This document shows positions 1 through 64,000 of a stretch of 64,000 nucleotides of DNA, piece by piece. The DNA is from Trichaptum fuscoviolaceum. Its lineage: Eukaryota; Basidiomycota; Agaricomycetes; Hymenochaetales; Trichaptaceae. How positions within the stretch are numbered: the first letter of the stretch is position 1; each line of letters begins with the position of its first letter. The stretch is from contig CAJSYZ010000001.1 in NCBI GenBank assembly GCA_910574455.1, positions 5,483,518-5,547,517 of the forward strand. The letters are read 5' to 3'. The position numbers and the translations under genes were made by a program. The notes below the pieces were generated by a model. That model saw nothing but the letters and a program-made list of their open reading frames with translations, was not told the DNA's origin and did not search any database.

Positions 1-104
1 GCATTATGATCACCTCCCATATTTGGGTTCGGAGTTTATACAAATTGTCATCCATAACAAATGGGGGTTGATGCTACAGTTGACCGTAAACCACCATCAT
101 CATC

Positions 105-1091
105 ATGACCATCGCGACAACTTCTGTGGCGACGTCCTCAACGAAAACTGCACAACCAAGAAAGACCAACGCTATCTCTCTCACTGTTTGTACTCCCATA
201 TCTAATATCTTCTCGAGTCTTCCTCTCGAGATTGTGCGATTGGTCCTGGAAATCTCTGTTCGCCACTCCGTGTCGAGACATGGTATCAGTTCTCGTCGAG
301 TAGCTGCATTTACGTATTGCTTCGTTTCGAAGGAAATCAGGGCCTGGATTGAGCCTGTTCTGTATGAGGATATTGTCCTCGAGTCAAGTAAGCAGGTGTC
401 AGGATTCCTTAATATGCTAGAATACAAATCACCAGCGTTCTTGGCACGGGTAGTGAAGTCCGTTTCGATTATGGATGATTCGTTTCCTGTGAGCGAGACA
501 TTCAAATTCGAACGCCTATTCACTACATGTCTCTCTCTGACGAAGCTTGTCTGTCTTGGATCGTCAATGAGGATCCTGCGAACCATACCTGCACCGATTA
601 ATGGCAAACACGTGCTCCGGGAGCTAACTATCATCCGTCCAAACTCAGTGCACTATCTCTGCTCTCATCAACTCTGCTTGCAAAAACTCCGCATTGTTGA
701 CTACTGCGGTATCTTCCTTGGAGCTCTCATTGAAATGGCGAGAAGGAACGAAAAGGTATTAAACGCGCTTCGGTCTATCCGCCAAATCTGCCTGGATTCT
801 GTATCTGTACCTGCCAATTACCTGACGTGGGAGCTCAAACACGGGATAATTCCCCTTCTCTTACTCAATACACCGGGTGCTGGGAATACGGTGTCCATTC
901 ATACGATCTGGAGCCGCCGAGAAAACGAACAACTCCCGGACACGTTCTTCGCAAGGGACATTGCTATGTGGATTAAGGGATTTGATGCACTCGTAAAAAA
1001 GTTCGAACATAGACTCTCTGTGACAGTCGAATTTCCCTCCAAATCTAAGAGTGAGGGAATATATCAAAGCTTTGATATTCATTGTATGTAG
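105..1091 (+). CDS. F-box-like domain protein, family copy 1
   Basis: A single-exon frame of 328 residues. Residues about 38-90 read as a degenerate F-box of the agaricomycete type: LPLEIVRLVLEIS, then an invariant-looking CFVSKEIRAWIEPVLY stretch. Three related copies in this window share this start (LPxEIVRxxxE, SKxxxxWxEPxLYE, VLES, ARxVKxVWI). F-box proteins usually recruit substrates to SCF ubiquitin ligases through Skp1, and the long variable C-terminal part would be the substrate side; no LRR or WD repeats are seen. The first ATG in frame is used. The gene is convergent with the ABC transporter, with only about 70 nt between the stops. The first 460 nt of the window recur, decayed, at 8015-8490. 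The family assignment is likely; Skp1 binding is inferred. Confidence 0.75.
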   Translation: MTIATTSVATSSTKTAQPRKTNAISLTVCTPISNIFSSLPLEIVRLVLEISVRHSVSRHGISSRRVAAFTYCFVSKEIRAWIEPVLYEDIVLESSKQVSGFLNMLEYKSPAFLARVVKSVSIMDDSFPVSETFKFERLFTTCLSLTKLVCLGSSMRILRTIPAPINGKHVLRELTIIRPNSVHYLCSHQLCLQKLRIVDYCGIFLGALIEMARRNEKVLNALRSIRQICLDSVSVPANYLTWELKHGIIPLLLLNTPGAGNTVSIHTIWSRRENEQLPDTFFARDIAMWIKGFDALVKKFEHRLSVTVEFPSKSKSEGIYQSFDIHCM

Positions 1092-1162
1092 AGACACTGG
1101 CCCGGACAGAAGAAGATTGCTGAGAACTGAGGAAAACGGTGAAGATTCACAGATGTATCTAC

Positions 1163-3855
1163 TTACAACTCTGCTGAATGATTAACAATTAGTTTTGAAT
1201 GAATGAGAATAGAAAGACACAGCATGAAACGTACAGGCAAGAAGGCTTGTGCTTGGACGCTATGAAGCTTGTAATATTCTCCTCCTCTCGAAATCAGATC
1301 ATCGTGCGTTCCTTGCTCCACCAACTTTCCGTCCTTCATGCATCTAGGAATAGAAAACATTGCTCGACAGTCGGACAAGAGGATGAATCATAAACTGGAA
1401 GCAGAAAGCAACTTACAGAATGAGATCGGCAAAACGTGTAAGATGACCAAAGCGATGCGTTATGAAGACAACAGTCTTCCCTCCCCGTTGAGCCTTCAGC
1501 TTATTGAAGAGCTCATATTCGCCCTCTGGGTCTAGTGCCGAAGTAGGCTCATCAGCTACGAGAAGTCGAATATTTCCACCGCTCAGGCGCATGAATGATC
1601 TAGATCTAAGCAACCATACAGAAGTTAGTCCTTTCAAGGCTTGATCGATGGAAAATGAAGGTGATTCGACATACGCAGCAAGCCTTTGGCTCTCGCCTCC
1701 GGAAACGTCTGCGGTCTTATCCATCCCGTCTACTATCGCCTTCAAGTCCTGGTCCGTCCCATTGGGAAAATAAATGTATGTCAATGTGACTGGTTTCAGG
1801 ACCGTATCCATTCCTTTATCCAATTTCTTGATGAAACTGAGTGCACCGCCCTGGTCCGCTGCTTCCTCAAGTTCCCCCAGCAAGGCATCGTCGTTGACGC
1901 GGCGTTCAGATAGACCAAGGGCTATATTCTCCCGGATGCTAAGTGGGTACGGAATGTGGTTTTGGCGAAGGACAGCCATGGCGCGGCGGACGTCTGCAAT
2001 GCGATAGTCTTGAATTGGAGTACCGTCGAGGAAGATCGTGCCACCAGAGGGGTCATATAGGCGGTTAAAGAGCTTGATAATGGATGACTTCCCACTCCCA
2101 TTTACCCCGACGATGACCACCATCTGCCCTGCCTTAATTTTGAAGGAGACACCTTCAATGGCATTCTTTTCCTCACCGGGATAAGAAAACACCACATCTC
2201 TGCTCGCTGCATGTAAGTTCCTCTAAATTAGCTAGAAAAATCACAGAATGGACGTGCCTGAACTCTATTTCTGCACCTGTATTCTTAGCATCCGCAGACG
2301 GGCATTCCAGTTGCCCATCTTCAATCTTACGGAACAGCCCGTCATCCGTATAGAAGTTCTTAACCGTTGTGAGAATGCTGGACATGTACCGGAAGCTCCT
2401 TTTCACAGTCGACAGTGTGCGCGAAATCGTACGGGCTTGTTGCTGCAGAAGGGAAAGCGACGTTATATTCATGTTCTTTACATTGAATAGTGTTTTGATG
2501 CCAAAAACAATCTACATCGAAGGATCTATAGTCAGCACTTCAGAGATAGGTGATAGATAAGACAAGTTTACGAGAGGAAAGTCTGGTAGCAGACCAGATA
2601 TTGTTAAGGTCAACACAGGCGTCCGGTTATAATGCTGGTAAATCACGGATTCCGTGCATAGGTCCCCAAGATTGGCGCGCTGCTTTATGAACTCCTTCTC
2701 TATGTAGTCGTTGACGCCATCGCTGAGCCGGTCTAAGTGGTGCATCTCGTCGTACGTGAGAGAGTGCAATGCAGCCATCTGCGTGTATGCAGGTTCAACG
2801 CAGTATGCCACATAAGCTATTGCAATGATGAGATGCTATGCATCAATGAGAATATCTGAAACGTAACTCACGCTTATTCCACAATTTAGTACCTCCAAAA
2901 TCAATGAGATAGCTGATGACAGGCCCGATAATGGATGCGATGAGAAAGATAGGATCCGTGGTGTGCCTTCGGATAAGGGAAATCACCAAGAGCATCTGAG
3001 AGGCGATTCGTGTTGAGCTGAAAATAATCAATGACAATTGGCCAAATGCACGACATGCAGTATTGTCAGAGATCATCGACCAGGATTCTCCAATTTTAGC
3101 TCTGACTGCCGGGTCTGAATAGAAAGTCAGATCATTTCTGGAAAAAGCTAGCTTCAGTATAGCTTACCGTCCGCGGAAGCGAGGTCCAGGTTCATGGAGA
3201 TGCGCATCTTCTTAAATATGAAGTGATATTTGATACGGTCCTTGAGTATTTGCTCGTGGCGAGCCCTATGTTCGAGTTTTGTTTAGCTTGTGCATCGATG
3301 ATTAGATGCGATTAAGGTCACAAACAGGACTTTATCGAGTACACTGGATAACAAGGCGCATAAGCATCTCCCCGTGATATTCAATATTATTGTGTTTCTG
3401 TTGACGTCCTTCCCTTGTAGTTGATCACCGACCTTGCAAGTGAAAGTGTAAACTTTTTACCTCTCAGATCATTGAGAAGAACAAGCACTCACAGCGTCCA
3501 GAAGCTGGCTCGTATAATAAAGAGAGAGGCCATCTTCGATGCTCTTCCACAAATGCTTAACACCATAAGCTAGAAGGTGCACTGGAGCGATTTGGTATAT
3601 CTCCGTAACGAAGCGGATGAGATAGGGAGCATAGTAAAGATAGTTGGAGATGAACTTGGCGATGGCTTCTTTTGATGGCACTTGAAGGAAAAAGACCCGC
3701 TTGAGGATGGATGCCTCTGCAAGAACGACAAATTCCCAGATGCCGAAACGATGTGTTTCAAAGCGCCGACTTTCTCCTGCGATCTTAACAGCGTCTCCTG
3801 GTTTTAAGCGACGAGAGAGGGAAGGGAGGAAAAGGAGTAGGTATTCGAGGAGCAT
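1163..3855 (-). CDS. ABC transporter, exporter type (TMD-NBD), multi-exon
   Basis: The gene reads on the minus strand from an ATG at 3855 through at least six introns to TAA at 1163. The N-terminal exon (3855-3493, 121 codons) and the next exons hold hydrophobic helices (LLEYLLLFLPSL, IFLIASIIGPVISYLI) that fit a transmembrane domain. The nucleotide-binding domain starts near 2195 with VVFSYPGEEKNAIEGVSF. It has Walker A GVNGSGKSS, a Q-loop (AVLRQNHIPY), the signature SGGESQRLA, then across an intron near 1600-1675 SRSFMRLSGG, Walker B LLVADEPTSALD and the H-loop VFITHRF. The last exon carries CMKDGKLVEQGTHDDLI. All catalytic motifs are present, so it looks functional, exporting an unknown substrate using ATP. 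Exon edges in the 3230-3440 region are uncertain. Confidence 0.8.
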
Positions 3856-4883
3856 TCGGGGGGAAGAGATTGTTATCGTGCCTCTAGGTCACAGAATTTT
3901 TGGGGCCCTTTATACAAGAAATCACCGTTGTCTTGTGACAAATTAGGGGAGTGATGGATGCACAGCATCCACAACTTGTGTTTCTCCCGCTCCTGAGCGC
4001 TAAAGTCCAATTATGCTTCGGACGCATTCTTGTTGTGAATCGATTGGCACGTGCTAGAATGAATTTCCATACGCAGAATTATATTGTTTCACTGCGCAGC
4101 GTGCAGGTTCTCTAAGTGAAGGTTCAGCGCTGATCGGCGGACAGCAAATACCCAGAGCTGAATCTTACTGTACTGTAAGTATCGATCAGATCGGCCTCGA
4201 GGGGAACAGGAATTCGTTCATTCATTAGTACTGAATGTAACCCCTATTACTGCGTGATGAGATCAATTACGTCTTCGACACGAAGCTGTATGACTCACCT
4301 CTGCCTGTTCGTATTCCTCCAAGTCGTGCTTACTCTTCACTTGCCCATACTATGCGGTCAATTTCGCCAAGCATGTCAAAAATGCTTTTATAAAATATTT
4401 GTCCTTTTCCTCAATAACATCTCCCAACACGATGGCCATTGCAGATGACCAGGATACGTTAGCCTTCCGGCGCTTCAATTCATATTTTAGCTTCTCTACC
4501 AACTAAGAACCAGCTATAATATGAATAGGATGCTGCAATGAGGACGTCGAAACGTTGAACTTGTTCTGTTCTAACCCCAGGGCGCAGTTAGCCACGGAAA
4601 GACCTCTTTGAGGTCTTCTAAGGCACCAACTTGAACTGAGGAGAGGATGAGTGGTTGCAAGATAGTCGCAGTCTTCATCTTGCGTCGCCGCTGTCTTGAG
4701 GCTCGAAGTCGTCCTTGTTGTCGTGGTCGATGATGAAGAGACGCGACTCGGACGCAGCCTGACGCGTGACGCACGCGTGCTCCCGCATGTCACGAGTGTG
4801 GTCACGGTTGTTTCCAGGCGCCGCTTCAACTTGAAACCAACCAACCCTGTGCCGGCGGTAACCGTCACTCTTCACTGACCACC
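3856..4883. other. intergenic, divergent promoter region
   Basis: This stretch lies between the ABC transporter start and the F-box paralogue at 4884. Short open frames on both strands show no family resemblance and overlap one another. It must hold both promoters; on the minus strand CTTGTATAAAGGG near 3902-3914 is a TATA-like box about 50 nt upstream of the ABC transporter ATG. The sequence CTGACCACC just before the 4884 ATG also precedes the ATG of the two F-box copies in the inverted arms. Confidence 0.5.
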
Positions 4884-6077
4884 ATGGCCTCTGCTATGAC
4901 TGAAGGCCAGACACACAAGTCAACTATCTCTGATTTGACACCATTCATATTCGCAACCTTTCCTACTGAAATTGTGCGGCTGGTATTCGAGGCCTCCCTC
5001 ACCCCTGGACTACGGGCAGCAGACGAGCAACAGCGACAAAGGACTGCGTACGCGTACTGCTTGATATCGAAAGATGTAAGGGCCTGGGTGGAACCGCTGC
5101 TTTACGAGAAGGTCGTCCTGGAGTCACGCGACCAAGTGACGAGCTTCCTCAGAGTATTGGAGATCAAACCTGCGACGTTTCTCGCACGCACAGTGAAGAC
5201 CGTATGGATTCTAAAGGAGACGTTACCCCTTGACACAGTGGATCAGCTCTCCATCGTGTTCAGTAGACTCCCACTTCTGGAAAGATTCACAATCATCGAC
5301 AGCTGGCAAAGCATGCGATTTCTGCAGAACATCCCCGAGCCACAAGGTGGACCGTACGTACTCCAGGAGCTAACGATAATCAAAGCTAGTTCAGCATCTG
5401 CAACAAAACTTGTCCTGCCCCATCTTACTCTCCAAAGGCTACACATTATCAACTGCTCGTCAAAATTTCTTATCGCCTTCTTTAGACGAGCCCTTGGGGA
5501 TAGAGTGCTCCTGGACATCCTCCGAGCGATTCCACAAATCTATCTCGACTTCACGACTATTCCAAGTCTTATAACGTCGTCTTTGATCAAGATCAAAGCA
5601 GTTCCCTTGTGGATTAATCATTCAACTCAACATTTCTCTCCAAAATCTGCAGCTCATCGACGGCCCACCCTTATTTTATCTGCACCTGCTTATGCGAATG
5701 GATAGTAATGGACTGCGATTGGGTGGAGTGGAAGTGGACCTGCTCCGAGCAATTCCCCAAATTTCATGTTGATTCCAGGGCCCTATATTTGCTCACTTCT
5801 GCGTAATTCCAACTTCATTCATCTAATCATATGCGAGACTCCATTTTCCAACACCGTCCTTCATATGCGGTCCGGCTCGTCCGTACCGCCGCGCAAACGT
5901 TTCTCGTTTGACACCAGGTCCTGGATGACTTCTTTCGATACACATATTCGACTGTATCAGGGTAGACTCGTTGTGTGTGTCAAATCGGATGAAGAAGTGG
6001 GTTGCGATCCTGAGGCCGAGGCCCGGGAGATCGAGAGATGCAAGCCGTGGATTGGGTTGGAATCGTTGGATTGGTAG
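4884..6077 (+). pseudogene. F-box-like protein, family copy 2, disrupted
   Basis: The first frame (4884-5705, 273 codons) aligns with the arm F-box genes: FPTEIVRLVFEASL, then RTAYAYCLISKDVRAWVEPLLYEKVVLES, ARTVKTVWIL and LRAIPQIYLDF. It then loses the family sequence and stops at 5703-5705. The missing C-terminus is still recognisable further on in another frame (about 5845-6077: SNTVLHMRS, SWMTSFDTHIRLYQGRLVVC, ERCKPWIGLE). Between them the segment encoding CGAGCGATTCCACAAAT (about 5523) is partly repeated (about 5745, CGAGCAATTCCCCAAAT). This suggests a tandem duplication of roughly 220 nt plus a frame change. An intron could in principle bridge the parts, but I saw no good GT-AG pair that restores the family alignment. 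The start is supported by the shared CTGACCACCATG context. Confidence 0.65.
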
Positions 6078-7202
6078 CTTTAGCATATTGACATGTCACT
6101 AACTGCTTTCACTATGTTCATATTCCGACGATACTGGAATGTCATCCTTGCCCTAGTTTCCGGGCTTATTAAATCCATGCCTTTGCTTGTTTGCACTCAA
6201 CCTGTTAGGAGGATATTTTTTCATAAGTACTCGACAAACTTCGAGACTGGTCACCAAGTCCGGCAAGTCCGGGGCGGGGTCCGAGCCTAAGCACAGTCGG
6301 CGCTTTAAAAAGGTACAATGACGCAGGAGCTTTTGCTTTCTATCCTTTTCACTTTCCCATACCACCAGTCTTTGCTTCGCATTCAGTTTCAAAGTGTGAC
6401 CTCTCAGTCGATGTGTACCTCTGCACAGAAGAGGGCTTTTGTACCTCATGAGCAGCTCTTTTAGAAATTGGAAGACTAAACCAAGGGTCGGAACCCGTGA
6501 GCCCATAACCAAAAATTATCATTTCAAATCTACATACTCTCGTCAAAGCGTTATATCATCTCGTGATGGTGAGTAAACGCTTACTTTCCGCTCTTGATCT
6601 CGAGACTTCATGAGTCTGACTTCCATGGTTTCAACTTCCTAGTTCTTCTCCGCGATTCTCGCAATCAGCAAGTTCCGAAGAGCTTCTCGGTGTTTCGATG
6701 TCGTCACAGACTCAGACTCAGATTACTCATCCGATTATAGTGAACACAGTGTACACCATATAGTACAGGAGATATTGCACCGCCAGAGTCAATCCTATCT
6801 TTCGGTCTCCTTCAATCGTACTCTTGCCTTTCTTGCCACGGAGTATTTGTTACTATGGTTGATAGTCTATTTCTTTCCAACCGATGCCTCTCTCTATGGT
6901 GCGTAGGATTGAAACAACAGACAAAGATGATAAACAGTAGATATCTATAGACGAAGTAGCCCTCCCATCTTCCCCTTCTGTCAGTTCACGTTCAAAGCAG
7001 AGATACTACATGTATTCGTCAAAGCCCTTCATTGACAAAAAGTTACGCTTCTGGTACGAACTCCTTCATTCATCATTCATTACCGTTGATTCCGTGATAT
7101 TGACTCCGTGATTCTCGCTGATCTATTCATGGCCTGTGCTTGTAACTCAGCGAGTTATAAGGAGCACCCTTTCCATCGCTCTGTCTGTCATCAACTTCGA
7201 AC
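6078..7202. other. intergenic with one candidate small gene
   Basis: Apart from the spliced candidate at 6566-6906, nothing coding is recognised. A 119-codon minus-strand frame at 6512-6153 looks like chance: no family resemblance, and it runs into the F-box 3' end. A TTTAAAAAG box lies near 6304-6312. The sequence just before 7203 is the promoter and leader of the small secreted protein gene. Confidence 0.4.
6566..6906 (+). CDS. candidate small membrane protein with an ATG-only first exon
   Basis: The proposed first exon is just ATG (6566-6568), directly followed by a strong donor GTGAGT and a 74-nt intron ending TTCCTAG at 6642. Exon 2 (6643-6906) then stays open for 87 codons to TAG. The frame contains no ATG at all, so a simple ORF scan misses it. 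The 88-residue product starts FFSAILAIS and has an acidic Asp/Ser patch (TDSDSDYSSDYSEHS). It ends in a hydrophobic stretch (LAFLATEYLLLWLIVYFF) that could be a C-terminal membrane anchor. No family is recognised. The open length alone is only weakly significant; the clean splice junction raises it. Expression data would decide. Confidence 0.4.
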
Positions 7203-7765
7203 ATGCGGATTGCGCAGCTCCTCTTGCCATTCTCGTCTTCTATCCTCCCCGCTGGACTCGTCCATGGGGCGGTGCTGGGCAGTGTATGTCAGTTTGTCTT
7301 CTCTCCTCCCCCGCACACTGATCCACGCGCTTTTCGCTATTTGCAGAGACAAACCGACGCCGGAACCATTACCTTCTGCTCATTGCCCAATTTCGGCGGC
7401 TCTTGCACCTCCTTCGCTGCTCCAATCAATCAATGCCCCGCGCTGGACTCCTCTATCGGTGACTTTGTGCAGAGCGTCGACCTTGCGGGAGGTGACGGAG
7501 GGCTTGTGTGCTTTATTTGCGGGTATGCTTTGTTCTTTGTTCTCTTTCCCTCTTTCTTTCTTTCTTATTCTTTGTGCTTTCGGAATACGCCCGCAATTTA
7601 CCTGCATTACTCGGACAACTGATGGATTTTATATTCATTTATAGGACGGACATGTGTGCCGATATCAACAACCCGAACGCGTGCGAGTCGTTCCGCGCGC
7701 CGATGGAGACCCTCCCGAGCTCATTGACCGAGAATGTGCATAGTTATTTGTGTATCGACTTCTAA
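7203..7765 (+). CDS. small secreted Cys-rich protein, beta/gamma-crystallin-like
   Basis: Three exons, 7203-7283, 7347-7522 and 7645-7765, join in frame to give 125 residues. Introns are GTATGT...GCAG (63 nt) and GTATGC...ATAG (122 nt). Residues 1-22 look like a signal peptide (MRIAQLLLPF, ending LVHGA). The mature part has eight cysteines and the stretch GTITFCSLPNFGGSC near its start, followed by a second half with FVQSVDL and NVHSYLC. An aromatic residue, NFGGSC and a later hydrophobic S-V strand is the pattern of fungal secreted proteins with a beta/gamma-crystallin Greek-key fold. I infer that family; function is unknown and could be cell-wall or host/competitor facing. The first exon ends exactly after the signal peptide region. 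Confidence 0.7.
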
Positions 7766-8014
7766 GCACCTAGTCACCTTGATCAATTCGTTAAAATTCA
7801 GACTGGATATTCCTTTGCGTTTCTACTCGTACAACATTAACATCTATGCATGTGTATGCTCTCAAGCGGACCATCTCCAACGTCATGGCACCGGCTGTTT
7901 TGGTCGGAGTTCACTGCTCAGAATCTAGTACGTGTTTGGTCTTTAGAATCACCCATTGTTTGGAGTCATAAAAAAGCATGAAATTGAGTAAGAATAGGGC
8001 AGAGATAACATTCG
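7766..8014. other. 3' flank of the secreted protein gene
   Basis: No gene is seen. It holds the 3' untranslated region of the secreted protein gene and ends at the boundary of the duplicated segment that begins at 8015. Confidence 0.4.
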
Positions 8015-8490
8015 GCATTATGATCACCTGCTATATTTGGGTTCGGAGTTTATAAGGATTGTCAACCGTAACAAATGGGGATCAGTGACTGCTCATCAAG
8101 CTTGCTAATTCATGGGGGCACCATGCTACAGTTGGCCTTAGACCATCACAATAATAAACATCACGAGGACTTCTGTGATGACGTCCTCAACGGAAGCTGA
8201 ACAACTAGGAAAGACCAACGCTGGCTCTCTCATCGCCTTCACTCCTGTATCTGCTATCTTCTTGAGCCTTTCTCTCGAGATTGTGCGATCAGTCCTCTAG
8301 ATGTCTGTTCGCCACTCCGTGTCGGGAGAGGGCAACAGTTCTCGTCGAGGAGCTGCATTCATGTATTGCTTCGTTTCGAAGGAAATCAAGGCCTGGATTG
8401 AGCCTATTCTGTATGAGGATATTGTCCTCGAGTCAAGTAATCGGGTGACATGATTCCTTAACATGCTAGAATACAAATCACATATTGCAG
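8015..8490 (+). pseudogene. truncated, decayed duplicate of the first F-box gene
   Basis: This is a direct repeat of positions 1 to about 460. Both begin GCATTATGATCACCT and share TATATTTGGGTTCGGAGTTT, the leader with CTGTG(A/G)... GACGTCCTCAACG, and the F-box core (FVSKEIKAWIEP then YEDIVLES). Here the reading frame carries stops (for example GAAGCTGAACAAC near 8196 and GTGACATGATTCC near 8445) and the homology ends near 8490, just after EYKS, so the copy lacks its C-terminal two thirds. The offset between copies is about 8.0 kb. The first copy may extend beyond the left window edge. Confidence 0.8.
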
Positions 8491-8585
8491 AATATTCCCG
8501 TTTTATATAAGGCTCCATCGCCTTTTATTCTCGTCAATCTGTCGAGTTGTACTCCTGTCTTACAAAGACACTCGACGCGGTTACA

Positions 8586-8713
8586 GATCCGATTTGTAAG
8601 TCTGAGACGGGCAATTCTCAAAAAAATGTGAGTCTATGCAGTATGCCAGATCTGATTTGTAAGTCCGAGACGGGGAATGTTCAAAGGCAATGTGTTCGTA
8701 CAATATACCAGGT
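8586..8713. repeat. tandem duplication of about 64 nt
   Basis: Two head-to-tail copies share CAGATC(C/T)GATTTGTAAGTC and GAGACGGG(C/G)AAT(T/G)(C/T)TCAAA. The mirrored place in the right arm (about 36185-36240) has one copy, so the duplication arose in the left arm after the arms formed. It lies in the leader region of the SDR pseudogene at 8784. Confidence 0.6.
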
Positions 8714-8783
8714 ATCTTGGAGCGGAGAACTTATAAGAAGGCCAAAGGATTGTTGAGGATGCTACCATCTCCCTACAATTAGA

Positions 8784-9753
8784 ATGTCTTCCAATCTTGC
8801 AGGCCAAACAGTCGTTGTCGTCGGCGGTTCCTCCGGGATCGGATATGGCGTCGTAAAGGCATCACTTCTCCAGCACGCCGCTCATGTCATAATCGGCTCT
8901 TCGTCTGCAGAGAAGGTCAAGGGCGCAGTGAAGAGCCTCCAGGCCGACACAGCGAATTCTGCAGCTCCGGGCACCGTTTCGGGCGACGTTCGACGGAAGT
9001 AACTCAGATTCCATCAAGGCGTTCTTTGAGAAGCTCGGCGAGATCGACCATCTTGTATGGACATGTGGGCCACCGCCACGCTTTGGAGAGAAGGGCCTAG
9101 AGGACGGCAGAGGTGAGTCATCCGATAAGACCAGTACGCACTAAAGGTCGTGATTTGACCCTCACGAATTCCGATGACTTCGATGTGCGATTCTGGGGTG
9201 CGGTCACCGCAGCGAAGGTGGCAAAGTTTCGTAAGGAGGGTTCTGTGACATTTACCACCGGTAAGGCACCCACTCTTCCTCTTCGTTCTGCCGTGCTTCA
9301 CACAGTTGCATCGTACTAGGAATAGCACTACTGACACCCCCTCCCGGGTGGTCCATCGCCAGTGCGACTTTTGGCGCCGTCGACGGCATCTCGCACGGCC
9401 TGGCTGTGGACATGGCTCCGATCCGCGTGAACACCGTGGCCCCCGGCTCCGTCAAAACCGAGGTGAGTTACCCAAATGTCGATCCATGTTCTGTGTGCAC
9501 TCACCACGTATGCTACAGCTCTGGGAAACGCTCCCAGCAGAGATAGTCGCACAGAGATTCAGCCAGATGGAGAAATTGCTGCTCGTGAAGCACGTCGCGG
9601 ACGCAGATGAGATCGCCGAAGCCTATCTGTTCCTTATGAAGTGAGTTCGCACAACATGCTGTAGACTTTGTGGACTGACTAACCGGTCTTAGATGCAAGT
9701 ACATCACCGGGCAGAGGCTCGAGGTGGAGGGGGGTGCCAAGTATGGGCACTAA
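8784..9753 (+). pseudogene. SDR family oxidoreductase copy a, frameshifted
   Basis: This is the left-arm partner of the intact SDR at 36077-35105. The start MSSNLAGQTVVVVGGSSGIG is intact, but a 2-nt deletion near 8990 (GTTCGACG where the partner has GTTATCGACG) shifts the frame into TAA. Exon 1 is 329 nt against 331 in all intact copies. In addition the acceptor before exon 2 is lost: the partner has TTGACAGAG, here CCGATGACTT. The remaining exons, splice sites and the C-terminal KYITGQRLEVEGGAKYGH are still readable to TAA at 9751-9753. Decay is therefore recent. It faces the SDR-b pseudogene across a non-coding block. Confidence 0.85.
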
Positions 9754-10833
9754 GGGTCGATAAACGCAAATAGCTTGAATCTTCACCAATGCAATAAGTG
9801 ATATCGTATTCTCTGTTAACTTGGTCTGTTTGAGAACATGTCGGCGGTCTATATTGGCAGGCAAACTCACATATAACCCGAGGCTACTTCACCATCCCTA
9901 ACGATTCTAATATCCATTGAAAGATTCCTAGCTTATATGCAGCGAAATCGCTCTAGGATGTTGGCAGAAAGGACTGAAACTGACATTTGATATCTCAACA
10001 ACATCTACTTGGGCGCTCTCAAGGGCGAATGTGAATATTCTGAGAAACGAAAAAGCTTACGGAACGAAGTGAGCTCTCAATACGGTCACATATGCGCTTG
10101 CGGAGATGAATAATCCTTGAAGCAATGATGTAAAAATGTAGTCCGGGAAGCAAGTTTGGTGTTCAGTGTTCAAGTTGAAAACTGTCATTGGAAGTCCCCA
10201 ACGTGGAGCGGACTTTGAAACACGGTCACGTGCCACTGGCACGTTGGCGACGCGACGCCGGGTTGTCTTTTCACACTTCGCCCTTCTACATAGCAAACTC
10301 ACTCTGCCGACATTCGGCATAATAAGTCTTCTTCAGAAATCTGATAGCTCCTAATAGGAGCATTAGGGAGCTACAGCCCTGTTACTCTGTTCTTCTCTCG
10401 AGGCTCCAAGAACTGTATACCGTTTCAGCAGTTAACCTACCAAATAGTTAACCTACCAAATCCTGACAACTCTCAAATCGCCATCGAACAGTACGTTGTG
10501 TTTTGAGAAGCCTGGCTATCTCTAAAACTCGGCCAGCTTGCTTCTTGTCGCTAAACATATATGTCGAAAAATACGTGACATTTGACTCGCGAAGAAGGTA
10601 AACATCATTAGTTATCTGATTGCACTCATCTTCCTATTTCGCCTATTGGGCCCGAGGGTGCCATATAACTAAGTTAAAGCAAGGCAAGTAATTGCCGGTC
10701 AGGTAGTAGACCGCACTGGTGTCGGCATTGTCAACTTGGAAAACGTTCATCAACAATCAGCATTGTATCTATACTATGTGGCTTCGCGAACCAAAACAGT
10801 ACTGCCTTTTTTTCTTACAGTAAGTTCTAGAGG
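9754..10833. other. non-coding block between SDR copies, conserved in three places
   Basis: No gene is recognised, yet the part at about 10065-10510 is conserved in the right arm (about 34355-34800) and again at about 36490-36950. Shared landmarks are a CACGTG E-box core within GTCACGTGCCACTGGCACG (about 10226), GCCGACATTCGGCAT, and the hairpin at 10345-10373. It separates two SDR copies that converge. It could be an old mobile element, an untranslated RNA or shared regulatory DNA; I cannot tell which. Confidence 0.55.
10345..10373. other. hairpin-forming inverted repeat
   Basis: TAGCTCCTAAT and ATTAGGGAGCTA are reverse complements apart from one extra G, with a 6-nt loop. The mirror copy at 34489-34517 keeps the structure. 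The third copy of the surrounding block (about 36600) does not keep it cleanly. It may be a transcription or termination structure, or a scar. Confidence 0.55.
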
Positions 10834-11777
10834 TTAAACATACTTCGCACCACCGTCCACTTCAATTCTCTGTCCGGTGATATACTGTACTTGCATCTAG
10901 GTGTCGCTAGTCAGTGCTTATAACCTATACAATCCAAGAAGATGGCGGTGACTCACTTCATGAAGAAGGTATAGGTTTTTGCAAGCTCATCTGGGTCACC
11001 TAAGCGCTTGACAGGAGATGCCTCAGAAAACATCTCGAATAATCTCTGTTGCACCTCCGGCGGGTGCAAATTCCAGAGATAATTGAGCGTTTGGTGCGTG
11101 TATTATCTCACTAACTCTTGGAATGCCCACCTCAGTTTTCACAGTAACCGGGGCAGACACAATTTACATGGATAGGTGCCATATCGACGGCTAAAGCTCA
11201 CGTGAATTCGTCAACTGCGCCGGCTCCGGCACTGCCAAGTGCTACTCCTCGTCGTAGTCTAAAAAGGATCGCGCCTAGAGACGTTTCACTAACAAGGAAT
11301 GGATAAGATATAAAAGACGTTACCTGTTGTGAGTGTCACCGAATCCTCTTTACGGATTGGATAGCCACTCCCCGAAAACGCACATCAAAAATCCCTGCTT
11401 GCACGTATCAATAACAAGATTGCTAATCAAGTGCTGAAGCAGCTCACCCTTCTGCTCTTCCAGATCCTGGCCCGCAAACGTGGTCCCGTCTCCGCTCGTC
11501 CAAACTAAGTGATCAACCTCCCCGACCTTGTGAAAGAACGCGTTCACCGAAGCCGGTCTTTCGCATCAATCACGTCACCCGAAGCTTTCCCTCCCACGGA
11601 AGCGTTGGCGGCATCAGCCTTGAGGCGCTTGAGAGCATCTTCCACTTTGACTTTGGACGACGAGCCAATTGTAACGTGAGCCGCATGCTGAAGTAAGGCT
11701 GCTTTCGCGACGCCGTATCCGATCCCAGAGGAACCGCTGACAATGACGACTGTTAAACCAGCAATGTTAGAAGACAT
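10834..11777 (-). pseudogene. SDR copy b, decayed before the duplication
   Basis: The gene starts at 11777 (MSSNIAGLTVVIVSGSSGIG) and ends with the TAA at 10834-10836. Exon 1 (11777-11448) is 330 nt, one nt short of the intact 331, so the frame ends in DRLR-stop. Exon 2 has lost about 14 nt of the AAKAAKFRK region, and exon 5 has 5 extra nt (AAGTACAGTATATCACC). The same three lesions occur in the right-arm partner at 33098-34040, so they predate the arm duplication or were shared by gene conversion. In this arm exon 3 reads GAVDEFT, without the stop found in the right arm. Confidence 0.85.
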
Positions 11778-12343
11778 AGTGTAGCGCTTCGAGGTGCATC
11801 TTGCAGTTAGTCTCTTATAGCTTTCCGCTACAGTTTAGGTCAACGAATTATCCGTTCATTGGGAACAGAATGTCATCAATATGACCGAACTTATCCCAAA
11901 AAGGCAAACATTCTGCGATGAGCCTCGGCGAGATCGTGACTCGGAAATACCAGCTACTCCTCATCTTTTCAAGATCTCTTCTAGCCTCGCAGCGAACCGC
12001 AGTAATCAACTGTGGCTCATACTTTTCCTACGCACGCATAACAGCCGGAGGTCTTAGGATACCCTACAACCGCAAACAGATGTGTAGTGACCGAGTAAAT
12101 TTAGTCAAATATTTGACTGGGTTTATTTCTGCTACACAGACACCACCTTGACACGAGTTCAGTAGACATGTACGTATATCATAGTGATTTATAAATCTAC
12201 ATTCAGAACTTCAACGATTTGAGATCGTTGAGGAATGCGGACGGCCGGATCTATTATCTGGGTTTCAAAAAACAAATCCTGTGCAGCCGAAACGTCGGCA
12301 GACACTGTGAAACACACTGGAGGAAGTAAAAAGATGTTCCGAT
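11778..12343. other. intergenic with palindrome, SDR-b to tRNA
   Basis: No protein gene is recognised. It holds the SDR-b leader (TATAAG box, rc near 11813-11819), the long palindrome at 12082-12137, a short hairpin CAACGATTTGAGATCGTTG near 12216, and a T-run downstream of the minus-strand tRNA (AAAAAG on this strand near 12330). The whole stretch is mirrored in the right arm. Confidence 0.5.
12082..12137. repeat. 56-nt imperfect palindrome
   Basis: A perfect 16-nt core AGTCAAATATTTGACT (12103-12118) is flanked by weaker arms that begin GTGTAG and end CTACAC. The mirror copy is at 32729-32784. It lies about 200 nt from the tRNA gene in both arms. It could be a miniature mobile-element relic or a protein-binding site. 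Confidence 0.6.
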
Positions 12344-12432
12344 AGCCCACCGCGAGGGTCGAACTCGCAGCCTTCAGATGCCTTTATGTACTCGTAAGAG
12401 TCTGACGCTCTATCCGATTGAGCTAGGCGGGC
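12344..12432 (-). tRNA. tRNA-Lys (CTT) with a 15-nt intron, left-arm copy
   Basis: On the minus strand the sequence folds with acceptor GCCCGCC/GGTGGGC, D arm GCTC/GAGC, anticodon stem TCAGA/TCTGA and T arm GCGAG/CTCGC around TTCGACC. The anticodon loop is CT-CTT-A and a 15-nt intron (CGAGTACATAAAGGC) follows base 37, the canonical eukaryotic position. A TTTTT Pol III stop lies just downstream. It is identical over all 89 nt to the right-arm copy at 32433-32521, unlike the diverged DNA around both. Confidence 0.93.
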
Positions 12433-12839
12433 GATGAATAATATTCGGTACGTTCTTACAATATCTACTTTCCTTTTCTTTTGATTTGCCGAAAAGTAAA
12501 CACTTGGGTTAGATAGCTAGATCATCAAAAAGTAAGATAAACATATCCGTCTCAGATGATATGCTCCAAATCTTCGGAGGACCCGGCAACTGCCTACTTT
12601 TCACTCGGTCTCTGGGTTCGTGAGATACAACCCAGACGGATAATATATGTATGACTTAGATTCAAGTATGACTGGAAAGCAATATCTCGAGAAAATCTGT
12701 TTAACATTTTTTTTCCATCAAAAGTCAACATACACTAGTCAAATCACCTCAGGTGTTTAGACAATGTAGTTACGCGAAATAACTCTCAAGTAGTGAGCTG
12801 TACTCCGACTTTCATATGAGCTTAAAGTTAGACATATTT
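12433..12839. other. intergenic, tRNA 5' flank
   Basis: No gene is seen. It is the mirror of about 32045-32432 and includes the 3' flank of the SDR-h relic. Confidence 0.4.
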
Positions 12840-13190
12840 CGCTCCACCATCGACCTTGATTCTCTGTCCGGTTATGTATTTGTATCTAGTAGGGACCTGT
12901 CAGTGTCTATCCTCACTAGAGAACAAAATAGATACCCACTTCATGAGGAGATATAGGCTTCTGCTACCTCATCCGGATAAGCTACGTGCTTGACAAGAGA
13001 AGACTTTGAAAAGATCACAAATAATTTTTGTTGCGCCTCGGGTGGGTGCGTATTCCAGAGCTGCGTGATATTCAGTGAGTGTATCAGAGCTTAACGTGAT
13101 TGAAGCATTCACCTCAGTTTTCACAGCGCCAGAACTCAGACACTTGACCGCATCCATAACTTTATCCTTGGATGAAGAGGCGAGTTCCAT
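12840..13190 (-). pseudogene. SDR relic h, left-arm remnant of SDR-c
   Basis: It matches the intact SDR-c (31097-32072) but with two deletions. A piece of exon 1 (ELASSSKDKVMDAVKCL) is fused directly to the end of exon 3 (SGAVKTEV), followed by the normal donor and the exon 4 and 5 sequences (LWNTHP, VKHVA, then a damaged C-terminus). The junctions correspond to loss of about 1.52 kb (right-arm 29655-31180) and 0.5 kb (31255-31757). Together these equal the 2008-nt step between arms. The relic proves the left arm lost DNA rather than the right arm gaining it. Confidence 0.85.
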
Positions 13191-13823
13191 GTTCGAGCAA
13201 GTGCAGATTCATATGAGAAGTCCATAATTACGGGTTCCTGATTGAGGCAGGGTAATTAACGGATTGCGTTACCATTACGCATATTGGGGAGGTAACAGAG
13301 AATCGGTCTTCCTCGTGTTGAGGACAAATGAGGAATCTGTGCTTCGATGCATTAGGGTAAATGTTTGACATGTGCTGCACAGACAATTTGCTTTCTTATA
13401 ACTCAATAAATATCCGTCAATTGCGTGACGATCATTCTCAGCTGTCTAGCTTGAAGCTGAAGAAGATATTGGTTCACTTTGTTTGCTGATGGTAGCCTTC
13501 AAAGACATGGTCGAGAGTGATCACTGGGAGCACCTACTATGGCAAATGAATGTACAAGGATTTCATTTCACCGTATCTCTGCTTTAACATAGACAGACTT
13601 GTCAGGGAAATAGCCAATAACTCCAGCTTGAGTACTCACATATAGAGTGTGCTGCACCATATAATAACATGGATGATTCTGTCAAGTATTTTCTTCCGAG
13701 TTGCCTAATTTATGCCAGTGTGCCGGAGCGGCAGCCTGAGTGGAGTTCGAATATCGTAATATCGGCGTAGAAGCTGGAGATCGCCGGATTATGCACTTGC
13801 CTCGCTGTTCTCGACTGACCACC
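13191..13823. other. intergenic upstream of arm F-box gene
   Basis: No gene is seen. Sequence mirrors parts of 28252-28630 and 29420-29655; the 782 nt between those parts in the right arm, including SDR relic g, is absent here. It contains the F-box promoter. An in-frame ATG at 13740 would add 28 residues, but the ATG at 13824 has the conserved CTGACCACCATG context. Confidence 0.5.
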
Positions 13824-14801
13824 ATGAGCTCTGCTGCAGCGGACGACAAACAGAACGTAGCAAATGCAGTCGATGACGTCCCTAACACTTATGGCTTCGC
13901 AAACATTCCTGTTGAGATCGTGCGGAAGATCTTCGAAGTATCTGTATGCCCAAGCTCAACGGTGGATGACGACCATCAGCGACAACAGACAGCGTACGCG
14001 TGCTGTTTAGTGTCGAAGGACGTTAAGGACTGGGTGGAGCCTCTACTCTACGAGAAGGTTGTCCTTGAGTCAACGAACCAGGTTGTGAGCTACCTTAAAG
14101 CTCTGAAGATAAAATCCGCAGATTTCATCGCGCGGACCGTGAAGAAGGTCTGGATCCTCGACGAGAACCTTGCCGATGATGCAGTCCAACAGCTTCACCG
14201 CCTGTTCAGTAAATGCATCTCCTTGGAAAGCTTCGCATGCATAGGAAGCGACCCGTGCAGCCAAGCACTGCAATTCCTTTGCATACACCTCAGTGATTCG
14301 GACTCGCTTCAAGAGCTGGCCATCATCCTACCGGATCGTTCGACGTCAGACTTTCTTCGTCTGCGCAGCGTCTCTACGCAAGTTTTTCAGATTATCGACG
14401 CCAAGTTAGGGCTATTTCGAACCCCCTACGGCCGAATCAGGCAGGAGGATAATTATGCCAAGGCACTCCGCGCGATTCCACGCATCTTCTTCGACTTTAC
14501 AACCGTCCCAAGCAAGCGCGATTCACTGTGGTTCAAGTCTGAGTTCCTCCCCTTACTCCGCCTGGAGTCGCCCGAGTCCAACAATATCCTCTATCTGCGC
14601 TCCGCCCCCGCCATGGCGCGCGATCTCGACCCCGAGGAGAGATTTGATGATGTTGACTCATGGGTTAGGAGTTTTGACGACGAAGTTCAACAATGCGAAG
14701 GTCGGCTTGTTGTGTGTGCGAAATTGGTTACAGCAGTGCATGCATATCCTGGGGCTCCGCATCTTGAGCGGTGCAAGCCATGGATTGGTTTGTATGAGTA
14801 G
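13824..14801 (+). CDS. F-box-like domain protein, family copy 3 (left arm)
   Basis: A 325-residue intact single-exon frame. The F-box-like part is ANIPVEIVRKIFEVSV followed by TAYACCLVSKDVKDWVEPLLY and EKVVLES. The middle is rich in short hydrophobic repeats without clear LRR periodicity, and the end is RSFDDEVQQCEGRLVVC and ERCKPWIGLYE. I chose the second in-frame ATG because CTGACCACCATG also precedes the start at 4884 and in the mirror gene. It is about 94% identical to that mirror gene (28251-27274), both open, so both are probably still under some selection. Its role would be substrate selection for an SCF ubiquitin ligase, by family inference. Confidence 0.8.
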   Translation: MSSAAADDKQNVANAVDDVPNTYGFANIPVEIVRKIFEVSVCPSSTVDDDHQRQQTAYACCLVSKDVKDWVEPLLYEKVVLESTNQVVSYLKALKIKSADFIARTVKKVWILDENLADDAVQQLHRLFSKCISLESFACIGSDPCSQALQFLCIHLSDSDSLQELAIILPDRSTSDFLRLRSVSTQVFQIIDAKLGLFRTPYGRIRQEDNYAKALRAIPRIFFDFTTVPSKRDSLWFKSEFLPLLRLESPESNNILYLRSAPAMARDLDPEERFDDVDSWVRSFDDEVQQCEGRLVVCAKLVTAVHAYPGAPHLERCKPWIGLYE

Positions 14802-15262
14802 CTTGTTGTGAGTGTGGAAGAGTACAAAGTGATTACTGTATATCAGAATCTCTAGAACGCCAGTGGCGGTGCACGTGGCGCTCGCACGATATTTTGGCAA
14901 AGAAACAGTTGAGATCCGAAGGTCTTAGGCAGTCGCGCTTGACGTTTGCCGGGACGCTATGCGTAGACCTTGAGTGAAAGAAGTGCCTCCAGGAAGTTTC
15001 ACAGTGAGAACGAAGAAGACTCTCGTTCAATTTGATTGTTTATGCTAGCTGTCGAATTACGTAAAAGGTAGGAGTGAGCACCTAGAGGCGTAGTGAGTGA
15101 CGATACGAGAGTCCCGTTTCACATTATCTCCGTCACCTTGTATTAGACTCGTCAAAGAACGATAATGGCCAGTATGGAGAGGCGAGGCTCATCCAATATC
15201 GGCGGCAAACTGAAGAAAAGACACGAATATCAGGACAGTTATACAAGTAAAAATCAGAAAAT
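14802..15262. other. intergenic, 3' flank of arm F-box gene
   Basis: Mirrors about 26842-27273 with scattered differences. No gene is recognised. Confidence 0.4.
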
Positions 15263-16077
15263 TCACTTTTTTTTCTCCAAATATGTCGTGAATTGATGCA
15301 AACTCGGAAAGTTTCGCCCACACCGATACTTTGTTTGTAGTCGTGCGTCAGACCTCATACAGGAGCCTATGGTGCCAGTGAGAGCATGCGTCTGCTGAAG
15401 AGAACGTTTCAAGGAGTCGATGGCAAGTAGGTCAACCGTCGTCGTCGAAGAGCTAAGAGCAACAAGCAGTAATAAACGTCGATTGCCTGGGAACGGCCTT
15501 TCAACCAACCAGTTGCTATCGTCATCAAACAAGTCCAAGTTACCGTAAATGGAAGTCAATGTACATTTCGGGAATTAATCTCGGCAAATAAGTGTTGCCG
15601 AACTTCCGGCTATTCATGTTAGACGAACGACAAACGGTTCACCATATACACCCATGCTCTCTGCCCCGCTACATTTCCAATTGAATCACTCCTGCTTGTT
15701 CTATTCGAAGCTCCGGGCATTGTATCGCTCAGCCATATGCTGTCAGTGGAAGTAAAATGAAGCAAAACATATGGATTCAAGCTGTTAGTACTCTGGTAAA
15801 ACCGGAAGCGGTGTTAAGATTGTCCATGTGCAACACTTCGTACTTCTGGATGATGCGCCGAGTCACCAACTTCGATACGATACGGTTGTTGCCAGAAGTC
15901 ATACTGTGAGTAATCTACGTAGACGGAAGCGAGCTCAATCATATCTGAAACGTCTGCTCTTGCAGTCCACAACAACGTGACCCCGTCCATCCGTAACTCT
16001 CTGACTTGGCTATTGGCTAGTCGCGCGATCGTCCCAGCTGCGATAATGATCTCCGAGTCTTTGACCTGGCCCAGCAC
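15263..16077 (-). pseudogene. unrecognised arm gene, probably decayed (left arm)
   Basis: Two minus-strand open stretches, 16077-15814 (starting MLGQVKDSEIIIAAGTIARL) and 15559-15263 (containing LFDDDSNWLVERPFPGNRRL and TTTVDLLAIDSL), are conserved in the right arm at 26085-26841 on the other strand. In the right arm the first stretch is interrupted by stops, and here a TAA follows VAHGQS, after which the same frame stays open to VNRLSFV. Conservation of peptide-like sequence suggests a former gene; no family is recognised. It may never have been a protein gene. Confidence 0.35.
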
Positions 16078-16800
16078 ATTCGCAAAAAAAAAAAAAACGA
16101 AAAATTAACCTCGAAGTTCCGAAAGTCAAAACAAGTCAGAAGAGTCCCAAGCGACTAGTAACTAGTAACTAGACCCCAGGCCTGCCACTGGACTCGATCT
16201 TCGTTTGCTCGTCAATGCGAAAAAAAAGGAGGTATTAATTGGTAATCTTCCGGGGCGAGATTACTACTGAAAGCGCTCAGGGCCTCAGGCGGGCTCTTCA
16301 TCTTCGACAACACCATTCACATATTTCTCGCTCTTTTTCCAGCCATTCGGTGTGACCTACTGGATGGGCGGCCCGGGGTGGCCGCAGATAGCCTGGTTAT
16401 CGGGAAGGCCGTTCTTTGATGCGGAGACGCGTCGACGACGTTCTTGCTGTTGTCATTGTGCAGATAGAGAGTACATCCCATGAAAGAGCTGCGAGGTAAA
16501 GCGTCAGACGTACTAAGCCGTGTTTGATCCTGGCCCGGGGGCAGAGACCAAAGACCAGAAATAGAGACCACGAGGCGTATCGTACGACTTCAATCCTACC
16601 AGGCGAGCCATAATCACTAGGAGCTAAGTCATCCCTTGACCTTCTTGCCCATTGTGACGGTCCCTCGTCCCTCGTCGCGAGAAGCCAGTAGGCCACAGTT
16701 CGTCTCGATATTTCGAGAGAAGGAGTCTCGCGCTGACACCGCCGTGAAGGGGTGATGTGATGTGTTGAGCTGTTGTATTTAGACGTGGATGAGTTGTCTG

Positions 16801-16829
16801 ATATGATATGATATGATTATGATATGATA
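16801..16829. repeat. ATATG-type microsatellite
   Basis: Five to six copies of a GATAT/ATATG unit with one interruption. Confidence 0.7.
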
Positions 16830-17338
16830 CGGACCCGACCAACTGGTGAACTTATTACTGCGCGAGGGCCATAAATAGCGCGAACCGGCCGCAAGGACAG
16901 GACGTAAGCCCGGGCCGTCCCGCACGAACGCATTGTATGCAGAGGTTCAGCGTATGTACATGCAGTGAGGAAGAATAACTTAGCGTACAGTGAGTGAATC
17001 GTACGACTTCGAGTTCGCGCCTCGTAGCCGCTCGACTCCCGAGTCCGACCCTTGACCTTCCTTGTCTTTCGACACAAAAAAAACATCAAGTCGGAATTTG
17101 CAACTTCCGAGTTGCCATCCGTGGCCGGGGCCGGGCCCGGGGCTAAGGTGTGCGAGTCCGGTCAGTCAGTCGACCGGCCGGCGGCGGCCGGCCTGAGTTT
17201 TAGAACTTCAAGTTGAAGGGGTGATGCATCGTAGCTTCATAAGAATTTAAAATTCGAACGTCAGTAAATGAGTACTTGCAGTATATCGATACATAAGCCC
17301 TACATAGCTCAAGGGGTGCTTCAAGTTGTTGACTCCTT

Positions 17339-17612
17339 AGCGCGCTAGTGCCATCAGTGACCCGGATCAGGGTTAACGCGTAGCGTTCGTCACGGTGGGC
17401 CTGGCTTTGTCTCGTAGTGGCCTAGTACATAGAGCTGTCCGAATCCCGATATGTCTAATGTCTGGTAACTTCACGACCGAGGGCGACTGTGTGCTAGCGC
17501 CATCAAAGTCCGGGGATGGTCGGTTAACGGCGGGTAGGTCTGACTACTATCATGATGCCCCAGGTTCGCAGTGCTTAGCGCGAGAGTCGGGCTTGGTATC
17601 TTCGCGACCGAG
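17339..17612. repeat. two imperfect repeats of about 140 nt
   Basis: Two diverged copies share CTAG(T/C)GCCATCA, GGTTAACG, and TGGTA(A/T)CTTC(A/G)CGACCGAGGG in the same order, starting near 17345 and 17495. No coding signal is seen in either. Confidence 0.45.
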
Positions 17613-20145
17613 GGGGGGTATTTGACAATAGACCAATAGACCAATAGCGGTCGAAAGAGGGATGTAAGACCATTGGTAGTGACGAGCCTCCAGTGTAGCT
17701 ACGAGCGTGACAAGCTGTAGCGGTGAGCAGCGACCCGTTCACTGGCAGGCTGAACTCGACTCGACTCGATCGGCTAGCACAGTAATGGGCTCGGGTTTGA
17801 TGTGTGGTTATATGTATCCAAGACGGTGACGGGATTTGCAAAAGCTCTCGCTTTACTTACGGCGCTACTCGCCTTAACGATGGACAAAACGGGCGACGGA
17901 TTGCGTTGGCTGTAATGAATTACTTCCGTCCAGAGTCGATCGCGGTGATCATGCAAGGTTTGAGGAAGTCCGGGTCGACGAAGGAGGTTGGACGTCGATC
18001 GTCGTGGTGCGCACTGGCAACGACCCGGAGCGTCTAATAACATTTGGATCTCCGGCGGAGATTGGCGTCCCTTATTCAACGAGCTGACGGATTAGGGCTA
18101 GTCTCTCAATTCACTGGCAGTGGCAGGCTCGTCCCTTGATGCGCAGGAGAACATAAAGTATTTCTCTGCCCGAATCAGGCAGGCCGCAGCTCGTCCGGAT
18201 CTTCGATGCAGATGCGCCTGAGACGGCTGCTGCTGCTGCTATTGCATTAGTTTCGGCTAGGATTGGGTACGAATACAGCAACTGAGGTACGGTAGGATTG
18301 AGCTGAAACGCTTAGTTTTGAGTACAGTACGGCCAGTGGTAGAGACAGATCCGACGGTTCTGGTGTACACCGCCGCTTGCCTGCCTGAGTTTGCCGCCGG
18401 CGCACTTGGTTGCGGTGTTGTTCGTTATTGTGTGATGGACCGATGGTACTAAGTTGCAGTGATGTTGACTTTGATTGATGGGAGGATTCGGCTAGATTGT
18501 ATTGTGATAAAGTACAGTGCAGTATTGTAATTACAAAGTCTGTACGAGATGTATTTAGAGATTCGCACGAAGAGTGTGATGGAGGAGTCAGTGGTGATGA
18601 CGCGGTAGGAAGTACGTGATACTGGACAGCGGCGTTCGTGCGCTCAGGCTCTGGAGATTGTGCTATTGTGCCTGTCCAAGAACGAAGCGCGCACCATCAG
18701 AAAGAAGGTGAGGGAACCCTGGGTGTTAGACAGGCGACGCGTCTGAGCGCAGTCCAAGCTGCACGGCTGCGATATTGAGCCAACCCCACTTTGAACACGA
18801 TGGCGGCAGATAATCATACGAGACGGGATACAAAACGAGTCGACACGCGTCGGGGGCAGATTGAGGTGGGTTGTGAGGCGGGGGCTGATAGCGACTCTGA
18901 CTCTGAGTTTGCGATAAGATGCGACGTCGACGTCGAAGCGCAGGCGGTGATGACGAGCACAGCCGGAATCAAATGGCACCCAATCCCTTGGCTCCCATTT
19001 CCTCCTTCCCTCCGGCACTCGGCTTACATGTTCACCCGGGCCGACCGACGCGAGAGGTTCTGAATAAGAGGAGTCACGAGATCTGTTGGTGAGGGATCTG
19101 CAGGCCTTGGCTCAAGCAGTCGCAGTCGCAGTTGCAAAGACGCAGATTTGACAGGACGGGACGCAGAACAGCGGCTAGCTCTCGCTCTGAAACGCAGGTT
19201 GCCCGTAGTCTGACAGTCCACGGCCTCGCACAAATAACAAATAGGCCCTCCCTTCAAGCGGCGACCCAAACCTCTGAATTCGCAATACAGGGCACGTTGC
19301 AGCCCGATATGGTCAGGCTTATCGCGCCAGGGCCCGTGGGAATCTTAGACCGGGGGGAGCCGAGGGAGTTTTATTAGTGGTGATGGACAGCGATGGCGTC
19401 CCCCTCGTCTCCCCCCACGCATGCTCTGAGGCCTCGTCGACGGTGCTCTGCCCGCCCTCCTTCTCCCCTTCCCTCCCTCGTCCTTCTCTCTTTCCCTCTA
19501 CCCCGCCCAACCCCCCAGTGCCGCTGAGCAACAAAGGATCCCGCTTGGAGTGCGTGTCTCGTTTTTTTTCTGTATTTTTTTTTGAGTGGGATGAGATGGC
19601 TTATCATGTGTTGTACTTTGATGGGACGACGACGAGCAGCTTTCTCGCGACCCTTTGCCCGGCCCCTCGCTTCCCGCCTCACCGACCCAACCCCCGCATA
19701 CACCCACAGGACGCTGTACTCTCTCCCTTTGCACACCCAGTTCGCTCGAGATCACTCGCGACTGCACGCGCATACACACCGACCCATCTCATCAGCCAGC
19801 TTTTTTCAGACTCGAACACCTACCTCCTTTCCCAGCAAGCACCTCGACTTTTGTCCTCCAGGCCTCTTCCCTTCTCCCGATTTCATACCCCACCATCGGA
19901 TCGGACATCGCTGTAGCGTCTGCTCGCGTGTCCCTTCTCTGACGACCCCTCCCGCACCACCACTTCAAGGTTTTTCGCTGAGATCTACTCTCGCCTCAAG
20001 CATCTGTACATCAAGCACCGCAACCACACCTGAATCCGTACAATCCACGACTCTTCGCTACTACACACCCTTCATTCACACAATCACACACACTCCGATC
20101 AGCACACACTCCGAATTTAATTTTTTTCCATCAACACTAACAACA

Positions 20146-22025
20146 ATGTCGATCCAAGAAGCACAACCGCAAGCAAGCACGCCTTCTTCAACCACCGGCT
20201 CCTCCGCCAACTCACCCGCCGCGTCACACCACCCGCCGCCGACGCCGCTCACCCCGCGCGACGACGACGCGCCGTACATGGCCCTCCCCACTCTGCCTAC
20301 CATCGGCGAGAACGATACCGTGCGTGTTCTGTCCTGCAGCCCCTATCTTCTGATTTAATTATTTTTTTTTGGGTGCCGTACTGATCCCGCTTTGTGATGT
20401 GATTTGCCTCTTTTAGAAAGCGCCTGCGGCCGCGAATGCGAACGGGAACGCGACCTCGACCTCGACTGCGCCTTCGAAGCGCAAGCCCAGCCGTCGCGCC
20501 AACACCGCTGAGCGCCGCGCGACCCACAACGCCGTCGAGCGCCAGCGCCGCGAGACTCTCAACGGGCGATTCCTCGTGAGCCTTCCCTCCTCCTACTACT
20601 CTTTCAGCGTTTGAGCACTAAACTAAACTCAACCCCCATCCCCCACCTCCTGCACCCCTTTAGGACCTCGCCGCGCTGCTCCCGAACCTCGCGACCGTGC
20701 GCCGGCCGTCCAAGTCCGCGATCGTCAACTCGAGCATCGCGCTCGTGCACTCGCACCGGCGGCAGCGCCTGCTCGCCGCGCGCGAGCTGCGGCTGCTGCG
20801 CAGCGAGGGCGACGCGCTGCGCCGCGAGCTCAACGAGTGGCGCGACCGCGCGGGCCTCCCGCGCGTCGAGGAGCCGCCGCGCTCGCCGGAGTTCTTTGCG
20901 CTGATGAATGCGGGCGCCGAGGGCGCCGAGGGCGAGGGGGGAGGAGGAGAGGGGTGGTGGGCGGCGCCGGGGTTGGGGGAGATGGGCGAGGAGGAGCGCC
21001 GTGCGTATGAGCTCGTCGTGCGCGGCCAGCAGGACGAGGAGGACGAGGGCATGGAGGGCGACGAGGAGGAGTACGTCGCGGCTGTTGCTGCCCGTGCTGG
21101 TAACTTCGGCAAGATCGGCAACAACAACGTCAACAACGCGGCGAACAACAACAACAACATCGCGCTCCAGCACATCGCCCCGCGCTTCCAGCAGCAACAA
21201 CAACAGCAGCAGCAGATGAGCTTCACGCGCAGCAACGGCGGCAGCGTTGGCGGGGGCCCCGCACTCGGGTTCGACGGCATGCCGAGCCACCCCGCGCTCG
21301 GCGCAGGCGTGCACACGATGTACGAGCCGAACGGACACCCGCACGGCGCGTCGCATGCGTTGCCCGTGCACCCCGCCTTCGACCAGCACCACCACCACCA
21401 CCAGTCGCACCACCACCAGCATCAGTCGCAGCAGCACCAGCATAGTCAGGAGCAGGAGAAGCTCGCGTGGGGGATGAACAGCGGGCTGTATGCGAGCGCG
21501 ATCGCGCAGCCGCAGTGGGCGCACCAGGTCCAGGTCAACCACAACCACCACACACACGGCCACGCCCAGCAGCATAACGCGCAAGCGCTCTTCACGCCGC
21601 CCGGCACCGCCGGTAGCGCGAACGGCGGTGGTGCGCCGTCGCCCGTCAACTTCACCCTCGGCTCTGGCGTCGGCGTGGGCTCGCTGGGCGTCGGCTCGCT
21701 GGGCCACGGACACGTGTACGCGTCCCCGGAGCTCGACGACGCGAGTTCCGTCGGGAGCGTCGAGCGCGGCGGCAGCGGGAGCGTCGGCGGCGGCAGCCCC
21801 GGACCGCATGGGGGCGGGGACTCGCAGGGGAGCTTTGATATGATGGCCGGGATGTATGGCCGGAAGCCGAGTCTCTCGCTCGATGTCGGAGTCGGCGCAG
21901 GTGCGGGATGGAACGGCGTATCGAGCGGGCAGTTACCGGTGCCGGTCCCGGTCCCGGTGTCGGCGGGCGGAGGCGGAGGCGGGAATGGGGGACGACACTT
22001 GAATGCGATGATGATGATGATGTGA
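20146..22025 (+). CDS. bHLH transcription factor
   Basis: Exons 20146-20319, 20417-20575 and 20664-22025 splice in frame to 564 residues. The bHLH spans about residues 83-150: basic region THNAVERQRRETLN with the His, Glu and Arg of E-box (CACGTG-type) binders, helix 1 GRFLDLAALLPN, loop, helix 2 KSAIVNSSIALVHS, then a leucine/arginine helix (RLLAARELRLLRSEGDALR) that may extend dimerisation. The rest is low-complexity: acidic, poly-Asn, poly-Gln, poly-His, Gly/Ser and a C-terminal run of Met. The start has a good context (ACAACAATGTC), but the frame is open another 188 codons upstream. It is the only clear gene in the 10-kb spacer between the inverted arms. It acts in the nucleus; targets unknown. 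Confidence 0.9.
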
Positions 22026-22140
22026 GGGCCGGCGCCGTGCGCTTCTCTCGCATCTCTTTCGCCTTCGACTTCGACTTCGTTTCTGTCCGTCTGAATCTGT
22101 TCTTCTGTTTCCAAGCGCCTTAATATGTTCTATTATCTCG

Positions 22141-22195
22141 ACGTCAATCGCCAATCGCCCATCGCCAATCGCCCATCGCCAAACGCCCATCGCTA
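22141..22195. repeat. short tandem repeat in the bHLH 3' region
   Basis: About six 7-8 nt units alternating CCAATCG and CCCATCG. It lies in the presumed 3' untranslated region. Confidence 0.6.
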
Positions 22196-22767
22196 GGCCC
22201 GGCTGGCTCAGGATGGGGGAGTGGATGGGGGGAAAGTTGTACTCCTGCTACTGCGCTTTTATACCTATCTATCTATATCCCCTCCCTTTCCCTCCCCTTT
22301 ACCTGCCTTCGTCCAGCCGTCTTCTCTCGTCTTCTCGACTATCGACTATTGACTATCGTCTCTCGACCCGCCTTAACCAATATCCCTCCCTCTCTACTTC
22401 TGCTGCTGCTGCTACTGCTTATTGTGTACTACCTTCTCCTCGCTGATCCTTTCTTTCCACCTTTATTACCCCACTTAACCGACCGTCGCTCATTGCACCC
22501 CTTTTTTCTTTTTCTTTCATATTCTTTAGCTGATTTACTTGAGGACCGGCCGGCCCTAGCTCGTTCGAGCGTTCGAGTTCACCCCCGAGTTTTCTACCCA
22601 AAACACCCCCCCCGGCGCTCCGCGCTCCGACCGCCTGTGGCCGGTCCTGTCCTTTACCTTTACCGTTACCTTTACCCTCAACCGCTTTGAAGCTCATTAG
22701 ATAGTAAACTCCCCACCCACAACCCTCTCCCTCACCTACCCCCTACTTCCGTTCTACCGCCTCCATC

Positions 22768-22792
22768 GAAAGAAAGAAAGAAAGAAAGAAAG
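22768..22792. repeat. (GAAA)n microsatellite
   Basis: Six uninterrupted copies of GAAA. Confidence 0.9.
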
Positions 22793-23546
22793 GTCTCGTC
22801 TGTCTTGTCTTGTCTTCTCGTCGTTGTACTATTGTGTGCCGCGTATATGTGCCCGGTGTGTGTGTGTCGACGGGTCGACGGTAGTGAAATCCCGCTTCCC
22901 GCTTTGCGTGGCGGTCAGTCAAAGATATTACGATATATATTATATTATTTCTTTTTTGCTCTCATCTGCGAATGCTCTGGTGTGATATCTGTGTGTGTGG
23001 CGGATTGAGTGGAAGACAATGGGATTATAGTGTGAAAACAAAAAGGCGACTTCGTCCGACGTGAGATCTTCATACAATATTGAATGATCGACACGGCTAG
23101 TTGAATGCTTCAGAGTGCTTCAAGCAGTCTTGTCCCGTTCAGATCCCTTTCTCTATACAGAGACGCAGAGAAACGAAGTATATGTATTATTATTTCCAAT
23201 CATATATGGTACATTAAACTGATGGTAGAGGTTTGTTAACTGCAGCTTTCGTCACGATTACTTCTACATGCATGTACTGAGTGCTACGATTCATACGAAG
23301 GCCGCGGAGAATGCAAAGAAGCCGCCATCCGATAGTCTGCATTGCGTTCCTTTCTCCCCGGGCCGACGGGGACGCAGTGGCCTTCTGTGAGTCTGTGCTT
23401 GACTTCGCACTATTCGGGGGGGTCGTTAGAGGGGTGGACGAATTTGGGCCTTGTTCTTCCTGGCTTCGACCTTCGACTCTCGGGGTTCGACCTTCTTGTG
23501 CTGCGCAGTCGGGCCTCGGCGGGACGGACGGGATGAGACGATCAAG

Positions 23547-23601
<55 letters not shown>
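23547..23601. repeat. GAACCA hexanucleotide repeat
   Basis: Nine copies of GAACCA. It reads as Glu-Pro or Asn-Gln on the plus strand and Gly-Ser or Phe-Trp on the minus strand, so the long frames across it are partly created by the repeat. Confidence 0.9.
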
Positions 23602-26084
23602 TGATGAATGAAAAGAGAACTGTCGAATACCCGTCCCATAGCATGCAGATGCTGACGAGCGCGGCCAAAATACTGCCGCGAAGCTGTGAAGACGAGTACG
23701 AGTACGATGAATCCCCTTGATCGTGCGGATACGCTCGTCGCTTAGGCGGAGCAGCTATTTTCGTTTCGAGAGCGCCCGTGAGATCATCGGACGAAGGTGC
23801 GTCCACTTCCCAATATTCGGTCAAGTGAGAAAAAAAAACATATATATATTCGTCCACATGCCGTTGGAGAAAGGTAGGAAACCCTCGCTCCTCGATCTCC
23901 AATGATCGACTCGAAATCTGCTCGCAAACAGGTTGTCAAGACGGGGCTGAGGACTGGTTGAGAAGGGTCACCCAAGGGCGGATAGAAGACGCGTGCGCGC
24001 GCGCAGATCGCCAAAGATGGCGAAAGTCGGCGAAACCCAAAGACCATAGATCAAACAGCTTCTCCGAGTTGCTATTCTTAGGCTATGTCTGGGTCTCGTG
24101 GTCGTCGCTCGCTTCGTATTCAATGACCTCCTCGGCGAGGGGCGGGCAGAAGGGCTGGAACGAGGCGAGAAGCAGAAGCGGCGGTCATTCAGGCGAATGC
24201 TTCAGTGTATACGATATGTAGCGGCCCTGAAAGATGCTTGGACTGGCAGGGCAGCACTCTGTATGACTCGAACGGGTTCGAAGAGATTACAGGGAGGTCC
24301 CACGCTGAGATAGCCATCTTCGGGGAGAGGACTTTCAAAATCGACTTCTGAGTAGAAGGACGAAGAAATCATGAGTAGGTTGATCATTGATAGGCGCAGC
24401 ATACGGAACCACATACACGATAGACAACGCAGGATTGCGCAATCCTATATCCATATGCAAGTGGCAAGGTTGAAATAAGGGGTGCACGCGAGAGGCAGAC
24501 AGACAGACAAACAGACGCCAAAAATCGAAAACTCGTCGGAGACAGCCTGAATGGAAAAGTTAAACCGAAGCTTAAACGGAGCAGTGATATTGCTGCTGAA
24601 GGCTAATTAATCATGAGGAGTGCGCCTCAGCTGCCCTATCGGAATCTCCCCCAGCCGGCTTCGAATTAGACATTTTCGAATTAAGGGAGATTAATGAGCA
24701 CGATGGGCGGTGTCTGACGGAAGCGCATTGCTCGCTCGTGCTGATGCATGCCGCAGCGGACACGGATGCGGGCTGATCGTCCCGACTCGGTGCAGTGTCC
24801 ACGCGCACCACGGGAGCACAGGCGTTTTCCAGAACGCGCAGGAGGAGCGCACGGAGCTGTCAATAGGACTCATATCCCTCGAACCTGGGCGAGGGAGGCG
24901 ATGCGGGTGCGCGTGCGCATGGGCCGTACGATGGAGAGGTGGGGCCCGATGGAACTTGATGAATGGTAGGGTGCACATTGTACATGTGCAAAGGTGTGTT
25001 GTGCAGCATGATAGTCGGACATCGCCAAGCTGAGGCCCGCGCATATCAGGTGCAAAGAACGGCTGCGCCCCTTGAGCGGATGAGTCAACTCCGCCGACCT
25101 CTTTTCTGATGACCAGATACGAGCTGGAGCCTGGCCAAGGCGGTGAATTGTTCGAGACGCGCCTCCAGACAGTCTCAACATAATTTTGCAGAAATCCTTG
25201 TTTCATCGACTTGGGACTGCATCTTTTGCTTCGCCGTGCTGTCGATCACCACCCAAACTTGGTTCAGGACAGGACTGGTTTAAGCGATCTAATATTTTTT
25301 TCTGCTATCAAACGCACAAGCTTCAAGATCGCTCGCCGACCCTGAGATAAATTAGACGTGTGCATCGTATGGATCGCTGTGGATGATGCGTACAAGATAT
25401 GACTGATCGAACAGTCCAAACCGTCCAGAGTAAGGGTAATAAATTGACGCTGTGTTAGACGTTTCGCGGTGCAAATAGTCCGCAGACGGAACGTCTTATT
25501 CGTCCGAGTGGTGATGTCCTTGAGGACTAGATCATGCAGCCGATACAAGAGAATGAGACGGTCCCGGGCGGAATTGTCTTCAAAATCAAATTGTGAGAAA
25601 CAACGCGGTGGACGGCCCAAATAGAGACGCGTACCAAGTCGAGTGACTTCGCAAAGTCGGGTTGAGACCAGCATGACCAAACGACGGATTGCTCCCGCAG
25701 ACTTTCGTAACGGGGAGATAAGCAAATCGAACGCGTATGAGAGGATAATGGATCACACACAAACAGAAAAGGTTGTTTCTCGGTGTGCCAAACAGACACA
25801 GATGCATGCGCGCCATGCGTGCCAACCCTTCTCGGCGCCGCACCCCGTTTCCAGAACGCGTCGGAAAGCCCAGACGCACAAGGGCCTGTCACTAGGGCTG
25901 ATATAACGAGTATGAGGACCGGTGGAGATGATCGTAGAGCATGGCTTGGATGTGGGGTAGGCCGTCGTATGAGAAGGGTGGCACGAGTCGCAACGATGCT
26001 GTCCTTGGCCGAACGCAGGCCGAGAGGCCAGAGTTCCCGCAAACGTTTGGTCTCTCATCAGACTCGTTTGAGTAGAGAAGTTCC

Positions 26085-26841
26085 AGTATAATTTGCCTTG
26101 CGAAAGTGTCAGCAACTCGACTGGCCAAGTCAGAGAGTTACGGACGCGGTGATGTTGTTACTGCAAGAGAATACGTTTCAGATATGATTGAGCTCGCTTA
26201 CATCTACGTATATTACTAACAATATGACTTTTCGCAACAACCGTATCGAAGTAGGCGTCTCGGAGCGTCATCCAGAAGTCCGAAGATACACATGGACAAT
26301 CGTTTCCGTTTTCGCCAGAGTACTAAGAGCTTGAATCCATATGTTTTGCTTCATTTACTTCCTCTGAGAGCACATGGACGAGTATTATGTTGCCCGTGGC
26401 TTCGAATAGAACAAGCAGGAGTGAATCAATTGGAAATGCAGCGAGGCAAAGAACATGGGTGTATATGGTGAACCGTTTGTCGTTCGTCCAACATGAATAG
26501 CCGGAACTTCGGCAACATTTATCTGCCGAGATTAGCTCCCGAAATGGCAATTGCTTCCCAATTTCGGTAACTTGAGCTTGTTTGATGACGATAGCAACTG
26601 GTTGGTTGAAAGGCCGTTCCCAGGCAATCGACGTTTATTACTGCTTGTTGCACTTTGCTCTTCGACGACGACGGTTGACCTACTTGCCATCGACTCCTTG
26701 ATTGAAAACCTGAAACACTCTCTTCTACAGACGCATACTCTCACTGGCACCATACGCTCCTGTATGAGATTTGACGCGCGACTACAGACCATCACGACAT
26801 ATTTGGAGAATAAAGTGATTTTTGTGATTCTACTTGTATAG
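26085..26841 (+). pseudogene. unrecognised arm gene, decayed (right arm)
   Basis: The partner of 16077-15263. The conserved stretch LFDDDSNWLVERPFPGNRRL to SCMRFDARLQ is open at 26551-26841, but the upstream part (GQVRELRT then stop; SDMIELAYIY then stop) is broken. Both copies lie at the inner edge of their arm, next to the spacer. No family is recognised. Confidence 0.35.
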
Positions 26842-27273
26842 CTGTCCTGATATTCGTGTCTTTTCTTCAGTGTGCCGCCGATATTAGATGAGCCTCGCAT
26901 CTATGTATACTAGCCGTTATCGCTCCTAGACAAGTCTAATACAAAACGGAGATAAAGTGAAATGGGACTCTCGTATCGTCACTCACTACGCCTCCAGGTG
27001 CTCACTCCTACCTTTTAATTCGACAGCTAGCATAAACAATCAAATTGAACCAGAGCTTTCTTCGTTCTCACTGTGAAACTTCCTGGGGGCACTTTCTTCA
27101 TTCATGATATACGCATAGCGTCCCGGCTAACAACAAGTGCAACTGCCTAAGACCTTCGGATCTCAACTGTTTCTTTGCCAAGATAGCATGCGAGCGCCAT
27201 GCACACCGCTGCTGGCGTTCTAGAGATTCTGATATACAGTAATCACTTTGTACTCTTCCACGCTCACGACAAG
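26842..27273. other. intergenic, mirror of 14802-15262
   Basis: No gene is seen. It holds the 3' flank of the right-arm F-box gene. Confidence 0.4.
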
Positions 27274-28251
27274 CTACTCATACAAACCAATCCATGGCTT
27301 GCACCGCTCAATATGCGGAGCCCCAGGATATGCATTCACTGGCGTAACCAACTTCGCACACACAACAAGCCGGCCTTCACATTGATGAACCTCATCGTCA
27401 AAACTCCTAACCCATGAGTCAACATCATCGAATTTCTCCTCGGGATTGAGATCGCGCGCCATGGCGGGAGTGGAGCGCAGATAGAGGATATTGTTGGACT
27501 CGGGCGACTCCAGGCGGAGTAAGGGGAGGAACTCAGACTTGAACCACAACGAATCGCGCTTGCTTGGGACGGTTGTTAAGTCGAAGAAGATGCGCGGAAT
27601 CGCGCGGAGCGCCTTGGCATAATTGTCCTCCTGCCTGATTCGGCCGTAGGGTGTTCGAAATAGCCCTAACTTGGCGTCGATAATCTGAAAAACTTGCGTA
27701 GAGACACTGCGTAGACGAAGAAAGTCTGAAGTCGAACGATCCGGTAGGATGATGGCCAGCTCCTGGAGCGGGTCCGAATGACTGAAGTGTATGCGAAGGA
27801 GTCGCAGTGCTTGGCTACACGGGTCGTTTCCTATGCATGCGAAGCTTTTCAAGGAGATGCATTTACTGAACAGGCGGTGAAGCTGACCGACTGCATCATC
27901 GGCAAGGTTCTCGTCGAGGATCCAGACCTTCTTCACGGTCCGCGCGATAAAATCTACGGATTTTATTTTCAGACCTTTAAGGAAGCTCACAACCTGGTTC
28001 GTTGACTCAAGGACAACCTTCTCGTAGAGTAGAGGCTCCACCCAATCCTTAACGTCCTTCGACACTAAACAGCACGCGTACGCTGTCTGTTGTCGCTGAT
28101 GGTCGTCATCCACCGTTGAGCTAGGGAAAACAGATACTTCGAAGATCTTCCGCACGATCTCAACAGGAATGTTTGCGAAGCCATAAGTGTTAGGGACGTC
28201 ATCGACTGCATTTGCTACGTTCTGTTTGTCGTCCGCTGCAGCAGAGCTCAT
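27274..28251 (-). CDS. F-box-like domain protein, family copy 4 (right arm)
   Basis: An intact 325-residue frame, mirror partner of 13824-14801. It has the same F-box-like start (PVEIVRKIFEVSV) and end (ERCKPWIGLYE). About 20 residues differ, for example VCPSS to VFPSS, KALKIKSADF to KGLKIKSVDF and AVHAYPG to PVNAYPG. The start is placed at 28251 for the same reason as its partner; an in-frame ATG at 28335 would add 28 residues. Two open, diverging copies fit either retained function in both or a recent duplication. Confidence 0.8.
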   Translation of the reverse strand: MSSAAADDKQNVANAVDDVPNTYGFANIPVEIVRKIFEVSVFPSSTVDDDHQRQQTAYACCLVSKDVKDWVEPLLYEKVVLESTNQVVSFLKGLKIKSVDFIARTVKKVWILDENLADDAVGQLHRLFSKCISLKSFACIGNDPCSQALRLLRIHFSHSDPLQELAIILPDRSTSDFLRLRSVSTQVFQIIDAKLGLFRTPYGRIRQEDNYAKALRAIPRIFFDLTTVPSKRDSLWFKSEFLPLLRLESPESNNILYLRSTPAMARDLNPEEKFDDVDSWVRSFDDEVHQCEGRLVVCAKLVTPVNAYPGAPHIERCKPWIGLYE

Positions 28252-28869
28252 GGTGGTCAGTCGAGAACAGCGAGGCAAGTGCATAATCCGGCGATCTCCG
28301 GCTTCTACGCCGATATTACGATATTCGAACTCCACTCAGGCTGCCGCTCCGGCACACTGGCATAAATTAGGCAACTCTGAAGAAAATACTTGTCAGAATC
28401 ATCCATGTTATTATATGGTGCAGCACACTCTATATGTGAGTACTCAAGCTGGAGTCATTAGCTATTTCCCTGACAAGTCTGTCTATGTTAAAGTAGAGAT
28501 ACGGTGAAATGAAATTCTCGTACATTCCCCAGTGATCTATCTCGCCCGTCCATTCTACAGCTACCATCAGCAACCAGAAGTGAACCTACATATCGGTTTC
28601 ATGTTAGGCAGCTGAGAATGCTCGTGATGATTTGAAGGCTCTTCTTACTAACTGGACTTCCTGATGCCCTTGGATTTCAACTGTTTTTTTGCCTACGTAC
28701 CGGGCGAGAGTTACGTATACGTCAGCCGGAGTTTCCCAAACTACTCTGTCCCAAGTTCCTGATACTCAATCTTTGCTTCAACATCTTCAGTATTCACGAC
28801 AATCTGCGCAGTAACTGTTCCGCTCATTTTGTCAATAAATAATAACTGATCCTTTAACCTTTCCAAGCG
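28252..28869. other. intergenic upstream of right-arm F-box gene
   Basis: No gene is seen. Up to about 28630 it mirrors 13440-13823; beyond that it is right-arm-only DNA. Confidence 0.4.
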
Positions 28870-29087
28870 CAAATCTAGACAAGCATTCCGCCACCGTCCA
28901 ATACGACCTTCTGACCCATGATGTACTTGCATCCGGAAAGCAACCGTGTCAGTGTTGTGGCGTCTATCAGGTGCACTCTGTTATTTAATGAGCTACCTTT
29001 ATGACATTTCTTCCACTCGAACATTTGACACGAAGGACCAACACAGATCCTCCGACACTTGCATACGACGAGCAGATGAGGTCTCAC
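28870..29087 (-). pseudogene. SDR relic g, C-terminal fragment
   Basis: The end of a minus-strand frame reads SGCKYIMGQKVVLDGGGMLV-stop, clearly the last exon of the SDR family (intact copies: CKYITGQRIEVDGGAKYV). Upstream sequence is too decayed to align. No partner exists in the left arm, whose sequence skips this 782-nt stretch. Confidence 0.65.
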
Positions 29088-29790
29088 TATCCGCTTTCTC
29101 TACAGCAGCAATCCCGCCTGAGTTATTCCGTATATCCTGTTCTCCTGGCTTCGATTTGATTATCTTGCATCACCACAAATAATTAAGAAAGGAGCTTGGG
29201 TTTGGTCGAATATCCATACTCTATCCGTAAAGCAAATTATCTTAAACTATCTTGCAGCCGCATAAAGCTATGGTCACATCCTCGGGGTAAGGTAGAGCCC
29301 ATAACCGCACTGAAAGTACAGTAAGTGAACATATAATGTGCCGCATCTACATTTTCGGGACACTGACTACATCTCGTCGACAATTCCAATGGCGCATACT
29401 ATCGTGAGTATTCTGCTCTGAGTTATTATCACGCAATTGACGGATATTTATTGAGTGATAAAAAAGCAAATTGTCTGTGCAGCACATGTCAAACATTTAC
29501 CCTAATGCATCGAAGCACAGATTCCTCATTTTTTCTCAACATGAGGAAGACTGATCCTGTCTTGCCTTCCCAAGACGCGTAACAGGACGCATTCCGTGAA
29601 TTACCCTGCCTCATTCAAGAACCCGTAATTATAGACTTGTCATATTCATCTGCATCGTCGTTTACTTCCGTTACTCCTACATTTTCACTGATTGATATTT
29701 ATAAGTTCTACCATCAGCAGACTAAGAACCATCAAATAAATCTCATCCCGAAAGGCGAGCCGTACCCATTCTCTCAAACTAATCTCAAAT
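29088..29790. other. intergenic between SDR relic g and SDR-d
   Basis: No gene is seen. From about 29420 to 29655 it matches left-arm 13200-13440, after which the left-arm deletion begins. Confidence 0.4.
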
Positions 29791-30744
29791 TCACACGTAC
29801 TTCTCACCCCCATCCAGCTCGATTCTCTGCCCCGCGATGTACTTGCATCTATCATGTGCCTTTCAGTACGTACAGCTCGACTAATCATTGACCACGGACT
29901 TACTTCATACAAAAGATATAGGCTTCTGCAATCTCATCCGGCTCAGCTATGTGCTTTACGGGAAGCTTCTTCGTTAAGCTATCGAACATTTTCTCGAGTT
30001 CATTCGGTGGATATGCATCCCAGAGCTATTAATGAAATCCTGTGAGCGTGCGTATATAATTCCCAGTTAAATCCTCACCTCTGTTTTTACCGCTCCCGAG
30101 CATACACTGTTCACTCGAATTGGGGCCATATCTACGGCTAGACCGCGCGTAAACCCATCTACTGCGCCGGACACCGCGCTTCCCAAAAACCACCCAGGAC
30201 GGGGTCTGAGGAAGGCCGTTCCTATGCCATAGTCAGCGGATAAAAAAGCCAAGTTCATTGAGCTTTACCTGTAGTGAGCGTCACAGACCCACCCTTTCGA
30301 AATTTCGCTGCTTTAGCTGCAATCGCGGCTCCCCAGAACCGTACGTTGAATAAGTCTACACTTATACTGTAAGTAATCCAGTCCATTTGCACGAGGTTCT
30401 ATCGGCGTCTTACTGTTTCCCGCGACCGTTCCGTCCTCTTCAAACTTCAGTTTGTCCCCACTCGTCCACACCAGATGATCGATCTCGCCAATATTGCTCA
30501 AGAATGTCTTGATAGAGCTCGCGTCGTTTCCATCAACCACGTCACCTGAAATAGCGCCCACCACTGAAGCACTCGCTACATCCGCCCTCAGACGCTCCAC
30601 TGCGTTCTCAACTTTGGCCTTATTCGAAGACCCGATTACGACCCGGGCAGCTTCTTGGAGCAAAGCTGCTTTCGCAACGCCGTAACCGATTCCAGAGGAA
30701 CCACCGATAACGACTATAACTTGGCCTGCGAGATTGGAAGACAT
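29791..30744 (-). CDS. SDR family oxidoreductase copy d, intact
   Basis: Five exons (30744-30414, 30355-30269, 30221-30079, 30025-29904, 29848-29791) are 331, 87, 143, 122 and 58 nt and join in frame to 246 residues. The Rossmann start is VIVVIGGSSGIGYGVAKAAL, with Gly in place of the usual Thr of TGxxxGIG, and IDHLVWTSG where most SDRs have NNAG. Near residue 150 the usual catalytic YxxxK is absent: the region reads PGWFLGSAVSGAVDGFTRGLAVDMAPIRVNSV. The C-terminus is KYIAGQRIELDGGEKYV. It is expected to bind NAD(P) in the cytosol; whether it is an active reductase is open. It shares a 352-nt divergent promoter with SDR-c. Confidence 0.88.
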
Positions 30745-31096
30745 CTTAGGAGCAGCATAATCTCGTATTTCACCGGTCTTCTTATAACTCTAATGCCGAA
30801 GTAGGTCAATGCGGGTATTGATATCATTATGAACGAAGCCGAGGACCATCGCACTATTATTGCCTTTTTGGGTTGAAGTTGTCACCGTTAATGCATCATC
30901 TATAAACCATATTAGGGAGGAAGGCATGTCATAGTGATGACACTTTGAGTCCAAAAAGGAGCAATCTGCGCATTGATGGTCGGCTGCGTCGACGAGTTTC
31001 TTAGCGGACGATCTTGACATCATGCCTAGGCAGTAACTGCAAGGTATAAAACCCCATAAAAATGCGACGGCAAGATGCACCTCGAATCACTACAAC
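30745..31096. promoter_or_regulatory. divergent promoter of SDR-d and SDR-c
   Basis: The two starts are 352 nt apart. On the plus side GGTATAAAACC puts a TATA box at 31045-31051, 46 nt before the SDR-c ATG. On the minus side GAGTTATAAGAAG gives a TATA-like box near 30780-30787, about 36 nt before the SDR-d ATG. The SDR-c leader GCAAGATGCACCTCGAA also precedes SDR-e at about 33073-33090. Confidence 0.65.
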
Positions 31097-32072
31097 ATGT
31101 CTTCTAACCTTGCAAGCCAGACCGTAGTCATCATCGGCGGTTCCTCTGGAATTGGATACGGCGTCGCAAAGGCGGCCTTACTCGAACATGCAACTCGCGT
31201 TATCATTGGCTCTTCATCCAAGGATAAAGTTGAGGATGCGGTCAAGCGTCTGAGAGCAGATACCGCAAGCGCTTCTGTTCCGGGCGCGATCTCGGGCGAC
31301 ATAGTCGATGGTAAGGATGCGAACTCTATCAAGGCATTCCTTGAGAAGGCCGGCGAGATTGATCACTTGGTGTGGACAAGCGGAGATGCGCTCAATTATG
31401 TTGGCCAGGATTTCTTAGCGCATAAGGGTAAGCTGTTCTTGCATACATCTACTTAACTACTCCATGTGTTTACCTTGCGAAAACACATCTAGATGTCTTT
31501 GACGTTCGTTTTTGGGGTGCAGCGATCGCGGCGAAGGCGGCTAAATTTCGCAAGGGGGGCTCTGTAACACTCACGACAGGTATTGTCTTTAAGATATTGG
31601 CCGTGCCTTATCAATAGTTAATAATTTACTAGGTGCTATCTTCTTGAGGCCCCGTCCAGGAGTAGCACTTGGAAGCGCGGTGGGGGGCGCAGTCGATGGG
31701 TTCACGAGAGGTTTAGCCGTTGATATGGCACCTATCCGTGTTAATAGCGTCTGTCCTGGTGCTGTGAAAACCGAGGTAAATGCTTCAAGTACTATCTTAT
31801 GCTCTAATGCTCTAACTCAACTCTCACACAGCTCTGGAATACGCACCCACCCGAGGTGCAACAGAATCTATTCAAGATGTTTTCCGAGTCTTCTCTTGTC
31901 AAGCACGTAGCAGACCCGGATGAGGTTGCAGAAGCCTATATATTCTTAATGAAGTTAGTTTTCTGTATCTATTCTGCTCCGTAGTGAGGACAGAGACTGA
32001 CAGGAGTCTACTAGATGCAAATACATAACCGGGCAGAGAATCGAGGTCGATGGTGGAGCGAAATATGTCTAA
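31097..32072 (+). CDS. SDR family oxidoreductase copy c, intact
   Basis: Exons 31097-31427, 31493-31579, 31633-31775, 31832-31953 and 32015-32072 give exactly 741 nt and 246 residues. Features are QTVVIIGGSSGIGYGVAKAA at the nucleotide-binding fold, DHLVWTSGD near residue 100, FDVRFWGA, GSVTLTTG (a strand that ends at the Ser position of classical SDRs), RPRPGVALGSAVGGAVDG without the catalytic Tyr and Lys, then APIRVNSVCPGAVKTE and the C-terminal KYITGQRIEVDGGAKYV. Same architecture and exon lengths as copies d and f. The left arm keeps only relic h of this gene. Confidence 0.9.
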
Positions 32073-32432
32073 CTTTAAGGTCATATGAAAGTCGGAGTAC
32101 AGCTTACTACTTGAGAGCTATTTTGCGTAACTACATTGTATAAACACCTGATGTGATTTGACAAAAAGGATGTTAAACAGATTTCCACCAGATATTGCTT
32201 TCCGGTTATATTTGAATCTACAAAGTCATATGTTATCCATCTGTGTTGTATCACACGAGCCCGAAGACCGAGGGAGCAGTAGACAGCTGTCGGTTCCTCC
32301 GAAAATCTGGAGCATATCATCTGTGACAAACTTGTTGATCTAGCTGCAGCCCGAGTGTTTACTTCTCTGCAACTAAAATGAAGATGAATGGAAGTGATGA
32401 ATGAGTGATCACTGACTATTTGTTCTTACATC
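32073..32432. other. intergenic between SDR-c and tRNA
   Basis: No gene is seen. It mirrors 12433-12839. Confidence 0.4.
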
Positions 32433-32521
32433 GCCCGCCTAGCTCAATCGGATAGAGCGTCAGACTCTTACGAGTACATAAAGGCATCTGAAGGCTGCGA
32501 GTTCGACCCTCGCGGTGGGCT
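32433..32521 (+). tRNA. tRNA-Lys (CTT) with a 15-nt intron, right-arm copy
   Basis: Same fold as the left-arm copy: acceptor 32433-32439 pairs with GGTGGGC, anticodon CTT at 32467-32469, intron 32471-32485, T loop TTCGACC, discriminator T. A TTTTT stop follows at about 32533. It is base-for-base identical to 12432-12344. Confidence 0.94.
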
Positions 32522-33097
32522 ATCGGAACATGTTTTTACTTCTCCAAGTGTGTTTCACAGTGCCGGCCGACGTTTCGGATGCACAGGATTTGTTTTTTAA
32601 CACCCAGATTAAGAGATCCGGCCGGCTACATTCCTTAAAAATCTCAAATTGTTCAAGTTTTGGCTGTATATACATTAACCATTATGATATACCTACACAT
32701 TTTCTGAAATCGTGCCAAGTTGATGTCTGTGTAGCAGAAATAAACCCAGTCAAATATTTGACTAAATTTACTCGGTCACTACACATCTGTTTGCGGTTGT
32801 AGGGTATCCTAAGACCTCCGGCTGTTATGCGTGCGTAGGAAAAGTATGATTCACAGTTGATTACTGCGGTTCGCTGCGAGGCTAGAAGAAATCTTGAAAA
32901 GATGAGGAGTAGCTGGTATGTCCGAGTCACGATCTCGTTGAGGCTCATCGCAGAATGTTTGCCTTTTTTGGCTAAGTTGGCAGGAAAGGGTCATATTGAT
33001 GACATTCTGTTCCCAATGAACGGATAATTCGTTGACCTAAACTGTAGCGGAAAGCTATAAGAGACTAACTGCAAGATGCACCTCGAAGCGCTACACT
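32522..33097. other. intergenic with palindrome, tRNA to SDR-e
   Basis: Mirror of 11778-12343. No protein gene is seen. It includes the palindrome at 32729-32784 and the SDR-e leader with CTATAAGAG near 33055. Confidence 0.45.
32729..32784. repeat. 56-nt imperfect palindrome, right-arm copy
   Basis: The core AGTCAAATATTTGACT is at 32748-32763 and is unchanged from the left arm, with the same GTGTAG...CTACAC ends. Confidence 0.6.
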
Positions 33098-34040
33098 ATG
33101 TCTTCTAACATTGCTGGTTTAACAGTCGTCATTGTCAGCGGTTCCTCTGGGATTGGATACGGCGTCGCAAAAGCAGCCTTACTTCAGCATGCGGCTCACG
33201 TTACAATTGGCTCGTCGTCCAAAGTCAAAGTGGAAGATGCTCTCAAGCGCCTCAAGGCCGATGTCGCCAACGCTTCCGTGGGAGGGAAAACTTCGGGTGA
33301 CATGATTGATGCGAAAGACCGGCTTTGGTGAACGCGTTCTTTCACAAGGTCGGGGAGGTTGATCACTTGGTTTGGACGAGCGGAGACGGGACCACTTTTG
33401 CGGGCCAGGATCTGGAAGAGCAGAAGGGTGAGCTGCTTCAGCACTTGATTAGCAATCTTGTTATTGATACGTGCAAGCAGGGATTTTTGATGTGCGTTTT
33501 CGGGGAGTGGCTATCCAATTCGTAAAGAGGGTTCGGCGACACTCACAACAGGTAATGTCTTTCATATCTTATCCACTCCTTGTTAGTGAAACGTTTCTAG
33601 GAGCGATCCTTTTCAGACCACGACCAGGAGTAGCACTTGGAAGTGCCGGAGCCGGCGCAGTTGACTGATTCACGAGAGGATTAGCCGTCGATATGGCACC
33701 TATCCGTGTAAATTGTGTCTGCCCCGGTACTGTGAAAACTGAGATGGGCATTCCAAGAGTTAGTGAGATAATACACGCACCGAACGCTCAATTAGCTCTG
33801 GAATTCTCACCCGCCGGAGGCGCAACAGAGATTACTCGAGATGTTTTCTGAGGCATCTCCTGTCAAGCGCTTAGGTGACCCAGATGAGCTTGCAAAAACC
33901 TATACCTTCTTCATGAAGTGAGTCACCGCCATCTACTTGGATTGTATAGGTTATAAGCACTGACTAGCGACACTTAGATGCAAGTACAGTATATCACCGG
34001 ACAGAGAATTGAAGTGGACGGTGGTGCGAAGTATGTTTAA
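33098..34040 (+). pseudogene. SDR copy e, decayed (right arm)
   Basis: Partner of SDR-b. Exon 1 (33098-33427) is 330 nt, with a 1-nt deletion ending the frame at DRLW-stop. Exon 2 is shortened (FDVRFRGVAIQF, with the conserved Trp changed to Arg). Exon 3 carries an extra TGA (GAVD-stop-FTRG) not present in the left arm, and exon 5 has a 5-nt insertion. The remaining family landmarks (RPRPGVALGS, APIRVN, GQRIEVDGGAKYV in shifted frame) are clear. Confidence 0.85.
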
Positions 34041-35104
34041 CTTCTAGAACTTACTGTAAGAAAAAAAGGCAGTACTGTTTTGTTCGCGAAGCCACATAGT
34101 ATAAATATGCTGATTATTGATGAACGTTTGCCATGTTGACAATGCCGAAGCAACGATCTATTACCTGACCAGCGATTATCTGCCTCGATTTATCTTAGTT
34201 ATATAGCACCCTCGGGCCCAATAGGCGAACTAGGAAAATGAGTGCAATCAGATAACTAGTGATGTTTACCTTCTTTGCGAGTCAAATGTCACGTATTTTT
34301 CGACATATATGTTTAGCGACAAGAAGCAAGCTGGCCGAGTTAAAGAGACAGCCAGGCTTCTCAAAACACAATGTACCGTTCGATGGCGATTTGAGAGTTG
34401 TCAGGATTTGGTCAGTTAACCGCTGGAACGGCGTTGTTCCGGTATATAGTTCTTGGAGCCTCGAGAGAAGAACAGAGTAACAGGGCTGTAGCTCCCTAAT
34501 GCTCCTATTAGGAGCTATCAGATTTCTGAAGAAGACTTATTATGCCGAATGTCGGCAGAGTGAGTTTGCTATGTAGAAGGGCGAAGTGTGAAAAGACAAC
34601 CGTCGCGTCGCCAACGTGCCAGTGGCACGTGACCGTGTTTCAAAGTCCGCTCCACGTTGGGGACTTCCAACGACAGTTTTCAACTTGAACACTGAACACC
34701 AAACTTGCTTCCCGGACTACATTTTTACATCATCGCTTCAAGGCTTATTCATCTCCGCAAGCGCATATGTGACCGTATTGAGAGCTCACTTCGTCCCGTA
34801 AGCTTTTTCGTTTCTCAGAACATTCACATTCGCCCTTGAGAGCGCCCAAGTAGATGTTGTTGAGATATCAAATGTCAGTTTCAGTCCTTTCTGCCAACAT
34901 CCTAGAGCGCTTTCGCTGCATATCAGCTAGGAATCTTTCAATGGATATTAGAATCGTTAGGGATGGTGAATCAGCCTCGGGTTATATGTGAGTTTGCCTG
35001 CCAATATAGACCGCCGACATGTTCTCAAACAGACCAAGTTAACGGAGAATACGATATCACTTATTGCATTGGTGAGGATTCAAGCTATTTGCGTTTATCG
35101 ACCC
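34041..35104. other. non-coding block, right-arm copy
   Basis: Mirror of 9754-10833, lying between convergent SDR-e and SDR-f. It includes the CACGTG E-box core in CAGTGGCACGTGACCGTG (about 34620) and the hairpin at 34489-34517. No protein gene is recognised. Confidence 0.55.
34489..34517. other. hairpin-forming inverted repeat, right arm
   Basis: TAGCTCCCTAAT pairs with ATTAGGAGCTA across a 6-nt loop; counterpart of 10345-10373. Confidence 0.55.
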
Positions 35105-36077
35105 TTAGTGCCCATACTTGGCACCCCCCTCCACCTCGAGCCTCTGCCCGGTGATGTACTTGCATCTAAGACCGGTTAGTCAGTCCACAAAGTCTACAGC
35201 ATGTGCGCGAACTCACTTCATAAGGAACAGATAGGCTTCGGCGATCTCATCTGCGTCCGCGACGTGCTTCACGAGCAGCGATTTCTCCATCTCGCTGAAT
35301 CTCTGTGCGACTATCTCTGCTGGGAGCGTTTCCCAGAGCTGTAGCATACGCGGTGAGTGCACACAGAACATGGATCGACATTTGGGTAACTTACCTCGGT
35401 TTTGACGGAGCCGGGGGCCACGGTATTCACGCGGATGGGAGCCATGTCCACAGCCAGGCCGCGCGAGATGCCGTCGACGGCGCCAAAAGTCGCGCTGGCG
35501 ATGGACCACCCGGGAGGGGGTGTCAGTAGTGCCATTCCTATCATGATGCGGCTATCAGAAAAAGACAGAGCGAACAAGAAGAGTGGGCGCCTCACCGGTG
35601 GTGAATGTCACAGAACCTTCCTTACGAAACTTTGCAACCTTCGCTGCAGTGACCGCGCCCCAGAATCGCACATCAAACATCTCTGTCAACGAAATTCGTG
35701 AGGGTCAAATCACGACCTTAAGTGCGTAGTGCGGAGGATGACTCACCTCTGCCGTCCTCTAGGCCTTTCTCTCCAAAGCGTGGCGGTGGTCCACATGTCC
35801 ATACGAGATGGTCGATCTCGCCGAGCTTCTCAAAGAACGCCTTGATGGAATCTGAGTCACTTGCGTCGATAACTTTGCCCGAAACCGTGCCCGGAGCCGC
35901 AGAGCTCGCTGTGACGGCTTGGAGGCGCTTCACCGCGCCCTTGACCTTCTCTTCAGACGAAGAGCCGATTATAACGCGAGCAGCGTGCTGAAGCAGCGAT
36001 GCCTTTGCAACACCATAACCTATCCCGGAGGAACCGCCGACGACAACGACTGTTTGGCCTGCAAGATTGGAAGACAT
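35105..36077 (-). CDS. SDR family oxidoreductase copy f, intact
   Basis: Exons 36077-35747, 35682-35596, 35537-35395, 35338-35217 and 35165-35105 (331, 87, 143, 122, 61 nt) join in frame to 247 residues. It has VVVVGGSSGIGYGVAKASL, DHLVWTCGP, EMFDVRFWGAVTAAKVAKFR, GSVTFTTG, then TPPPGWSIASATFGAVDG in place of a YxxxK motif, APIRVNTVAPGSVKTE, and the end KYITGQRLEVEGGAKYGH. It is the working partner of the left-arm pseudogene SDR-a. A TATA-like TTATAAG lies at 36139-36145, about 61 nt before the ATG, and a TATAAAA (minus strand) at 36176-36170. Confidence 0.9.
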
Positions 36078-36489
36078 GTGGAAAGTGGTGAGATGGTAAA
36101 GTTCCCGCGCTTGGCGTCCTCAACGATCCTGTGGACCTCTTATAAGCGGTCCCGGCCACCTCAAGATGTCTTTTATACTGTACGAGCAAGAGTATTTGAA
36201 CATTTCCCATCTCGGACTTACAAATCGGATCCGTAATCGCGTCGAGTGGCTTTGTAAGACACGCCAGCTAGATGCTCATCGGCGTCGATACCAACGCCCT
36301 TGATCAGCCTGCTTTTATCGCCTATATCCGGATTAAAGTGGAAAGTGAGCGTATAGTTATATTGCAGCATCGCAAGCCATTTCATTGATATAGCGGATGC
36401 GTGAAGGAGAACCGTGATTAGTGGATCGTATTCGAGCCGTGGCCCGCGTGAGGCGCAACGGCCTCCAGCTATACGATCCTAGTAAGCTT

Positions 36490-36950
36490 CTCAAGACATA
36501 ACGTACCTTTGGTCGGCGATCTGAGAATTGTTAGGATTTGGTAGGTTAACCGCTTAAAGGGTAGCTAGTTCTTTGAGACGCGAGAGGAGACAGGATGACA
36601 AGGCTGCATCTCCTAAAGGCCCCTCTTAATAATGAATAAAATGCCGCAAAAGATCTACTACGCTGAATGTCGCCAGAGTGAGTTGCTAAATAGAAGGGTG
36701 GAGACTCAGGAGAGTGAAGACAACCGCGACGCGACGCGTGGCAGCACGTGCCTTCCACCGGCACGGCCACTTCCGGCAGCCTCAGGCTGAGTAAATGCCA
36801 GTGGCACGTGACTGTGATTAAAAGTCCGCTTTTTATTGAACTACAACTTGGACGACAGTTTTAAACATCAAACACCACCAATTGCTTCCGGACTATATCT
36901 GTATGTCATTGCTTCAAGGCTTGCTCACCCTCGCAGTAAACTATAACATA
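36490..36950 (+). repeat. third copy of the CACGTG-containing non-coding block
   Basis: A direct repeat of about 34355-34800, about 2.15 kb away and just outside the right arm. Shared landmarks in order are GCTTCTCAA, AGGATTTGGT, GAATGTCG(G/C)CAGAGTGAGTT, GCCAGTGGCACGTGAC, AAAGTCCGCT and TTGCTTCAAGGCTT. It has two CACGTG cores (GCAGCACGTGCC and GGCACGTGAC). Confidence 0.7.
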
Positions 36951-37698
36951 CCTGAGTGTCGCTAGATGCTCTCCTAACTTTGCAACCCTAAGGAAGATAT
37001 CAGCGGATGGAAGGCAAACCACAGGAAAGTGCCACCGGCCATAGATCTCACTCAAGTTCTTGCTAATGTCTCATGATTAGATAGTCCTGCGATTATAATT
37101 TCGATTAAAAATTATAAACTCTCATCTTGTACGTGTTGAAAATCTTGCGAGGCGTCGCTTTACTGACGTTACTTTTGTCTCAGGACAACATGATCCCAGG
37201 ACTGCAAGCGGTCCACCAGCGACCTGAGACATTGTATTCAGGGGTCCTTGTGGACATCTGGAGAGTGAATAGACTCCCACAGGCCTTTGCGAAATTATTT
37301 TATAATAATTTCGATCTCGACTGTCTGGTGTCGGTTAAGAACCGGCTGTTCTGAGTATCGCTAAACTGCCAACTATCAAGTTCTTTATGATATCTTCAAA
37401 AGTACTTTCACATTGCAAAGAATGCTCCCTTCTGATGTCAATAATACTGGAAGACTGCTAGTGTCACACCCTTTGGGTCGCAGGGTGATCGAGCACTTGC
37501 GCATAGCGATGTTTCGGCTCGCCTGTGAAAGGGTTTTCAGTTTCACCCGCCCCTCCCTTTGCCCACCAATTAAAGTGTCGGAAAGAGTGCGCGGGTCTGG
37601 AGCTCCTGACGGATACTTAGCGGATAGCCCGGACTATCGCTGGCTAGTGCGGGATAGGAGCAGAAGACCATCTTGAGACAACGACGCTCGCACTGTCC

Positions 37699-37704
37699 TA
37701 TAAG
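37699..37704 (+). promoter_or_regulatory. TATA-like box of the 37819 gene
   Basis: CCTATAAGTT lies about 115 nt upstream of the ATG, followed by a pyrimidine-rich leader (TCCCCTTCTCTC). Confidence 0.5.
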
Positions 37705-37818
37705 TTATGTATTTGCTTTTCCTGTCCCCGTTCCTTCTTCTAGTTCCCCTTCTCTCTAAGGTGTCTGCGTATCTCCTCACAGTCAGTCCTCCGTCGACGA
37801 ACTCGCCTTACGATCATC

Positions 37819-39133
37819 ATGAAGTTCCTCCAAGGCCAACTTCTTCCTCTTGCCATCGTCGCTTGCGCTCTCGTACCGCAGTCTCTTGCAATTGCAGCAC
37901 CAAAGCCGGATGACTCGAGCTCGATCTCAGGATCTGTGTTTGCGAAGTACTTGAAGTTTAGGCGTCAAGATACAACGACGACACCTTGTCCTCCTCCTGA
38001 AGAAACAGAAACAGTGATCTTGTTCTCCACGGTTCAGGCAACCACCTGTGGTACGCATGAACTTTCCTTCATCTCAAAGTGAAATAATAACAATTTTACT
38101 AGGTGTCTCAACTACGGATACGACAGACACGTCTGCGCCCACTGACACGACCGACACGTCTGCGCCTACTGATACCACCGATACCACTGATACCGCCACG
38201 TCGACTGACACTACCGTCACATCTGCTCCCACAGACACTACGGATACTTCCTCGTCAACAGACACAACAGACACGACCGCCCCAACTGATACGACAGACA
38301 CTACGACTTCAACGGACACGACTGACACGTCTGCGCCTACGGATACTACGTCGACGGAAACCACAGACACCGACACAACTGATACGTCTACTCCTACGGA
38401 CACTAACACCACCGACACAGTCACAGACACCGTTACCTCGACAGATTCTACCGATACCTCTGCACCTACTGATACGACTACGACGGACACGACTGATACG
38501 TCGACCGACACCACAGATACGACCACGTCGACGGATACTACTGACACTACCGATACTACGACTACAACTGACACAACTGACACGTCTACGCCGACAGATA
38601 CTACGGACACTGATACGTCGACCGACACGGATACGACTACATCGACTGACACAACGGACAATACCGACACGACTACGTCGACTGACACGACTGATACCTC
38701 TTCACCCACCGACACCGACACCACCGATACTGTTACAGAAACCGAAACGTCGACAGATACTACCGATACCGATACGTCTGAGCCCACTGATACTGTGACT
38801 GAAACCGAGACTGTGGTCGAGACTGACTCTGATACCACAACGACAGAGACCGATGTCGAGACGAGTGTTGTGACTGAATCGGCATCGACGACGGATTCGA
38901 CGACGGAAATCGTGACCGAGTCAGGCACTACGACGACCGAAGTTTCGACGACAACGGAGACATCGACTTCGACCTCATCCGTCGACGGTACAACAACGAC
39001 TGAGTCTGTTGTAGAGACGACGACAGTGACTGAATCGGCCTCAACGACCACGTCTACGCAAACCGTACAGCAAACTGTGACCCAGTCAGATGTGACATCG
39101 ACAGAGACGACAACCGAGACAGTGTCCGCATAA
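37819..39133 (+). CDS. secreted Thr/Asp-repeat mucin-like protein, copy 1
   Basis: Exons 37819-38050 and 38103-39133 (intron GTACGC...CTAG, 52 nt) join to 420 residues. Residues 1-25 form a signal peptide (MKFLQGQLLPLAIVACALVP). A dibasic site (FRRQD, about residue 50) fits KEX2 cleavage. A short Cys-bearing segment ends TTC at the intron. Then come about 230 residues of TDTTDTS(A/T)PTDTTDT-like repeats, passing into TETxVET and TTTESV repeats. This composition predicts heavy O-glycosylation, so it is probably a cell-wall or extracellular mucin; no GPI signal is seen at the C-terminus (TETVSA). The repeat codons vary (ACG, ACA, ACT, ACC) far more than the amino acids. Paralogue at 40698. Confidence 0.88.
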
Positions 39134-40599
39134 AACGTTTTTAGCTAGATTTACTTCTCCTTTCTAACCGTTATGACTCATTATGAAGGCGTTGGAATAG
39201 ATATGGATATAAACTAAAACAACCTTTTGATTCGGAATAAAACGGACATTACTCCATCATTGTCATGCTCGGGATCTTCTGTAATTTCATTAAGCTGAAA
39301 ATTCGAGTTCAAACTATCTATTGCATACTGGTAAATACAGGCAATTGATATTCAACGCCCAGAATACCTCTGGATTCAACTTGCAACTCTATTAGACTGA
39401 GGCGAGCACTGTGTAGTAACCTCTGTCTTCGGTGCAATAATCATGTATTTGGGATGCACTCCCTCCAGAAATACCTATGTGTAATACTCTAATTGAAATT
39501 CCTCACCTGATGTAAGCTTGACGACTAGTATCATCGATCTTTCTGCTATATGAAGCGACGGGAATGCACATCTACGTGCCAGGCTACTTGCAAGACGCAG
39601 ATAAGAAAACAAATTCCTATCCACTTCAAAGCATAGAATATAGAGAACACTGTATATCATATGTGATATGCCTAAAATAGTGATTGTTTCGTAGTAATTC
39701 TAAGACTGGATTTGGTAGCTCATTCTCTTACATATATTATGAAGGAGGATAATGTTCAAGCCGAAGGCCAGGAGATACAGCATGCACCTTTGCCAGTGCA
39801 ACTCTATTCATATTTATGCGAAGGGCGTGAAAACATTGCTCAGATATAGTAAATACTTGCAGTTTTTTTTTCCTGCGGCGGAGAAGATAAGTTTATCTAT
39901 AAATACATCTTAGAGGTGTACATCTTGAATCTCCCATTCATATTGATATCTAATTCCCGTGAAAAGGCACTGGCAGAGAAAAGACAAAAAATCGACTTAG
40001 CCTGAGGCTGGCTTTCTCGGTAAATGCCGGCGGTGACTCAACTTGAACAAGAAGTACCCGTCAAGACAACGTCAGCATTCGACTTCCCAGTTCTTGCTCT
40101 TCGCTGAGTCTTCAATTCTAAGGACGCTTAATGTACCTGAAGAACTCGACTCGCAAAGCCCTTCCTCATACTTACGAATTATAGAATTATCTGAGCAAAT
40201 GGGTTTTACTCACGCAGCCAAAACTAAAATCACCACTTGGCGTGCGTCGTTTCAATTCACCAATCTATCTTTCTGCGTGCGATCGCACGCAGATGCTGGA
40301 TGATTCAACTTATTGAAGGAAAGAACCAGCAGATGCTGTACTGGATCACCTAGAAGGGCCTCGATACCTTTCTGGTTCGGATAGATCGAGTGGAGGATAC
40401 CTCAGATGTGTCGGAAGACCTGTCATGTCTTTGATACCCCTCTGAACCACCGAAACAATCCGATTCGAGTTCCTTTAGCAAGCGGGAATATCTGGTTCTG
40501 GTCGGGTGCTCTATGGTCTTGTGCGCGTCGCGGGTGAAGTATATGAAGTTTAGGAGAGGGGGTCGGATGCTTCACTTGCTGGTCTCAAGCAGTCGCTTC
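39134..40599. other. intergenic between the two mucin-like genes
   Basis: AT-rich, no recognised gene. A stretch near 40525-40560 (GTGAAGTATATGAAGTTTAGG) resembles the KYLKFR coding part of the upstream paralogue, perhaps a leftover from their duplication. Confidence 0.4.
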
Positions 40600-40606
40600 T
40601 ATAAAA
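40600..40606 (+). promoter_or_regulatory. TATA box of the 40698 gene
   Basis: TTCTATAAAACC, 92-98 nt upstream of the ATG, followed by a pyrimidine-rich stretch (ACTCCCCTCC). Confidence 0.65.
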
Positions 40607-40697
40607 CCTACGTTCGCCCATTCCACATTTACTCCCCTCCGTCTGTTTCATCCCGTATCTCTGCTCGTTCCTTTCCCGAAAACGCATCACGGCCATC

Positions 40698-43531
40698 ATG
40701 AAGTTTCTTCAAGGCCAACTGCTCTCTTACACGATTCTTGCTTGTGCCCTTGCACCGCAGGCTCTTGCGTTAGCAGCGCCCAAGCCTGTCCAGTACCAGA
40801 CCCCGGCGCGTCGCAATGTGTTCAGGAACATCTTTGGTCGTCAGGATACCACCACTACGGATACGGACTCGGCTCAGACTTGTCCCACCAAGACTACGGT
40901 GTATTCGGTATCGATGATCACAGAGGACTGCACTAGTAAGTTGCTATACATGTATTAGGTTCAAGATCTAATCTGCTCGCATATCTGTTCAGGTACTACA
41001 GACACTACTGATACATCGACGCCGACGGATACCTCCGACACGACGTCTGCTACTGACACCACCGATTCCACCACGTCGACGGACACCACCGATACGGACT
41101 CAGCGACAGATACTACGGACTCAACGACGTCTACAGATACTACAGATACGTCTGCGCCGACTGACACTACGTCGACTGACACTACGGACACGTCTGATAC
41201 GACGACGACGGATACCTCAGACACGTCTACACCCACAGATACGACGACAGATACGACGGATACTACTGATTCTACAACGTCGACAGACACGACCGACACG
41301 TCTACTCCTACGGACACAGACACCACCGACACAACTACTCCTACGGACACAGACACCACCGACACGTCTACGCCCACCGATACGTCGACGGATACCACAG
41401 ATACTACAGACACCACGACGTCGACGGACACCTCAGACACCTCTTCTCCTACCGACACGGATACGACAGATACATCCTCCGCTACCGATACGGACACCAC
41501 AGATACGTCTACTCCTACCGATACGGATACGACGGATACATCTACGCCTACGGATACCACAGACACTACAACGTCGACGGACACCACAGATACATCTGCT
41601 CCTACCGACACGGATACGACAGATACATCCTCTCCTACCGATACGGATACCACTGACACGTCCACACCTACCGATACGGACACAGACTCATCGACAGATA
41701 CTACTGACACGACCACGTCGACGGACACCACGGATACGACTACGCCTACGGACACGACAGACACGACAACGACTACCGATACTACAGACACGGTCTCGTC
41801 GACTGATACCTCTACGGATACTGACACCACCGACACATCTTCTCCTACGGATACTGAGACCACCGATACGTCTACTCCTACGGATACTGATACCACCGAT
41901 ACGTCTACTCCTACGGACACTGACACCACCGATACGTCTGCACCCACAGACACGTCGACGGATTCCACGGATACTACTGACTCTACATCGTCGACGGACA
42001 CCACGGACACTTCTGCTCCTACGGACACGGACACCACTGATACGTCCACTCCCACCGATACGACGACAACGGATACAACAGATACAACAGACACCACGAC
42101 GTCGACGGATACTACTGATACATCCGCTCCTACCGATACGGACACTACAGACACATCCACATCTACCGATACGGATACCACAGATACATCCACTCCAACC
42201 GATACGGACACCACAGATACATCTTCCCCTACCGATACGGATTCGACGGATACGTCTACGCCAACAGATACTACCGACACATCCGCGCCGACTGATACGA
42301 CCGATACGACCTCGCCTACTGACACTACGGACACTACTACGTCGACGGACACTACGGATACATCTGAGCCTACTGATACTACGACGGACACGACGGATAC
42401 GACGGATACGTCTGCACCGACAGACACGTCGACGGACACTACGGATACCACAGATACAACAACTTCGACCGACTCCACTGACACGTCTACGCCAACAGAC
42501 ACGTCAACAGATACGACCGATACGACCGATACGTCTACTCCTACGGACACTGACACCACGACGACGGATACTACGGACACATCTGCGCCCACAGACACGT
42601 CCACGGATACTACAGACACAACCGGTACGTTTACTACTTCGGAGTCACATCTGTACTTACTAACTTTCCTGTAGATTCTACGGATACGTCTACGCCGACT
42701 GATACATCGACAGACACCACGGACACGTCTTCACCCACTGAAACGTCGACGGATACCACAGACACTACCGACTCAACGACGTCGACAGACACAACCGATA
42801 CGTTCACTCCTACTGACACTACTGACACGGACTCCTCGACCACAACTGTCAGCACCGACTCTACCGCTTCCACAACTAGCACACCTCAGTCCACAGTGAC
42901 TAGCACATCGGTTGTTACTGGTACCACTACCGTTACATCGACGTCGACGGTTGTTGCGACCACGACGAGGCCTCATGTAACTGTTACAGCGACGCGCACA
43001 CTCAGCGGGAGTCAAGTGACCGCTCATACTACCTCCACGTCTATCTCGACGATCACTGCGGCGCCTACAACACAAACATTCACAAGCACACAGACTGCAG
43101 CGCCTGTGACAGTGACCTCGATGGCAACATTCACGCAGACTGTTGTGCAGACTGTTACGGGTCCCCCGGTGACGACGACAGTGACATCTACTCAATATCA
43201 GACGATTACGGCTCCGCCAGTGACGGAGACTGCAACTGAGACAGACTATATCACACTCCCCGCGTCAACCACGACTGAGACGGTTGAAGTGGACGTGACT
43301 GTCACCCCCACATCGACGGTAGTAGTCACCCAAACAACAACTGAAGTAGACTATGTCACGGTTACCTCTACCAGCACCTCCGACGATAGCACTCCAACCA
43401 GCACCGATGATAGCTCTTCATCAAGCACTGACGATAGTACCCCCTCAAGTACCGACGATAGTACACCAACAAGCACCGATGATGGTTCCCCAACAAGCAC
43501 CGACGATGGTACTCCAACAACATCGTCTTAA
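40698..43531 (+). CDS. secreted Thr/Asp-repeat mucin-like protein, copy 2
   Basis: Exons 40698-40935, 40993-42624 and 42675-43531 (introns 57 and 50 nt) give exactly 908 residues. The signal peptide (MKFLQGQLLSYTILACALAP) and the dibasic cleavage region (NIFGRQDTTTT) closely match the paralogue at 37819. Exon 2 is an unbroken run of more than 500 residues of TDTTDTSTPTDT-like repeats. The C-terminal 250 residues change to TVTSTSTVV, APPVTETATETDY and VDYVTVTS types, ending in a DDSTPTSTDD array with no GPI signal. Regular acidic spacing and Thr density suggest an O-glycosylated, possibly Ca-binding extracellular matrix protein. Both introns lie in phase 1, preserving the repeat frame. Confidence 0.88.
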
Positions 43532-44838
43532 ATTGACGGCTAAGGACAACTTTTATTTCACATCACGACGTTACGAGTCCTTACGATGTATTACAAATAG
43601 ATTGAGAGACACAAAATTCCAGCTTATTCGCTTTCATCTGTAAATTTAACCCTTGATTGTGCGACGTTTCACATATGTCTTTAGATAAAGCTCCTGACTT
43701 GGTATAAAACATTGTCTCTAAATGTCCAATCAGAGATCGGAAAAAAAGTAGGAGATATGAGTATGGATGAGCGTTAAACATTTCCTTAGGTTTGTAAGTG
43801 AAAGCGACAGATTACGATTTATTTCTTGAATACTTACAGAAAGTTGGCAATGGAATTTTGGAATTCTTCTTTGCCCACTAGCCTTGGTCCTGCTCGCTAT
43901 GACAAATATGAGCATTTTCTGTTCGATTTCCCTGTTTCAATTTGGTGATTGGCTCTTGCTCCAGTAAGCGTGTACAGAATTTCTATAGCTGTGTTCGCAG
44001 TATGGAAAGGGTTAACACTAGATCGGACTCGAATTTCTGCTCACGAAAGTTGACTTCTGTTATCGAGAATAGAAGAGAAGGCTTCCGAGAAGGAAATGAC
44101 TATGGCTCCGTACCGTACCGTACCGTACCGAATACGCACACGGCCGTATTTATTTGCCCCTTAATACGGGTACGGGCCATAACGAAAGTTGCGAGCGTCA
44201 TACGTTACGGGAAGGCCGCATTCGGTTTTACGGGCAATACGAATACATAAACAAGCAGAAAAAGATAGTAAAAGGGTGAGGTCCGGGACTGCTAAACTAT
44301 TGGGTGTCGAGACTTACACATTTTATCTTGATCCGAGCATCCTCCGTCTTCTTCAAGGGGCTCGCCAATGTCACGAGCTGCGTTGCGCACTTTGCAACCG
44401 ACACGTAGCGCCCAGACGTGTGATGGCGCGCACAATCGTTCCCATCTGCTCGAAGGGCTTATACGCAGCTATGTCCCAGCGTGCGGTGCCGATGTCGGGA
44501 GTTGTGACGTCGATAGACGGTCGGGTGTCGAGTTGGCCATCTATTGGGATGAAATGCAGTTATAAGTTACTCAATGAGTAGCACAACAACAGCCGGACAC
44601 ATACCATGCGTTCCGCCCATTCGTATTATAGCAGGCACCTCAGCTCATAAGATGCATCGTATTCTGTCATTACAGTGTATCCGATTCATTTCCTTATTTG
44701 GAGTTGTATCCGATACAATCATGTGCATTCATTAAATATTTATCTCAACCAGCTCATTGGCTGGTGCACGTCTGAAGTCGAATATAATGATATATTTAAG
44801 ATATACAAGTACATAGTTACAGCCTTACAGGAATCTAG
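43532..44838. other. intergenic, no recognised gene
   Basis: Contains a short CCGTA pentanucleotide tandem at about 44109-44130. Short open frames are unconvincing. Confidence 0.4.
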
Positions 44839-46400
44839 CTACTTATCAGTGACCAAACCTGCTTTGCCGTCGTAGTTGAGGATGATATCAACAGACTCTT
44901 TGTCGGCGTATAGATCATCAACGCATGTTGAGTCGTAAGGCGACCTGTGACGCTCCGCTGAGGTGTTCAAGAACTCTGCTTTGCTTGACATCTCGCAGTC
45001 GCCCCGGACCGCCAATGTACTTGAGGTCGGGTTCTCCAATGGAACATTGCTCAGTGTCTGTTGGCCGTCGCGCTCGTGCATCTCCACAATCTGCATACCG
45101 ACGGCGAGGCATTCCATACGCATGTCTACCGAGTCGGCGGGCGCGGGCATGGGTGGGGGCTGTTCGACCTTTAACTCCTTCTCGTTGTCGAATCGGACTG
45201 CTGACACGAAGGCGTAGTCAGCTAGGATGGGGCGCCAGCGCTGAAGCTGATAGGGATCGTCGACGAGAACACGCTTGCTGATGTAGGCTTCAGTCTTGAT
45301 TTTTGGAGCCTGTGGCTCCCATCCTGCAGGGATAGGCTGTTCCTTGTTCGCAACCTGAGTCCAGTTCCTGCAGTGAAGTTCAGTGACGAGCATATTTCAA
45401 AGGACAAGCTACTTACACATCATTGAAAAAGATGCTATCCTTAGCGTCTTTCATCGAGATGCGATGGTCGGGGTTTTTGGCAAGTAACCTTCGCATCAAA
45501 GTGTATGCCGGGTAGAAGTCTTTGCTGAACCAATCGGGAAAAAGAGGGTCGTCCAAGAGCACCCTTTCCTGAAGGTGGTTCCGATCACGGCCACGGAACG
45601 GATGCTGGAGGGTCAATTAGTGAGTGACGAAGACCATGAGGATAAAAAAAGAAGGACTCACTCTTTCGAAGACAAGTTCGTAGAAGATAACTCCGACGGA
45701 GAAATTGTCGGCCTTATACGAGTAGTATTCGTCGCGAAGCATCTCTGGTGCCATATACCCAGGAGTGCCACACTCACCTGCCGTACAATGCCAGAAGTCT
45801 TCGGTCCTCATTGCCTCGAGACAGCTGCCCATGACGTGTCGGTACACGTGCCCTAGTCCAAAACCGCCAACGACCAGCCGCCCGTGTTCGTCCAGAAAGA
45901 TGTTCTCGGGATTGTAATCGTGGTGGACAATGTTGTCATCCTGCATGACACTCACGGTGTGACAATGTAAGAGTTCAGCTGGAAGAACAAACTTGATTAG
46001 AGAAAGGAAGGACGTACGAGCTGTGCCATGAGGAACTTGACCTTGTGCATCCGGAATTAAGTCTTATAGTAGTACAAGGTGTCCCTTAGGTTGCCTCCGG
46101 GAGCAAGACCTTGTACGATCGAGGAGATGAGCGGATCTATGAAAGATTCTATCAAAGGGGTAAAATATGGTGAGTTGTCGTCAAAAGAGAGAGGATGCTC
46201 TTCTCTGTAAACACGAGCTCCCGGTGCTCACTGGCACAGGCGGCAAGGCAACTTCAGACGACCGTGGGAGTAACACGGTCTTGTGATTGTCAAACAAGCA
46301 CGCGTCAGTCATGTGCTTTGTATGACTCAGAGGGCAGGCTTCAAATATTCCATTTATGGTCTGGCGCGTACATACGTTGAGCTAGGTTCAATTCCTGTCA
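44839..46400 (-). pseudogene. AGC-type protein kinase relic
   Basis: Minus-strand pieces align in order with an AGC kinase. An N-lobe trace (EHRELVFTEKSILSLL, about 46230) is followed by GLAPGGNLRDTLYYYKT, stop (TAA at 46059-46057) and KFLMAQL. Across an intron come the catalytic loop IVHHDYNPEN, GFGLGH where DFG is expected, and GTPGYMAPE. The rest of the C-lobe is DNFSVGVIFYEL, HPFRGRDRN and RRLLAKNPDHRIS. The tail begins NWTQVANKEQPIPAGWEP and runs to the stop at 44839. The Asp of DFG is Gly and the Lys of the catalytic loop is Asn, so phosphotransfer is unlikely even if translated. With an in-frame stop and a degraded N-lobe I call it a pseudogene, though the C-terminal half is well kept. 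Confidence 0.7.
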
Positions 46401-46599
46401 GCAGGGCGTCAAGGGAAGAAGGCGAAGATGAGCCCGGCTCGTCAAATGTTGGAGAGGGAATACGAGGGTCTGGAAAATGCGGTTGTTGAAGAAGTGGTAT
46501 GTACGAGTTTATATGTATGATAGCAACATGGCTAACTTGTGTACAGCGTATCGTTCTGTTGGAGGCACGGAGAGGCTTTAGGCGGCAGTACAGATGTCC

Positions 46600-49500
46600 T
46601 TCGTCAATTCCAAGCGGTCAATCGACGAAGCAGGCGACATGGTCGAAGAGTGTATGTTGTATCTTATCTTCTGCTCTTCCCTTGCGCTAACTTCCATCAG
46701 ATTGGGATATGACATTTCCCGACGAAGACGAGCGCGAAGCGTCCCTGGCCACCTTCGCGTTCTGCGCTGCGCATCACTGTTATCATCCTCCGCCAGCCCG
46801 ATCTTCTCAGCGCCCGGCACCCTCATCAAGCAAAGCGTGTAGCGCAGCCTTGAACGCGCGTTGCGGTGGGACGACTGCGTTGGGTGTCGCCGTCGGAGGT
46901 TGCTTGACAGGTTTCTTGACATTGCTCATGTTGCAGGTCCGACAGCTCATTGAGGCTGGTCGACCACGATGCCATTCAACGTGCACGGATGTTGACTGCC
47001 TCTGCGAGTGGATGAAGGATTGCATCAGCAAGCATGCAGCGCTCATCCCAGTCGTCGTGGCGCTCGTTGCCTACCCCAACGATGCAACACCAGGCATGCG
47101 CGGCGCTCAATGGGCTGGTTGAGATCCTGCAGGACGACATCAAGGACTACCTGGCGCTGCTCACGGAATGCTTCTTCGTACTCCTCAAAACCGCGCCTCT
47201 AACGTCAAGGTGGTCGTCACTGACACGACTGCGTTCGCGCCGCGTGACATCTTCCTGTGCTGATGTTGGACAAACTAGGACTTTTCACCCTGTTCGGAGC
47301 CAAAGGAGTTTGCTGTGGGTTCAGTAGGAATATCCGTCGGGGTTGCAGGAAAGGGAAGAATACGCCGGTATCTCGCACACATGATGAGGCAGGCCTTCGA
47401 CGGCATCAGGACGAGCTGTATGCCTAAGGAGTGCAGCTTTATCTTCTTCGAGGTCATGGCTAGAAGATAATGCTGGGAGAGTTATAGGCTAGTCGAATCC
47501 TTGAGTCTCGGTGAGTACTCTGTGAATCCTTATTTACCCCTAGCTAATGTCTATACTTTGCGACCGTGACAAGGAGCTGTCCGACCTTTTTTTTACCAAT
47601 GGCAACCTTGTATCTTTGGCTCCCAAAACCGCCAGCGAGCACGCTAACGCGGCGATCGAGATCGACGACAGCTCTGTCAATCACGGACGACAAACCCTTT
47701 GATGTCAGCTCTGCCATCGTCACGGAGAAGGACACTGATGCAGGCACCTTCAGCACCGTCTTCGTCGCGACGAGCCGGCACTTCCCTCCGTACATCGAAT
47801 TCATCTCTCTCCTTCGCCAATTGCGAGTGCAAGCCGAAGGAGCGCGACGGAGAGCGTCCTGGAGATCATCAAGTCCTTCTGCAAGCTGAGCGACCCGGAG
47901 GTCTGGTAGCTGATCTGGCGATTGGCGTATCGTCAAAGACCTTACCGGTGCCGCTGTGCGAGAATGACTCCTGGCATGATGAGCTCCTTTACCTCAGCTC
48001 ACTTCGACGAACCAGACCTGCGCTGTGCTCGACATGCTGATCGAGATTCGGCAAGACATCATCGACAGCCACCCTGCGCTCCCTATGGAGCGCCTATCAA
48101 GTCTACTTGACACCGCGCCATCCAAGAAGAGGGCGGTTGTCAGTTTTGCGTTCGGGTCCGTCGCGCTCGCGTCGTGAAGCAGCTTCCTGTAATCGCACCG
48201 GTGATGGGCAAGCTGAAACAATTCACTTTTTTTATTCTGGAGGTGGGGATCGGACGGAGCTTAAGGGGTATCGCTGTGGATGTGGGTGGTACATTCACGG
48301 AGGCTGTCAGAAAGGAGAAAGGAGGCATTTTGCACGTATTTTGCAGATAGGGCGGTGCAGACATTCAGATGGGCAACGTGTGCCTGACGGAGTCCGGCTT
48401 CCTTTCCTTTGGCGTTATGGTCTGAGTGTTTGTAGATGAGCTCGCACTCAAAATCGGCGGTGCCGTCACGGCTAGAGGCCATCAAGCAAAACGAAATTTG
48501 TGGGCTCCAGTGAGTACTTTTCAGCTACTGCCCTAGCCATAGCTTATCATCATCTCTCGCTGCAGATAAGGAGAACTCCGGGCTCTTCACCACCAGTGAC
48601 TTCGAAGCTTTAGCTGTCGAGATTAAAGACGTGAACTTCAATGCGATGATCAAGATCGACGACGACGGACAATCTCATGGAGGGGAACTCAGCCATCACC
48701 ATGGAGAATGAACTCACCACAGACACCATCAGCGCGGGACCAGCACCTGTGACTCCTACCGATCGTCTAACCCCGTTTCAACCTCATCATCTCTTGCCTC
48801 CCTCATTACTACAAGGGTATTTCGACGGGAGCTTCCTTGAGAGCACTAAGGAGTTCTATGAACTGTGCAATCTGTAGGACTGGCGGTACTCGCTGTGCCA
48901 CTTCATCAAAATACCGAAGACATCATGCGCGAGCTAGCGCCACTGCTTGCTTGGTACAAGATCGAGAACGCACATGTGAGTAGGCTCGCATATTGATTCT
49001 GTTCTTCATGCTTTCAAGAGCGGATACTGAACTCTCTCCTTTGCTGCTCAGGTCTGTTGCCGTTTCTCTTTTTGCGTCGGTCCTGCATTCTGGGAAGGAC
49101 GGAAGTGCTTCTTAATTTTCAAACAGTTAAAGTTTCACAAAATTCCTGTACTCAAGATCCTCGAGGAGAGGTGCGGCGCCGTGAACCTGATCCTGTTACG
49201 AAAAGTGCTTTTCCGGACGAGGACAAACGATGAGGCGCTGCAGGGAGGCGAAGGAGATCTAGTCAGATATCGACTCTGCGCTGACCTCTTCTTCTGGTGA
49301 TCTGGTGGCGGACCTCGCTGCTGTGCTTGGCGCTGAATTTGCGCGGGCCTTTCATACTTTTCCCCATCCTATCTTAGCATACGTACGTCATTCCTCTTGC
49401 TCTCATGGATCTCATAGGCTAATTAATGGACTGCAGCGGGAGAAGTGCTTACTCCGCAAACCTTATTTATCTATTGAAGCGCGCGCGCGCGGAGATACAT

Positions 49501-49750
49501 TGTTGTGAAGGGAGCGAGCTTGCCTTCGACGCAGATTCTCCTCCCAGATCTTTCTCGTAACGAGTCTGAAGTCCTCGGCAACACCGCCTTCGCCAATGAC
49601 ATCGTAGGCAGTTGATTTCTCGCCCCAATACCTGCACCGGCGCCTGCTCGCCTCCCTCCCTCCGCTCTTTCAGGTCCCGTCAAATGCGCCTTTTGAGGGC
49701 CTGAACGAGCACGACCATGCGGCGGGCGTAGTTTCTCTCGCATGATTCTC
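46600..49750 (+). pseudogene. Kap123/importin-4-like karyopherin, decayed copy A
   Basis: Scattered pieces in all three frames match a HEAT-repeat importin of the Kap123 type, in order. They include CSALNARCGGTTALGV (46840), QACAALNGLVEILQDDIKDY (47086), NVKVVVTDTTAFAP (47195), EKDTDAGTFSTVFVATSRHF then PYIEF (47730), SVLEIIKSFCKLSDPEVW (47850), GIAVDVGGTFTEAV (48270), DLAAVLGAEFARAFHTF (49310) and NESEVLGNTAFANDIV (49560). Stops and frame changes separate nearly all of them. Part of the sequence appears twice (47.1-47.25 and about 48.1 kb). A second copy in opposite orientation lies at 56480-54380. The intact gene is expected elsewhere in the genome. Confidence 0.7.
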
Positions 49751-50475
49751 AAGAAGACAAGAAGACGGAGGTTATCCCGCTGGACCACGTCCTCCTTGAC
49801 GGGATCCCTACCCGTAAAAACCGACTTCCCCGAGAGCTTGCTAATACATGCACCCCTGCTTCGGGACGATGCTAGATCAGAATCGATTAAACTCTTGCAA
49901 GCGTGGAGAAGGGATACTAGACGGGATGCGACGACTCTGACCGCGTGAACGAGGATCTCGGCGGAAGCTCTAGAGGAAGTCGCGTGTGGAGAGGATAGCT
50001 AATCTTGTGTTATACGAGTTGTACTTATTCATCATCAACGTGCTGGTATTCGTGGTTCTTCGAGTGTACGGAGATCTTTCAATAACAGCTTTTCCCTAAC
50101 GGAACAGCGAAAGTCCTACAGCACGTAGTTCATAAAACCTGTATTCATAACATACGCGTACCCTATGAATATTACATTTTGCTCCCGTATTGCAATGTAT
50201 GGCAGTGTTCTGTATTATCCGAAAGAAAAGCAACATTCAGAGCTTAGGGCTCCAGTTGTGCACAGATATGAAATAAAAAGACTACAGGCATCGAGAACTT
50301 GAAGTTAAAAGCAATTCATTAGATGAAAAGTTGCTTGAAGAATATGTGATAGAATCAGAAAAGAATCTAGGATGAAGCACTGCTTGGTGAAAGCACGTTT
50401 CGGAGGCGCAAGCTGAAGACTTGGGAAAGCTGCCCATGGCCGATGGTTCGTCAATGCCACTTGCTCTTCTTTAGC
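49751..50475. other. intergenic, no recognised gene
   Basis: AT-rich and without coding signal, between the decayed importin and a minus-strand open frame. Confidence 0.35.
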
Positions 50476-51180
50476 CTACGATACGCCTGGGCACGGTGGA
50501 GAGACTGTGATGTCCTCTTCATGCTTGGAGATCGTACTAATCGTAACTGGGCTCCTCCAGCGATTCCCGTGCCTTCGCCCTTTCACGACTGTGCTCACCA
50601 TTAGCAGACTCTGGAAGATCAGCAAGTGATACGCTGACAGATTCTGCTTATGGTGGTAGATTTGCAACGGCCTCCGCGACGGCGTCGGTGTCGGTTGAGG
50701 GATGCTTGCTTTGTTCTTCACCCGCTTCTTAAAAACATCTGCGGACCAGTTCAGCGCCGAATGCATCCCCACTTCGTCATGCTCAGGATTTCCTGATGAC
50801 TGGTACGGGTATAGGTGCGGATAATAAGATGGCCGCGAGGAAGCATAGAGCAACTTAAAATTCTCATCCGGTGCGGCGGTGCCATTCCATTCGAATTCGC
50901 GTTGTAAGGTGTCTCGAATGGCATGGTGTTGAAAGCGAAATTCCCGGGAGGCGTCGATAGCGAGAAACCAGAGGGCGTCGAATAACGTGGGCCAGAGTGC
51001 ATCGCAAGCGTACCGAGATCTGGCTGGGATACAGGAGTGGTAGCGCATAGGCTGGCCGCGGAGTGGCTTCACTAGGTGTTTAAGGGTAGGGTGAAGCGTG
51101 GGTGCTCGATGCTTGCGCATTCGCAGTAGAGACCAGCGATAGCTTAGATGAAATAAGAACAAAAACTTCAAGTCAAACAA
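50476..51180 (-). pseudogene. uncharacterised Pro/Tyr-rich frame, possibly broken
   Basis: A 234-codon minus-strand frame. Its Pro/Ser/Tyr-rich middle (YASSRPSYYPHLYPYQSSG) continues naturally upstream in a different frame (HSGPRYSTPSGFSLSTPPGN, NTMPFETPYNANSNG), suggesting one protein split by a frameshift near 50870. It lies downstream of the decayed KDM4-like copy on the same strand and could be that gene's C-terminal region or a separate gene. No domain is recognised. Confidence 0.35.
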
Positions 51181-51639
51181 ACGGAACAGATACGTACAGG
51201 TGGTTGCGCAGCTGTGGAGGGTTTAGGCCATCTGTAGCGCCTTTCATCTTTGCCCAAACAAACTACTTCATTCGAACTCCTGTCTCGGCGTCCGTCCCAG
51301 GTGGTCTAAACGGTATTGCGTTCCTGGTGGAGAGCAAGAACTGGAATCTGCAAGAAACATGGGGTGACACGGCGCTTGACGCGAGGCATCGGTGAGAAGA
51401 GTCCTAGCCACACGACCGAGTCCATTGGCCTTTTCGAGATAGCCACATCTAGATGAAAATTGTAATGAGAGTCAAATTCCAGAAGAAGCAAAGAGAGAAA
51501 CACCCACGAGATTGTGCTGAGAACAAAGGTACTTGTACTCTAGTTTCCTGATCGTCTTGATAGCCTCCAGCTCCACTTCGACTACGTCTGAGTCTATAGT
51601 GCGATCAGCCATAATATTCTCATCGTTCCCGATGCCTTC

Positions 51640-54330
<2,691 letters not shown>

Positions 54331-54379
54331 TGGTAACTCTGCTCTAGCCTCAGCTGGTCGGGACCCGACGGGCGAGGAT

Positions 54380-56480
54380 TGTTACGAAGACCAAGAGCAG
54401 GTAGTTGATCGAGATATGAAGCGATGATGTCCGGCGCACCGTGGAGGCGAGATAGGGTGCGGGACTCGACCTGTTCTCGATGAAGTCGATCTGGTACGGC
54501 AGGATCTCGGTGGTGGTGGGCAGAACCTGGTCGAAAGGGTAGCCTTCTCCTTGAGAATCACGGGAGAGACGGCGCCTGTCGCAATGAACTTCGCGGTAGG
54601 CACGTCGGACGAGATCGCGGAGAGTGAGTGAAGAGTGGTGAGCAAAGGCAGGTATTGCGGTAAGAGATCGATTGGGCTGTGAGGACTTGAAAATCTTTCC
54701 AAAAGCGCCTGGTAAAAGAGGTCGAGGAGATGCTGCGGAGAACTCGGTATTGCTCCTTTCATCCTGATGATAGTCTCAGCGAGTGCTTCCTCCTCTGGAG
54801 AAACCGTCAGCATACGTGATTCATGGAGATGACTGAAATGGCGCACGTACGAACTACAGATGATAAAGAAGAATGCCCAGAAGGCATGCGCGAAGTCGGC
54901 ACTGCCAACAATCACCAGCGAAAGAGATCAATAAGTTGTTCTCCGCTTGCTTAGTAGTCCTCCAACGGATCAACATCCTCATCCTGGTTCGCAACTTCTT
55001 GGAAAATCGCCTTTCGTTCCAGGTTCTGAATAGCGATGTTGAAGATCTGTTCGAGGTCATGGAATGGCGAGATGGAAGGACTCAGACGCAATTAAGATGG
55101 AGTTGAACGAAATGCACTTACGGGCTACGAGGAACATAGGAACCGCCGTATTCAGAGCCGCTGCCAGGCCACCACACAGAACAGTGACGATAGACCTAAA
55201 CAGGGAGGAAGCAGTCAGCATAGGCTATGTAGACATGAAGATATGATCAGGATCAGAACAGAATCCATATGCAGTCTCATGCGCCCAAAAGGTCATCGAA
55301 GTGAGCTGAGTTAAAGGAGCTCATCATTGTAGATGGCAAGAGGAGAATTTTACTCACTTGTCGTCCCCAATCTCATGCATATCATGCAATGGCACCAGCG
55401 CGTGCGAGTTGAAGTCACTGATTGTGGTGAAGTGGGATAGCAATTGCGAGACGCGGTTGCCAGTCCTGCGGGTCGCTCAGGTCGTAGAAGCTCTTGATGA
55501 TCTCGAGGATGCCTCTGTCGCATTCTTTCGGATATCCTCGCCGTATTGAGGGAGGGAAATGGGTTCAAGCACGCACAGCTCGATGTACGGCAGGAATTGC
55601 GGGCCCTTAAGTAGGTTGAGGACGGTACCGATAGTGTCTGCGACAAAGTCCTTCACGGCGAGAGCTGAATTGACCTGAACGCGCTTGACCTCGACCTCGA
55701 GCGATGGGCTAGTGTTTTCGTCCTTGATCTTGAAAGTCAGTCGAGAGTGCAGAGTCGCCAGTGTCGAAGACTTGAGAGAGCTGGGTAGAGACTGTAAGAG
55801 ATAGTCAGGAATTGGGGGTTGATCAGGATATGCAAAGCACTCAACGGAACTCGAAGATTCGTCTTGCTTGACTCCCAAATGTCTGCGGGATGCCTCCTTT
55901 CCTATACCCTCTGCGATTGTCCCAACTGCACCCTAGCAGTACCCTCACTTCTGTATCCTTCCCCTCCGCCTGAGAGAAGGCGGAGGTGCTTTAGATTGTC
56001 CATCATTGGTGCGAAGTACGGCATGAAGCTGGTGCGCGGCAGATCCATCGCGCCAGTGACGACCGCCTTGACGTTAGAAGCGCGATTTCGAGAAGGCTGA
56101 AGAAGTATTCCGTGAACAGCGCAAGGTATTCTGTACGAGCTCAATCAGCCCATCAAGCGCCGTGCATGGCTGGGGCTGTGTCGAGGGGTAGACAACGAGC
56201 GCCACGATGACTGCTTGCTGATGCACTCCTTCACCCACTCGCAGAGGCAGTCAACATCCGTGTACCTCTCAAGACCTTAAAGACTGACCTCAATTAGCGG
56301 GAAGACCTGCGACATGAGCAAAGTCAAGCCGCCTTCGACGATGACACCTAGCGCAATTGTCCCACCGCAACGCGTATTCAAATTTGCGCTGAACGCTTTG
56401 CTTGCTGAGGCTGCTGGGCACCAAGAAGGTCGTGCTGGCGGTAGGTGGCAGAAGTTGCAGAACGCGGAGTTGTGGTAAAA
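54380..56480 (-). pseudogene. Kap123/importin-4-like karyopherin, decayed copy B
   Basis: Minus-strand pieces are in the same order as copy A: FSANLNTRCGGTIALGV (56380), TDVDCLCEW (56250), NRASNVKAVVTGAMDLP and FMPYFAPMMDNLKHLRLLSG (56080-55980), VKDFVADTIGTVLNLLKGPQ then FLPYIEL (55620), RGILEIIKSFYDLSDPQDW (55510), QNLERKAIFQEVANQDEDVD (55035), ADFAHAFWAFF (54895) and GAIPSSPQHLLDLFYQALLE (54750). Some segments (55878-55477) stay open for more than 100 codons, so decay is less advanced than in copy A. It lies head-to-tail upstream of KDM4 copy A. Confidence 0.72.
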
Positions 56481-56586
56481 GCTGCGGGAAGGTCTGCTCA
56501 CGTGGACAGTAGAATTCAGCCTGAGTTCAACAGTCGCGTCGTTTTCGCAAGAACGACGCGCCAAAGCCACTTCAAGTTCACCATCC

Positions 56587-58462
56587 ATGCCCCCCAAGCG
56601 GCCAAGGCAGCCCATCGACTACGCCGAAAGGGCAAGAAAAGCAGCTGCGACTCGAGCCGCAAAGAAGCTGAGACTGGATGAGGCTCAGGATGCTGCCATG
56701 ATCAACGAGCGGCGATTGACCAACGAGTTGATTAGTTCCACTGGAGGTGGCAACCAGATTCAAAGCGCCCCAGATGCCAGTGGTCCCTCGAGTTCAACAA
56801 ATCATTTTGGATATGTATATGCGAACATCGGTCGTTTGGGAATGCAAGTTGTAGGAATGCGTAGTATGGGTAATGGTACGTTAATGTTGTCTCAGGGAAA
56901 GTATAAGTACTGAATTTCTTATTTACTGCTAATGCAATGTAATTAGGAAGCGTTGGATATAATATGCCGCCACCTCAGGCTGATACTGTGGATCATCATG
57001 ATGTCCATAATTCGAACACCGGCAAGTTATTTTGTGTTACTTATTACAAATTTTGAAGTATTAAATGGCTTTTCTTTCAGGTCCTCCGCAAACATCGCCG
57101 CTCCATTCTCCTCAACAACGCCCGCCAACTGTACAAGAAAGGCAGCCAGCTAAACGTCCTACAATTGATCAAAGATTTCGGATGTCGCCTGCATTGGCTT
57201 TCGAGCGCTCATCAGGCGCGAAACAACCATCTTTGCCTGATCAAACATTACAGACATTGCCAGCATTGGCTTTCGAAGGCTCATCAGGCGCGAAACAAAA
57301 ACCTTTGTTATACAAATCGACGCGATCATTCGCTTTGGAGCCCTTAGACGGGAAAAGAAAACCTTTGATTTATCGATCAGTTCGGATGTCGCCAGAAGGC
57401 GCATCAGGCGCGAAACAACAATCTTTGCCTGATCAAACATTTCAGACGTCGCCAGCTTCCGCTTTCGAAGGATCATCCGGCGCGATACAACAATCTTTGC
57501 CAATGGCTGAAACGACAGAAAGCGTCCCCCGTTATCAGAATAGGCCAGCCTGTTCCGCGCTTGCTGAAGAGCACGGATCTGGTGACGGAGACACTGTAAT
57601 CCCTGGGTCTAATATGCAGGGCGCGACTGTGGTGCACTCTGAAGAAACACCATCAGGTTCGAAAGTCCATCAGTCGCATGGTTCTGTTGTTGGCTCCATT
57701 TCCAAGCGGGATCAAAATCCCCGGGTTCAGGTGAAATATGAACTTGAGACTCTGGAGAGGTTGATGGAGTTCATGGTGGGGACTCGCTCGGCGAACACGT
57801 ACATGCCCTTGACGTGCTTTCTTCCTGGTTATGATGGAACGGGGGAGAAAGAGCGTGAAATATCTCTATCACGCTGGGACTATCTTGAGGCGGTATGGGG
57901 TATAATGGGTGCGATGCGTGAAGTTATTAATCGCATCGATGCTGAACATCTGTCCGAGGTGAAGTTAGTGGCAGAGAGATTGACGATGCATTTTGGGAAC
58001 GTTATGCACCTCATTGCTCTTGCGCGTCCCCTTAAGCATTGCTGTGCATATTGCATCAGAATGCGCAAGGCGTTCGCAGAAACAGCCGACTTTGATATCG
58101 GAGTATGGCGTGAGGATGTGTTTATCTTCGAAATCGCTAACGACTTGGCGGATGGCCGTCTACCCGTTGGTATGGTGTTACCGGACTTAGAACAAAAATT
58201 GCAGCCTACATCGAATCGTGGTTGGGAGAAAAAGGAGTTCTGCATTGCATGTGGGATGGTTGGCCATCACTCACAAGTATGTCAGAATCCGAGCACTACG
58301 TTCCTTGCGCATAAAAAAGGTGGCGAGATGATGCAGAAACTCTGCTTCGGATGGAACAATAATCCGCGATCTTGTCATAATGTTTGTGGTTTTGCGCATA
58401 GGTGTTCTGTGTGTGGGACGGAGGGACATGCGGCAAGGGTATGCGACCGTAGGAGGTCGTAG
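56587..58462 (+). CDS. CCHC-CCCH-CCHC zinc-finger protein with internal repeats
   Basis: Exons 56587-56875, 56947-57021 and 57081-58462 (289, 75, 1382 nt) join in frame to 581 residues; the second intron uses a GC donor (GCAAGT). The N-terminus is basic (RARKAAATRAAKKLR). Residues about 120-265 hold about six copies of a 25-30 residue repeat around (A/F)EGSSGAKQxSLPDQTxQTSPA. A folded, mostly helical middle follows. The C-terminus has a perfect CX2CX4HX4C knuckle (CIACGMVGHHSQVC), then a CX9CX3CX3H finger (from CFGW to GFAH), then a second CX2CX4HX4C (CSVCGTEGHAARVC), ending RRRS. This is an RNA/DNA-binding array, reminiscent of Gag-like or element-associated proteins. No transposase or polymerase was seen beside it. 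It sits between decayed genes yet looks intact. Confidence 0.85.
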
Positions 58463-58639
58463 TTGATGGAGGGGAGTCTGCTCGTGACTGTCAATTTTAT
58501 GTTATGACCTGCTATCGATTGCTTTTTTTATTCTATCCTAATAACTTGTGCTTCACATTCTGAGAGGCAAAGTAATATTGCTTTACATTTGCTTCCGTGT
58601 AATTAATTGGACTAAAAGTATGTTGTCACGTAGTGCGTA

Positions 58640-60950
58640 ATGTTGCATTATTTGCCAACACCCATCGTGTTGCTTGTCCGCACTTGAACGACTTGTTCAC
58701 CTCGATCTACAACGCCTTCTTGAACTATGACCCGCCTCTGCATCAACCAATACGTAGCTCCTCCGGCGGGACATTGTTCAAACCATATGATGGTTCTTTC
58801 ACGACGCGTGGCATACCTGTCTCTGCCGAGGAGTTCGACTATTCCACAAAGTGCTGGGGAATGCGCTGCAAATGCAATATTGTCAAGGTTGTTACTCCGA
58901 AAGATGGGTGCGTTCATCTCTGTCCCTCTTCTATCTCCTCAGCATCAAGCTCACGTGTCTTGCATTGACCGACCGCCAAATCCCTTTTACTATTGAACAT
59001 CAAACTAACCACTGCGTGTGCGCGCGCTGCCGCCGATCTAGCACATGCATGGCTAGGAGAGCGTGTATTTGCCAGCAGAACATCGAAAAGCGCAAGTCGA
59101 TGGGAGTGAGGGAATGGGTGGATTTGTGTGCGAAGGAGGACTTGCAAGTTCCTGGTTTAGACGATGTCGAGCTGAAGTCTGCAAATATGGGAGAGTCGGA
59201 CACGATGGAAGACCTCTACGCTCCTTCTCCTTAATTGCCTAAACCACTCCTGCGGGCCAGTCGAAGCAAGAGCGCGACGCAGCCTAGGCGAGGTCTCATT
59301 CTGTCTGGCTGCCGCCGAACACGTCGCCTCAAGATTACACGCCGGAGTTTTGCTCGAAGCTCGAGAGAAGGTATTGGCGGAACTGTGGCCTTGGGCGTGA
59401 GCACCTCGTTATGGTGCTCACACAACTGGTACGTGTCGCTCTGTTGTTTGCTTGTTACGCTTTGCTCATGCTGATAATCGCTTCTGACGGTGTAGGTTCT
59501 TTGCTCACCGAGGAAACCACCACATGCAATGTTGGACACCTTCCTTCAACACTGTCGTGTCTTTTGCAATCCACTGGAAAGAGCCTTCAAGGAGTCATTT
59601 CGCCATATCTCTACTTCGGAATGCGCTGTGCTACCTTCGCTTGGCATGTCGAGGATATGGACTTATTCTCGATCAATTACATTCATTTCGGTGCCCCGAA
59701 ATTCTGGTACGCTATTCCACAGGGCAAGGTTGTACAATTGGAGAACACCATGCGACGTATGTAACATCCCAACCCTCGTGGTGATTATCGCGACTAACCA
59801 AATTGTCCTCAGGCTACTTTCCTCGGGACGTTTCACAATGCCGCCAATTCCTGCGGCACAAGTCATTCCTCGCGTCGCCCACCCTGCTTGCGCAGTCCTC
59901 CTACAAACCGTGTACTCTGGTGCAGCATGCCGGCGAGTTCGTGCTTACCTATCCTCGGGGTTATCATGCGGGCGTCGATCTGGGGTTGAACTGCGCGGAG
60001 AGCGTCAGTTTTACGTTGGAAAGCTGGCTGGACATTGGGCGAAGAGCGCAGGTGTGCGGATGCGTTGGTGATAGGTGAGTCTCTTTCGCGCTGCGGTTGT
60101 TATCGATGGACTGACTGGACTGTTATCCGCAGTGTTCGGATCGATGTCGATGCACTGCTGCTGGAGCGTGAACGAGAGCGCGAGGAGGCTGAGCTCATGG
60201 CTGCTCAAACAAAGAGCACCACGCCGCCCGAACAGTCCGCTGGACCCAGCAACCCGCGAAAGCGTAAGGCTGCGGACATCGATACCTTAATTGACTCCAT
60301 TACGACCACTGCGTCAAAGCCAAAGTCGAAGTCGCGAAAAATCAAGGTCAAAGAAGAAGGGACCGATTCCGCAGCGGCTACGGCGTCTATGGCGTCTTCA
60401 ACGTCATCTAGTCTGAAATCGCCGATGAAGATCACACTTCGCCTCGCTGCTCTCCGAGTCTCGCTCCTCCTGTTGTTCCAAAGGAACTCGAGCCATTCCC
60501 GTGCTGCCTTTGCGTATCACGCTCCGTGGACGATCTTCTTCCAGTACAAGACACCCCTCTGGCCTGGTCAAGCGTGCCTATCCAAGCGCTCCCGAAGGAC
60601 GATGTTGGCAAACTGATCTGGCGAGCGCACGAGTCCTGCGCGATGATCATTCCGGAAACATGGGTCGACGAAGTCGAAGGTGCGGATGGTGAGCGGAAGA
60701 AGGTTGTATTGGTGCAGATGCAATCGTCAAAGACCGTTGGCACCTGGTATGTTGCTTATTTCTTCTTTCTGTGCATGGTTGGTCCGACACCCATCAGACA
60801 GAAATGCACAGCTTGCCAGAAGAACCGCGATAAGGCCCATGGGGCGCCGATTCAATGCACGCAGAGTAGATGTCTGAAGGCATTCCATGTTTCGTGTGCG
60901 CGTGACGGACAAGCATCTTGTATATATTTCACTAATACATGAAGCACTGA
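58640..60950 (+). pseudogene. KDM4/Rph1-like histone demethylase, decayed copy B
   Basis: JmjN (GIPVSAEEFDYSTKCWGMRC to IVKVVTPKDG, about 58810-58910) is followed after an intron by WVDLCAKEDLQVPGLDDVEL (59120). The JmjC core TFAWHVEDMDLFSINYIHFG (59635), then, over an intact intron, FPRDVSQCRQFLRHKSF and TYPRGYHAGVDLGLNCAES carry all three iron ligands. Then come a Lys/Ser-rich linker, VDDLLPVQDTPLAWSSVPIQ and an extended PHD part (CQKNRDKAHGAPIQC, FHVSCARDGQAS). A 1-nt insertion near 59410 and a frame change near 60440 break it, and it ends abruptly at about 60950 where the repeat region begins. More complete than copy A but still a pseudogene. Confidence 0.75.
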
Positions 60951-61067
60951 CGGAGGTCATTCTCAACTTGTACATGTGTTATAAAGAGCAAATTAATATG
61001 TCATAGAATTAACTTGAAAGTGTCTGTGTTTAGTAGCAACCTATATATATAACCGGCCATACTAACC

Positions 61068-61325
61068 GGTAAGTAAGTGGGTCACTGGGTCACTCCTAAT
61101 CCGCCTATATATGGTGCAACTAGGGTTAGCATAAAGGCTTAGTGGGTCACCTTCCTAATTAGAGTGGGTCACCTTCCTATTTGGAGTGGGTCATTTTGCG
61201 TGGGAATAGTCTCCTTCATATTTGAGGTGGGTCACCTTCCTATTTGAGGTGGGTCACCTTCTATTTTGGGGTGGGTCACTGGGTCACCTTCCATATTAGG
61301 TAGTGGGTCACTGGATCACCTTCCT
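61068..61325. repeat. tandem repeat with GTGGGTCAC core
   Basis: About eight units of 20-25 nt, of the form (A/G)GTGGGTCACCTTCCTATTTG with variants. Confidence 0.8.
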
Positions 61326-61410
61326 TTTATAGTAGTAGGTTACTGTTAAATACTAAGTATTAAAAAAAGGTTACCTTCTAGTCTAGTCTCAGTTTTCATT
61401 AAGTTTGAGT

Positions 61411-61548
61411 GCTAAAAATAGTACATATCATTCAGCTGAACAATGAAGGCTAAAAATAGTACACATCATTCAGCTGAACATTAAGTGCTAAAAATAGACA
61501 TCATCATTCAGCTGAACATTAAGTGCTAAAAATAGCATATATCATTTA
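61411..61548. repeat. tandem repeat of about 39 nt
   Basis: Four copies beginning GCTAAAAATAG, each with ATCATTCAGCTGAACA except the last, which is truncated. Confidence 0.8.
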
Positions 61549-61593
61549 CTGTATTCTTAATTCACTCATTTGTACCTGCCCTGAAGTTCTGAC

Positions 61594-61600
61594 TATATAA
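61594..61600 (+). promoter_or_regulatory. TATA box of the 61709 gene
   Basis: GACTATATAAGGGAG lies 109 nt upstream of the ATG and is followed by a pyrimidine-rich stretch (CTTCTCTTTCTC). Confidence 0.55.
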
Positions 61601-61708
61601 GGGAGAAACATAAAATTACTTCTCTTTCTCTAACTTTCATCATCAACTTAATAGTATGTATATCTATTGTCTATCTTAAGTATCTCTATTGACACTCTGG
61701 TCAGAGAA

Positions 61709-62066
61709 ATGAGCTGCTGGACCGTATCTGAGCAACTTGGTATGATTTAATTTACTATTATCTCATAAGTCTAATGTTGCTTTAGATATACTCCTTGCTG
61801 CTCAACCCATCTGCTGGAGCGCTTCATCATCAGTATATCACTCAGATACTGTAACTCGAGCTGGCCCAGACTATCAAGAAGGAGACTATGCACTTGCCAG
61901 AAAGTCATATGATGCATATGATACTCGAGTTTGCTCAGTGCGTATTGTGTCAGTGGTAAAGGGGCTGGGTCAGCAAGCTATATATGGCTATCTAGTGGCA
62001 GAGTTGAGACAGGATAGTAATCAGTGGCTGGCACTTAGCACAGAACTTAGACCATTAAATAAGTAA
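61709..62066 (+). CDS. small two-exon gene in the repeat-rich end
   Basis: Exon 1 (61709-61739, ATGAGCTGCTGG...) joins exon 2 (61786-62066) over a 46-nt GTATGA...TTTAG intron, giving exactly 312 nt and 103 residues. The product starts MSCWTVSEQL and ends LALSTELRPLNK. It has no signal peptide, no membrane segment and three cysteines; the middle (DYQEGDYALARKSYDAYDTR) is acidic and Tyr-rich. Exon 2 is open without an ATG near its start, so simple scans miss it. A TATA box lies upstream. No family is recognised. It may belong to a mobile element. Confidence 0.5.
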
Positions 62067-62240
62067 TTTATATCTGGAACTGAGTCTAATCTGCAGTACT
62101 TTAAATAAGTAGTAACCCGATATTGTTTTCAAATCTGTAGTCAAACACAGTAGAGAAAAACTCGCAGTGTCAAATTAACCGCAAACTGAGAGTATTGTAA
62201 TTAGAATTGAAATCGAATTGAAGTAAGTTGCAGTTTAAAT
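62067..62240. other. AT-rich spacer
   Basis: No feature seen between the small gene and the 250-nt duplication. Confidence 0.4.
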
Positions 62241-62763
62241 CTATATATATGCCCGCCCCGAGTAGGGGGGGTACTCGGTCGTCAGGGTCTTGGTCGTCGT
62301 CCAAATCCGGTCGGTCACATCCATATATGGTCGGTCGCAGCCCAAAAATAGTTGGTCGCATCCAAATCGGGTCGGTCGCCTGGTCGTGAGAGTTGGTCGC
62401 TGGTCGCGAGAATTGGTCGCTGGTCGTGGGAGTTGGTCGCCTGGTCGCATCCTAATTTGGCCGGTCATATATGTCTATAATTAGTTTGGCCCTATATATA
62501 TGCCCGTCCCGAGTAGGGGGGGTACTCGGTCGTCAGGGTCTTGGTCGTCGTCCAAATCCGGTCGGTCGCACCCATATATAGTCGGTCGCAGCCCAAAAAT
62601 AGTTGGTCGCATCCAAATCAGGTCGGTCGCCTGGTCGTGGGAGTTGGTCGCTGGTCGCGAGAATTGGTCGCTGGTCGCGAGACTTGGTCGCTGGTCGTGG
62701 GAGTTGGTCGCCTGGTCGCATCCTAATTTGGCCGGTCACATATGTCTATAATTACTTTGGCTC
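62241..62763. repeat. tandem duplication of about 251 nt with GGTCG sub-repeats
   Basis: Two units start CTATATATATGCCCG at 62241 and 62492 and end TCTATAATTA(G/C)TTTGGC. Each contains many GGTCGC and TGGTCGC(T/G) sub-repeats; the second has one extra sub-repeat. The open frames here are repeat-made. Confidence 0.85.
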
Positions 62764-62819
62764 TCACATTGGTAAAAATCTTAAGTCAAAATCGGAAAAA
62801 TCAGCAATAAATCTGGATA

Positions 62820-63140
62820 TTTTCGTTCCATTAGAACCAAAGTCAGGGTCCAGTCATAAATCAAAATTAAATGAATATTTTTCATTCTAATGGAACGACT
62901 TTCAGGGTCCAGCCATAAATCAAATTTAAATGAATATTTTCGTTCTATTAGAATCAAAGTCAGGGTCCAGCCATAAATCAGATTTAAATGAATATTTTCG
63001 TTCTATTAGAACCAAAGTCAGGGTCCAAAGTCTCAGGGTCCAATCTCATTCTAATAGAACGGAAAATAAGTTATAATTCAGTATATATTCATTCTAATAG
63101 AATGAAAGTCAGAGTCTCAGAGTTCAAAGTCATTCTATTA
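62820..63140. repeat. about 60-nt repeats with inverted 13-nt boxes
   Basis: Units contain CGTTCTATTAGAA(C/T)CAAAGTC then AGGGTCCAG(C/T)CATAAATCA. The 13-nt box CGTTCTATTAGAA and its reverse complement TTCTAATAGAACG both occur, about seven boxes in all. Confidence 0.75.
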
Positions 63141-64000
63141 GAAGGCTTGTTACGTATTCTGACTGGATATATGTCAGAGACTGTAATCTGACTAGTCTCA
63201 GCTATGACTTGCATAAGTGGCTGTGAGATATTGTCTGTCTGTTCTAAGTTACAATTATGTTACGTATATCTAATCTGTTATAGCTATTATCAGAATGTCT
63301 AACCATTGATATAGTCAATACTACTGATGTATTAATGAGCTGCTCCGCTAATTCAGATGCACTTGTTATCAAGCTGAGTAAGAGTCAGATACGAATTAGT
63401 CGTGATAAGCACGATACGTGAGATCAGTCGGGCTTACTGAAGTACAGGCTGTAGAGCGTATAAGTCAGAGTTAAGTGACATGAAGCATATACTCTGTTCT
63501 GCTTGTGATATAGTCTTAGTATGTAACCCGTATATTACAATTGAAGGCTGATGTTAAACAGTTGTGATTTAAAGCGTAGCAGAGACAACTGATGCAAAGT
63601 CAGTTCCATATATGTTGTTGCAGAGTGTAATAATGGAGCAAGTTAATGACTTGTTCTTGTCAGTCAGCTAACCCAATTGATGTTGTAGCTGTATTTAACT
63701 GTGTAACCCGTATTTTAATTAAATGAGTGAGACCCAATAATGAGCATGGATATGAGCGTAACCCGTGAAGTGTTAGTAACCCGAGTCGAAGTGGAAATGA
63801 AGTGATAACCCGATAAGATGTTAGTAACCCGTATAGATTATGAAGGGTATAACCCGGCAGATGTTAGTGACCCGGATTAATGACAAGTGTTAGTGACAGA
63901 CGTTAGCAACTCAGGTTAGTGGCAGTACAGAGGGAAATGTTAGTAACACGGGTTAATATCAAGTGTTAGTAGCAGATGTTATCAAAATGAGTTAGTGGCA
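63141..64000. repeat. AT-rich region ending in GTAACCCG repeats
   Basis: From about 63700 the motif TGTTAGTAACCCG recurs irregularly about eight times, continuing past the window end. Before that no feature is seen. Confidence 0.6.

Follow-up and report, generated by a model that had tools for sequence, protein, structure and literature searches.

A subtelomeric inverted duplication with patchily diverged arms around a bHLH gene in Trichaptum fuscoviolaceum

Results

Arms and spacer

The window, i.e., the whole 64,000-nucleotide stretch that was analyzed, is C1:5483518-5547517, the last 64 kb of the 5,547,787-bp contig C1 of Trichaptum fuscoviolaceum. A first-pass annotation had described a giant inverted duplication around a bHLH gene. 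Self-BLAST of the window confirmed it with inverted matches 8649-13135 / 31753-36231 (coordinate sum 44880-44888), 13202-13428 / 29429-29654 (sum 42856-42857), 13428-16010 / 26124-28625 (sum 42053-42134) and an outer stub, 8556-8622 / 36195-36261 (sum 44817). Chance is excluded for the arm pair, because its two main blocks have E = 0. The coordinate sums noted earlier (44865, 42857 and 42075) fit these matches, which form three collinear blocks separated by sequence absent from the left arm. The claimed arm lengths of 7.5 and 10.2 kb and the 10-kb spacer were likewise borne out, with a left arm of 7.46 kb, a right arm of 10.14 kb and a spacer at 16011-26123. The features are as follows.

8556..16010, + strand: left arm, three collinear blocks (BLAST and MAFFT)
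26124..36261, - strand: right arm, ~2.8 kb longer than the left arm (BLAST)
16011..26123, no strand: spacer, 10.1 kb (genome searches)
20146..22025, + strand: bHLH gene, spliced, exons 20146-20319, 20417-20575 and 20664-22025 (PF00010)
8784..9780, + strand: SDR copy A, left, with a frameshift that divides the first exon over two frames
35078..36077, - strand: SDR copy A, right, with an open first exon that gives a 98-residue match without a stop
10833..11777, - strand: SDR copy B, left, first exon divided over two frames, broken where the right copy is
33098..34041, + strand: SDR copy B, right, first exon divided over two frames, broken where the left copy is
12825..13201, - strand: SDR copy C remnant, left, internal part missing
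31097..32073, + strand: SDR copy C, right, first exon open
29784..30744, - strand: SDR copy D, in the right arm without a left counterpart, first exon open
12344..12432, - strand: tRNA-Lys(CTT), left, 15-nt intron
32433..32521, + strand: tRNA-Lys(CTT), right, 15-nt intron, identical to the left copy over 89 nt
13791..14801, + strand: F-box/LRR-like ORF, left, counted from its first in-frame Met
27274..28284, - strand: F-box/LRR-like ORF, right, open, Ka/Ks 0.23 versus left

The excess length of the right arm is due to 31255-31752, 29655-31176 and 28626-29428, which have no left counterpart. In the MAFFT alignment of the arms, 578 of 7133 ungapped columns differ (8.1%, i.e., 91.9% identity), and the longest perfect inter-arm match is 170 bp. 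The SDR genes named in the first-pass annotation are supported by PF23441/PF00106, and the mirrored tRNA-Lys proved in both arms to be a tRNA-Lys(CTT) interrupted by a 15-nt intron. Its mirrored palindrome corresponds to one shared, 16-nt overlapping inverted repeat (12096-12125 / 32741-32770), the sole short palindrome found in both arms at mirrored places when inverted repeats of at least 16 nt within 400 nt were searched for.

The "F-box" identity fared less well. The left ORF had no Pfam match at E <= 0.01, and two relatives of the protein, P0001 and P0002, had no Pfam match at E <= 1. The predicted model (mean pLDDT 68.7) has a helical N-terminus followed by alpha/beta units; its matches in the PDB were weak, with leucine-rich-repeat proteins mostly at the top and none at E <= 0.001. 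The fold is suggestive at most; thus, "F-box/LRR-like" denotes resemblance only. The genes in both arms are open and under purifying selection, with left versus right Ks values by thirds of 0.05, 0.12 and 0.20.

The bHLH gene of the spacer was confirmed when the N-terminal 276 residues of its spliced product matched PF00010 (E 5.6e-11). Its family is widespread in Agaricomycetes, with the best named homologues in Hymenochaetales. The distance from the left arm to the start of the ORF is 4135 bp, and that from its end to the right arm is 4098 bp. Both arms face the spacer with the same F-box-like block. Spacer pieces 16011-20140, 20300-22200 and 22200-26123 each match only themselves genome-wide, i.e., the bHLH spacer is single-copy as far as searched. 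Six further spacer ORFs (16817-17158, 18250-18696, 18647-19111, 23217-23741, 24694-25245 and 25530-26054) matched no Pfam family, and the bHLH is the one regulator recognized among these seven ORFs, a subset of those in the spacer.

Chromosome-end setting

The final 270 bp of C1, beyond the window, end in TTAGGG repeats, and the arms lie 28-55 kb from this end. Copies of the last 1.2 kb occur on C1 to C5, C7 and C10, including the very beginnings of C4 (C4:287) and C5 (C5:1). Other contigs also contain much of 46.7-61 kb (searched over 46.7-57.1 and 59.2-61 kb), and so share much of the distal 17 kb of the window. The arms themselves are not shared with other chromosome ends: among the matches listed in genome-wide searches with 8556-13135 and 26124-31753, only single SDR, tRNA or F-box-like genes lie elsewhere. 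A dispersed mobile element was rejected as an identity for the arms, given no further copy beyond single genes among those matches and no clean terminal repeats or target-site duplication by eye. Neither a clean target-site duplication nor a common breakpoint motif was seen by eye at the arm ends, which therefore point to no particular copying mechanism.

The neighbourhood is rich in duplications and expanded families. Twelve of the 17 genomic SDR-exon matches are on C1, all 12 within its last 180 kb, and 29 of the 33 matches of the F-box-like protein (both arm copies counted) are on C1 at 5.13-5.52 Mb. In the terminal 164 kb, matches of 500 bp or longer number 30 inverted and 27 direct (13 and 6 at 1 kb or more), a count that takes in the focal pair and leaves out low-complexity 38-43.5 kb; inverted matches are not much commoner overall. 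The focal arms are the largest duplicated pair and, among matches of at least 500 bp, the sole inverted one at 85% identity or more. Shorter high-identity inverted matches (432 bp at 92%, 132 bp at 100%) and several further inverted pairs of lower identity are also present. This subtelomeric location with its many neighbouring duplications lay beyond the view of the first-pass annotation.

Divergence along the arms

Inter-arm divergence over seven consecutive segments is 13.6, 1.8, 11.9, 3.4, 15.9, 4.5 and 11.2% (identity 84-98% by segment; dispersion index 4.75). The three low tracts are:

9325..10414, no strand, partner 34448-35532: candidate gene conversion tract, 1.8% (20/1085)
10770..12142, no strand, partner 32724-34103: tract over frameshifted SDR B and its upstream, 3.4% (46/1371)
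13519..14863, no strand, partner 27212-28537: tract over the F-box-like ORF, to which selection contributes, 4.5% (59/1326)

Within the first tract, the intergenic stretch 9781-10414 has 11 differences in 630 columns (1.75%), compared to 41 in 344 for adjoining 10415-10769 (p = 5e-11). When SDR A, the F-box-like ORF and the tRNA are left out, 456 of 4987 columns differ, with a dispersion of 5.35 and as few as 7 mismatches per 500 columns; none of 1000 shuffles of these "non-coding" columns, joined across the dropped stretches beforehand, reached these values. The longest identical run outside the F-box-like ORF is 164 (11722-11885); a run of 223 in the reduced column set is inflated by column dropping.

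Two comparisons outside the arm pair bear on its history. In 8770-9370, the left arm resembles an SDR copy on C5 about as closely as it resembles the right arm; thus, the past of part of the arms may be more tangled than a single event. The F-box-like relative P0001, presumably from a related strain or species, shares five states with the right copy versus the left, and the left copy there has the state of the paralogue majority. Because of these shared states, the left/right split seems to predate the split of the P0001 lineage. Conversely, P0001 has the left state at 6 of 6 left/right-differing sites in residues 271-316. A Fisher test on P0001, with its split point picked after viewing the data, gave p = 0.0007.

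Discussion

Origin of the arms

The locus is probably a subtelomeric inverted segmental duplication that is ageing and has been partly homogenized. We infer the following order of events. A block with SDR, tRNA-Lys and F-box/LRR-like genes, all of them members of families that are expanded at this end of the chromosome, would have been copied in opposite orientation ~10 kb away, leaving the bHLH gene as a single-copy spacer. The left copy lacks ~2.8 kb that is present in the right, and its SDR genes are broken; since left SDR copy C is among these, the left arm would be the one that lost the ~2.8 kb. Gene conversion from one copy to the other would later have made parts of the arms alike again.

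The duplication might have begun by breakage-fusion-bridge, a possible start of a segmental duplication and not exclusive of it. A broken end would have folded back or fused with its sister, been rebroken and healed by a captured subtelomere, with the arms around the fold spacer. Such cycles have been reported in a fungus (PMC3681731). Inverted arms with a single-copy spacer near the telomere are what this process would leave, and telomere capture would place much of the distal 46.7-64 kb on other contigs, as found. We nevertheless regard it as doubtful, because ~10 kb (36.3-46.7 kb, searched over 43.8-46.7 kb) separate the right arm from the shared block, there is no breakpoint signature, and the further lower-identity inverted pairs in the last 164 kb would require repeated events.

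Probable exchange between the arms

A mosaic between two sequences can also stem from constraint, and the comparison here is between the two arms of one assembly. Without any exchange, two independently diverging arms would show low tracts wherever constraint is stronger, and both the purifying selection on the F-box-like ORF and the identical tRNA (0 of 89 positions differ) fit this explanation. It is unlikely, however, to account for the 630 intergenic columns, or for SDR B (36 of 944 differ, 3.8%) with its first exon split in both arms, both adjoined by DNA of 12-18% divergence. The mosaic extends into intergenic and pseudogene DNA and thus points to gene conversion between the arms. Of the earlier suggestion that the arms could recombine and invert the spacer, exchange has therefore gained sequence support; inversion would be an occasional outcome of crossover resolution of such exchanges, a by-product and not a regulated switch.

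In a stronger form of this scenario, the locus would be a natural basidiomycete flip/flop region with exchange ongoing and the bHLH spacer in both orientations, repeatedly re-created as a by-product of gene conversion. We consider this possible but rather unlikely. The locus offers a testable case of gene conversion, and possibly of recurrent inversion, between long inverted repeats beside a basidiomycete telomere, with sharp tract edges.

The first-pass annotation further expected inversion to change the surroundings of the bHLH promoter. Any such change would be small: the gene is ~4.1 kb from either arm and the arms are mirrored, so its promoter would meet almost unchanged neighbours at almost unchanged distances, and the 4 kb of spacer upstream of it would turn together with it. 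A programmed switch, in which regulated recombination inverts the spacer and alters bHLH expression, would make sense of inverted arms flanking one transcription-factor gene and of signs of exchange. It is nonetheless very improbable, because the gene is in mid-spacer with the same F-box-like block inward on both arms and the longest perfect match is 170 bp; broken left-arm SDR copies, a single recognized regulator and a bHLH protein from a widespread family also speak against it. We reject it on the central gene, the mirrored arms and the 8% divergence; the idea is corrected to the extent that mirrored arms around a central gene can hardly alter its surroundings by inverting. Finally, two divergent nuclear haplotypes joined head to head by the assembly, which a possibly dikaryotic organism might supply, are highly implausible: a folded haplotype would continue mirrored, whereas the flank 36301-64000 has no match at E <= 1e-3 in the left 108.5 kb (the outer flanks being unrelated, a fold-back error is rejected), the arms differ by three stretches (2.8 kb in total) and 8%, the 10-kb spacer is single-copy, and the contig runs on to a telomere.

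Comparison with known systems

Subtelomeric segmental duplication and gene-family expansion occur in fungi, and the Trichaptum locus resembles them in its telomere-proximal position, multi-copy families, duplications of mixed similarity and pseudogenes. It differs from the general case in having a long inverted pair, a single-copy spacer and probable patchy homogenization. Our literature searches on subtelomeric inverted duplication in basidiomycetes, on telomere-to-telomere Hymenochaetales genomes and on divergence effects in inverted-repeat recombination found nothing related.

In the MAT flip/flop switching of Ogataea polymorpha (PMC5720833), identical 2-kb repeats allow a 19-kb inversion by which two MAT loci trade places, one site being expressed and the other silenced. 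The Trichaptum spacer likewise lies between inverted repeats and could invert; however, its arms are not identical, and there is one central regulator, the bHLH, with a second cassette not recognized among the scanned spacer ORFs.

Another comparable case is the Saccharomyces chromosome XIV flip/flop region (PMC9731477). Its 4.2-kb repeats, 97.6% identical in the reference strain, start at a tRNA gene, both orientations of the 24-kb region occur among strains, and inversion is proposed to arise as a by-product when the repeats undergo gene conversion. As at the Trichaptum locus, single-copy DNA is flanked by inverted repeats that hold several genes, one of them for a tRNA. Signs of homogenization reach through intergenic DNA there, and the mosaic divergence of the Trichaptum arms, which fits conversion, may be its counterpart. 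In contrast, identity here is 92% and patchy, short of near-identity along the whole length; the tRNA is inside the 7.5-10 kb arms; the locus is subtelomeric, whereas the yeast one is near the centromere; and a single orientation is known, from one assembly. The Trichaptum locus therefore appears comparable to, but weaker than, the yeast case, of which it would be the subtelomeric counterpart if the flip/flop reading were true.

Results

Self-comparison of the window yielded one long inverted duplication, consisting of three main blocks and an outer stub. The giant inverted duplication proposed in the first-pass annotation is therefore real, and the three coordinate sums given there (44865, 42857 and 42075) are those of the three blocks. 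The features are as follows.

Inverted pairs from the self-comparison, and the spacer gene (window positions)
8649-13135 with 31753-36231, inverted: block 1
13202-13428 with 29429-29654, inverted: block 2
13428-16010 with 26124-28625, inverted: block 3
8556-8622 with 36195-36261, inverted: outer stub
20146-22025, three exons: bHLH gene (PF00010, E 5.6e-11)

Over the three main blocks, the left arm (L) and the right arm (R) differ at 578 of 7133 ungapped columns. The jumps between blocks are accounted for by right-arm-only stretches of about 0.5, 1.5 and 0.8 kb, among whose contents are SDR copy D and portions of copy C. Because copy C survives in the left arm as no more than a broken remnant, these stretches are most simply explained as deletions from that arm. 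A segment without a long open frame that is present in both arms (10099-10511) has a third copy, about 70% identical, at 36486-36935, just outside the right arm.

Common to both arms are an F-box/LRR-like open frame, SDR copies A and B, and a tRNA-Lys(CTT) gene interrupted by a 15-nt intron, in agreement with the mirrored SDR and tRNA-Lys sequences noted previously; copies C and D are additionally present in the right arm. SDR intactness was judged on first exons only, by querying all six frames with the exon of copy C: right A, C and D have an open first exon (which matches PF23441/PF00106 in Pfam), left A has one split across two frames, and both B copies have a split one. Tight inverted pairs of tRNA-like sequences, 97 and 81% similar to the tRNA-Lys of the window, were also found on contig C2 (2048827-2049265 and 1883580-1884107), with near-perfect arms of 96 and 114 bp; ARAGORN, without an intron model, called tRNA-Leu(TAG) for the first pair and no tRNA for the second.

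Neither arm's copy of the F-box-like ORF is interrupted (Ka 0.028, Ks 0.122, ratio 0.23 between the arms), and 29 of the 33 genome-wide matches lie on C1, the contig of the window, between 5.13 and 5.52 Mb. The F-box name received no support in a Pfam scan of the ORF; the predicted model (mean pLDDT 68.7) gave weak structural matches, several of them to leucine-rich-repeat proteins and none at E<=0.001.

The spacer is single-copy over the pieces searched: 16011-20140, 20300-22200 and 22200-26123 each matched only themselves in the genome. Its bHLH gene is confirmed by the domain match. The protein search scored 7994 candidates and identified 664 homologues; among the 120 of these that were listed, the top two were P0012 (94% identity) and P0013 (79%), and the best with a named genus (46-49%) came from Phellinidium, Coniferiporia, Phellopilus, Rickenella and Sanghuangporus, all genera of Hymenochaetales. 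From these homologues, the source would probably be a hymenochaetoid or related Agaricomycete.

Maximum-likelihood segmentation of the arm alignment, with a splitting threshold derived from 200 shuffles in which the gain of the best single split never exceeded 7.3 log units, produced seven segments with divergences of 13.6, 1.8, 11.9, 3.4, 15.9, 4.5 and 11.2%. Coding constraint may account for low divergence in the F-box-like segment and the tRNA, but does not readily explain the intergenic stretch 9781-10414, where 11 of 630 positions differ compared to 41 of 344 in the intergenic DNA next to it (p = 5e-11, which is optimistic because the boundary was taken from the segmentation itself), nor SDR B, with 36 differences in 944 positions and a first exon that is split at a matching point in the two arms. 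With SDR A, the F-box-like ORF and the tRNA removed, the observed dispersion was reached in 0 of 1000 shuffles. Within the F-box-like gene, Ks climbs by thirds, from 0.05 to 0.12 to 0.20. We read this mosaic as gene conversion between the arms, and the arm split as being as old as the divergent segments (11-16%) suggest. At 8770-9370, towards its outer end, the left arm is about as different from an SDR copy on contig C5 as from the right arm, which is consistent with an old split there.

The F-box-like ORF has one close database relative, P0001 (336 aa); the 10 others reported are 36-46% identical. P0001 differs from L at 21 residues and from R at 17, and of the 21 sites where L and R differ, 12 carry the R residue, 8 the L residue and 1 neither. 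At five sites P0001 has the R state and L that of the paralogue majority, and the converse occurs at 0 sites; thus, the L/R split seems to be older than the separation of the P0001 lineage. The matches to L are clustered (6/6 in residues 271-316, 2/14 before; Fisher p 0.0007, split chosen post hoc). Such a cluster is an expected trace of L/R exchange, although suggestive only, as R-specific change in residues 271-316 would look the same.

The window (C1:5483518-5547517; the genome comprises 12 contigs and 59 Mb) ends 270 bp before the end of C1, which terminates in a TTAGGG array. Sequences related to the last 1.2 kb of the window occur on C1 to C5, C7 and C10, including the extreme starts of C4 and C5; those at C1:400885 and C2:138623 are well inside their contigs. 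Much of 46.7-61 kb, searched outside 57.1-59.2 kb, recurs on several contigs, and this region contains JmjC- and PHD-like ORFs and its own inverted pair. The distal sequence of the window is subtelomeric. In the terminal 164 kb, counted without the low-complexity stretch at 38-43.5 kb, matches of at least 500 bp number 30 inverted and 27 direct; 13 and 6 of these, respectively, reach 1 kb. The focal arms are the sole inverted pair with at least 85% identity among matches of at least 500 bp; shorter inverted matches include 432 bp (92%) and 132 bp (100%).

Several other repeats were observed at this chromosome end. The second, subtelomeric inverted pair (51817-53381 and 59297-60918, 68% identity), the distal copy of which carries the JmjC- and PHD-like ORFs, is related to sequences on several other contigs, many of them close to low or high coordinates. 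The ABC-transporter ORF region 492-4048 forms another inverted pair with a 77% copy 43-46 kb upstream of the window. Also upstream, a 578-bp direct repeat (C1:5450705-5451282 and C1:5456467-5457044; 99.8% identical, starts 5.8 kb apart) possibly represents the LTRs of a young retroelement. The sequence 44638-46366 is a copy of a dispersed element, of which at least 14 further copies are 80-98% identical over 0.7-1.7 kb. Among the ORFs that it overlaps, one has a protein-kinase domain (Pfam E 1.9e-17). In several copies, the end sequence of roughly 88 nt recurs further on in opposite orientation (for example, C7:213178-214902 and C7:215561-215649), and the element is possibly of the terminal-inverted-repeat type, with a kinase gene as cargo. 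The stretches 38018-39133 and 40959-43531 hold long Thr/Asp-rich ORFs of (DTTDTS)n repeats; these include internal tandem repeats and possibly encode cell-surface proteins.

Discussion

The locus is a genuine inverted segmental duplication, subtelomeric in position and probably homogenized in part. It could have originated in a breakage-fusion-bridge event healed by telomere capture: the inverted arms and single-copy spacer lie beside a telomere, distal sequence is found on other contigs, and such events are described in a fungus (PMC3681731). Copying through replication would serve equally well, and inspection of the arm ends by eye revealed no breakpoint signature separating the two.

The first-pass annotation suggested that the arms recombine and invert the spacer, changing the surroundings of the bHLH promoter. 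Recombination gains support from the mosaic divergence, if this reflects gene conversion; the promoter effect is unlikely. The bHLH ORF lies almost midway between the arms, with 4135 bp separating its start from the left arm and 4098 bp its end from the right one, and both arms present the same F-box-like block inward. In an inverted spacer, the promoter would keep its own 4 kb of spacer, followed by an equivalent arm. In Ogataea, identical 2-kb repeats are described as shifting two MAT loci from expressed to silenced sites and back (PMC5720833); with a central bHLH gene and mirrored arms, a position switch of this type is unsupported. Judging by these accounts, the Saccharomyces flip/flop region is a closer parallel: its 4.2-kb repeats start at a tRNA gene and are homogenized, inversion is proposed to be a by-product of conversion, about 4% of conversions reportedly resolve as crossovers, and orientation was unchanged in about 53,800 mitoses and 950 meioses (PMC9731477). 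Compared to flip/flop as described there, the Trichaptum arms are less alike, and one orientation is known, from one assembly; recurrent inversion of the spacer is possible, and a regulated switch is unlikely.
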